From: Levilactobacillus yonginensis | Lineage (GTDB): Bacteria; Bacillota; Bacilli; Lactobacillales; Lactobacillaceae | Direction of reading: 5' to 3' | DNA: 36,106 nucleotides | Assembly: GCF_003946265.1 (NCBI RefSeq) | Contig: NZ_RHNO01000023.1 | Location: forward strand, 1-36,106 | Part shown: positions 1 through 36,106 of the stretch, piece by piece | Position numbering within the stretch: the first letter of the stretch is position 1 | Layout of the letters: every line of letters starts with the position of its first letter | Position numbers and translations under genes: made by a program | Notes under the pieces: model-generated | Seen by the model: only the letters and a program-made list of their open reading frames with translations | Database searches by the model: none | Told to the model about the DNA's origin: nothing

Positions 1-82
1 CACGCAAGATTTTAGGCTGGAAGAGTCCATCTGAAGTTTTCTTTGGGACAAAGTTACACTTGATTTGACAATTCGTCCTACA

Positions 83-1045
83 TTAGTCTTCATTTAAGTC
101 TTTGTTAGCGGTTAGGATTCGCTGGGCGATTCCTTCATCGATGACCAGATCGGTCAACAACTTACCCCGTAAGGCGCCAAGTGCCGCGTGCGTCTTAAAC
201 TTGCTCTTGATGGCCCCAAACCGACGGGGGGTCGCCAGAACTTTGTCGAGCGAAATACCCATGACGGTGTCACGCTCAGGAATCAAGAAGTTTCCTTGAA
301 TGTCGTATGGTCGACCGAACAGCATGCCGGCAATTTGGCTGGGGTCAACGCCAGGAAAAAGTTCTGATTTATTCGTATTCCAAGTGGGAATTGAATCGAT
401 CGACGCAATTGTTCCGATACCACAGAAGAGGAGGTCCATCCGTGAGGCCAGCGTCATGGTCTGTTGGAGGGCGGGTTCCTGTGGCAAGAGGTCGTGAACC
501 GTCTGATTTACCACGTACAGCGGTGCTGGCAGGACGTGGTAGTTGGCGTCGAACCGGGAGGCGGCGTGTTCCACCATCCGGGTCGAGCCGGTCCGCGAGT
601 TGTATTTCATATTTTCACCCACAAACTGAGTGAAGACCAGGCCATCGACCAGTTCGGAATTGAAATGGTCGATGATGCTGTGCACGGTGCTCCCCCAGGT
701 CAGGCCGACCACGTGGCTTTCAGCAATCAACAACTGAATCCGTTTGGCAGAGTACGCCACGATATTGTTGGCGTTGGCGTCGGAACTGCCATCGCCCTTG
801 AGAATGGCAATGTGGGGAATATCAAACATTTTCTTGAATTCTGTTTCCAATTGAAAATTACGGGCCACTGGGGAATTCACGTGAATGGTCACGATTCCTG
901 ATTGCAGGGCCTCTTCCAGGTATTTGGTCACAAGATAGCGGCTTAAGTTGTATTTACGAGAGAGTTCTGAAACGGCCAGATTACTATAGTAATAGTCCTG
1001 CGACACTTGAACGAGTAACTCCTCGTGGGTCATGTTCTTGTCCAT
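83..1045 (-). CDS. citI: SorC/DeoR-type transcriptional regulator of the citrate cluster
   Basis: A 320-residue regulator divergent from the citrate genes. The N-terminal 50 residues form a helix-turn-helix (LAVSELSRKYNLSRYLVTKYL, written here as LAVSELSRKYN then LSRYLVTKYL). The rest resembles the sugar-binding/effector domain of the SorC family (GLTWGSTVHSII, FCGIGTIASIDS, GVDPSQIAGMLFGRPYD). The ATG is preceded by GGAGG with good spacing. In Weissella and other lactic acid bacteria the regulator CitI occupies this place and activates cit transcription on binding citrate, through AT-rich operators in the divergent gap. The gap here (1210-1330) is strongly AT-rich, as expected. Family membership is well supported; the citrate response is inferred from position. 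Confidence 0.88.
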   Translation of the reverse strand: MDKNMTHEELLVQVSQDYYYSNLAVSELSRKYNLSRYLVTKYLEEALQSGIVTIHVNSPVARNFQLETEFKKMFDIPHIAILKGDGSSDANANNIVAYSAKRIQLLIAESHVVGLTWGSTVHSIIDHFNSELVDGLVFTQFVGENMKYNSRTGSTRMVEHAASRFDANYHVLPAPLYVVNQTVHDLLPQEPALQQTMTLASRMDLLFCGIGTIASIDSIPTWNTNKSELFPGVDPSQIAGMLFGRPYDIQGNFLIPERDTVMGISLDKVLATPRRFGAIKSKFKTHAALGALRGKLLTDLVIDEGIAQRILTANKDLNED

Positions 1046-1387
1046 AATTAGGGTCCTCCGCTGGGTAAATCTTCTATTGTTAGTATACCATGTTCAGCCG
1101 GCAATCGGCGGTTAGTACCGTTGGAGATGCCAAGCTTGTGTGGTGTTGCGCGAACCCACATGGCGGTACCTCGCGACTCCGGGTGCAAGCTAAAACGATG
1201 TGGGCTAGGTTAACTCTTTTAATTTTACCAAAAATATGATACTAATTGTGAATTATCCAAAGATAAACTTTTAAAATTTAAAAAATATCAATTAAATTTG
1301 CAATATTTAAAAAATGCGTGTAAGATAGCTTTTGTTAGCTAATAAGATAAAGTATTCACAAACTATTTGTTTACATACGCGAAAGGA
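1046..1387. promoter_or_regulatory. citI-citM divergent control region with citM promoter
   Basis: The 342-base gap has two parts. Near citI (about 1110-1190) is a GC-rich stretch with possible pairing of GTACCG with CGGTAC and AGCTTG with CAAGCT; its role is unknown. From 1210 to 1320 the sequence turns very AT-rich, as CitI operators are in related species. A good promoter toward citM is TTGCAA at 1298-1303, a 17-base spacer and TAAGAT at 1321-1326. I did not find one clear operator repeat by eye. Confidence 0.6.
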
Positions 1388-2539
1388 ATGAATGCATTGG
1401 ATAAAGATGAAATTGTTGCCTTGCATGAAGAACATACGGGTGTTCTTGGGATGGAAGCCGAAATGGCTGTCAATAACAAGAGCGACTTAGGCAAAGCCTA
1501 CACGCCCGGTGTTGCAACCATTTCAAAGGCCATTGAAGCCGATCCTAGTCTTAAAGACAAGATGACGTTGAGTGGGAAGTTGGTTGCGGTTGTGACCGAT
1601 GGTTCCGCTGTCTTGGGTCTGGGTGACATTGGTCCTGCCGGTGGGTTACCCGTCGTTGAAGGAAAGTCATTGTTATACAAGGACTTAGCCGGCGTCAACG
1701 CCTTACCATTGGCCGTTAACCAAGTACCCGTTAAGGACTTCGTTAGCACGTTGAAGAACTTGTCCCTGTCATTTGCTGGGATTCACTTGGAAGATATCGC
1801 CGCACCCCGGTGTTTCGAAATCGAAGATGAATTGAAGCAAGTCTTAGACATTCCCGTTTACCACGATGATCAAGAGGGAACCGCCATCGTTGTTTTGGCC
1901 GGCTTGATCAACGCTGCTAAAGTGGTTGGCAAAGAGTTGAAGGACTTAAAGATCGTCTTGAACGGTGTCGGCGCCTCAGGTTTGGCCACTGCCAAGTTAC
2001 TCTACGGTGTGGGGATCCACAACCTGACCTTAGTTGATATCAACGGGGTCGTTAAGCCTGATTCAACCAAGGACAACCGTTACCAAACGGCCTTTGCTAA
2101 GCAAGTTGGTAACGATGTTCAGGGCACGACCTTGGATGACGTTATTGACGGACAGGATGCCTTCATCGGATTATCCGATGCCGACCTCTTATCTGGTGAC
2201 CAAGTTAAGCGGATGGCTGCTAAGCCAATCATCTTCGCCTTGGCCAACCCTAAGCCAGAAATTGACCCCGCCATTGCCCACGAAGCTGGTGCAGGTGTGG
2301 TTGCAACTGGTTCAGGTCAATATCCTAACCAAGTGAACAACATCCTGGTCTTCCCTGGTCTGTTCAAGGGCTTGCTCCAAAGCGGCTTGAAGACGGTCAA
2401 CATGGATGTTGAAAAGATCGTTGCTGAAGCTTTGGCTCAGACGATGGCGACTCCAACGGCTGATAAAATCGTTCCTGGCGTCTTCGATGAAGGTGTCGTT
2501 GAGACGGTTACGAAAGCTATCATCGCGTCACAAAAATAA
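1388..2539 (+). CDS. citM: Malic-enzyme-family oxaloacetate decarboxylase
   Basis: About 383 residues, of the short bacterial malic enzyme family. Visible marks are GKAYTPGVA near the N-terminus, VTDGSAVLGLGDIGP, the metal-binding YHDDQEGTA block, and the nucleotide-binding loop LNGVGASGLATAKLL. In citrate-fermenting lactic acid bacteria this enzyme, CitM, decarboxylates the oxaloacetate made by citrate lyase to pyruvate; a true NAD-malic enzyme cannot be excluded from sequence. The start is uncertain. AAAGGA at 1382-1387 touches the ATG at 1388, which is too close for a normal ribosome site, while an in-frame TTG at 1397 has ideal spacing. A further TTG at 1367 has no ribosome site. It is the first gene of the cit operon. 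Confidence 0.92.
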   Translation: MNALDKDEIVALHEEHTGVLGMEAEMAVNNKSDLGKAYTPGVATISKAIEADPSLKDKMTLSGKLVAVVTDGSAVLGLGDIGPAGGLPVVEGKSLLYKDLAGVNALPLAVNQVPVKDFVSTLKNLSLSFAGIHLEDIAAPRCFEIEDELKQVLDIPVYHDDQEGTAIVVLAGLINAAKVVGKELKDLKIVLNGVGASGLATAKLLYGVGIHNLTLVDINGVVKPDSTKDNRYQTAFAKQVGNDVQGTTLDDVIDGQDAFIGLSDADLLSGDQVKRMAAKPIIFALANPKPEIDPAIAHEAGAGVVATGSGQYPNQVNNILVFPGLFKGLLQSGLKTVNMDVEKIVAEALAQTMATPTADKIVPGVFDEGVVETVTKAIIASQK

Positions 2540-2571
2540 ATACTCCTATATAGTAAAGGAAGTTACGACTC

Positions 2572-3543
2572 ATGAATGTATTCTTAACCTCTATCCAAAG
2601 TGTTTTAGCCATTGTTTTGATGATTGCCGTTGGTTACTACGGTCAATCAAAAGGTTGGTTCGACGAAAAGTTTTCCGGTTCCTTATCTAAATTGATCATG
2701 AAGATTTCATTGCCTGCTTCAATCTTCATGGCAATGATGAAGTTCTTTAAGCCCTCTGAGTTGGCCAACTTGTCAACCGGGGTCGTCTACACCATCATGT
2801 CCATCCTGATTGGCTATATCGTCGCTTGGGTGGCTGTTCGGATGTTCCACGTGGCCCGCGGCCGGCGTGGTCTGATGATGACGGCCATTAACGGTGCCAA
2901 CACCGTCTTCATCGGGATGCCACTGAACGTTGCTTTGTTCGGTGAAGTATCCGTTCCTTACTTACTGACTTATTACATTGTCAACACGGTTATTATCTGG
3001 ACCTTAGGGGTTTGGGTCATTGCCGGTGACGACCCAACCAACGATGGCAGCAAGGCCAGCTTTGATTGGCATCACTTGATTCCTACGCCACTCTGGGGGT
3101 TCATCATTGCCCTGCCTGTTATCTACATTCCAGGTTGGCAAAGTGGTTTGATGAAGATTACGTTTGCCACGACTGCTTTATCTGATATCGGTGCGTTGGT
3201 AACGCCATTATCCTTGATCTACATTGGGATTATGTTAAAGAGCTTTGGTATCTTAAACATGCGTTTCGACGGCAACGTTATCTGGACCTTACTGGGTCGG
3301 TTCGTAATTTCACCAATCATTATGGCTATTATCATCTTTGCTGGTCTTCACGTGGGTGTTCACATCAACGACGTGTTCCAACAAACGTTGATCATCCAAG
3401 CTGCTACGCCTTCATTGGCCGTTCTGCCAATCTTGGCTAACACGTACCATGGTGACGTGAAGTTTGCCACGAACATCGTGGTTTCAACCTCAGTCTTGTT
3501 CATCGTGGTGGTGCCAATCATCATGGTTATTCAAAATATGTAA
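2572..3543 (+). CDS. AEC-family (auxin efflux carrier) organic acid permease
   Basis: A 323-residue, ten-helix membrane protein of the AEC family, the group that includes the malate permease MleP. Hydrophobic helices run the whole length, with the family's split halves and conserved polar helix positions (NGANTVFIGMPLNVALFG; QAATPSLAVLPILANTY). It starts 32 bases after citM with a GGAAG ribosome site, so it is in the operon. The family moves organic anions across the cell membrane. Between citM and the lyase genes it is the only transporter in the cluster, so citrate or malate uptake is the likely job (inference). The usual 2-hydroxycarboxylate carrier CitP is absent here. Confidence 0.88.
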   Translation: MNVFLTSIQSVLAIVLMIAVGYYGQSKGWFDEKFSGSLSKLIMKISLPASIFMAMMKFFKPSELANLSTGVVYTIMSILIGYIVAWVAVRMFHVARGRRGLMMTAINGANTVFIGMPLNVALFGEVSVPYLLTYYIVNTVIIWTLGVWVIAGDDPTNDGSKASFDWHHLIPTPLWGFIIALPVIYIPGWQSGLMKITFATTALSDIGALVTPLSLIYIGIMLKSFGILNMRFDGNVIWTLLGRFVISPIIMAIIIFAGLHVGVHINDVFQQTLIIQAATPSLAVLPILANTYHGDVKFATNIVVSTSVLFIVVVPIIMVIQNM

Positions 3544-3592
3544 TTGCTGTCTCTGATGGCGTAGAAAGTGGTGACGACTCATTAATAACGAT

Positions 3593-4639
3593 GTGCAACT
3601 GCTGAATCTTAAGGATCGTGAGGTCTTTCGCGAATGGAAAGAGTTCCTGGAATCCTTAGGCATCAGTAACTTCCAAGAAAATGAACTCGCACAGATCGAT
3701 AGCACACTCGGCATGTATAATGATGCCGGTAGCTTGGTGGCGACCGGCTCAGTTGCTGGTAACGTCCTCAAGTACGTGGGGGTCTGCAACAAGTTTTCCG
3801 TTCACGGAAGCCATTTCAACACGATTATCTCGTCTCTGATGAACCTGTTGGCGCAAAATGACATCTTTCATGTGTTCGTCTTCACCAAACTAAAGTACTC
3901 TCAGAGTTTTCAACACATTGGCTTCAACGAGCTAGCCCATACGGACTTAGGCGCCATCCTGGAAACGGGGGACACCGACGTCAAGGACTACGTGCACCGG
4001 ATTCCGCAACAGCCCAACCAAGTAGACTTACAGGTGGCCAGCATTGTCATGAACGCCAATCCGTTCACTCTGGGTCACCGCTACCTGGTTGAACAGGCGG
4101 CCGCGGCAAACGACTTGGTCTACGTCTTCGTTGTTAGCGACGACGTTTCCCTATTCAGCACGACGGAACGGTTAGCCCTGGTTCAGGCTGGGACGGCCGA
4201 CTTGAACAACGTGGTCGTGGTCAATGGTGGCCAGTACATGGTCAGCTACGTCACGTTTCCGGCGTACTTTTTACCCACACCGGATGAAGCCATCACGTAT
4301 CAAACGACCCTGGACGCGCGGATTTTTAAGAATGCCATCGCTCCAGGATTGAACATCACGCAACGGTACCTAGGGAGCGAACCATTTTCCCGAACGACGG
4401 GGATCTACAATCAGGTCCTGCAGAAGGAATTGGCGCCAGCCATTACCGTGCACGTGGTTGATCGTAAACAAGCCAGTGGCCAAGTCATCACGGCCACCCA
4501 GGTTCGCGAGGCGATTGCTCAGAATGAGATTGCGACGGTTCAGGACTTTTTGCCCGCCACAACCTATCAATTTATCCAAAAACATCTAACAACCTTACAA
4601 GCCAGAATTCAGAAAGGAATGACTATTCATGGAAATTAA
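3593..4639 (+). CDS. citC: [Citrate (pro-3S)-lyase] ligase
   Basis: About 348 residues. CitC acetylates the thiol of the citrate lyase acyl carrier protein using ATP and acetate, switching the lyase on. The N-terminal part (about 1-125) is GNAT-like. The C-terminal part is a nucleotidyltransferase fold with the motif NANPFTLGHRYLVE and a late TATQVREAI block. The only conventional start is GTG at 3593, but no purine-rich site lies at a workable distance. An extended site AGAAAGTGGTGA at 3563-3574 lies six bases before an in-frame ATT at 3581, and the frame is closed by a stop at 3572. An ATT start (four extra residues, I/M-N-N-D) is therefore plausible. The gene overlaps citD by 11 bases. Confidence 0.93.
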   Translation: MQLLNLKDREVFREWKEFLESLGISNFQENELAQIDSTLGMYNDAGSLVATGSVAGNVLKYVGVCNKFSVHGSHFNTIISSLMNLLAQNDIFHVFVFTKLKYSQSFQHIGFNELAHTDLGAILETGDTDVKDYVHRIPQQPNQVDLQVASIVMNANPFTLGHRYLVEQAAAANDLVYVFVVSDDVSLFSTTERLALVQAGTADLNNVVVVNGGQYMVSYVTFPAYFLPTPDEAITYQTTLDARIFKNAIAPGLNITQRYLGSEPFSRTTGIYNQVLQKELAPAITVHVVDRKQASGQVITATQVREAIAQNEIATVQDFLPATTYQFIQKHLTTLQARIQKGMTIHGN

Positions 4640-4922
4640 AAAGACTGCGATTGCCGGAACCCTTGAATCCTCCGACATTCAGTTAACGATTTCTAAGGCC
4701 GACAACGGAATCAGCATCGACCTGCAATCGGATGTTAAAAAAGTATTTGGGGATCAAATCGAATCAGTAATCAAAGACACGTTAGCTAAACTAGACGTCA
4801 AGGATGCTAAGGTCAAAGCTGTCGACAAGGGTGCCTTGGACTGTGTCATCAAGGCCCGGACGATTGCCGCAATTCAACGCGCTGCTGAAACGACGGACAC
4901 ACCAGAATGGGAGGTACTCTAA
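4629..4922 (+). CDS. citD: Citrate lyase acyl carrier protein (gamma subunit)
   Basis: 97 residues, normal for CitD. It carries the phosphoribosyl-dephospho-CoA prosthetic group on a serine; here the motif AGTLESSDIQL puts Ser14 at the position modified in characterised CitD proteins. The ribosome site GAAAGGAA lies inside the end of citC. The stop codon overlaps the citE start as TAATG, which indicates coupled translation. Partner subunits CitE and CitF follow directly, so the lyase complex is encoded in stoichiometric order. Confidence 0.96.
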   Translation: MEIKKTAIAGTLESSDIQLTISKADNGISIDLQSDVKKVFGDQIESVIKDTLAKLDVKDAKVKAVDKGALDCVIKARTIAAIQRAAETTDTPEWEVL

Positions 4923-5836
4923 TGGCTGAAAATGAAGAACGTTTACGCCGAACCATGATGTTCGTGCCAGGGAATAACCCAGCGATGGTCAAGGATGCCG
5001 GGATCTACGGTGCCGACTCAATTATGTTTGACCTGGAAGACTCCGTTTCTTTGCCAGAAAAGGATGCCGCTCGGGTATTGGTCTACGAAGCTTTGCAAAC
5101 GCAAGACTACGGCAACGCTGAAATGGTTGTCCGGGTCAACGGCCAAGATACGCCATTCTACGATAACGACGTGAAGGCAATGGTTAAGGCTGGCATCGAT
5201 GTTATTCGTTTGCCTAAGGCTGAATCTCCAGAAATGGTTGAAAAGTTGGACCAAGACATTGCCGCTGCTGAAAAGCAATTCGGCCGTGAAGCTGGTTCTA
5301 CGCACTTGATGGCCGCTATCGAAAGTGCCAAGGGTGTTCTCCGTGCTGCCGATATCGCCGCTGCTTCCGACCGAATGATTGGGATCGCGCTTTCTGCCGA
5401 AGACTACACGACCGACATGAAGACCCACCGTTACCCAGACGGCAAGGAACTTGAATTTGCCCGGAACATGGTCTTGCACGCCGCCCGTGCTGCTGGTGTG
5501 GCCGCCTTCGATACGGTCTTCACGAACATGGACGATACGGAAGGCTTCTACCGTGAAACTGAATACATTCACCAACTTGGTTTCGACGGGAAGTCCCTGG
5601 TTAACCCACGTCAAATCCCTATGGTCAACAAGGTTTACGAACCAAAGGCCGCTGAAATTAAGAATGCTAAGAACGTAATCAACGCTATTCAAGAAGCTAA
5701 ATTAAAGGGTTCCGGTGTTATCTCCATGAACGGTCAAATGGTTGACCGCCCAGTTGTACTCCGGGCACAACGGGTCATGAGCTTGGCCAAGGCTTCCAAC
5801 TTAGTTGATGAGGAGGGTAATTATCTTGAAAAGTAA
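4922..5836 (+). CDS. citE: Citrate lyase beta subunit (citryl-ACP lyase)
   Basis: 304 residues from the ATG that overlaps the citD stop; GGGAGG sits nine bases upstream, so a longer reading with five extra N-terminal residues is unlikely. CitE cleaves citryl-ACP to oxaloacetate and acetyl-ACP, in a TIM-barrel of the HpcH/HpaI aldolase-CitE family. Family marks visible are [14 protein letters not shown], the metal-binding [18 protein letters not shown], the [10 protein letters not shown] glutamate strand and [12 protein letters not shown]. Codon use is that of a highly expressed gene (many GTT, AAG, CAA, TTG). It overlaps citF by 11 bases. Confidence 0.96.
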
Positions 5837-7364
5837 AGTAAATCGCGAATTACCAGATGATTTGATGAAGCAATTAAACTACCAGCCATTTGAAACGACT
5901 GAAATTGGTAACCCCGAAATCCAACGGGTTGCGCCTAAAGTTCACGTTTCAACTGGGGACGACAAGATCGTCGACTCCATCAAGAAGGTTGTTGATGAAA
6001 CGCTTGAAGATGGCATGACCATCTCCTTCCATCACCACTTCCGTAACGGGGACTACGTCTTCAACAAGGTTATGCGGGTCATCATTGACGCCGGCATCAA
6101 GAACTTAACCTTGGCACCTTCTTCATTGACTGGTGTTATGAACGACATGGTCATTGAAGCCATCAAGGCTGGGACCATCACCAACATCACTAGTTCTGGG
6201 ATGCGTGGTTCCCTTGGGGACTTCGTTTCTCACGGTGGTTTGAAGAACCCAGTTATCTTCCGTTCTCACGGAAACCGGGCCCGGTCCATCGAACACGGTG
6301 ACATTAAGATTGACGTGGCCTTCTTAGGTGTCCCAAGTGCTGACCGTTTAGGGAACGCCAACGGGATGAAGGGTGACGCTGTCTTTGGGTCATTGGGTTA
6401 CGCCTTAATGGACGCCCAATACGCTGACAAAGTTGTCTTACTGACTGATAACATCGTGGATTACCCCAACACGCCAGCTTCTATCAAGCAAACGCAAGTT
6501 GACTACGTCATCAAGGTCGACAAGGTAGGGGACCCCGACAAGATTGGTTCCGGTGCTACGCGTTTCACCAAGGATCCTAAGGAATTAAAGATTGCTTCCA
6601 TGGTTAACGACGTCATCACCCATTCACCATACTTCAAAGATGGCTTCTCCTTCCAGACTGGTTCTGGTGGTGCCGCATTAGCCGTTACGCGTTACCTGCG
6701 TCAGGCAATGATCGACAACCAAATCAAGGCATCCTTTGCCTTGGGTGGGATTACGAAGCCAACGACCGACCTGTTAAATGAAGGCTTGGTCAAGAAGGTT
6801 ATGGACGTTCAAGACTTTGACAAGGGTGCTGCGGACTCTATGCACACCAACGGCGACCAACAAGAAATCGATGCTTCTTGGTACGCTGACCCTGACAACA
6901 AGGGTGCCATGGTTGACCAATTAGACGTCGTTATCTTGAGTGCCTTGGAAATTGACACCAAGTTCAACGTTAACGTCATGACTGGTTCTGACGGTGTGAT
7001 CCGTGGGGCCATTGGTGGTCACCAAGATGCCGCTACTGGTAAATTGACGATCATCTCCGCACCACTGGTTCGGGGCCGGATCGCTACGGTCGTTCCTGAC
7101 GTTACCACGGTGGTTACACCTGGTGATTCAGTTGACGTCTTAGTTACTGAATATGGGATTGCTATCAACCCTAAGCGGACAGACTTATTGGCCGTTTTGA
7201 GCAACATTCCTGGGTTACCAGTCTACAAGATTGAAGACCTACAAAAGATGGCTGAAAAGCGTGTTGGTACGCCAAAGCCATTGGAATACACTGACCGGAC
7301 GGTTGCTTTGATCGAATACCGTGACGGGACTGTGATTGATTCCATCAAGCAAGTTAAGGACTAA
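5826..7364 (+). CDS. citF: Citrate lyase alpha subunit (citrate:acetyl-ACP transferase)
   Basis: 512 residues from TTG 5826, which has AGGAGGG at 5811-5817 with eight bases between. The upstream ATG at 5808 would place this ribosome site inside the gene and is rejected. CitF exchanges the acetyl group on ACP for citrate, a CoA-transferase-like reaction. Marks seen are [14 protein letters not shown] near the start, [30 protein letters not shown] and the late [10 protein letters not shown]. Coding overlaps citE, so the lyase subunits are translationally linked. A short hairpin and two structured repeats follow, separating citF from the two cofactor genes. Confidence 0.96.
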
Positions 7365-7394
7365 GCTTTTTCCTACGACAGCTCAATAAATGTG

Positions 7395-7430
7395 AGGCCA
7401 CTCAATCAGGTTTGGGTGGCCTTACTTATT
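7395..7430 (+). terminator. Weak terminator-like hairpin after citF
   Basis: AGGCCAC at 7395-7401 pairs perfectly with GTGGCCT at 7416-7422. The following TACTTATT is only moderately T-rich, so termination may be partial and citXG may be reached by readthrough. Confidence 0.5.
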
Positions 7431-7492
7431 CACAAGTGCTAATCTGGTTAGAGTCAAAGACTGGATTTTGTCGTTGATGTGTCGCCTTACCG

Positions 7493-7632
7493 GTCACAAA
7501 ATATGGGCTGGAACGGTGCCGACACAACTTTAAGCCTCGAAGAACACGAGTCTTAAAGCTTGGTCTTGTTCTAACCCCCGGGAAATCACCGGGGATAAGA
7601 ACAACGAGGCGCCTGAGCCCATATTTTGTGAC
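7493..7632 (+). repeat. Structured repeat element 1 (140 bases) in the citF-citX gap
   Basis: A perfect 17-base inverted repeat (GTCACAAAATATGGGCT at 7493-7509 with its complement at 7616-7632) encloses two hairpins. The first pairs CTTTAAG-C-CTCG with CGAG-T-CTTAAAG. The second pairs TTGTTCT..CCCCGG with CCGGGG..AGAACAA. Inside the left arm is GGGCTGGAACG, shared with element 4 and close to element 6. GCCTTACCG lies just outside the left arm, as in element 6 and the remnant at 24732. It contains no gene. Confidence 0.75.
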
Positions 7633-7883
7633 CTCACGGCTGGAATGATGGTAAATTAGCTGGTTGATTGTTATTAACCAAATTGCTTGGTTGATACTTG
7701 TTCAATAGCTGTGCCGTTATCTACAAGGCATTATGACGGAAACCACAATTGCTACTGGTCTAGTGATGATTAGTTTCTAACTATCTCGGTGATTGTCAGT
7801 GCTTTAACGTCCAGAATGCTGATTGAACGATGTTGGTTCTCGCGTTCATGGACGGTTATTCGTTAACAACTAGTGTAACCGCA

Positions 7884-8057
7884 GGGTGGTTGGGATGGGG
7901 GCTGCTGTGTCGGTGGTGTTGCTCGGGGGGGGATTCCCGAGCTTACAGCACGGGACGTGTTTGGAAACGCGCGGGTTTAGCGTGGTTTCAAACCGAGCCG
8001 GAGGACCGCACCTCAGGCCGCAGGCGGTCCCCACAGCAGCCCCCATCCCGGCCACCC
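7884..8057 (-). repeat. Structured repeat element 2 (174 bases) upstream of citX
   Basis: The arms at 7884-7909 and 8032-8057 are complementary over 26 bases with two mismatches (left arm ends GGGGGCTGCTGTG). Inside, GCTCGGG pairs with CCCGAGC around 7920-7942. Read on the minus strand it carries GCTGCTGTGGGGACCGCC, GCGGTCC, GGTTTGAAACC and CCCGTGCTGTA. These blocks match elements 5 and 7 in order. The short reading frames through it are not genes. The rest of the gap (7633-7883 and 8058-8110) shows nothing else I recognise. Confidence 0.75.
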
Positions 8058-8125
8058 GAAGGTGGCATCGACTATTTTAAAATTTTAAAACTAAGAACCA
8101 TAACAAAACCTAAGGAGGAATCAAC

Positions 8126-8668
8126 ATGTCCACGTTGTTTGATAAGGGGCAGGACCTGACCATTGCCGACGTCCTAGCCAACAAAGACCGGCGAGTGGCC
8201 TTTCAGCAGGAAGCCCTCGCTAAGTATCCGGCAGAGACGCTGGTCGCGGTGAAACTCAACATTCCTGGACCCATCAAGAACAATCAGGGAATTCAGGACC
8301 TGTTTGTGGTGGGAATCGACCGGCTAGCGGCGGCCTTTAAGCAGGCTGGTATTACGACAACCGAGTTGAACCAATGGCATACTGCTGCGGGTAACGAGTT
8401 ATTTTGGATGACGCCGATGACGGCCCAAGCCGTCAAACAGGTTGCCGTGGCGTTTGAAGATGAGGACGACCTAGGCCGCATCTTTGACGTGGATGTGTTG
8501 ATGGCGGGGAGTGGCGCCTCCTTGTCACGGACCGAATTAGGTTCCACCGTTCGTCGGTGTTTTATTTGCAACCGCCCCGCTAAAGAGTGTGCTCGGTCAC
8601 GGCGTCATTCCGTGGCGGAGTTGCAGGCTCACATTGATCAGGTCTACCAAGCGACCATTAGAAAGTAG
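8126..8668 (+). CDS. citX: Apo-citrate lyase phosphoribosyl-dephospho-CoA transferase
   Basis: 180 residues. CitX transfers the prosthetic-group precursor onto the serine of CitD, turning apo-lyase into holo-lyase. The C-terminal signature RRCFICNRPAKECARSRRH, with its paired cysteines and basic run, is typical of CitX; an N-terminal stretch KLNIPGPIKNN is also conserved. A strong AAGGAGG ribosome site at 8112-8118 defines the start. citG follows eight bases later, so the two maturation genes form a unit, set apart from citF by about 760 bases with two structured repeats. Confidence 0.95.
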   Translation: MSTLFDKGQDLTIADVLANKDRRVAFQQEALAKYPAETLVAVKLNIPGPIKNNQGIQDLFVVGIDRLAAAFKQAGITTTELNQWHTAAGNELFWMTPMTAQAVKQVAVAFEDEDDLGRIFDVDVLMAGSGASLSRTELGSTVRRCFICNRPAKECARSRRHSVAELQAHIDQVYQATIRK

Positions 8669-8676
8669 GAGAAGTC

Positions 8677-9549
8677 ATGGAAACCACGAACCAGTCAACC
8701 ACCATTGCGAACGATGCCCTGCGCGCCCTGCTCTTTGAAGTGAGCGTGACGCCTAAGCCTGGCTTAGTCGATCCCGCTTCACAGGGACCGCATCCGGACA
8801 TGACGGTCTTCACGTTCATCGACAGCGCACTGAGCCTGCGGACCTACTTTGAGCAGTGTGCGGCGGCTGGAACAGCGTTTACTGGCGCCAATCTACCGGC
8901 ATTATTTGCCCAGTTACGGCCAATTGGAATCACGGCGGAACGCGCCATGTTTCAGGCGACCAACGGGGTAAACACCCATAAGGGCGCCGTCTTTTCCCTT
9001 GGAATTTTAGTAGCGGCCAGCGCATACAGTGAACGGCTAGGCCTGGACCTGGAAACGACCATTAAAGGCATGCTCAAGGGCCTTACGACCAATGATTTTG
9101 CTCACGTGGGTGACAAGCCGGAAGCAGACCTAACGGCCGGAGAACGGCTGTATCTGCGTTATGGCATCACGGGCATTCGGGGGGAAGCCGAACAGGGTTA
9201 TCCGACAGTCTTTGGTCACGCCTTACCAGCACTGCGGCAGAGTTCGGGAACCGCCAATCAACGGTTGCTGGATACTCTGATGGCAATCGTGGCCAATAGT
9301 GTGGATACCAACCTGGTCAAACGCTCCGGTGGCGACGAGCACGTGGTGGCGTGGGCCCACGAACAGGCCAATGCTTACCTGGCCGCTGGCGGCAGTAAGA
9401 CGCCGACGGGGTGGGAAAAATTGCTGGAACTGAACCGCGTTTTTGACGACCGTAACCTGAGCTTAGGTGGGTCGGCCGATCTGCTGATTTTAACCATCTT
9501 TTTGGGCCTCCGCGAAGGCGTCCTGACCAATGATAGTTTTAACTTTTAA
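8677..9549 (+). CDS. citG: Triphosphoribosyl-dephospho-CoA synthase
   Basis: 290 residues, the usual CitG length. It makes 2'-(5''-triphosphoribosyl)-3'-dephospho-CoA from ATP and dephospho-CoA, the precursor used by CitX. Marks seen are the N-terminal VTPKPGLVDPASQGPHPDM, NTHKGAVFSLG, the histidine/aspartate stretch SVDTNLVKRSGGDEH and the C-terminal NLSLGGSADLL. GGAGAAG upstream gives a normal start eight bases after citX. It closes the citrate cluster; a terminator-like hairpin follows at 9650. Confidence 0.95.
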   Translation: METTNQSTTIANDALRALLFEVSVTPKPGLVDPASQGPHPDMTVFTFIDSALSLRTYFEQCAAAGTAFTGANLPALFAQLRPIGITAERAMFQATNGVNTHKGAVFSLGILVAASAYSERLGLDLETTIKGMLKGLTTNDFAHVGDKPEADLTAGERLYLRYGITGIRGEAEQGYPTVFGHALPALRQSSGTANQRLLDTLMAIVANSVDTNLVKRSGGDEHVVAWAHEQANAYLAAGGSKTPTGWEKLLELNRVFDDRNLSLGGSADLLILTIFLGLREGVLTNDSFNF

Positions 9550-9649
9550 ACGAGATTGGGTCAGCGGGCGACTTAGTGAGCGTTGCTGTTTAGGATGAAT
9601 TAGAGCTGCCAACTGGCACACGCTTCAGCGAAAATTTAGAGTTAGTGAA

Positions 9650-9678
9650 GGGGTGGGACGTTGGTCCTGCCTCTTTTT
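9650..9678 (+). terminator. Terminator downstream of citG
   Basis: GGGGTGGGAC pairs with GTCCTGCCTC (including G-U pairs) around a four-base loop and is followed by TTTTT. It lies in the 312-base gap 9550-9861. The remainder of that gap is featureless by eye apart from a weak promoter-like TTGACA at 9771 and TATAAT at 9799 with too long a spacer. Confidence 0.75.
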
Positions 9679-9861
9679 GCTAATTTTGGGAGTATCTGGG
9701 AGGTTGTTGGACTAGTACAATAGGTGAGCCGAACGACAGTATGACGCGTCATTTCGTAGTTTAGTTCGGATTGACAAGGTTTCGGGAAAAGTGGATTATA
9801 TAATTATTGGTTAATGAGAATAGATTGTTAATCGAATATTTGTTTTAGGGGAGATTGTAAA

Positions 9862-10575
9862 ATGCGGTTTAAATGTTTACGAGTAGTTGTTTTGATGGCC
9901 GCCGTGCTTGCTGCGGGGATTCTGGGAACGACTCAGGCACGGGCGAAGAGCAAGCCCATCATCGATGTCACCGATAGCGCGCGGTTGACGACGACCACGG
10001 CGCAGTTGGGTTACCACTTTGCGGGGCTTAAGGTTAGCAAGCAAGGCCAGGTGGGATTGATACTCACCCAAAAGCGGTCTAACTGGCACTTTACGTATGT
10101 CATCGGCCGGCCCAAGGGTGTGAAATGGCTCGGCGTTGAGTTCACGATTAAGCAGGGGAAAAAGCAGGTTTATCATAAGACCACGGGTTGGACGGCTGCG
10201 GATTATGGCGACATGGTGACGCCAACGACGACCGCTCAAGGGACGGTTGGCGTGTTAGCTGATAGTAATCGGTACAATTACTACGGTCACGCTGATCGGC
10301 AGACGTTGCTGGACTCCCATTTAGAAGCTGCGGGGAACGCGGCGTTAGTCACGCGCAAGCTGCTGGGGAAGCAACCCTTACATAAACGTCTACAGCAAGC
10401 TCAGAAGAAGGGACAGGTTCTGTACGTGCTACCGAACGACACGGCGCAAGCCTACCGGACTGCTAAACGGGCGTTGGCGACGCTTGCCAAACACCGGCAT
10501 GATTCTAAGGCGGACATGCGGCTATATTTGCAAGCTAAACGGCAATTTGATAAGAGTCTAGCCAGTGTTGAATAA
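9862..10575 (+). CDS. Secreted protein of unknown function
   Basis: 237 residues. The N-terminus is a clear Sec signal peptide: basic MRFKCLR, a hydrophobic core VVVLMAAVLAAGILG, then TTQARA before SKP, a signal peptidase I-type AXA site near residue 28. There is no lipobox, LPXTG or membrane anchor, so release is expected. The mature part is lysine- and threonine-rich, with a beta-type first half (LGYHFAGLKVSKQGQVGLIL, FTYVIGRPKG) and a helical, basic C-terminal third (QQAQKKGQ, AYRTAKRALATLAKH). I do not recognise a family. The start has GGGGAG upstream. It converges on the sulfotransferase gene and shares a two-way terminator with it. Confidence 0.8.
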   Translation: MRFKCLRVVVLMAAVLAAGILGTTQARAKSKPIIDVTDSARLTTTTAQLGYHFAGLKVSKQGQVGLILTQKRSNWHFTYVIGRPKGVKWLGVEFTIKQGKKQVYHKTTGWTAADYGDMVTPTTTAQGTVGVLADSNRYNYYGHADRQTLLDSHLEAAGNAALVTRKLLGKQPLHKRLQQAQKKGQVLYVLPNDTAQAYRTAKRALATLAKHRHDSKADMRLYLQAKRQFDKSLASVE

Positions 10576-10580
10576 ACCAC

Positions 10581-10639
10581 AAAAATAGGCTTTGCACCAG
10601 CAACCCCACAACAGGGTGACTGGCGCAAAGCCTATTTTT
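10581..10639. terminator. Bidirectional terminator between convergent genes
   Basis: AAAAATAGGCTTTGC at 10581-10595 pairs perfectly with 10625-10639, with a further CCAG/CTGG inside after a one-base mismatch. The arm ends provide T runs in both directions, so it serves the secreted protein gene and the sulfotransferase gene. The stop codon of the latter lies in the right arm. Confidence 0.92.
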
Positions 10640-12359
10640 AATCAGTTGGTGCAACTTCATTTAGCCCAACGGTACCAGTTCCGGGGTAGAGACTCATGCG
10701 TTGCGCCCGGTATGACCAATCACCGTGATTGAAGCCGGTTCGGTCAACGTCATAGACGATTTGATTCGTCTTACGGTTGACCTCGACGAATTCACTGCGT
10801 TTCCCTTTGCTAGCATAGCCGAAACCAATCAAGGTATTTCCCTTACCAACGGCGTAGCTACTCCCAACGATGTTGGTGAAGTTACGCTTACCCAGGGACT
10901 TCCCGAAGCTCCAGGTCTTGTGGACCGTACGGTGGAGTTGGTTGATCGAAACGATTTCGCCGGCTGACCACTGTTTGGATTGCTTGGTTTTGCCACGCGT
11001 GACGGGCACGTTATTGTCGTAGAATTCAAGCGCCAGCGTGTTTCCCTGGTGCGTAGCGGTGTGGATGAGGTTGACGGCATGTTGCCCACCGTTGTAGCGA
11101 TAGTGCTGGGACTTTGGCTGCAAAAGATAATGGTGATAGCTTTTCGGCAACTTGTCCGGCGCAGCGAGAATCCACTTCAACTTGGTCGTCTGGTAGTTGA
11201 TGGCAAAAATCATATCCTGGTTACGGCCGGACACGATGAGCTCGTCGTGTTTTTGATCATAAACCATGGAGTTCTGATGGAACCAGTCGATTTTGCCATC
11301 TGGCCGGTGAGTGCCGTCGTATTGCGTATAGGCTGACTTGGGCAGCAAGCGTTTCAGGTCAATGACCTTGACGATTTTCGCCGTCTTGTAGTCGATTTCA
11401 ACCATCGTGTCCTCGACGTACTTGCTACTCCCGTCGTCCACCGTCAAAAGCAGGTTATGGTTCGGCAGTTCGATAGCGTCGTGGTGAATGACCGTGTTCG
11501 TGGCCAACTTCGAGTGGTCCTTCCGGGTCGGAAAAAGGCCACTAAAATTATACTGGCGGTAGACCCGACCGTAGAAGTCCGTTTCCCGCAGGGCATTGTA
11601 CTTGTGTTCACTGGCTGAGATTTTAGTCAGAATCAGCAGGTGGTTGTTGCTGAGACGTTTAAAAACGTGTGAAATCGGTGCGGTGCTGTACCAACGGACT
11701 TGTCCGTTGGCGTCCAGCCCGTAAGTGGTGCCCTGACTGCTGACGGCAAAGGTCAGGCGTTGATTGCCTTTGCCCAAGGCCATTTTTTGGGGCTTGCTGG
11801 TTTTGAGCGTGTTCTTGCCAATATCCTTAGGCGTGCCGTGAGTGGTCATGGTGTAGGTGGTGTAGGATTGGTCGCCGTTTTCTTTTGTAAACTGAAGCGT
11901 CACCCGGTTAGTCCGGTTGGCATAGAGCCCCAAGACGCCGACTGAATGAGTGGTGTGATAGCCCTTGAGGTGCTTGGTGATGGTCGTTGCCGGGGTGTCG
12001 CCGTGGACGGTTACTTTAACTTTAGTGGCCGCCTGTGTCTTCACGAGAATCAGACCACTCAGCGGTGAAGTTTTATAAGGATTGACGATGACCTTAGCGT
12101 TGGCGGACCCAGGCTTTAAGTCGTTGAGTTGGGACTTGTAGGTCGCGCTGAGTCGGTTGGTGGCCGTGGTGTGTTTCGTGGAAAGTGCTGGTCGGAGATT
12201 GAGCTTGATCTGGTTCTCCGAGAGGATATTCTTGCGGTGGTAATGCTGGTGGACCAGTAGAAGGCGCCGAACGTTGTGGCGTTCGTGGTAGGCCGTTGCG
12301 CCACCGACAATAATCAGGGCCAGAATGACGCCCAAGCTGATTTTCCAAAATTTTTTCAT
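10638..12359 (-). CDS. Arylsulfate sulfotransferase (AssT family), membrane-anchored
   Basis: 573 residues from ATG 12359; a TTG four codons upstream is too close to the GGAG site. The family transfers sulfate between phenolic compounds without PAPS, using a covalent histidine intermediate in a beta-propeller. The N-terminus has one uncleaved-looking helix (ISLGVILALIIVGGATAY), so the enzyme should face outward. An N-terminal beta domain with VNPYKTSPLSGLILVKT precedes the propeller. Active-site candidates are HHDAIELPNHN (near 292), DWFHQNS (near 359), SGRN 18 residues later, and GGQH (near 425). Family call is strong; the natural substrate is unknown. Confidence 0.88.
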   Translation of the reverse strand: MKKFWKISLGVILALIIVGGATAYHERHNVRRLLLVHQHYHRKNILSENQIKLNLRPALSTKHTTATNRLSATYKSQLNDLKPGSANAKVIVNPYKTSPLSGLILVKTQAATKVKVTVHGDTPATTITKHLKGYHTTHSVGVLGLYANRTNRVTLQFTKENGDQSYTTYTMTTHGTPKDIGKNTLKTSKPQKMALGKGNQRLTFAVSSQGTTYGLDANGQVRWYSTAPISHVFKRLSNNHLLILTKISASEHKYNALRETDFYGRVYRQYNFSGLFPTRKDHSKLATNTVIHHDAIELPNHNLLLTVDDGSSKYVEDTMVEIDYKTAKIVKVIDLKRLLPKSAYTQYDGTHRPDGKIDWFHQNSMVYDQKHDELIVSGRNQDMIFAINYQTTKLKWILAAPDKLPKSYHHYLLQPKSQHYRYNGGQHAVNLIHTATHQGNTLALEFYDNNVPVTRGKTKQSKQWSAGEIVSINQLHRTVHKTWSFGKSLGKRNFTNIVGSSYAVGKGNTLIGFGYASKGKRSEFVEVNRKTNQIVYDVDRTGFNHGDWSYRAQRMSLYPGTGTVGLNEVAPTD

Positions 12360-12607
12360 AATATGTAACAAACTCCTTCAAATGATTAACACTAGGACCC
12401 TTTAACTTACTCCTGTCATTTTAGCAATTATATTTTTGAATGACAACCGGCTTAGGCCGGGAAAAGTCAGTGTGGGTGCGTCACTATGGGGGATGTGCGT
12501 GAGGGGATTTTCAGTTGGCAGTATGCAGTAAGAAGTGTAAACTAATTAAAGCATGATGGGTAAATTAATTGGGGAAATGAATTTAGTCATCACTGGAGGA
12601 GGACGTT

Positions 12608-13294
12608 ATGGATTCAGAAGATCGCAAAAGATTTAAAGCTGGTGCTCGAAAATTAATTGCTGACCACCGTAGTTTTTATCTATTAAACGGAATTTTAATG
12701 GTGGCCCTATTCATCTTGGGTGACTGGGTAACAAAGACTTACTCGTTGGATGTGGAACCGTCAATGCGAGACGAATTGATGGGCACCGTGCTCTACCTGG
12801 CAGCGGGTATGCTGAACGCCGGGGTAAGTATCACCATGATCGATATTGACCGGGGCAAGGCTGATTTCGACAAGCCCGTTGAACGGTCGTTTGCGCTATT
12901 TGATAAAACTAAGTATTTCTGGGGCTGGATTGGCATCAGCATCATCAGTACAATTCTGGTCGTGCTCTGGTCATTGCTATTGATTGTGCCGGGAATCATC
13001 AAAGCTATTTCGTACTCGCAGGCGTTCTATATTTACCGGGATGCCGTTGATCGCGGTGAAGATATTCGCTTGATTGACGCGATTACCCGCTCACGGGAGT
13101 TGATGAACGGGGAAAAAGGCTTCATGTTTCTGATGATGCTGAGTTTTCTGCTGTGGTTCTTTGTCGGTGCTATTACGTATGGGTTGGCCAACCTGTTTGT
13201 TCTGCCATACTTCTGGCAAACGCAGGCTAAGTTCTACAACCAACTTTTACTGAAGCAGAAGGAACAGGAATCTGCGGCTGGGTTTAGACCGTAA
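12608..13294 (+). CDS. DUF975 family integral membrane protein
   Basis: 228 residues with about four to five membrane helices (NGILMVALFILGDW, LYLAAGMLNAGVSITMI, WIGISIISTILVVLWSLLLIVPGII, FLMMLSFLLWFFVGAITYGLANLF). Family marks are the N-terminal FKAGARKLIADHRSFYLLNG and the IVPGIIKAISYSQAFYIYRD region, with a later RSRELMNGEKGFMF. The function of DUF975 proteins is not known. A strong GGAGGAGG site precedes the ATG. It appears to be a single-gene unit, with its own terminator directly after. Confidence 0.85.
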   Translation: MDSEDRKRFKAGARKLIADHRSFYLLNGILMVALFILGDWVTKTYSLDVEPSMRDELMGTVLYLAAGMLNAGVSITMIDIDRGKADFDKPVERSFALFDKTKYFWGWIGISIISTILVVLWSLLLIVPGIIKAISYSQAFYIYRDAVDRGEDIRLIDAITRSRELMNGEKGFMFLMMLSFLLWFFVGAITYGLANLFVLPYFWQTQAKFYNQLLLKQKEQESAAGFRP

Positions 13295-13309
13295 GCCTAA
13301 ATAATCTGA

Positions 13310-13333
13310 GACGCCACTAGTTGGCGTCTTTTT
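13310..13333 (+). terminator. Terminator after the DUF975 gene
   Basis: GACGCCA pairs with TGGCGTC around CTAGT and is followed by TTTTT. The remaining gap to 13583 (about 250 bases) shows no gene or repeat I can support. Confidence 0.85.
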
Positions 13334-13583
13334 CTATCTCTAAGGAACTTCTTGGAGGATAACCAAATTTATTTGCAGAATTGGTCTATCAAGCCAAGGC
13401 TGGTTGAAAGTTGACTTAATCTGGTGGGAAATACGCAGCCGGTCGTGCCAGGAAGGGTGGCAAATGAACCGCTTTCTGATGAAGTGGCGGAGATTAGCTG
13501 AGTGGTCCCTTGAAAGTTGGTCGTTAACGGGTGTCCGGTGGCACTGGTAAGTGCCTAAATCTACCGATGGTGTTAAATACTCC

Positions 13584-13618
13584 TTGTCAAAACGAGTGTA
13601 CTAGGTATAATAGTACAC
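13584..13618 (+). promoter_or_regulatory. Promoter and GntR operator of the ABC operon
   Basis: TTGTCA at 13584-13589 and TATAAT at 13606-13611 form a promoter with a 16-base spacer. A perfect inverted repeat GTGTACTA-N7-TAGTACAC (13596-13618) straddles the -10 box. A repressor bound there would block polymerase, so the GntR protein encoded just downstream probably controls its own operon. Confidence 0.8.
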
Positions 13619-13653
13619 GTAGGACACATCGCCAGACACCAAGGGGTGAAATT

Positions 13654-14031
13654 ATGCAAATGAAGGATCAATCGGGTTTGCCGTACTACGAGCAGCTCGT
13701 CTTACGCGTCAAACAACAGATTGTCCAAGGCATTCTGCAGCCGGGGGATCGGCTACCGTCTGTCCGTGACATGGCGCGGCAAGAACAGCTGAATCCGAAT
13801 ACGGTCAGCAAAGCCTATAAGCAATTGGAGTCTCAGCAGGTCATCACCACCGTCCACGGTAAAGGAACCTATGTCCGCGAAACTACTGAACAACCGGGGG
13901 ATAGTGCCCAGGTGGTGGCAACGAAAAAACAACTGCTGACCCTACTGACGGAAATCCGTTACCTGGGTGTCCCACTTGAAGAAGTGGTGACTTGGATCAA
14001 GGCAGCATACGAGGGGGAAAAGAACCAGTGA
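13654..14031 (+). CDS. GntR family regulator, YtrA subfamily
   Basis: 125 residues from ATG 13654, preceded by AAGGGGTGA; an in-frame extension to 13531 runs through the promoter and is rejected. The winged helix spans about residues 10-75: GLPYYEQLVLRVKQQIVQG, LQPGDRLPSVRDMARQ, LNPNTVSKAYKQLE, GKGTYV. The short C-terminal tail, instead of a full effector domain, is typical of the YtrA subfamily, which controls adjacent ABC transporters. The gene overlaps the ATPase gene (GTGA), so the two are translationally coupled. Confidence 0.92.
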   Translation: MQMKDQSGLPYYEQLVLRVKQQIVQGILQPGDRLPSVRDMARQEQLNPNTVSKAYKQLESQQVITTVHGKGTYVRETTEQPGDSAQVVATKKQLLTLLTEIRYLGVPLEEVVTWIKAAYEGEKNQ

Positions 14032-14921
14032 CCTTACAAGTAAAGCAATTAAGCAAACAAATTGATAAGCGACCAATCATTGAAGACATTAGCTTTGAGT
14101 GGGCGCCTGGTGAAATTATCGGGCTGGTTGGTCGGAATGGTGTGGGGAAGACCACGCTTTTTCGAACGATGATGAATCATTACGTGGCTAACGGTGGCGA
14201 AGTTCTAGTCGATGGAACGAGCACGCTTGCCAAACCAGCGTTGCAACAACGCCTCTTCTTTCTGGACACGCAATACAACTTTTTAAACAACTACCGGTTA
14301 TGGGAGTTACCAGACTTTTTCAAACTGGTGTATGGCAAGTTTGATCAGGAGCGCTACATGCAGCTATTGGCTGACTTTAAGCTCAACCGCAACAGCCAGT
14401 ATCGGCGTTTGTCTAAGGGGATGCGTGCCCTGGTCAACATGATTCTGGCCCTGTCGTCGAACGCCACCTATATCATTTTGGATGAACCGTTTGATGGGCT
14501 GGACGTTATCGTGCGTGAAAACATCGCTACCATGATTATTGATGAAGTGGCCGATCAAGAGAAGGGTTTCTTGATTTCGTCCCACGACCTCAACGAGCTG
14601 GATGGGCTTAGCGACCGGGTACTGTTGTTAAAGGATGCCAAGTTACTCCATGATTATAATTTGGAGGACGTTCGGTCGAAGGCTAAGAAGCTCCAATTAG
14701 TCTTTAATGGCAAGGAGATTCCTGCAGTGCTGAAGGCACACAGTCAAGTGATTCGGGCCTCTGGTCGCGTTTTAGTCGTGGTAATCACGGACTATACACC
14801 AGAGATCGACCAAGAATTGCGGGCACTGCATCCCGTCTTGTTTGAAGAATTACCGTTGACGTTAGAGGACCTGTTCCGTGCTAACCTAGCACATGATACG
14901 GGTTACCAATTAATTAAGTAG
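14028..14921 (+). CDS. ABC transporter ATP-binding protein (YtrB-like)
   Basis: 297 residues from GTG 14028, overlapping the GntR stop. Nucleotide-binding motifs are complete: Walker A GRNGVGKTT (35-43), signature LSKGMR, Walker B YIILDEPFDGLD and the switch histidine ISSHDLNEL. A C-terminal region of about 90 residues lacks catalytic motifs, as is usual for exporter ATPases of this type. It pairs with the permease that starts 15 bases later. Transporters of this arrangement often respond to cell-envelope stress, but the substrate cannot be told from sequence. Confidence 0.93.
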   Translation: MTLQVKQLSKQIDKRPIIEDISFEWAPGEIIGLVGRNGVGKTTLFRTMMNHYVANGGEVLVDGTSTLAKPALQQRLFFLDTQYNFLNNYRLWELPDFFKLVYGKFDQERYMQLLADFKLNRNSQYRRLSKGMRALVNMILALSSNATYIILDEPFDGLDVIVRENIATMIIDEVADQEKGFLISSHDLNELDGLSDRVLLLKDAKLLHDYNLEDVRSKAKKLQLVFNGKEIPAVLKAHSQVIRASGRVLVVVITDYTPEIDQELRALHPVLFEELPLTLEDLFRANLAHDTGYQLIK

Positions 14922-14936
14922 GGGGGACGGATTCAT

Positions 14937-15872
14937 ATGTTAACGACTCAATTAGATCGACTCATTTGGCGCCGTCACCGGAAATTATTTGCGACGATGG
15001 CCGTGTTAGCGGTCTTGATCTGTGTTTCCATGACGTTTGCCACTATTTCAGGTTTAAGGTACGTGGATACGACTCAAATCGTGGATGTTAGCATTCGCCG
15101 TTGGCAGGTCTATTCGGATGACCAGTTTGTAGCCTATAGCACATTTTTCCACTTTATGTTTTTAGGTATCGGGGCCGCCTTCATGAATCAGGACTTGAAG
15201 GATAACTTCAATCAGTTCTTGTTTAGTAGTGGCTTTTCTCGCAAACAGGTCTACTGGGCCAAGTTACGGATTGTTTTGGCCGTGCTGGTAGGTATCGTCA
15301 TTGTGGTGACTGGGTTGCAGTACCTGACTTACTGGGTGGCAGCACCGGCAGGGATGGGCTTTCAGCTGGCTTGGCCAGGATTACTCACTTCCTGGGCCTA
15401 TGGGCTGATGATGTCCTTTGGCCTCTTCTCTATCGGTTGGTTTGCCGCTTTGATCATGGGGCAAACGGGAACGATGATTCTGACTTTGCTCGGCTTTACA
15501 ATTTCTTTAGCTGGATTAGACACAATCTATGATAATATGTTACACGGAGGTCCGTTTCACTTGAACGGTTCACAACGCGATTGGACAATCATCTTGACGC
15601 TCTTGGTTTTTGCCATCGTGTTGGTTATCTGGGGGGCGTACCTCTACAACCGGTTGTCCTTGGAACATAATGGGGAGTACCTTTTGTTCCCAGGGCTGAA
15701 GCTGCCGGTGTACATAGTGTTCGTGGTCTACGTAACGGGGTTAAGTCTCTTTAACCAAGCGGACTTCAACACTGTTTTAATCACCTTTGTCGTGACCGTC
15801 GTCTTCGGGTATATTTGGCTCTGGCGGCCACGAATCGGTGAAGCTTGGCACCAATGGCGTCAACATCAATAA
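14937..15872 (+). CDS. ABC transporter permease
   Basis: 311 residues with about seven membrane helices, including LFATMAVLAVLICVSMTFATI, a central pair (IVLAVLVGIVIVVTGLQYLTYWV; SWAYGLMMSFGLFSIGWFAALIMG) and three near the C-terminus. A soluble stretch after the first helix (YVDTTQIVDVSIRRWQVYSD) would lie outside. GGGGGGACGG gives the ribosome site. It is the membrane partner of the preceding ATPase; the operon contains no substrate-binding protein, which favours export or a flippase-type role (inference). Confidence 0.87.
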   Translation: MLTTQLDRLIWRRHRKLFATMAVLAVLICVSMTFATISGLRYVDTTQIVDVSIRRWQVYSDDQFVAYSTFFHFMFLGIGAAFMNQDLKDNFNQFLFSSGFSRKQVYWAKLRIVLAVLVGIVIVVTGLQYLTYWVAAPAGMGFQLAWPGLLTSWAYGLMMSFGLFSIGWFAALIMGQTGTMILTLLGFTISLAGLDTIYDNMLHGGPFHLNGSQRDWTIILTLLVFAIVLVIWGAYLYNRLSLEHNGEYLLFPGLKLPVYIVFVVYVTGLSLFNQADFNTVLITFVVTVVFGYIWLWRPRIGEAWHQWRQHQ

Positions 15873-15992
15873 AGACTTATTTTGGCTAGAGAGTAGGAAT
15901 TAAAATTGATTTTAGGTGTCGTAGCGGCTTGGGGAAGCGCAGCCGATACCAAGGGGAGCACGGTTACGTGGGGAACGTAGCTGTGACAATAA

Positions 15993-16032
15993 ACAGGCAC
16001 CGCAACGAATTTCGTTGCGGTGCCTGTTTTTG
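15993..16032 (+). terminator. Terminator of the GntR-ABC operon
   Basis: ACAGGCACCGCAACGAA pairs with its complement around a three-base TTT centre and ends in TTTTTGTTTT. It is one of the strongest hairpins in the window. Confidence 0.92.
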
Positions 16033-16071
16033 TTTTCCCTTGAATTTAAAATACTGGAGTATCGGTTTGCC

Positions 16072-16223
16072 GTCACGGGCCGGCCGGAGCGGAACCTGCT
16101 GTGGGGACCGGATAAAGCCATAGAGCGGTCTTTATCCTTGATTTTTAGACTAGCCAAGCCCCTCAGGCCTTGGTTAGTCTAAAAATACATCCAGTGGTGA
16201 TTCCACTCCGGCCAACCCGTGAC
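16072..16223 (+). repeat. Structured repeat element 3 (152 bases)
   Basis: The arms at 16072-16094 and 16201-16223 pair GTCACGGG, GGCCGGAG and GGAA blocks with two short mismatches. The first internal hairpin is GGATAAA(G)-loop-(C)TTTATCC, its loop holding GCCATAGAGCGGTC. The second is a long stem (TTTTTAGACTA..CCAAG with CTTGG.TAGTCTAAAAA, about 16138-16187). The block CCTGCTGTGGGGACC is shared with the minus-strand reading of element 2. The 517-base gap 15873-16389 otherwise holds only the terminator at 15993. Confidence 0.78.
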
Positions 16224-16389
16224 TACGGTTGTCGCAGATTTTAACTGGTGTTTATTGGGGTGTTGTGGAAATTAATTCGGATGTGATAGTGGACTATTGA
16301 GCGATAAGCTTTAATTTCACTCGACTGTGACGTCGATACTGCTAACTCGAGCATTAGGTGGTTCACAACGTATTCAGGTTTATTTGCTA

Positions 16390-16740
16390 CTATTCGCGTA
16401 AAACCTGCCGCAGCGGTTTACCCTTGGCTAACTCATCAACTAGTTTATCCAGATAGCGAATGTGTTGCATGGTGGGGTCGGCAATGGTTTCGACACGCAC
16501 GCCACAGATACTGCCCGTGATTTCACTAGCCTGAGAGTTCAGCTGAGGCATCTGGGTGAAAAAGTCTTGAACACTAACGGTTGTCGCAAGTTGTTGTTGA
16601 AGCGTCGCTTGGTCGTAGCCCGTTAGCCAGATGATTACCTGGTCGAGCTCCGCCGTGGACCGCCCTTTTTTGGCTAATTTTTGCTGATAGAGGGGATAGA
16701 CCTTGGCGAAGGGCATGCTGTAGATTCTGGGTTTCGTCAT
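16390..16740 (-). CDS. DUF2200 family protein
   Basis: 116 residues. The compact alpha-helical sequence with RIYSMPFAKVYPLYQQKLAKKGR, VIIWLTGYDQATL, FFTQMPQLN and GVRVETIADPTMQHIRYLDKLVDELAKGK fits the DUF2200 family, which has no assigned reaction. It begins 15 bases after the PH-domain gene, so it is the last gene of a three-gene minus-strand unit. Conservation of the NPTM-like ADPTMQ and IRYLDKLVDE segments suggests a real functional protein, but no catalytic residues can be named. Confidence 0.85.
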   Translation of the reverse strand: MTKPRIYSMPFAKVYPLYQQKLAKKGRSTAELDQVIIWLTGYDQATLQQQLATTVSVQDFFTQMPQLNSQASEITGSICGVRVETIADPTMQHIRYLDKLVDELAKGKPLRQVLRE

Positions 16741-16755
16741 TGGCAGGATTCCTTT

Positions 16756-18186
16756 CTAGCTGTGAGTACGGTACCAGTCGTAAATGGCTTGCGCGTTTTG
16801 CTGGGGCAGGTAGCGGAGGCGAATGGCTTGGTTACCATTGCCCCGGCGGACGTTGATTGTCAGGTGGGCGAGTTGGGTTCGCTTCATCCAAATAGACTGA
16901 GATAAACGAACCGACTGAATATTTCGCAACGGAACGTAGGTGCAATCTAGCGTAAAAAAGTGGCCTGTTTGGAGAACCAGTAGATCGGGTTGGAGCCGAC
17001 TGCCGCCCGTGTGGCGCGCTGCAAACCGACCGGTTGCCACCGCTATGATTAACCAGACTGGCAAGAGCCACCAGCTAATTGTTGGCCAGAGCCACCCAAT
17101 TAGAAGAGCTGGTATCAAGATAATCAACACGGCATTACGAATCTGGTACCACGTCCGGCTGACCTGTAATTCTGTCAGACTGGGTGCCTGGGTAGGGAGC
17201 CAGTCGACAAATGGGTGAATCGTGTCGCGCGCCACCCGTTCGTTGATCACCGGTAAGATGGTGAGGTCGTTGTCGTCATCCTTAGCCGCTGCCTTGGAGG
17301 CGAGCAGAACTTGGACTGTTTGGAGGTGTAGCCCCCGGCGAAGTGGGTTTTGTTTGAAACGCAGAGCTTGGATACGGTCCAGTGGGGCACTGATGGTATT
17401 CCGTTGAAGCAGCCCCTTAGCTGTGTGAAGCTGATCATCGTCGCGAGTTAGCGTGAAGCGATAATAGTGCAAAAGTGTGCCCACGAAGGCCACTAGCCAG
17501 GTTAACAGGACAATGACTATGAGACTACCGATTAAGAATAAAATAGCGAGATGACTGGCTTCGTTGACGAGCAGATTCGTCCAAGAATGAGGTAGTTTAT
17601 CGTAAAGCCCTAGCAAAACTAGCAAAAATGGCAAGAAAATCAAGGAAGTCAGTGAAAATTTAATCAGGTCGGCCAGGGTAATTTGGTAGTGCGCTGCGGG
17701 AGCATTGACCGGGCCGTCTTCGACGACGGCCGCGGTTGGTGTGTCACCGACCGGCGCTGCCTGACGTAATCGATTGATTTCTTGAGCTACGGTTAAAGGA
17801 ACGGCGGCAAGACGGGCTTCTGGTTTACCTTCCTCGTGACTTGCCGTTTCAATCTGAACTTCCTCTAGGTGAAATGGTTGGAGATAAAACCACTGCTTCC
17901 GTTGGACGGTCTGAATCCGAACATAGGGGATGTGTTCGTGGTGCCGAACGAAGATCCCGGAGTGAATGATGAGGGCATCGGGGGTCACGGCATAAGTTAG
18001 CGTCACCCACTTCAGGATTGGCCAAATCAGAAATACGAAAAGCATTAGGAAAAATCCCCCCCAAAGAATGATGCGGGGGACGCCGTTTTGGGCTAATAAA
18101 ATAACGAAGAGGTACCAATAGTCTTTGATCGACGTCGCAATGTGTTGAATCAGTCCTAAAATGTTGGTGCGTCTAGGCGTTGTCAT
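16756..18186 (-). CDS. Bacterial PH-domain membrane protein (YdbT-like)
   Basis: 476 residues. Hydrophobic pairs near 20-60, 165-235 and 340-385 alternate with three soluble bPH_2-type domains. Each domain has the family pattern: TPDALIIHSGIFVRHHEHIPYVRIQTV, LHTAKGLLQRNTISAPLDRIQALRF, and LVLQTGHFFTLDCTYVPLRNIQSVRL. This is the layout of Bacillus YdbT. Its start overlaps the end of the smaller YdbS-like gene by 14 bases. In Bacillus the YdbS/YdbT pair is linked to resistance to LCI-type antimicrobial peptides; whether that holds here is inference. Confidence 0.9.
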   Translation of the reverse strand: MTTPRRTNILGLIQHIATSIKDYWYLFVILLAQNGVPRIILWGGFFLMLFVFLIWPILKWVTLTYAVTPDALIIHSGIFVRHHEHIPYVRIQTVQRKQWFYLQPFHLEEVQIETASHEEGKPEARLAAVPLTVAQEINRLRQAAPVGDTPTAAVVEDGPVNAPAAHYQITLADLIKFSLTSLIFLPFLLVLLGLYDKLPHSWTNLLVNEASHLAILFLIGSLIVIVLLTWLVAFVGTLLHYYRFTLTRDDDQLHTAKGLLQRNTISAPLDRIQALRFKQNPLRRGLHLQTVQVLLASKAAAKDDDNDLTILPVINERVARDTIHPFVDWLPTQAPSLTELQVSRTWYQIRNAVLIILIPALLIGWLWPTISWWLLPVWLIIAVATGRFAARHTGGSRLQPDLLVLQTGHFFTLDCTYVPLRNIQSVRLSQSIWMKRTQLAHLTINVRRGNGNQAIRLRYLPQQNAQAIYDWYRTHS

Positions 18187-18649
18187 GGCGGGCCTCCTGT
18201 GCGAGCCGCATGATTTGTTCCCGGAGTTGTTCGGCCTCAGCTAATTCTAGTCCTTCAATGTTATGGCTGGTCGAGGCGGTCGCAATCGAAACGGCCGTCA
18301 ACTTTTGCCACTGGAGAAGGGGACCAGCTTTTAACGTGACGTTTTGCACGCGGGCGATTGGAATCGCCACCCGTTTTTGAAAGATGAAACCGGCCTGCAT
18401 TTCGACGGCTAAATCTGATATCTGGTAGCGCGTAAAGCGATAGCGGTACGGAATCAGCCCCGCCTCAATGAGTGGTTCGGCAATGGTGATGACGAGGCCA
18501 ACGATGGTGATCCAAAGGGGCCAGTCCCAGTACTGGTAGGTCAACCACAGTAGCGCGGTGACGACCACGAGCGCGGCGCAGCTCCCCAGTGCGCTGAGCC
18601 CCCAGATCAGCTTGATGCGGGGTGGTAAATGGTGGGTCGTTGATGTCAT
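18173..18649 (-). CDS. Bacterial PH-domain membrane protein (YdbS-like)
   Basis: 158 residues with two membrane helices near the N-terminus (LIWGLSALGSCAALVVVTALLWL; LWITIVGLVITIAEPLIEAG) and one bPH_2 domain (YRFTRYQISDLAVEMQAGFIFQKRVAIP, IARVQNVTLKAGPLLQWQKL; read as consecutive segments). It is the first gene of the minus-strand unit and has a GGAGAGGAG site before ATG 18649. The pairing of a one-domain and a three-domain PH protein is the conserved ydbS-ydbT arrangement, probably forming a membrane complex. Confidence 0.88.
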   Translation of the reverse strand: MTSTTHHLPPRIKLIWGLSALGSCAALVVVTALLWLTYQYWDWPLWITIVGLVITIAEPLIEAGLIPYRYRFTRYQISDLAVEMQAGFIFQKRVAIPIARVQNVTLKAGPLLQWQKLTAVSIATASTSHNIEGLELAEAEQLREQIMRLAQEARHDNA

Positions 18650-18817
18650 AGATGAAACTCCTCTCCTGAGTTATTTCCAGTGTAGCAACTGACCGTGGCC
18701 CTGACAAGTTGACCCCTAGTGACCGCTTTGCCGACCACCGTAGCTGGGGTCATGGCTGGGTTAGTTGTTAACCTAAAGGTTGAAAATTAGAAAATCGTTA
18801 TCAAACCAAGAATAATA

Positions 18818-19037
18818 AGGCGTTATAGACTTAAAATTAGTCTCACCCAGCCACCTCTGCCCCCCTCCGGTTAAACGGGTTCTTGGAAACTAAGCTAGCT
18901 TACATGCCTGAATGACTGCACTTACGCAATAGTATTGACGAACGGTAAGGCGGCAATTTTTCACTATGTCTGACTAAACACCAATATCCAATCCTGGTTG
19001 TGTCAGACATGGTGGGTGTTTCAGTGCTTTCAACCTT
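18818..19037 (-). repeat. Long composite repeat, copy without insertions
   Basis: Read on the minus strand this matches 31570-32109 in order: GAAACACCCAC, AGGATTG, CAGACATAGTGA, CCGCCTTACCGTTCG, TTGCGTAAGTGC, GTCATTCAGGC, GTAAGCTAG, GTTTAACCGGAGG, and GGTGAGACTAATTTTAAGTC. Where the other copy holds structured elements 6 and 7, this one runs straight on. Near its minus-strand start, CACCATGTCTGAC pairs with GTCAGACATAGTG (one mismatch). It fills most of the gap between the ydbS-like gene and the PyrR-controlled promoter; 18650-18817 shows nothing I recognise. Confidence 0.82.
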
Positions 19038-19285
19038 TAGTTGTTAACCTCAAAGTAAATTGATGAGGGTGGCTAGTGACTTGAGACAGAGGAGGCCGTG
19101 ACTCTGTTTAAAGTTGGGCTAGCTTTCAAGTGAATGAGAAATTTGTTTTTTGACTGAAGTGGATTAATGGCAAGCACGATTAGTTAACCGACTAGTCGTG
19201 ATAAAAATAAAAATTAAAAAGCTGACAGGCCGTGGCACCTGCAGAGTGTAACGGTTAACCTCAAACTAATTTTAATGAATGGTGA

Positions 19286-19314
19286 TTGACGGATACTTTT
19301 TGGCCCCGTATAAT
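19286..19314 (+). promoter_or_regulatory. Promoter of the PyrR-controlled leader
   Basis: TTGACG at 19286-19291 and a perfect TATAAT at 19309-19314 are separated by 17 bases. It drives the attenuator leader that follows. Confidence 0.85.
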
Positions 19315-19334
19315 ACCTAACAACAACCAAATAG

Positions 19335-19436
19335 TCCTTTTAACTTAGTCCTGTGAGGCTAACAAAGGTTCGGTAGAAGTATGCCCTTGGCATGCACCTA
19401 GCGGCCTGAATCCTTGCGGAATTTGGCCGCTTTTTT
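19335..19436 (+). promoter_or_regulatory. PyrR-type attenuator (binding loop plus terminator)
   Basis: The leader contains AGTCCTGTGAGGCT at 19347-19360, the PyrR recognition sequence (AGTCC-N-G-N-GAGGCT), flanked by TCCTTT and AAAGG, which close the anti-antiterminator stem (19335-19368). It is followed by a terminator: AGCGGCC at 19400-19406, GGCCGCT at 19425-19431, then a T run to 19436. With UMP or UTP bound, PyrR would favour the terminator. The downstream gene is a nucleoside deoxyribosyltransferase rather than a pyr biosynthetic gene. Confidence 0.85.
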
Positions 19437-19480
19437 CATGGCCAATTGGTTGAAAGACAAACGATGGAGGAGTTTTATAC

Positions 19481-19921
19481 ATGGCACAGATTTATGTAGC
19501 AAGTCCGTTCTTTAGTCCCGAACAGGTCGACCGGGTGAAACGCTTGGAGGCCGCTTTGGAAGCCAATCCGACGGTGACCGATTTTTATTCACCCCGGTTG
19601 CATCAAGATGCTGAGCATGAACAGTTCACGAAGCCGTGGGCCACTGAAATCTTCCACCGCGATATGGGGCAAATTGCCGCAGCGGACGTGATTGTGACGG
19701 TCATTGACTTCGAGGCTAAAAACTTAGACTCTGGTACGGCCTACGAATTGGGCGTCGCAACGATGAGCGATAAGCCAATTCTAGCCCTGCAGGAAAAGGA
19801 CGAAGCGGTCAACCTGATGATTACCGAAAGTATGCACTGGTACACCAAGAACGTTGCCGACTTTGAAACGTATGATTTTAATCAGATGACTCCTGGCGAA
19901 TTCGTTGGTGAAATCCTTTAA
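19481..19921 (+). CDS. Nucleoside 2-deoxyribosyltransferase
   Basis: 146 residues. The enzyme moves deoxyribose between nucleobases in salvage. Marks seen are the N-terminal IYVASPFFSPEQ, the aspartate strand AADVIVTVIDF, and DSGTAYELGVA, whose glutamate is the family's catalytic nucleophile; NLMITES lies near the C-terminus. Length fits lactobacillary NTD enzymes. GGAGGAG precedes the ATG. A PyrR-type attenuator in its leader means expression should rise when pyrimidines are scarce. The nucleobase permease gene follows after 376 bases, separated by structured repeat element 4. Confidence 0.93.
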   Translation: MAQIYVASPFFSPEQVDRVKRLEAALEANPTVTDFYSPRLHQDAEHEQFTKPWATEIFHRDMGQIAAADVIVTVIDFEAKNLDSGTAYELGVATMSDKPILALQEKDEAVNLMITESMHWYTKNVADFETYDFNQMTPGEFVGEIL

Positions 19922-19944
19922 ATAAACGTTGTCGGGTGTATGCC

Positions 19945-20086
19945 GCTAGCTACAGGCCTTGTAGGGCTGGAACGCTGTGCGCACGTTTGGGAGCCAAAAA
20001 GCGGTCTCCCAAGCCGGCGCTGCCTAAACGGCGAAAATCATGCCGTTAAGGCAGTTTCACGGCTGAGCCCACGGCCTTCCGCTAGC
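19945..20086 (+). repeat. Structured repeat element 4 (142 bases)
   Basis: Outer arms pair GCTAGC, AGGCC and GGGCT blocks (19945-19968 with 20065-20086) with small bulges. The first hairpin is TTGGGA-loop-TCCCAA with GCCAAAAAGCGGTC in the loop. The second pairs CTGCCTAAACGGC with GCCGTTAAGGCAG (one mismatch). GGGCTGGAACGC follows the left arm and TTTCACGGC precedes the right arm. The rest of the 376-base gap (20087-20280) shows nothing else. Confidence 0.77.
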
Positions 20087-20297
20087 TAAATAGTGGTAAT
20101 TTATGACCGGTAAATATTTGAAATTCTGGCATATCTTGATGGGCGGACGTTACAACTTGGTGGGTTATTAATTAAATGAAATATGTCCAGTCATTTGACT
20201 TAACTAAGTCAGTGACATCAATTGTGAACCTGACTATCAATGTGTAGCGTGGCAGTTAGAGACGGCTTCGAAGAACTAAAGAGAAAGGTGAGAATCC

Positions 20298-21701
20298 ATG
20301 GCACAAGACCTGAAAGCTTATGGCAACAAAGGCCCGGCTGAGTTTGGACGGGTTGAATCGATTCCGTTGGCTCATCGGCGGATGTCTAACTGGGACTTAT
20401 TTGCAACGTGGATCGGGGCAAACGCGAACAACGGAACCTGGTACATTGGGGGAGTCATTGCCGCCTGTGGGTTTCTAACAGCGTCGACCACGTTGGTGAT
20501 TGTGGGGCTGATTTCATACGCCTTGCTTGCGGTTGCGAGTTACATGGGTTATCGGACCGGTGTGCCAGCCATGGCACTGACCCGGGCATCGTTTGGATTA
20601 CGGGGGAGTTTCATTCCTTCCGTGATCAACGTGATTCAATTTATTGGATGGGCCGCAGTGAATACTTTCATTGCGGCAACGTCGATCAGCTATATCTTTG
20701 GGGAATTGTTTGGCTGGCCGCTTTACGGCAAGCCAGGTGGGACGTTTGGGCTGATTGTCGGTATTATTATTATGAGTATCCTGCATTTATTGAGTATTTC
20801 AGTCGGGGAAAAATCTGTGCGGATGATTGAACGGGTCGGCATTGTGCTGGTCGTCATCTTTGTCTTGTGGGAATCGGTGGTCGTCTTTCAAACTGTCTCC
20901 TTCCACGACATTGTGTCCTGGCAGCCACCGCACAGCTTGCGGATGTCCTCGGGGGTTGCGGCTGATACACTAGCAGCATTCAACTTGGCCTGGGTAACGG
21001 CGGCCTCTGACTTTAGTCGGTTCACGGCTAAGAAGTCGGCAGCGACGACCTATTCCTTCCTTGGAGCTAATCTCGGCCTCTTCTGGTTCGCGTTCATTGG
21101 GTTGTTCGCCACGATTGGGACGGCGGTCTCGCTGAATCATTTCGACCCGAATAACTCTGATCCCAGTACGGTCGCAGCTAAATTGGGCTTAGGCATCATT
21201 GCACTGTTGGTCATTGTCTTGACCAGTACCACGGCCAACGCGGTCAACTTGATGTCGGCGGGATCGGCGCTGACAAACATGACGCATCGACTATCGTTGA
21301 ATGTTAGTCTGTGGATCGTGACGTTAACGGCCACACTGGTAACCTTTATTCCGGTTTACCTGGCCAGTTTCTTGGACGTGTTTGAGGCGTTCTTGGATGG
21401 AATTGGGATGTTCTTGGGACCAGAGATTGCCATCTTCTTGGTTGATTACTTCTTCCTGAAGCGTAAGCAGTATGAACTAGGTGAGTTTACGAAAGTCCGT
21501 GGCGCATACTGGTACACGCACGGGATTAATTGGCTGGCGGTCATCAGTTGGATTCTGGGGGTCGTCTCTTACTGGGGACTAAAGCAGGTACCAGCGATTG
21601 CCAATACCGTTGGTGCAACGTTTATTGCGATGGCCATTACGGCGGTAATCTACTGGTTATTGATGCGAGCAACCCGGTCACAGGTGGTTCCAGCAAAATA
21701 A
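20298..21701 (+). CDS. NCS1 family nucleobase permease (CodB-like)
   Basis: 467 residues, twelve predicted membrane helices. Family marks include WDLFATWIGANANNGTWYIGG in helix 1, AMALTRASFGLRG, QFIGWAAVNTFIA and NLAWVTAASDFSRFTAKKS. NCS1 proteins bring in cytosine, purines or related bases with protons or sodium. The ATG has GAGAAAGGTGAG upstream. Placement after the PyrR-attenuated deoxyribosyltransferase suggests pyrimidine or nucleobase salvage, but the exact base is not determinable. A strong terminator follows. Confidence 0.9.
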   Translation: MAQDLKAYGNKGPAEFGRVESIPLAHRRMSNWDLFATWIGANANNGTWYIGGVIAACGFLTASTTLVIVGLISYALLAVASYMGYRTGVPAMALTRASFGLRGSFIPSVINVIQFIGWAAVNTFIAATSISYIFGELFGWPLYGKPGGTFGLIVGIIIMSILHLLSISVGEKSVRMIERVGIVLVVIFVLWESVVVFQTVSFHDIVSWQPPHSLRMSSGVAADTLAAFNLAWVTAASDFSRFTAKKSAATTYSFLGANLGLFWFAFIGLFATIGTAVSLNHFDPNNSDPSTVAAKLGLGIIALLVIVLTSTTANAVNLMSAGSALTNMTHRLSLNVSLWIVTLTATLVTFIPVYLASFLDVFEAFLDGIGMFLGPEIAIFLVDYFFLKRKQYELGEFTKVRGAYWYTHGINWLAVISWILGVVSYWGLKQVPAIANTVGATFIAMAITAVIYWLLMRATRSQVVPAK

Positions 21702-21771
21702 GTGTTTAAAACTGTGTAACTCAGCGCGGTTTTTGGTGAAGGCCAAGCTGGTTACCAGCCTTAATAAAAAT

Positions 21772-21812
21772 AAAAACCGGGTTCCCGCACCTTTGGCGGG
21801 GACCCGGTTTTT
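21772..21812 (+). terminator. Terminator of the permease gene
   Basis: AAAAACCGGGTTCCCGC pairs with GCGGGGACCCGGTTTTT (one mismatch near the loop). The T run works rightward; the A run on the other arm could also serve the opposite strand. Confidence 0.92.
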
Positions 21813-21841
21813 AATCATCAACTAGTTAAATTGGTCGCACT

Positions 21842-22017
21842 CCGGAGGCCAGGGATTCCGCCTGCCGTGGGGGACGCTTCAGCCAAAGGACGGGCTTCTC
21901 GCTCGATTTGAAGCCACGAAGGCCCCCTGTCTTCAAAGTCGCCCGTGCTGTAGGCTGGCAAAAAAATCGCCAGCTAACACCACTTTCACGGCTGGCTACA
22001 TCCCTGGTCTCCTCCGG
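21842..22017 (+). repeat. Structured repeat element 5 (176 bases)
   Basis: Left arm CCGGAGGCCAGGGAT (21842-21856) pairs with 22000-22017, leaving a three-base bulge. Internal hairpins include GGCTTC/GAAGCC and GCTGGC/GCCAGC. The conserved order CGTGGGGGACGC, GCCAAAGGACGG, TTTGAAGCC, GTCTTCAAA, CCCGTGCTGTA, TAACACC matches the minus-strand reading of elements 2 and 7. TTTCACGGC near the right arm matches element 4. Outside the element and the terminator, the gap 21702-22215 shows nothing I can name. Confidence 0.78.
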
Positions 22018-22215
22018 TTCTGATTGTGGTGGAACATGATTACCGCTGACAGGGGGTTAGTTGAGCCACCCATGCCGACCAAGCTTGTAGACTAGGAACT
22101 TTCGAGGCTTCAAGTTGTGTCCGTTCCTACCATTGGTTAAGCATAAATCTAGGGAAATACGGACCTGATACCGCGTTATATTGAAAATTAAATAGACTTG
22201 TCATCAGGAGGGGGG

Positions 22216-22911
22216 TTATTTTGCTAAATTTTGAACCAACAACCGGGCGACTGCTTTGGCCGAAAAGGGATTTTGACCGGTAATCAGATGGCCATCCTGA
22301 ACGGCATATTCCTTGTAGGCACGGCGCTTTAGGAAGGTCGCCCCTCGTTGTTCAGCAACTGCTTGATTGAAAAACGGAACGACTGATTGCTTGCCAGCCA
22401 AAATCTCCTCAGATTTGGTAAACCCGGTGACGTTGCGGTTAGCAATTAAATATTCGCCGGAAGCCGTTTGAATGTTTAGGAGTCCTGCAATCCCATGACA
22501 GACGGCTGTAACGTAACCACCGTTGGCATAGATACTGGCAGCGAGGCTCTGAAGGGGTTTATTGTCGGGGAAATCCCACATGACACCGTGACCGCCAGCA
22601 TAGTAAATTGCGGCGTAATCCGCCGGGTCAACCTGCGTTGGTGCTAGTGAATGGGTTAACGCCCGCTGTTGGAAGTCGGCAGTCTCATAGAACGCCATAA
22701 TTTCACTATCGGTGTATTTCATGCTACGCGGATCCAGCGGCACGAAACCGCCCTTAGGACTGACATAATCGATCTGATAGCCGGCCTGCTGTAGAATTAG
22801 GGCAAATTCGGTCGCTTCGCCCAGCCACAATCCAGTCGGGTCGGTCGTATTGCCATAGCGTGTCGTATTTGTAAGTACAATTAGGATTTTCTTTAAAGGT
22901 TTTGATTGCAT
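22216..22911 (-). CDS. DJ-1/PfpI family protein (Hsp31-like)
   Basis: 231 residues. The nucleophile elbow AVCHGIAGLLN provides the catalytic cysteine; YYAGGHGVMWDFPDN is the preceding family block, and the N-terminus has ILIVLTNTTRYG and TGLWLGEATEFALILQQAGY. Members with this layout act as glyoxalase III-type deglycating enzymes, chaperones or related stress proteins (known of the family). It overlaps the upstream ArsR gene by 19 bases, so the pair is co-transcribed and probably induced together with the divergent oxidoreductase by the same signal. Confidence 0.9.
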   Translation of the reverse strand: MQSKPLKKILIVLTNTTRYGNTTDPTGLWLGEATEFALILQQAGYQIDYVSPKGGFVPLDPRSMKYTDSEIMAFYETADFQQRALTHSLAPTQVDPADYAAIYYAGGHGVMWDFPDNKPLQSLAASIYANGGYVTAVCHGIAGLLNIQTASGEYLIANRNVTGFTKSEEILAGKQSVVPFFNQAVAEQRGATFLKRRAYKEYAVQDGHLITGQNPFSAKAVARLLVQNLAK

Positions 22912-23231
22912 GTCATCGTCTCCGTAACGTGGTCTAAGAGGGTCTTCAATTGGTCAATGGCTTTGGTCTGATGCGTGAGATAGTAGAAGTTCTTCGTCCC
23001 TTCCCGTCGATAGTCGACGAGCTGAACGTCCTTTAAAATTTTGAGATGGTGCGACACGGCTGGCCGTGAGAGCCCTGTGACGCCGATGAGGTCGGTAACC
23101 TGAAGTCCTCGATGGATAACCTTCTGATCCAGTAGTGCAATGATGATCGCTTGGCGCTTCTGATCTCCCAGTGCGACTAGAAAGTCGCTAGAGCGCGTGA
23201 ACTCGTGTTTTAATTTGGTTAAATTCGACAA
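22893..23231 (-). CDS. ArsR family transcriptional regulator
   Basis: 112 residues from TTG 23231, with AGGTGAT six bases upstream. A winged helix is clear: FLVALGDQKRQAIIIALLDQ, VTDLIGVTGLSRPAVSHHLKIL, VQLVDYRREGTKNFYYL. It lacks the CXC metal motif of ArsR/SmtB sensors, so it probably responds to something other than arsenic or zinc, for example oxidants or reactive electrophiles (inference from its neighbours). It shares an operator-rich divergent region with the oxidoreductase gene. Confidence 0.92.
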   Translation of the reverse strand: MSNLTKLKHEFTRSSDFLVALGDQKRQAIIIALLDQKVIHRGLQVTDLIGVTGLSRPAVSHHLKILKDVQLVDYRREGTKNFYYLTHQTKAIDQLKTLLDHVTETMTCNQNL

Positions 23232-23244
23232 TTTATATCACCTA

Positions 23245-23294
23245 ATCGTTTATTATTTTAAACAATTAAAACATGCTATTGTCTCTTTGTCAAC
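23245..23294 (-). promoter_or_regulatory. Promoter and operator of the arsR-DJ-1 unit
   Basis: On the minus strand, TTGACA (23289-23294), 17 bases, then TTTAAT (23266-23271). Directly downstream is ATCGTTTA-N6-TAAACAAT (23245-23266), a dyad with one mismatch per half-site that overlaps the start of transcription. Confidence 0.75.
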
Positions 23295-23329
23295 TTTGAT
23301 GTAGCAATGATCAGTCTCAAACTTATTCG

Positions 23330-23388
23330 TTGACATTTTTAAACCAATTGTGTAATATGATTTTTAATCGTTCAAAAATATAAACGGA
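23330..23388 (+). promoter_or_regulatory. Promoter and operator of the oxidoreductase gene
   Basis: TTGACA at 23330-23335, 17 bases, TAATAT at 23353-23358. Then ATCGTTCA-N6-TAAACGGA (23367-23388), the same layout and nearly the same half-sites as the operator on the other side. Confidence 0.75.
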
Positions 23389-23405
23389 AAAGAGTGCGAA
23401 ACAGC

Positions 23406-24416
23406 GTGTCTAAAACTATGAAAGCCGCCGTAATTACTCACTATCAGCAAGTCATACCCAGCATCAAGACCGTCGCCATCCCAACGCTGCAACCAACCGA
23501 CGTACTAGTCAAAATCAAAGCTGCCAGTATCAACCCCATCGACCTGAAAACGATGGCAGGTGGCCTAAAAATATTACTGTCTTACCAGATGCCACTGATC
23601 ATCGGCAGTGATTTTGCCGGCGAAGTAGTGGCTGTGGGTACCGACGTCACAACCTTTAAGGTTGGCGACGCCGTGTACGGTCGGCCTCGTAAGAACCGGA
23701 TTGGTACCTTCGCGGAATACTTGGCGGTCGATGCTAACGATATCGCCTTAAAGCCCCGCAATCTCAGCTTCAAGGAGGCAGCCGCAATGCCACTAGTCGG
23801 TTTGACGAGTTATCAGGCGCTCCACGATATCCTACAAATTAAACCTGGCCAACACGTACTGATTCAAGCCGGTTCGGGGGGCATTGGCACAGTAGCCATT
23901 CAGTTGGCCAAGCGCCTCGGTGCCATTGTCGCGACCACAACCAGCCCGCGAAATTTCGATCTCGTTCGCAAGTTGGGCGCCGACCGCGTCATCGATTACC
24001 ATACTGAAAACTTTGCGGATGCGCTGACGGATTACGACGCTGTGTTTGATACTCTAGGTGGAAAAAATCTCGAGCAAGCCTTCTCAATCGTCAAACCAGG
24101 CGGCCAGGTGGTTAGCATCTCCGGTTTGCCTAATGCCCGTTTCGCAAAGGAATATGGTCTCTCACGATGGAAACGTGGCCTCTTCAGACTAGCAACGCAT
24201 CGGCTAGATCACTTGGAAAAGCAGACACAGGTAGCCTATCGGTTTCTCTTCATGTGGCCTAGTGGTACTGAGCTAGCAGAATTAACGCGCTTAATAGAAC
24301 AGGAGCAATTGCGTCCAATTATCGATCGCAACTTTAATTTTGATGAACTGAATCGTGCGCTAGCTTACGCTAAGAACGGACACGCTCGCGGAAAAATCAT
24401 CCTTAACATTAGTTAG
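23406..24416 (+). CDS. MDR-family zinc-independent NADP oxidoreductase (quinone reductase-like)
   Basis: 336 residues from GTG 23406; GTG 23394 lies in the purine-rich ribosome site and ATG 23418 is further away but possible. The N-terminal GroES-like part has KAASINPIDLKTMAGG and IIGSDFAGEVVAVG. The Rossmann part has LIQAGSGGIGTVAIQLAKRLGA and DRVIDYHTENF. The zinc-binding cysteines of alcohol dehydrogenases are missing, which points to a quinone or enone reductase. It is divergent from the arsR-DJ-1 pair and shares operators with it. A clear terminator follows. Confidence 0.9.
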   Translation: MSKTMKAAVITHYQQVIPSIKTVAIPTLQPTDVLVKIKAASINPIDLKTMAGGLKILLSYQMPLIIGSDFAGEVVAVGTDVTTFKVGDAVYGRPRKNRIGTFAEYLAVDANDIALKPRNLSFKEAAAMPLVGLTSYQALHDILQIKPGQHVLIQAGSGGIGTVAIQLAKRLGAIVATTTSPRNFDLVRKLGADRVIDYHTENFADALTDYDAVFDTLGGKNLEQAFSIVKPGGQVVSISGLPNARFAKEYGLSRWKRGLFRLATHRLDHLEKQTQVAYRFLFMWPSGTELAELTRLIEQEQLRPIIDRNFNFDELNRALAYAKNGHARGKIILNIS

Positions 24417-24611
24417 TCAAAAAGGTCGGGGATCTACTAACTGATTAATTTTTGGGTATACGAAATAGACTAGTCACTTAAAGTGACTGGTAAACTTGGG
24501 GAGTGGTCAGTTATTATGATTTTCACTTTTTTAGCGAGGGTGTAATTGGATGGCTGGTCAAATCTAGCCAAGTGATGCATCGTTCGTAGAAGGCGTTGTA
24601 TTGCTCTCATG

Positions 24612-24650
24612 ACAATTCTCTTAGTGGGTGGCTTTGAGAATTGTTTTTTT
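24612..24650 (+). terminator. Terminator of the oxidoreductase gene
   Basis: ACAATTCTC pairs with GAGAATTGT and is followed by a run of T. It lies about 200 bases after the stop codon. Confidence 0.82.
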
Positions 24651-24731
24651 ATTCCTCGATAATAGTCACTATTCTAATTTTCTAAACACACTTTTTATTA
24701 GTTCATAGACTAAGAAAAGACTTGGTGGAAA

Positions 24732-24780
24732 CTATGAGACCGTCATTTTCCAGCCCATAGCTGGCGGCCGGTAAGGCGGA
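24732..24780 (-). repeat. Remnant of the structured repeat family
   Basis: On the minus strand it reads CCGCCTTACCG, then TATGGGCTGGAA, then ACGGTCTC. These are the left flank, the left-arm core and the loop core of elements 1, 4 and 6, brought together by loss of the sequence between. No matching right arm is present. Confidence 0.5.
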
Positions 24781-24825
24781 TGAACACACAAGTTAATGTT
24801 AGTGTTATAACAACCTTTAAGCCGC

Positions 24826-24867
24826 AAAAAAAGAGCTAGGTATGAGTGATTTCATACCTAGCTCTTT
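24826..24867 (-). terminator. Terminator of the exopolysaccharide operon
   Basis: AAAGAGCTAGGTATG pairs perfectly with its complement. On the minus strand the hairpin is followed by seven T, directly after the deacetylase gene. Confidence 0.93.
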
Positions 24868-24882
24868 AACGTATCATCAGGC

Positions 24883-25776
24883 TTACTTACTGGTTTTCAA
24901 CCATTTGATGATGGACGGCCAACTTTCGTGGTTAACGATCAACCGTGGCGTTTCATTCATATTGGTTTTGCTGGTGACGATACCAGAATCCAGCGTAGCC
25001 ACCCAGTTCAATTGTTGATGAGCCAGGAAGTTATTGATCTGCGTCGTTCCACCACCATAGGGGTAGGCGAACGCGTTCGCTGTCACACCAGTGTGGGCTT
25101 TGAGTTCCTTGGCAGATAGGTGGAAGTCCCGTTCAAACTTTCCCAGGTAGTGGGGTTGCATGAAGACGGGTTCCATTTTAGCCGTCAAATGATGCAGGTT
25201 ATGCGTATGCAGGCCCAGCGTCATCTTGTCGCCCATCAGCTTCTTGGCCGCCTTGATCTGGGACCAAGTGGCCATTTGGCTACCTTCACGGTATTGGCCG
25301 GTGTTCCCGGTGATCACGAAGGCCGTGAAAGGAAAGTTGTATTTCCTCATCACGGGTACGGCGTTGTCCAGGACACTGCGGTCAATATCATCAAAGGAAA
25401 GCACGGCGTACTTGCCCTTGATGGGGTGATGGCTCGCAACCATTTGGGTCATTTGTTCGGATGAAATGATTTTGACGTGATTGTCATGTAATTCCTTCAT
25501 CTGTGCCGCAAACTCGCTAGCAGGAACGTTGAATTCGTGTAGTTGAGAGTTATTTGAAAGCTTTTGCGCGATCTGGGTGGGCACGGTTCCCTTAACAACC
25601 CGGTGGTAACAGAAGACCATGATACCGTTCTGGTCCTTTTGGAAGCGGGCGGGTAGGGCATAGCTTTCTTCCGTGCTGTGCAACTTAACGGCTTGGCGTT
25701 GGAAGGTCCAACCAAGGCCAAAGACCAGGGCTATCAGGAGGCCAATCAAGAGGCCTTTTCGTGAGCGGGGCGTCAT
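24883..25776 (-). CDS. Polysaccharide deacetylase (IcaB/PgaB-type), extracellular
   Basis: 297 residues. An N-terminal helix (GLLIGLLIALVFGLGWTF) anchors or exports the protein. Carbohydrate esterase 4 motifs are present: VFCYHRV, LSFDDIDRS with the paired aspartates, LHTHNLHH with the metal histidines, and FAYPYGGG. IcaB and the N-terminal half of PgaB partly remove acetyl groups from poly-N-acetylglucosamine, which keeps the polymer on the surface. The four-base overlap with the small membrane protein gene places it last in a three-gene operon behind a PNAG-type synthase. Confidence 0.9.
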   Translation of the reverse strand: MTPRSRKGLLIGLLIALVFGLGWTFQRQAVKLHSTEESYALPARFQKDQNGIMVFCYHRVVKGTVPTQIAQKLSNNSQLHEFNVPASEFAAQMKELHDNHVKIISSEQMTQMVASHHPIKGKYAVLSFDDIDRSVLDNAVPVMRKYNFPFTAFVITGNTGQYREGSQMATWSQIKAAKKLMGDKMTLGLHTHNLHHLTAKMEPVFMQPHYLGKFERDFHLSAKELKAHTGVTANAFAYPYGGGTTQINNFLAHQQLNWVATLDSGIVTSKTNMNETPRLIVNHESWPSIIKWLKTSK

Positions 25777-26069
25777 GCGTGACCCTCCTTTTTAATGTGA
25801 ATCCAGCGGTAAATGCAGTAGATAGGGACAATGATCAGCAGACACCCAATCAAGATGAGAAAACCGTTGTTTGCATGTGGTGTCAGGTTCAGCAGCAAAT
25901 AAATGCTGACCAGGCTATCACTGTAGATTCCCATTTTAAAGGCAATATTCATGCACACGACCAACGCAACGAAAGCCCACAAGGCAACTAAGATAATAAT
26001 GCGGGCAAGGTGGCTGGCGTGTCCCGTTTGGTGACGAATAACGGGATCAAAGTTCGATTGTTTTTTCAT
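25773..26069 (-). CDS. Small membrane protein, PgaD/IcaD-like
   Basis: 98 residues with two membrane helices (IIILVALWAFVALVVCMNIAF; NGFLILIGCLLIIVPIYCIYRW) joined by a short outside loop. Size, topology and position between synthase and deacetylase match PgaD and IcaD, which bind the glycosyltransferase and are needed for full polymerisation. Sequence identity in this group is low, so the assignment leans on context. It starts two bases after the synthase stop and overlaps the deacetylase start. Confidence 0.75.
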   Translation of the reverse strand: MKKQSNFDPVIRHQTGHASHLARIIILVALWAFVALVVCMNIAFKMGIYSDSLVSIYLLLNLTPHANNGFLILIGCLLIIVPIYCIYRWIHIKKEGHA

Positions 26070-26071
26070 AA

Positions 26072-27292
26072 TTAGATACCTCGATCTGGACTACGCCAGG
26101 TTCCTCGTCGCTTGGGATCAATGATGTACGAGGAAATGGCGGCCAAACAGCTGATCAAGTTGATCATCCAGTAGTACAACACGTAGATGGGGACCAGCAG
26201 CAGCTCCGGTCCGGCTAATTTGGCGGTGACCTGTGAGGCCATAAACCCAAGGGTGAATTGCACACCACTTAGAATCAGCAGGATCAACAGCAGGTTTCCG
26301 TCCAATGACAGGCCATGCAGGAAAATCAATTTGATGGTGTAGGTCAAGACGCTGAGCGCCGTCATTAGGGCCCAAATATTACTGATGACCGTTTCAAGTA
26401 ACAGGAAGCGTTGGCCCCACGGGTTACGGTAGAAACCGCGCCAGTTAGTGAAGAGGACTTCCAGCCCGCCTCGTGACCAACGTTGGCGTTGCTTGATCAA
26501 GCCGCGGAAACGCTCGGGAACCAGAATCCAACAAACCGCGCGGGGTTCGTAGGCCACGCGCCAGTTGTGGCGGTAAAGTCGCCAGGTGATGTCGATATCT
26601 TCGGTCATCACGGCAGGATTCCACCCACCAACGTCCTCTAGGGCTGCCCGACGAAAGGCAACGATGACACCGGATACCGTGGTAATGCTCCCGGTTAGGT
26701 AGGCTTGCGCCTTTTTGATGATATCGATCACGCCAACGTACTCCAGTAATTGGAGACGGCCTAATAGACTCGACCGGTTGCGGACGACTGGTTTTCCAGT
26801 GACAGCCCCGTAATCTGGTTGCATGGTCAAGGTCGTGATGAGTTGGGTCACAGCGTCGGGAGCCAACAAGGAGTCAGCATCGATACCGACTAAGTAGTCA
26901 CCCTTAGCTGCTTTTAAGCCCTGGTTCAACGCGTTGGCCTTTCCCTGGTTAACGGGGAGGCCGACAACGGTGATGGGTAATTCGTCGGCCCACTGCGCTT
27001 TTAAGTCGTGCATGATGGCCAACGTATCGTCAGAACTACAGTCGTCGATCAAGACGACCTCATACTTTTCATATTCTAGTTCTGCCAAGGATCGGACGGC
27101 TGATCGGAGTGTATCCGATTCGTTATGCGCTGGAACCAATATTGAGACGAATGGTTCAGTCGTCAGATTGAGTGACGGGCGTACTTGATGACGCCTTAAA
27201 AGGCCTGAGAATAGGCACCCAGTAATCCAAATAATGGAAACGAAAATTGGGTAGCCCACCACAAAGCCGGTGTTCAGATTGTTAAACCACAT
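26072..27292 (-). CDS. Poly-N-acetylglucosamine synthase-like glycosyltransferase (PgaC/IcaA family)
   Basis: 406 residues, a processive family 2 glycosyltransferase in the membrane. One N-terminal helix, then the catalytic domain (about 45-280) with VPAHNESDTL, DDCSSDDT, the GIDADS metal motif, the TEDIDITWRL base and QRQRWSRGG for holding the chain. Three to four C-terminal helices follow. It builds beta-1,6-GlcNAc or a related polymer from UDP-sugar. Start has GGGGGAG upstream. Order synthase, D-like, deacetylase is that of icaADB without icaC. Confidence 0.9.
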   Translation of the reverse strand: MWFNNLNTGFVVGYPIFVSIIWITGCLFSGLLRRHQVRPSLNLTTEPFVSILVPAHNESDTLRSAVRSLAELEYEKYEVVLIDDCSSDDTLAIMHDLKAQWADELPITVVGLPVNQGKANALNQGLKAAKGDYLVGIDADSLLAPDAVTQLITTLTMQPDYGAVTGKPVVRNRSSLLGRLQLLEYVGVIDIIKKAQAYLTGSITTVSGVIVAFRRAALEDVGGWNPAVMTEDIDITWRLYRHNWRVAYEPRAVCWILVPERFRGLIKQRQRWSRGGLEVLFTNWRGFYRNPWGQRFLLLETVISNIWALMTALSVLTYTIKLIFLHGLSLDGNLLLILLILSGVQFTLGFMASQVTAKLAGPELLLVPIYVLYYWMINLISCLAAISSYIIDPKRRGTWRSPDRGI

Positions 27293-27521
27293 AACTTATT
27301 ATTCTCCCCCAGAATGTGTCGTTCATGCTATTAAATAGACGGCCTTGAGAATACCACAACCAACGTATTCAGGGAATAGCAGATAGCAAATGTGGGGGAA
27401 ACTTAAGGAGTTATTAAGAAAGTTATTCCTAATTTTGATTCGCTGAGCGGGGCTGACGGCTGTTTCGACTGGACCGTGGTAGAATGAGGGAGAAAGCAAG
27501 TATGGGAGGGTGATCGAATTG

Positions 27522-27761
27522 ATGCAACAGATGCCAATTTTACCGTTAGTCGATCGGTTAACTGAAGGGCAGAGTGTGACGCTGTCGACCAGTGAAGGCG
27601 CCGATGTTCGGATCTCACCAGAAGTTCAGGACGGCCAACTGACCGGAAACTTTACCAGTAGCGTTTTACCGGGAATTCGGTACGACGATCCCCGAATCAT
27701 TTTAAAAGAAACCTTAGCGGAATTCGATGAACGTGGCGTGACCATTACTAGCATCGACTGA
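27522..27761 (+). CDS. Small protein of unknown function
   Basis: 79 residues from ATG 27522 (or 80 from TTG 27519, nearer to GGGAGGG at 27504-27510). It is acidic and soluble, with a beta-rich look (LTEGQSVTLSTSEGADVRISPEV, then GQLTGNFTSSVLPGIRYDDPR as adjoining parts) and a helical segment RIILKETLAEFDERGV. No signal peptide or membrane helix is seen. I do not recognise the family. A strong terminator follows, so it is a single-gene unit. Clean ribosome site and terminator make it a credible gene. Confidence 0.72.
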   Translation: MQQMPILPLVDRLTEGQSVTLSTSEGADVRISPEVQDGQLTGNFTSSVLPGIRYDDPRIILKETLAEFDERGVTITSID

Positions 27762-27783
27762 GAGAGAACGTGCGGGTAACGGG

Positions 27784-27825
27784 CCCCTGAGCTGGTGGTA
27801 GTTTTAACCACGGCTCAGGGGTTTT
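27784..27825 (+). terminator. Terminator of the small protein gene
   Basis: CCCCTGAGC pairs with GCTCAGGGG, with additional GGTGGT/ACCAC pairing inside, followed by TTTT. Confidence 0.88.
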
Positions 27826-27858
27826 CGCTATCTAACTCGCGTGGGGGAGAGGATTGCA

Positions 27859-29361
27859 GTGAAAATCGATTTTGCCATGTTAACGGCCAAGGATATTCTA
27901 AAACTGCGGTTGTTAACGTTTATCAACGACCATGGACAACGCTTTAGTTTGACTGCCTTTGCGACGGCGGCCGATGTGAGTTATTCACGCGCCTATCACG
28001 TGTTGCTTAATTTGCGGACTGACTTATTAGTCTTAGATGGCACGACGAGTTTGAGTAAGGATTACCTAGAGACGACCGTTTCAATGGATACGTACCGCCA
28101 CTGGCTTTATTTACAAAGTATCCCGTATCAGGCTTTATTGGCGACGATTACATCTGAGTCGCAGGAAACGGCGGATTTCTGTGCTCGTCACGATATCAGT
28201 TTATCGACTTTTAATCGCCGGATGCGGCCGATGAAGATGCAGCTGGCACAATACAACTTACAGCTGACGGCCAGTCCCTTACAGATTGTGGGGGATGAAG
28301 CTCTGATTCAGCTCTTCTATTTTATGTTGTTTACCACCACCTTAACCCCTGTGGTCGGTTTGCCTCGGCTCGCCAAAAAGTTGATGCCACTTCACGATGA
28401 GTTCGTGCAGACTTATCAGTCTTCGCGCCTGTATCAAGATTCTGCTAGCCTGGCTCAGCGACGAGACCTCATGATTACGGTAGCACTGTTGCGGTTGGAG
28501 CGGGGCCACCGGTTCGAGGCGCTCCGATTCCCATTGGCTCACTTGACGGATCTGCGCACGTTGGCCGAGCAAATGCAGGCCCAGTTGGGGGATTCACCGC
28601 AGGAAGTCCTGACGGAACTAGCGACGCTGGATTACTTACTGACGAGTTCGCCGTATTTTGTGCGGGCCTTACAGCCACAAGCCATGGCTCGGTTGTACCG
28701 GGGACTCAAACAACATGGCGGCTTTTATCAGTTAGCCCCGGGGGTTACCGAACTTGAAGACTATGCCAGCGGGGCGGATTGGTTTGCCAACTGGCTCTTT
28801 TCACTCTGCCAGTTCATGCTCCTCTTTCGGGTCGATCCGCTATTGCGTCCAGAAATTACAGCGCTTTACCGACCAACACCAGCCTCTATGGCGGCGGCCT
28901 TGGCCTTGGCTGACAGTATGGGCCGGTTGTACCCCGGACAAGTGGGGCCAGCCGACTTGCGACTCGTTCAACGTTACCTGAGTAAATATACAAATGGGTT
29001 GACGTTGACGGCGGCTAAGGTTGAAATCTTAGTGACCTATGACATGATTGGCGTGACCACGGATATTTTTAACCGTTTGTTGAGTGGTATCGTGCACTTA
29101 ACCTTACTCACCAATCAAACGGTGATCGATCAGACTCACCGGGATAATTATTTAGTGGTGTACGGCATCGACCCGTTGGCAGCAGAATTTGCCCAACGTC
29201 ACCAGTTGGAGGCCTTTCACTGGGTCAAGGAGCTGGAGTACGGCGAAAATTTGGATCGGTTGATTCGAACGTTGCGCCACCACGAGTTGTCACTATTTGC
29301 GCTGGACTTCAATAACCGGAGTAGTCAGATTTCACATCGAGATGGTGTGAACGGTGGCTAA
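27859..29361 (+). CDS. Mga-like helix-turn-helix transcriptional regulator
   Basis: 500 residues from GTG 27859, seven bases after GGGGGAGAGG. The N-terminus has two winged-helix regions of the Mga type: LTAKDILKLRLLTFINDHG with FATAADVSYSRAYHVLLNL, then DISLSTFNRRMRPMK. The long middle part is helical and leucine-rich like PRD-type regulatory domains. The last 100 residues (YLVVYGIDPLAAEFAQRHQL) may be an EIIB-like fold. Members regulate surface and sugar genes in Streptococcus and Enterococcus. No phosphotransferase gene is next to it, so the target is unknown. Confidence 0.83.
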   Translation: MKIDFAMLTAKDILKLRLLTFINDHGQRFSLTAFATAADVSYSRAYHVLLNLRTDLLVLDGTTSLSKDYLETTVSMDTYRHWLYLQSIPYQALLATITSESQETADFCARHDISLSTFNRRMRPMKMQLAQYNLQLTASPLQIVGDEALIQLFYFMLFTTTLTPVVGLPRLAKKLMPLHDEFVQTYQSSRLYQDSASLAQRRDLMITVALLRLERGHRFEALRFPLAHLTDLRTLAEQMQAQLGDSPQEVLTELATLDYLLTSSPYFVRALQPQAMARLYRGLKQHGGFYQLAPGVTELEDYASGADWFANWLFSLCQFMLLFRVDPLLRPEITALYRPTPASMAAALALADSMGRLYPGQVGPADLRLVQRYLSKYTNGLTLTAAKVEILVTYDMIGVTTDIFNRLLSGIVHLTLLTNQTVIDQTHRDNYLVVYGIDPLAAEFAQRHQLEAFHWVKELEYGENLDRLIRTLRHHELSLFALDFNNRSSQISHRDGVNGG

Positions 29362-29390
29362 GTTGGTTAAACACTTTTAAATGAATAACG

Positions 29391-29427
29391 AGGGAGACTA
29401 TGACGTCGGTCAGGGCCTCCCTTTATT
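29391..29427 (+). terminator. Possible terminator after the Mga-like gene
   Basis: AGGGAG pairs with CTCCCT, followed by TTTATT; only a moderate stem. The rest of the gap to 29723 shows just a weak promoter-like TTGACG (29663) and TAAAAT (29688), with a 19-base spacer. Confidence 0.4.
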
Positions 29428-29723
29428 GATTGCTTGAATTTTGTAACGCCGACTATCCCGAAACGGACTGGTATCAAGGGAAATGACCGATAATGGTGAA
29501 TAATTACTGTAAAAATCTACTATATATAAGGGCTATCAACTAATCGCTAAAATTAGATGATGATAAACAACGTTAGATGGTTGCTGTTGCGGTGACATTC
29601 AGGGGGGGCTTCAGGGAGGCGAACACTGTAGGGGACTATTTACCCACTGGTTATAGTTAATCTTGACGCGGTTAGTCTAATTTGCGGTAAAATAAGAGGC
29701 AATTAATGACGGGAGGTGGCGTG

Positions 29724-31085
29724 ATGACGCCAGCAGCTTTTAGTACCGGAAGGGTTCAAGTGAATAAGACGATTGCGGAACTGCGTCAGTTGGGCAAAGG
29801 CGCCCGGGAACAGGTTTCGTTTGAACAGCTGGGCGCTTACCACCCCGTTGAGCGGGACAGTAACCTTTTGATGGACCGTATTCGGCAGTTATTGTTACCA
29901 GAGCTTTTGCCGGAACGGACCCAGCGCATGGGTGCGTCGACCTTTTCCTTTTTCCGGGGAACGGCGGAATTAATGGAGGCCGACCTGCGTAAACAGTTGA
30001 ACACGCCCATCACGACTTTTATTTGTGGGGATGCCCACATCGGGAACTTTGGGTTTTATGCTTCCCCGGAGCGCCGGCTATTATTTGATTTGAACGACTT
30101 CGATGAAGCAGGGATCAATCCCTGGGAGTGGGATTTGAAACGGTTATTGGTCAGTGTGCTCTTAGCAGGTGAAGCGAACGGGTTCAAGGAGAAGAAACTG
30201 CGGCAATTATTACCACTGGTTGCTGAGAGTTATCGTAAGAGTAACAAGCAGATGTTTGAACAGACGACCCTGGCCCGTTTCTATCCACTAAACGATGTGG
30301 ACCGGTTGGTGAAAGCTAGTGCGTTGGATAATGACAATTCCCAGCTGTTAACCACGATTATCAATCGGGCTAATAAGCGGGACTCGGAACAAGTCGTTCG
30401 TAAATTTACAACGCTGGATGTCCGTGGTAACTTATGCTTTCGTGAAAATGCACCGCGTACCATGCACGTGGATGATGACGTGACCAGTCACATTGCAGCT
30501 TACTTCGCAGCATACCGGCAGTCTTTACGGCCGGACGTGAACCTGTTGCTTTCGCAGTATCACATTACGGATATTGTTCGGCATAGCGTTGGGGTCGGTA
30601 GTTTCGGGTCCCGCTGCTATCTGGTTCTGCTGACCAGTATTGACGGTTCCCACTTGGTACTACAGGTCAAAGAGGCGTTGCCAACTCGACAGGTCGGTAG
30701 TCAGGCAGAGACTGAAATTACGGTGGCCCTTGAGCAAACGGAAGGGCAACGAATCGTGGATTGTCAGAAAATTCTGCAGTCGGCTTCGGATCCCTTCTTG
30801 GGTTACTTTGCCGGGCAACAGCAGAGCTTTTACGTGCGGCAATTTCGGGATATGAAGGAATCAATCGATCTGACGCAGCTGGATTGGGATCAGTTCCAGA
30901 GTTATGCGAATACTTGTGCTTGGACGCTGGCAATTGCCCATTGTCAAAGCCCGACAGCTGCGGAGATTCGTGGGTACATCGGGAGTGGCAAACACTTTGA
31001 TGAGAGCTTGGCCGCGTTTGCCTGGTCTTATGCTGAACAAGTTAAGACAGACTATGCTGCCTTTAGGGAGTACAGATTGGCTTAA
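29724..31085 (+). CDS. DUF2252 family protein
   Basis: 453 residues from ATG 29724, five bases after GGGAGGTG. The sequence has the kinase-like DUF2252 marks: FSFFRGTAELMEADL, FICGDAHIGNFGFY (the HXXN catalytic-loop-like motif) and LLFDLNDFDEAGINPWEWDLKRL (the acidic metal-binding-like block, in two parts LLFDLNDFDEA and PWEWDLKRL). The GVGSFGSRCYLVLL strand-loop is also typical. The family's reaction is not established. The MarR gene begins 73 bases downstream, so the two may be co-transcribed. Confidence 0.87.
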   Translation: MTPAAFSTGRVQVNKTIAELRQLGKGAREQVSFEQLGAYHPVERDSNLLMDRIRQLLLPELLPERTQRMGASTFSFFRGTAELMEADLRKQLNTPITTFICGDAHIGNFGFYASPERRLLFDLNDFDEAGINPWEWDLKRLLVSVLLAGEANGFKEKKLRQLLPLVAESYRKSNKQMFEQTTLARFYPLNDVDRLVKASALDNDNSQLLTTIINRANKRDSEQVVRKFTTLDVRGNLCFRENAPRTMHVDDDVTSHIAAYFAAYRQSLRPDVNLLLSQYHITDIVRHSVGVGSFGSRCYLVLLTSIDGSHLVLQVKEALPTRQVGSQAETEITVALEQTEGQRIVDCQKILQSASDPFLGYFAGQQQSFYVRQFRDMKESIDLTQLDWDQFQSYANTCAWTLAIAHCQSPTAAEIRGYIGSGKHFDESLAAFAWSYAEQVKTDYAAFREYRLA

Positions 31086-31158
31086 GCAGGTCGCCACAGA
31101 AATGTGGTCGTGGTACAATGAAAGCGGATACAAAATTGATTTGGAGGGAGTGGGGCGC

Positions 31159-31527
31159 ATGGTGGAGCAGGAGCAATTACAACGCCTGACCCAAATTTAT
31201 ACGGTCGTGACACAGTGTTACAATCAACCCCTGGCAGATATGGCAGTCAACTTGCCACAATGTCAATTGTTGGGATACGTTGGCAGTGAACAACTTTCAG
31301 TGGCTCAGGTCGCCCATAAATTAGGCTTTTCGGCGACTCGGACGTCCAATTTGGTGGTCGATTTATGTAAGCGTGGCTATCTTAAGCAGCATGTTGCCTC
31401 AAATGATCGTCGGCGACGGTACTTGGCCTTAACGGTGCAAGGCCAACAGCAGTTGGACGTGATTCAGCAGCAATTACCAGATATTTTACATAAGACGCTT
31501 CAGGAATTATACGGGGCGGCTAATTGA
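31159..31527 (+). CDS. MarR family regulator
   Basis: 122 residues from ATG 31159 with GGAGGGAG upstream; GTG 31150 is too close to it, and the open frame further left lies inside the DUF2252 gene. The winged helix covers about 45-105: LSVAQVAHKLGFSATRTSNLVVD, then LCKRGYLKQHVASNDRRRRYLALT (adjoining), with the basic wing DRRRRY typical of MarR. The N-terminal dimer helices are shorter than usual. The ligand is unknown. Structured repeats fill the downstream gap. Confidence 0.85.
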   Translation: MVEQEQLQRLTQIYTVVTQCYNQPLADMAVNLPQCQLLGYVGSEQLSVAQVAHKLGFSATRTSNLVVDLCKRGYLKQHVASNDRRRRYLALTVQGQQQLDVIQQQLPDILHKTLQELYGAAN

Positions 31528-31655
31528 CCGTGAGCTGTTTATCACGGTTCAAGAAAAGGTAAGAAACGAAAGGCTGAAGCGTTGAAACACCCACTATGCT
31601 TGATACAACAAGGATTGCGTATCAGACATAGTGAGAAGCTACCGCCTTACCGTTC

Positions 31656-31800
31656 GCCAAATTTGGACTGGAACGCGGCGGGCAGGACGGGACAAGCCAA
31701 AGAGCGGTCTTACACCTCGCTTGAAGCCGCAAAGCACGTCTTCAAGTCGCCATTTTCAAGAAAGTCACTTGAAAATCCCACGGCTTAGTCCAAATTTGGC
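31656..31800 (+). repeat. Structured repeat element 6 (145 bases)
   Basis: Perfect 14-base arms (GCCAAATTTGGACT with its complement at 31787-31800) enclose CTTGAAG/CTTCAAG and ATTTTCAAG/CTTGAAAAT. CTGGAACGC follows the left arm, GCCAAAGAGCGGTC is the core, and CCCACGGC precedes the right arm. It is inserted in the long composite repeat. Confidence 0.8.
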
Positions 31801-31899
31801 TCACTCTCGGCTAGCTAGTGGCGCGTCAATAAAATTGCGTAAGTGCCTGTCATTCAGGCGTGTAAGCTAGTTTAGTTTCTAAGAACCTGTTTAACCGGA

Positions 31900-32064
31900 G
31901 GTGGTCAGAGGTGGAGCCAGCGGTGTCGACGGTGTTAGCCGATTTTCGGCTTACAGCGTGGGACGTGTTTGAAGACTGGTGGTTTTCCCAGGCTTCAAAC
32001 CGAGCCGAAGGACCGCTTTTCAGGCCGGAGGCGTTCCCCACAGCAGGCGGAATCTCTGACCGCC
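31900..32064 (-). repeat. Structured repeat element 7 (165 bases)
   Basis: Arms GGTGGTCAGAG (31900-31910) and CTCTGACCGCC (32054-32064) pair with one G-U. Inside, AGCCGA pairs with TCGGCT at the place where element 2 has GCTCGGG/CCCGAGC. Shared blocks on the plus strand, GGGACGTGTTTG, TTCAAACCGAGCCG, AGGACCGC and TCCCCACAGCAG, match element 2 closely. Confidence 0.8.
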
Positions 32065-32133
32065 ACAGGTGGCGGCGGGGTGAGACTAATTTTAAGTCGA
32101 TAACGCCTTTTGAATTTTCAATTTTTAGGCAAG

Positions 32134-32186
32134 AAAAAAATCGGGAGTGACTATCAGCAAGTTGACTGGTAGGCTACCGATTTTTT
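32134..32186. terminator. Two-way terminator-like hairpin
   Basis: AAAAAATCGG pairs with CCGATTTTTT around a long, partly paired loop. The right arm includes the last codons and stop region of the small membrane protein gene on the minus strand. Confidence 0.65.
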
Positions 32187-32404
32187 GTTGGCGATTTAAG
32201 TTGCGTAGATTCTCTTAAGCGGGTAATGGCGTCGGCGAGTAGACCGCCGATCACGACGATGGCAAGTCCGCCAAAGCCCAGTCCTCCGAGACCGATAACA
32301 GCAGCGGTGATGCGGAGGTTGATCAGTGCGGCCAGTCCGGCAAGCACAATGATCGCAATGAATAAGGGGGCAAGCATATCAATAAAAATTCGTGTGTTGG
32401 TCAT
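32174..32404 (-). CDS. Small two-helix membrane protein of unknown function
   Basis: 76 residues. Two hydrophobic segments (MLAPLFIAIIVLAGLAALINL and a glycine-rich AAVIGLGGLGFGGLAIVVIGG, both cut here) are followed by a short basic tail ADAITRLRESTQLKSPTKNR. There is an upstream AAAGTGGTGA site. It is divergent from the Nramp gene. I do not recognise a family. The GXGG-rich second helix suggests tight helix packing. The stop codon sits inside the right arm of the hairpin at 32134-32186, which would end its transcript just past the gene. Confidence 0.68.
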   Translation of the reverse strand: MTNTRIFIDMLAPLFIAIIVLAGLAALINLRITAAVIGLGGLGFGGLAIVVIGGLLADAITRLRESTQLKSPTKNR

Positions 32405-32545
32405 TTAAGTCACCACTTTCTGTAAAAAACAATATGAAGGATATTATGTTGCAAACCCGTTGAAAATGCAAGGATAATTTGCATTTTTAGGGTTATTTAT
32501 TTAATGGGCAATGTGAAAATAAAGTTAGGGGCGATTAAAAAAGTC

Positions 32546-32573
32546 TTTACAATTACTGACGGGCCAGTATAAT
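32546..32573 (+). promoter_or_regulatory. Promoter of the Nramp gene
   Basis: TTTACA at 32546-32551, a 16-base spacer and TATAAT at 32568-32573, about 35 bases before the start codon. No recognisable MntR-type operator was seen. Confidence 0.75.
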
Positions 32574-32607
32574 GGTGAAATACCATTTAGAAAGAGGAGT
32601 TGAAAAC

Positions 32608-33978
32608 ATGACAGACAACGTTTCAACGAAGCCGACTAACATTGGCGGTTACGCAAACGGCCCGTCATTAGAAGAAATTAACGGGACCGTAACGATTCCA
32701 AAGGAAAAGGGTTTTTTGAAGAATTTATTGGCCTTTTCTGGTCCCGGCGCCTTAGTTGCCGTGGGGTACATGGATCCAGGGAACTGGGTGACGTCAATCG
32801 GCGGGGGTGCCAAGTACGGTTACCTGCTGATGTCTGTAATCTTGATTTCGAGTTTAATCGCGATGTTGCTTCAGTACATGGCGGCTAAACTGGGCATTGT
32901 GACGCAGATGGATTTGGCCCAAGCAACTCGGGCACATACGGGTAAACGGATTGGCGCCGTGTTGTGGGTCATGACGGAGTTGGCCATCATGGCGACTGAC
33001 ATTGCGGAAGTAATTGGGGGCGCGATTGCCCTACAACTGTTGTTTGGGGTCCCACTGATTATTGGGGTCTCCCTGACCGTTTTCGACGTGTTACTACTAT
33101 TACTATTAACTAAACTTGGGTTTCGTAAAATTGAGGCCATCGTGCTGTGCTTGATTACCGTGATCTTGGTGGTCTTTGCCTATGAAGTGATCATTGCGCA
33201 ACCGAACATGGGGGCGGCGGTAGCCAACTTCATTCCACGTCCAGAAATTGCTCATCCTGGACAGTTAACAATGGCGCTGGGAATCGTGGGTGCAACGGTA
33301 ATGCCACATAACCTCTACTTGCACTCTTCCATTTCTCAGACACGGAAATTCAACCGGGAAGATCCTCAGGAAATGGCCCGGGCGGTCAAATTCACGACTT
33401 GGGATTCTAACATTCAATTAATTGGGGCGTTTGTGATCAACTGTCTCTTACTGCTGTTAGGGGCAGCTATGTTCTTCGGTAAGAGCACTGATCAATTGGG
33501 GACGTTCGGCAATCTGTACGCTGCTTTACAAGACAACCATTTGGCAGGGGCCGTTGCGTCACCAGTGTTATCAACGCTATTTGCGGTTGCCTTGCTCGCT
33601 TCGGGTCAAAACTCAACGATTACGGGAACCTTGACTGGTCAGGTCATCATGGAAGGCTTCGTGAACATGAAGATTCCACTTTGGGTGCGGCGACTGGTGA
33701 CGCGGTTGATTTCTGTCGTTCCCGTTATCATTATTACTATCATATATGGTGGTAGTGAAGCGGCGTTGGATAATCTCTTGGTTAATTCGCAAGTCTTCTT
33801 ATCAATCGCTCTGCCATTCTCAATGATTCCACTGACAATTTTTACGTCGTCGAAGAAGATCATGGGAGAACAGTGGGTCAATAAAAAATGGGTGACGATT
33901 TTGGCGTGGGTATGTACGATTGTCCTGACCATTCTGAATATTCAGATTGTCTGGACCACGCTGACCGACCTCTTTTAA
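32608..33978 (+). CDS. mntH: Nramp family divalent metal (Mn2+) transporter
   Basis: 456 residues from ATG 32608, behind AAAGAGGAG; a longer frame to 32572 overlaps the -10 box and is rejected. Metal-binding motifs are intact: DPGNW in helix 1 and [10 protein letters not shown] in helix 6, with the conserved [13 protein letters not shown] region in helix 10. About eleven helices. Nramp proteins bring in manganese (and iron) with protons; lactobacilli rely on high manganese. The symbol is by family, as these bacteria often carry more than one copy. Confidence 0.93.
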
Positions 33979-33990
33979 CCAACTGGCGTA

Positions 33991-34019
33991 TTGACTTTTC
34001 GTCGGTGTCCCGGTATCAT
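33991..34019 (+). promoter_or_regulatory. Promoter of the tyrS T-box leader
   Basis: TTGACT at 33991-33996, 17 bases, TATCAT at 34014-34019, starting within 15 bases of the Nramp stop codon. Confidence 0.75.
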
Positions 34020-34027
34020 CGAGTTCA

Positions 34028-34248
34028 TAAGCTAGGAAACAGTTCAGTAGTGAGGGCGGCTCCGGTCAAGAGATCTGACGGTGCTGGGAGTCAGAACGTC
34101 CGTCTTCACGAATTACGCTGCGGAGCGGCCGAGTAATCGGCGGGTCATTCCGTTAAAGATGACGAGCGGTTGTCAATTGACAACAACTTGGGTGGTAACG
34201 CGGATTTCAATTCGTCCCTGATGGCCTTGGGCCATTGGGGATTTTTTT
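34028..34248 (+). promoter_or_regulatory. T-box riboswitch, tyrosine
   Basis: The T-box sequence AACTTGGGTGGTAACGCGG lies at 34185-34203. Stem I includes AGGAAACAGTTCAGTAG and ends around GAATTACGC, giving TAC (tyrosine) at 34114-34116 as the likely specifier. The terminator pairs TCCC..ATGGCC with GGCCAT..GGGGA and ends in seven T (34214-34248). Uncharged tRNA-Tyr would stabilise the antiterminator and let tyrS be transcribed. Confidence 0.93.
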
Positions 34249-34279
34249 GTTGAGACAAACACTGTAGGAGGAAAAGAAT

Positions 34280-35539
34280 ATGTCGATTATTGATGAGTTA
34301 AAGTGGCGCGGTGCTATCAACCAACAGACTGATGAAGCTGGTTTAGGTGAGTTAGTTAACGAAAAAGCGGTTGGTTTGTACGCTGGGATTGACCCAACTG
34401 GGGATTCCATGCATATTGGACACTTGATTCCATTCATGATTCTGAAACGATTCCAATTGGCTGGTCACCGACCATACATTGTGATTGGTGGGGCTACTGG
34501 TTCCATTGGTGATCCTTCAGGTAAGAAGGCAGAACGGGTTCTGCAAACGATGGATCAAGTGCGCCACAACCAAGAATGCCTGACGGGCCAAATGGAACAC
34601 CTCTTTGGTCAAGATGGGTCCTTTAAAATTGTGAACAACTATGACTGGTTGTCTAAGGTTTCCCTGTTGGACTTCTTACGGGACTACGGGAAGCTGTTTA
34701 ACGTGAACAACATGTTAAATAAGGAAGTCGTTGCTTCACGGTTGGAAGTGGGGATTTCTTACACGGAATTCACTTACCAAATTCTGCAGTCGATTGATTT
34801 CCTTCATTTGTTTGAAGCAGAAGACGTTCAATTGCAAATTGGTGGTGCTGACCAGTGGGGGAACATCACGGCTGGGATTGACCTGATTCATAAGCAAAAG
34901 GGTGCAGATGCTAAGGCTTACGGTTTGACGATTCCTTTGTTGCTGAAGGCTGATGGCACTAAGTTTGGGAAGTCTGAAGGCGGTAACGTTTGGCTTGATC
35001 CTGAAAAGACGTCGCCTTACGAATTCTACCAATTCTGGATTAACACGGATGACCGTGACGTTATCAAGTTCTTGAAGTACTTTACCTTCTTGGACCAAGA
35101 TGAAATCAAGCGGTTGGAAGACGCCGTAGCAGCCCATCCTGAAAAGCGTGAAGCACAGATTCGGTTAGCTGAAGAAGTGACTGAATTTGTGCACGGTAAA
35201 GAAGCCGTGGTTGAAGCACAACATATTACGAAGGCGTTGTTCTCCGGGGATGTTGCTGAGTTGACGGCTAATGAAATTGAACAAGGATTCAAGAAGATGC
35301 CTTCTGTGACGGTCAATGCCGACAAGAAGAACATCGTTGAATGGCTCGTTGATGATACCAAGATTGAATCTTCCCGTCGTCAAGCACGGGAAGACTTGAC
35401 CAACGGTGCTATTCGCATCAATGGAAACAAGGTGACGGATACGGATGCAGAAATTGATCCAGCCAGCGCCTTTGATGGCAAGTTTGTCATTGTTCGTCGT
35501 GGTAAGAAACGGTACTTCTTGGTACGTGTAGCAGGCTAG
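34280..35539 (+). CDS. tyrS: Tyrosyl-tRNA synthetase
   Basis: 419 residues, typical of bacterial class I TyrRS. The HIGH motif appears as MHIGHLIP after YAGIDPTGDS, the ADQWGNI block binds tyrosine, and KFGKSEG stands for KMSKS. The C-terminal 70 residues form an S4 RNA-binding domain (SSRRQAREDLTNGAIRINGN). TAGGAGG gives the ribosome site. Control is by the tyrosine T-box directly upstream. It ends with two strong terminators, before the rRNA promoter region. Confidence 0.97.
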   Translation: MSIIDELKWRGAINQQTDEAGLGELVNEKAVGLYAGIDPTGDSMHIGHLIPFMILKRFQLAGHRPYIVIGGATGSIGDPSGKKAERVLQTMDQVRHNQECLTGQMEHLFGQDGSFKIVNNYDWLSKVSLLDFLRDYGKLFNVNNMLNKEVVASRLEVGISYTEFTYQILQSIDFLHLFEAEDVQLQIGGADQWGNITAGIDLIHKQKGADAKAYGLTIPLLLKADGTKFGKSEGGNVWLDPEKTSPYEFYQFWINTDDRDVIKFLKYFTFLDQDEIKRLEDAVAAHPEKREAQIRLAEEVTEFVHGKEAVVEAQHITKALFSGDVAELTANEIEQGFKKMPSVTVNADKKNIVEWLVDDTKIESSRRQAREDLTNGAIRINGNKVTDTDAEIDPASAFDGKFVIVRRGKKRYFLVRVAG

Positions 35540-35551
35540 TTAAACTTTTAG

Positions 35552-35593
35552 AGAGCTGTAGAAACCCAATCGTGGGTTTCTACAGCTCTTTTT
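35552..35593 (+). terminator. Terminator of tyrS
   Basis: A perfect 17-base stem, AGAGCTGTAGAAACCCA with its complement around ATCG, followed by TTTTT. Confidence 0.95.
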
Positions 35594-35623
35594 GAGTAGA
35601 TGATGAGCAAATGGTGCCATATA

Positions 35624-35662
35624 AATAACCCCGAACATTCCTGATGAATGTTCGGGGTTATT
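35624..35662. terminator. Second hairpin after tyrS
   Basis: A perfect 16-base stem AATAACCCCGAACATT with its complement. T content is low, but it adds insulation ahead of the rRNA promoters. Nothing else is seen from 35663 to 35881 except AT-rich sequence. Confidence 0.7.
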
Positions 35663-35881
35663 GCTGGCTAAAATAAAGCCGAACGGTTATAATTAATAAA
35701 TCAGGAAACACACGGCCGTCGGGTAACTATTTTAGGCGTTTTCACGTTTAAAATATGCCTTTGAAAAAAGATTCATTTGTTTTCATATTTTAGTTGACGT
35801 GCTGGGTCCTGGTTGGTATAGTTATATACGTTGTCACGGCGATTCATCAGCTAGACCAATTCGAAAGATTGAAAATAGTTG

Positions 35882-36000
35882 TTGACAATCACGGTGACAA
35901 AATGATATATTATATTAGCTGTCTCATTGAGACGGCGGCCAACGAGAAACGTTGTTAAATCAAACTTCCTGTTGACATCATATTGATTGAATGATATGAT
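35882..36000 (+). promoter_or_regulatory. Tandem rRNA operon promoters P1 and P2
   Basis: P1: TTGACA at 35882-35887, 18 bases, TATATT at 35906-35911. P2: TTGACA at 35972-35977, 17 bases, TATGAT at 35995-36000. Perfect -35 boxes, 90 bases apart, match the paired promoters of Firmicutes rrn operons. The P1 transcript also has the hairpin GTCTCATTGAGAC. Confidence 0.85.
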
Positions 36001-36106
36001 TATTAAGTCATCTGCGAAAGCAGATGACTGGTAGACCTTTGAAAACTGAACATTGTTTCGACAAACCAAATATGTGTAGGGCGGTTTGATACTTGGTATC
36101 AAACCC
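36001..36106 (+). other. rRNA operon leader, 16S gene beyond the window
   Basis: After P2 come the hairpin GTCATCTGC-GAAA-GCAGATGAC (36007-36028) and CTTTGAAAACTGAACA, a sequence commonly found before 16S genes in lactobacilli and bacilli, likely part of the processing stem or antitermination region. The window ends inside this leader; no mature rRNA sequence is present. Confidence 0.72.

What the first reader, a model, noticed from the sequence alone, without database searches (positions are those of the whole stretch)
7493..32064. A family of structured intergenic repeats, seven copies and a remnant, with changing but always paired outer arms
Copies at 7493, 7884, 16072, 19945, 21842, 31656 and 31900 (two on the minus strand) share a core: a left-arm block ending GG-N-CTGGAACG or CTG-YYGTGGGGA, then GCC-N4to7-GCGGTC, and CACGGC before the right arm. 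The closing stems (14-26 bases) differ completely between copies yet pair in each one. Seven in 36 kb is dense. They carry no gene. They could be a mobile non-coding element that makes a cruciform, or a repeated folded RNA. I know no named family with this pattern.
Basis: partly seen in the sequence, partly recalled or inferred. Interest (0 to 1): 0.8.

Follow-up and report, generated by a model that had tools for sequence, protein, structure and literature searches.

The report
Dispersed structured RNA-like repeat in lactobacilli
Between the genes of many lactobacilli sit many copies of one intricately folded, non-coding element, usually as back-to-back pairs near gene ends; evolution keeps its fold on one strand, as for a working RNA, and the RNA-family library searched has no entry for it.

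Summary
All seven copies are one ~187-nt branched motif ('M'), matched by one covariance model in a consistent frame. The genome is a Levilactobacillus with at least 150 copies. M is in 80 of 301 Lactobacillaceae genomes, 10 of 40 genera, and matches no Rfam family. In 139 copies, 49 of 58 pairs vary on both sides and 95.4% of cells pair. Wobbles are strand-specific: 447 G.U against 78 A.C cells. Between sister species M differs at 5.8% of aligned sites, against 15.5% in the spacer between M's and 19.5% at four-fold sites, so M is selected in place. Neighbouring M's are divergent in 80 of 86 cases, and 9 of 9 in other genera. M lies in 24 of 57 convergent but 4 of 56 divergent gene gaps. One subfamily is a MITE with inverted ends and 7-9 bp target duplications. 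A selected single-strand fold is strongly supported. Its function is inferred: best guess, an outward-facing RNA element that ends or trims transcripts before they run antisense into a neighbour. Rho loss does not explain its distribution.

The parts
7481..7641 (-). M copy (A type), left member of a divergent pair
   Evidence: R1 69.0 bits, E 5.7e-15; A-type alignment
7877..8066 (+). M copy (B type), right member of the same divergent pair
   Evidence: R1 178.8 bits; in alignment A1
16069..16224 (-). single M copy between convergent genes
   Evidence: R1 64.8 bits; not alignable with L. tongjiangensis
18773..19040 (-). MITE unit without its two M bodies; inverted ends, TTGTTAAC on both sides
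   Evidence: (I1-I4)
19945..20083 (-). single M copy 24 bp after the stop of the 146-aa gene; L. tongjiangensis has a different M at this place
   Evidence: R1 43.1 bits, E 1.6e-8
21834..22019 (-). M copy (B type) between convergent genes; absent from L. tongjiangensis
   Evidence: R1 153.5 bits
22077..22123 (+). A-type fragment
   Evidence: all-against-all blast depth 22; strand from reading the sequence
24748..24800 (+). A-type fragment
   Evidence: all-against-all blast depth 18; strand from reading the sequence
31557..32127 (+). MITE-type unit of about 0.6 kb that carries the divergent M pair 31641-31812 / 31893-32073; its own outer ends are degenerate
31641..31812 (-). M copy (A type) inside the unit
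   Evidence: R1 52.5 bits
31893..32073 (+). M copy (B type) inside the unit
   Evidence: R1 177.8 bits; in A1

Best explanation
Shown: M is one ~187-nt motif. A long closing helix holds hairpin H1 and a short GGG/CCC helix, which encloses hairpins H2 and H3. It is dispersed through intergenic DNA, normally as two M's back to back (5' ends inward, 3' ends towards the flanking genes), and its fold is selected at its place in the genome. Shown: wobble pairs are kept on the M strand only, so the selected molecule is single-stranded; RNA is the simplest reading. Shown: one subfamily travels as a non-autonomous DNA transposon (MITE) with ~14-bp inverted ends and 7-9 bp target duplications. Inferred: M is a cis-acting element of transcripts that leave the unit outward and would run antisense into the tail of the neighbouring gene; once folded it ends, pauses or marks for trimming the transcript just before that gene. 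A divergent pair serves both directions, which would explain why units favour convergent gaps and are rare in promoter gaps. It is not a classical intrinsic terminator (no U-tract). I give about 0.9 to a selected single-strand fold and about 0.35 to the barrier or 3'-end role; the confidence below is for the whole statement.
For: One model finds all seven copies. Covariation: 95.4% of 7985 cells paired against 78.1% shuffled and 32-46% slid; 49 of 58 pairs changed on both sides; MAFFT alignments not made with the model agree. Strand: 447 G.U against 78 A.C, 39 columns against 7; the separately aligned A set shows the same bias (24 against 5). Constraint in place: M 318/5460, spacer 286/1850, four-fold 2642/13576; paired 145/2991 against unpaired 171/1805 in 26 orthologue pairs, with 56 WC-GU against 18 WC-AC single steps and 13 double changes that keep pairing. 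Layout: 80 of 86 neighbours divergent, 0 convergent, 9 of 9 in five other genera. Placement: convergent 24/57, co-directional 29/189, divergent 4/56 gaps in the own genome; 17/43, 35/184, 3/49 in L. tongjiangensis; the 3' side faces a gene tail in 120 of 168 cases, 38 of them within 40 bp. Mobility.
Against: No transcript data. No promoter consensus at the M 5' ends and no U-tract at the 3' ends. Some spacers already hold what looks like an intrinsic terminator, so M would see only read-through. M does not track Rho: 17 of 80 M-positive and 47 of 221 M-negative family genomes have it. Copy number varies widely within the genus (9 in L. brevis ATCC 14869, 124 in CD0817), so M is dispensable. 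Turnover is real: 4 of 33 own M's with synteny anchors were not alignable in L. tongjiangensis. At one locus of the close pair L168-L184 the spacer (3/100) differs no more than the M's (7/185, 15/195). One search counts only alignable blocks.
Confidence: 0.42

Rival explanations
1. Purely selfish mobile element: the fold is needed only for transposition (folded ssDNA ends, or an RNA intermediate), and the host gains nothing.
For: Inverted ends and target duplications; large copy-number differences within the genus; different M's in the same gene gap in different species; one-strand ssDNA would also give the wobble bias.
Against: Constraint at orthologous places between species with 19.5% four-fold divergence, and pairing kept by double changes there; M's also stand without the MITE ends.
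Confidence: 0.2
2. M belongs to the 3' UTR of the gene it abuts, as a stabiliser or terminator of that gene's own mRNA.
For: M 3' ends often lie close to a stop codon (38 of 120 tail-on cases within 40 bp); in some pairs the terminator lies beyond M; some bcr repeats of B. cereus are transcribed in UTRs (PMC3446304 passages).
Against: That mRNA carries the strand on which wobbles become A.C mismatches; no U-tract.
Confidence: 0.13
3. M is itself an expressed, perhaps trans-acting or SINE-like RNA that spreads through an RNA copy.
For: Single-strand fold, very high copy number, presence in 10 genera, interior exchange between copies.
Against: No promoter consensus; divergent pairs are not expected of independent retro-insertions; the subfamily tested moves as a DNA MITE.
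Confidence: 0.08
4. DNA-level structure: a cruciform or double-strand protein site, for example for supercoiling or chromosome organisation.
For: Long perfect arms; the antisense strand also folds stably.
Against: G.U against A.C asymmetry.
Confidence: 0.07
5. No selection: template switching inside imperfect palindromes keeps the arms matched.
For: Could make arms that differ between copies yet pair (mechanism recalled, not tested).
Against: Does not predict fewer substitutions in M than in spacer, nor wobbles on one strand.
Confidence: 0.03

Closest known systems
bcr1-bcr18 repeats of the Bacillus cereus group
   Same: Dispersed intergenic repeats of similar length (Bcr1 147-167 bp), foldable, MITE-like, about half of the copies of all 18 families transcribed in UTRs or intergenic RNA
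   Different: Other lineage; M has a branched fold with strand-specific wobbles, divergent pairing and constraint at orthologous sites; no sequence comparison was made
Foldable intergenic repeat families (ERIC, RUP, BOX, Efa-1, REP)
   Same: High-copy, intergenic, inverted arms (PMC2267715 passages; PMC3733652 listing)
   Different: ERIC is a single long stem-loop and Efa-1 a pair of adjacent stem-loops; REPs are 20-40 bp; M is ~187 nt with nested junctions
MITEs (non-autonomous DNA transposons)
   Same: The unit of 31557-32127 has relatives with inverted ends and 7-9 bp target duplications and no gene
   Different: MITEs are not expected to keep a branched fold by selection in place; many M's stand without such ends
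Bidirectional intrinsic terminators
   Same: Preference for gaps between gene tails; action in both directions by a symmetric unit (inferred)
   Different: No U-tract at M; some units hold a separate terminator-like hairpin in the spacer

Membership tests
Any Rfam 15 family | score at or above a family's gathering cut-off | tested here: not met
   gathering scan of the whole window: only a T-box at 34025-34222; permissive scans of 7400-8150 and 15900-32200 list nothing over an M except mir-1258 at E 3.1
MITE (the 31.6-32.1 kb unit class) | terminal inverted repeats | tested here: met
   20 units in the fetched own-genome loci with CTAAAGGTTGAAAG-type ends within 2 mismatches at both ends; the window's intact copy has degenerate ends
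MITE (the 31.6-32.1 kb unit class) | target-site duplication | tested here: met
   summed match score 118 against mean 31 and maximum 51 in 200 shuffles; 10 of 20 units score 6 or more
MITE (the 31.6-32.1 kb unit class) | a related autonomous transposon that mobilises it | not tested
   end sequences were listed but not checked for a transposase
MITE (M by itself) | terminal inverted repeats at the M ends | tested here: not met
   in most copies the last bases are a direct CCGGAGG repeat at both ends
Intrinsic terminator | GC-rich hairpin followed by a run of T | tested here: not met
   no T-run in the composition downstream of 235 M's
bcr1 | TTTAT at both ends (recalled) | tested here: not met
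   no such preference in the end profiles
bcr1 | sequence and structure homology | not tested
   R1 was not run on Bacillus cereus
Functional RNA | covariation with strand-specific wobbles | tested here: met
Functional RNA | transcription of the M strand | not testable with these tools
   no RNA data at hand

The most novel reading that the evidence does not exclude
M is a new, Lactobacillaceae-wide class of cis-acting RNA element that brackets gene ends at hundreds of places per genome. It stops or trims transcription that would run antisense into the neighbouring gene, without Rho and without a U-tract, and it was spread by transposition and then taken into service.
Probability: 0.3. Interest if true: 0.88.

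Novelty: new variant of a known kind. Interest (0 to 1): 0.74.

Why it matters
Dispersed bacterial repeats are mostly read as transposon debris or simple hairpins. Here a complex fold, about one copy per 5 kb in the own-genome stretches scanned, is constrained at orthologous places nearly as much as coding sites other than four-fold ones (0.058 against 0.042), in genera important in food fermentation, and I found no name for it. It offers a large natural set of paralogues and orthologues for testing whether a mobile repeat became a genome-wide RNA signal at gene ends, and its covariance model could be used for annotation.

Tried and rejected
Two separate families A and B: rejected; A reverse-complemented aligns with B and one model finds both. 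Clean empty site at 18790-19040: rejected; it is a unit that lost its hairpin bodies and keeps an A-type end. Autonomous transcription units: no promoter or terminator consensus at the M ends. Plasmid or phage element: no match for one B copy and one whole unit on plasmids and for one B copy on phages; few queries, so weak. Compensation for a missing Rho: Rho was not found in this genome nor in the 15 genomes listed as its genus, but across 301 family genomes M and Rho are unlinked (17 of 80 against 47 of 221). A first count of pair changes by two-sequence alifold (last line) only keeps pairs allowed in both sequences, so I replaced it with the model structure. Group IIC-intron-like insertion beside terminators: considered because 5' ends face the spacer; not claimed, as many spacers show no terminator (the automatic scan there found 10 strand-hits in the spacers of 80 pairs, no more than in the outer flanks). 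Integron attC likeness: considered from memory, not tested. Singleton 5'-side against 3'-side distances: not used as evidence, because the lost partner would give the same pattern.

Literature: searches aimed at such repeats or RNAs in lactobacilli, 53 at bcr1, 89 at Rho; no listed title or abstract describes this element. The library lacks most subscription journals. Papers seen: passages of PMC3446304, PMC2267715 and PMC5643018; listings only for all others.

Rows dropped. L039 (contig end). A1: 39 of the 78 rows (35 of 46 non-MITE, 4 of 32 MITE). The 238 M's come; antisense duplicates, repeated window rows and two truncated rows (L018:1-170, L051:940-1041) were left out. L081 and L091 are the same place, and L091 and L109 are own-genome loci labelled 'rel', so one of the 86 neighbour pairs is counted twice; the 'synt' loci are partly orthologous. 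One search leaves the 'synt' loci out. Searches use 87 own and 98 L. tongjiangensis M's; partial and antisense rows were left out. Of the 87, 29 lay inside aligned blocks, 4 between anchors and 54 had no anchor in the fetched stretches. One search uses 26 of those 29; three A types fell below the A3 cut-off.
Full report
What is there. Blasting two of these regions against the own genome gave 56 and 57 matching places, the query itself included. An alignment of 39 copies became covariance model R1 (187 positions, 58 pairs). R1 finds all seven copies at E 1.6e-8 or better in one frame: 7877-8066 and 31893-32073 on plus; 7481-7641, 16069-16224, 19945-20083, 21834-22019 and 31641-31812 on minus. 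In R1 orientation M runs AGCCGGAGG - left arm - GCTGTG - hairpin H1 - GGG - hairpin H2 - hairpin H3 - CCCCACAGC - right arm - CCGGAGGYGGC. Rfam 15 has no match over an M (apart from a chance-level hit at E 3.1).

How many and where. In the own genome all 150 scored candidates matched; 1060 first-look candidates existed, so 150 is a lower bound. In 430,692 bases of own sequence there are 87 M's, about one per 5 kb. These are the window plus 20 stretches from contigs known to have hits; if typical, that is about 540 per genome, an extrapolation. The genus is Levilactobacillus: a window protein is 98% identical to that of L. tongjiangensis. All 17 other genomes of the genus have matches, and 0 of 12 from other families. 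In the family, 80 of 301 genomes in 10 of 40 genera match (8 candidates scored per genome, stricter filters). In an order-wide draw 2 of 148 genomes match, the own one and one of its family. Named genomes (at most 131 scored each): L. brevis ATCC 14869 9, 'L. brevis' CD0817 124, L. enshiensis 101, L. tangyuanensis 72, L. lindianensis 91, Companilactobacillus huachuanensis 131, C. nantensis 131, C. kimchiensis 54, Lactiplantibacillus modestisalitolerans 32, Secundilactobacillus angelensis 7, S. hailunensis 4. The other nine of the twenty gave none: three Lentilactobacillus, two Lacticaseibacillus, and one each of Periweissella, Latilactobacillus, Lactobacillus selangorensis and Bombilactobacillus.

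The fold. In the MAFFT alignment of 39 copies, 43 of 58 predicted pairs have at least one copy in which both sides changed and pairing was kept. In 139 copies from two species aligned to R1, 95.4% of cells pair (shuffled 78.1%; slid partners 32-46%), 49 of 58 pairs change on both sides (shuffled mean 36.7) and the covariation score is 0.512 against 0.182; 0 of 500 shuffles reach any observed value. That alignment leans towards the structure and the shuffles do not remove relatedness, but searches do not use it and agree.

One strand is selected. Of 7985 pair cells, 447 are G.U and 78 A.C in M orientation; 39 columns have more G.U, 7 more A.C. Without the two columns dominated by G.U it is still 295 to 78. 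The A-type set, aligned separately and read on the other strand, has 24 A.C against 5 G.T outside two nearly invariant G.T columns, which is the same bias on the M strand. A cruciform or double-strand site should not show this. RNA and one-strand ssDNA cannot be told apart by sequence.

Selected in place. Between the own genome and L. tongjiangensis, in aligned syntenic blocks, M differs at 318 of 5460 sites (5.8%), the spacer between M's at 286 of 1850 (15.5%), four-fold sites at 2642 of 13576 (19.5%), other coding sites at 4.2% and other intergenic sites at 8.4%. Only alignable sequence is counted. Of 33 own M's with anchors, 29 aligned and 4 did not; at 21834 the relative lacks M and keeps one CCGCAG on the M strand, and at 19945 it has a different M. 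For 26 orthologue pairs on the model structure, unpaired positions change at 171/1805 and paired ones at 145/2991; single steps between Watson-Crick and wobble number 56, between Watson-Crick and A.C 18, and 13 pairs changed on both sides and still pair. In a second set (L. parabrevis L148, an uncultured MAG L168, L. fuyuanensis L184), L148-L168 M's differ by 3-9% where spacers differ by about 29% and four-fold sites by 35%; but for the closer L168-L184 at locus 1 the spacer (3/100) differs no more than the M's (7/185, 15/195), so the contrast is not uniform. One M there (locus 2 B of L184) has the ends of its orthologue but another interior, which looks like conversion between copies.

Arrangement. 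Of 86 neighbouring M's less than 700 bp apart, 80 are divergent with 5' ends inward, 6 tandem, none convergent (one pair is counted twice and some loci are orthologous). In five other genera 9 of 9 such neighbours are divergent. By R1 score the 80 pairs are 52 A with B, 24 B with B and 4 A with A. In contiguous own sequence M's lie in 24 of 57 convergent, 29 of 189 co-directional and 4 of 56 divergent gaps (Fisher, convergent against divergent, p 1.9e-5); L. tongjiangensis gives 17 of 43, 35 of 184 and 3 of 49 (p 1.1e-4; convergent against co-directional is not significant there, p 0.08). None of 87 or 98 M's overlaps a gene predicted by my own simple finder. The 3' side of outward M's meets a gene tail in 120 of 168 cases, 38 of them within 40 bp, against 6 of 48 for gene heads.

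Mobility. The 31.6-32.1 kb pair belongs to a unit of about 0.6 kb; 39 other scored places match it at 81-92%, besides smaller pieces. Twenty units or remnants have recognisable inverted ends CTAAAGGTTGAAAG, and their flanks show 7-9 bp target duplications (score 118 against at most 51 in 200 shuffles). 18773-19040 is such a unit without its M bodies, with TTGTTAAC on both sides. Other M's stand without these ends. In the gap between the 146-aa gene (a nucleoside deoxyribosyltransferase by my reading, not tested) and the 467-aa gene, 9 of 30 Levilactobacillus loci carry an M; 13 of the other 21 have a gap of only 27-36 bp. The window, L121, L123, L125, L127 and the trio L148/L168/L184 have an M 12-32 bp after the stop, all in the same orientation, with 51-77% identity outside the trio. 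This points to repeated arrival or replacement at one place.

What it probably does. A selfish element alone does not explain constraint in place. A double-strand DNA site does not explain the strand bias. A 3' UTR element of the abutting gene would be selected on the other strand. What fits is an RNA element of transcripts that leave the unit and are about to enter the neighbour antisense, present once for each direction. It has no U-tract, so it would have to act through pausing, processing or a protein. Against it: no RNA data, terminator-like hairpins in several spacers, and no link with Rho (17 of 80 M-positive and 47 of 221 M-negative family genomes have it). I hold the selected single-strand fold at about 0.9 and the barrier role at about 0.35.

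Known relatives. The closest kind is the dispersed foldable intergenic repeats: bcr1-bcr18 (passages of PMC3446304) and the families of PMC2267715 (passages). M differs in its branched fold, strand-specific conservation, divergent pairing and constraint at orthologous places. No listed title or abstract of my searches describes it; the library lacks most subscription journals.

Noticed in passing
34025-34222 (+): T-box leader (112 bits) upstream of the ORF at 34280-35539.
   Followed up: no
19333-19436 (+): PyrR-binding-site-like RNA, 52 bits, just under the gathering score of 54, upstream of the 146-aa gene at 19481.
   Followed up: no
L184:2744-2935 against L148:2745-2929 and L168:2744-2928: Orthologous M with the same ends but a different interior: looks like non-allelic conversion between M copies.
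   Followed up: partly
L124 (L. brevis ATCC 14869) and L185 ('L. brevis' CD0817): Two genomes labelled L. brevis, both held in a collection with one genome per species, differ strongly in M content: 9 against 124 matches.
   Followed up: no
own genome and family: No Rho RNA-binding domain in this genome or in the 15 genomes listed as its genus; 64 of 301 family genomes have one.
   Followed up: partly
spacers of L036, L059, L026, L096, L101, L118, L025, L034: By eye, symmetric A-run / hairpin / T-run sequences (bidirectional terminator-like) lie between the two M's of a pair.
   Followed up: partly
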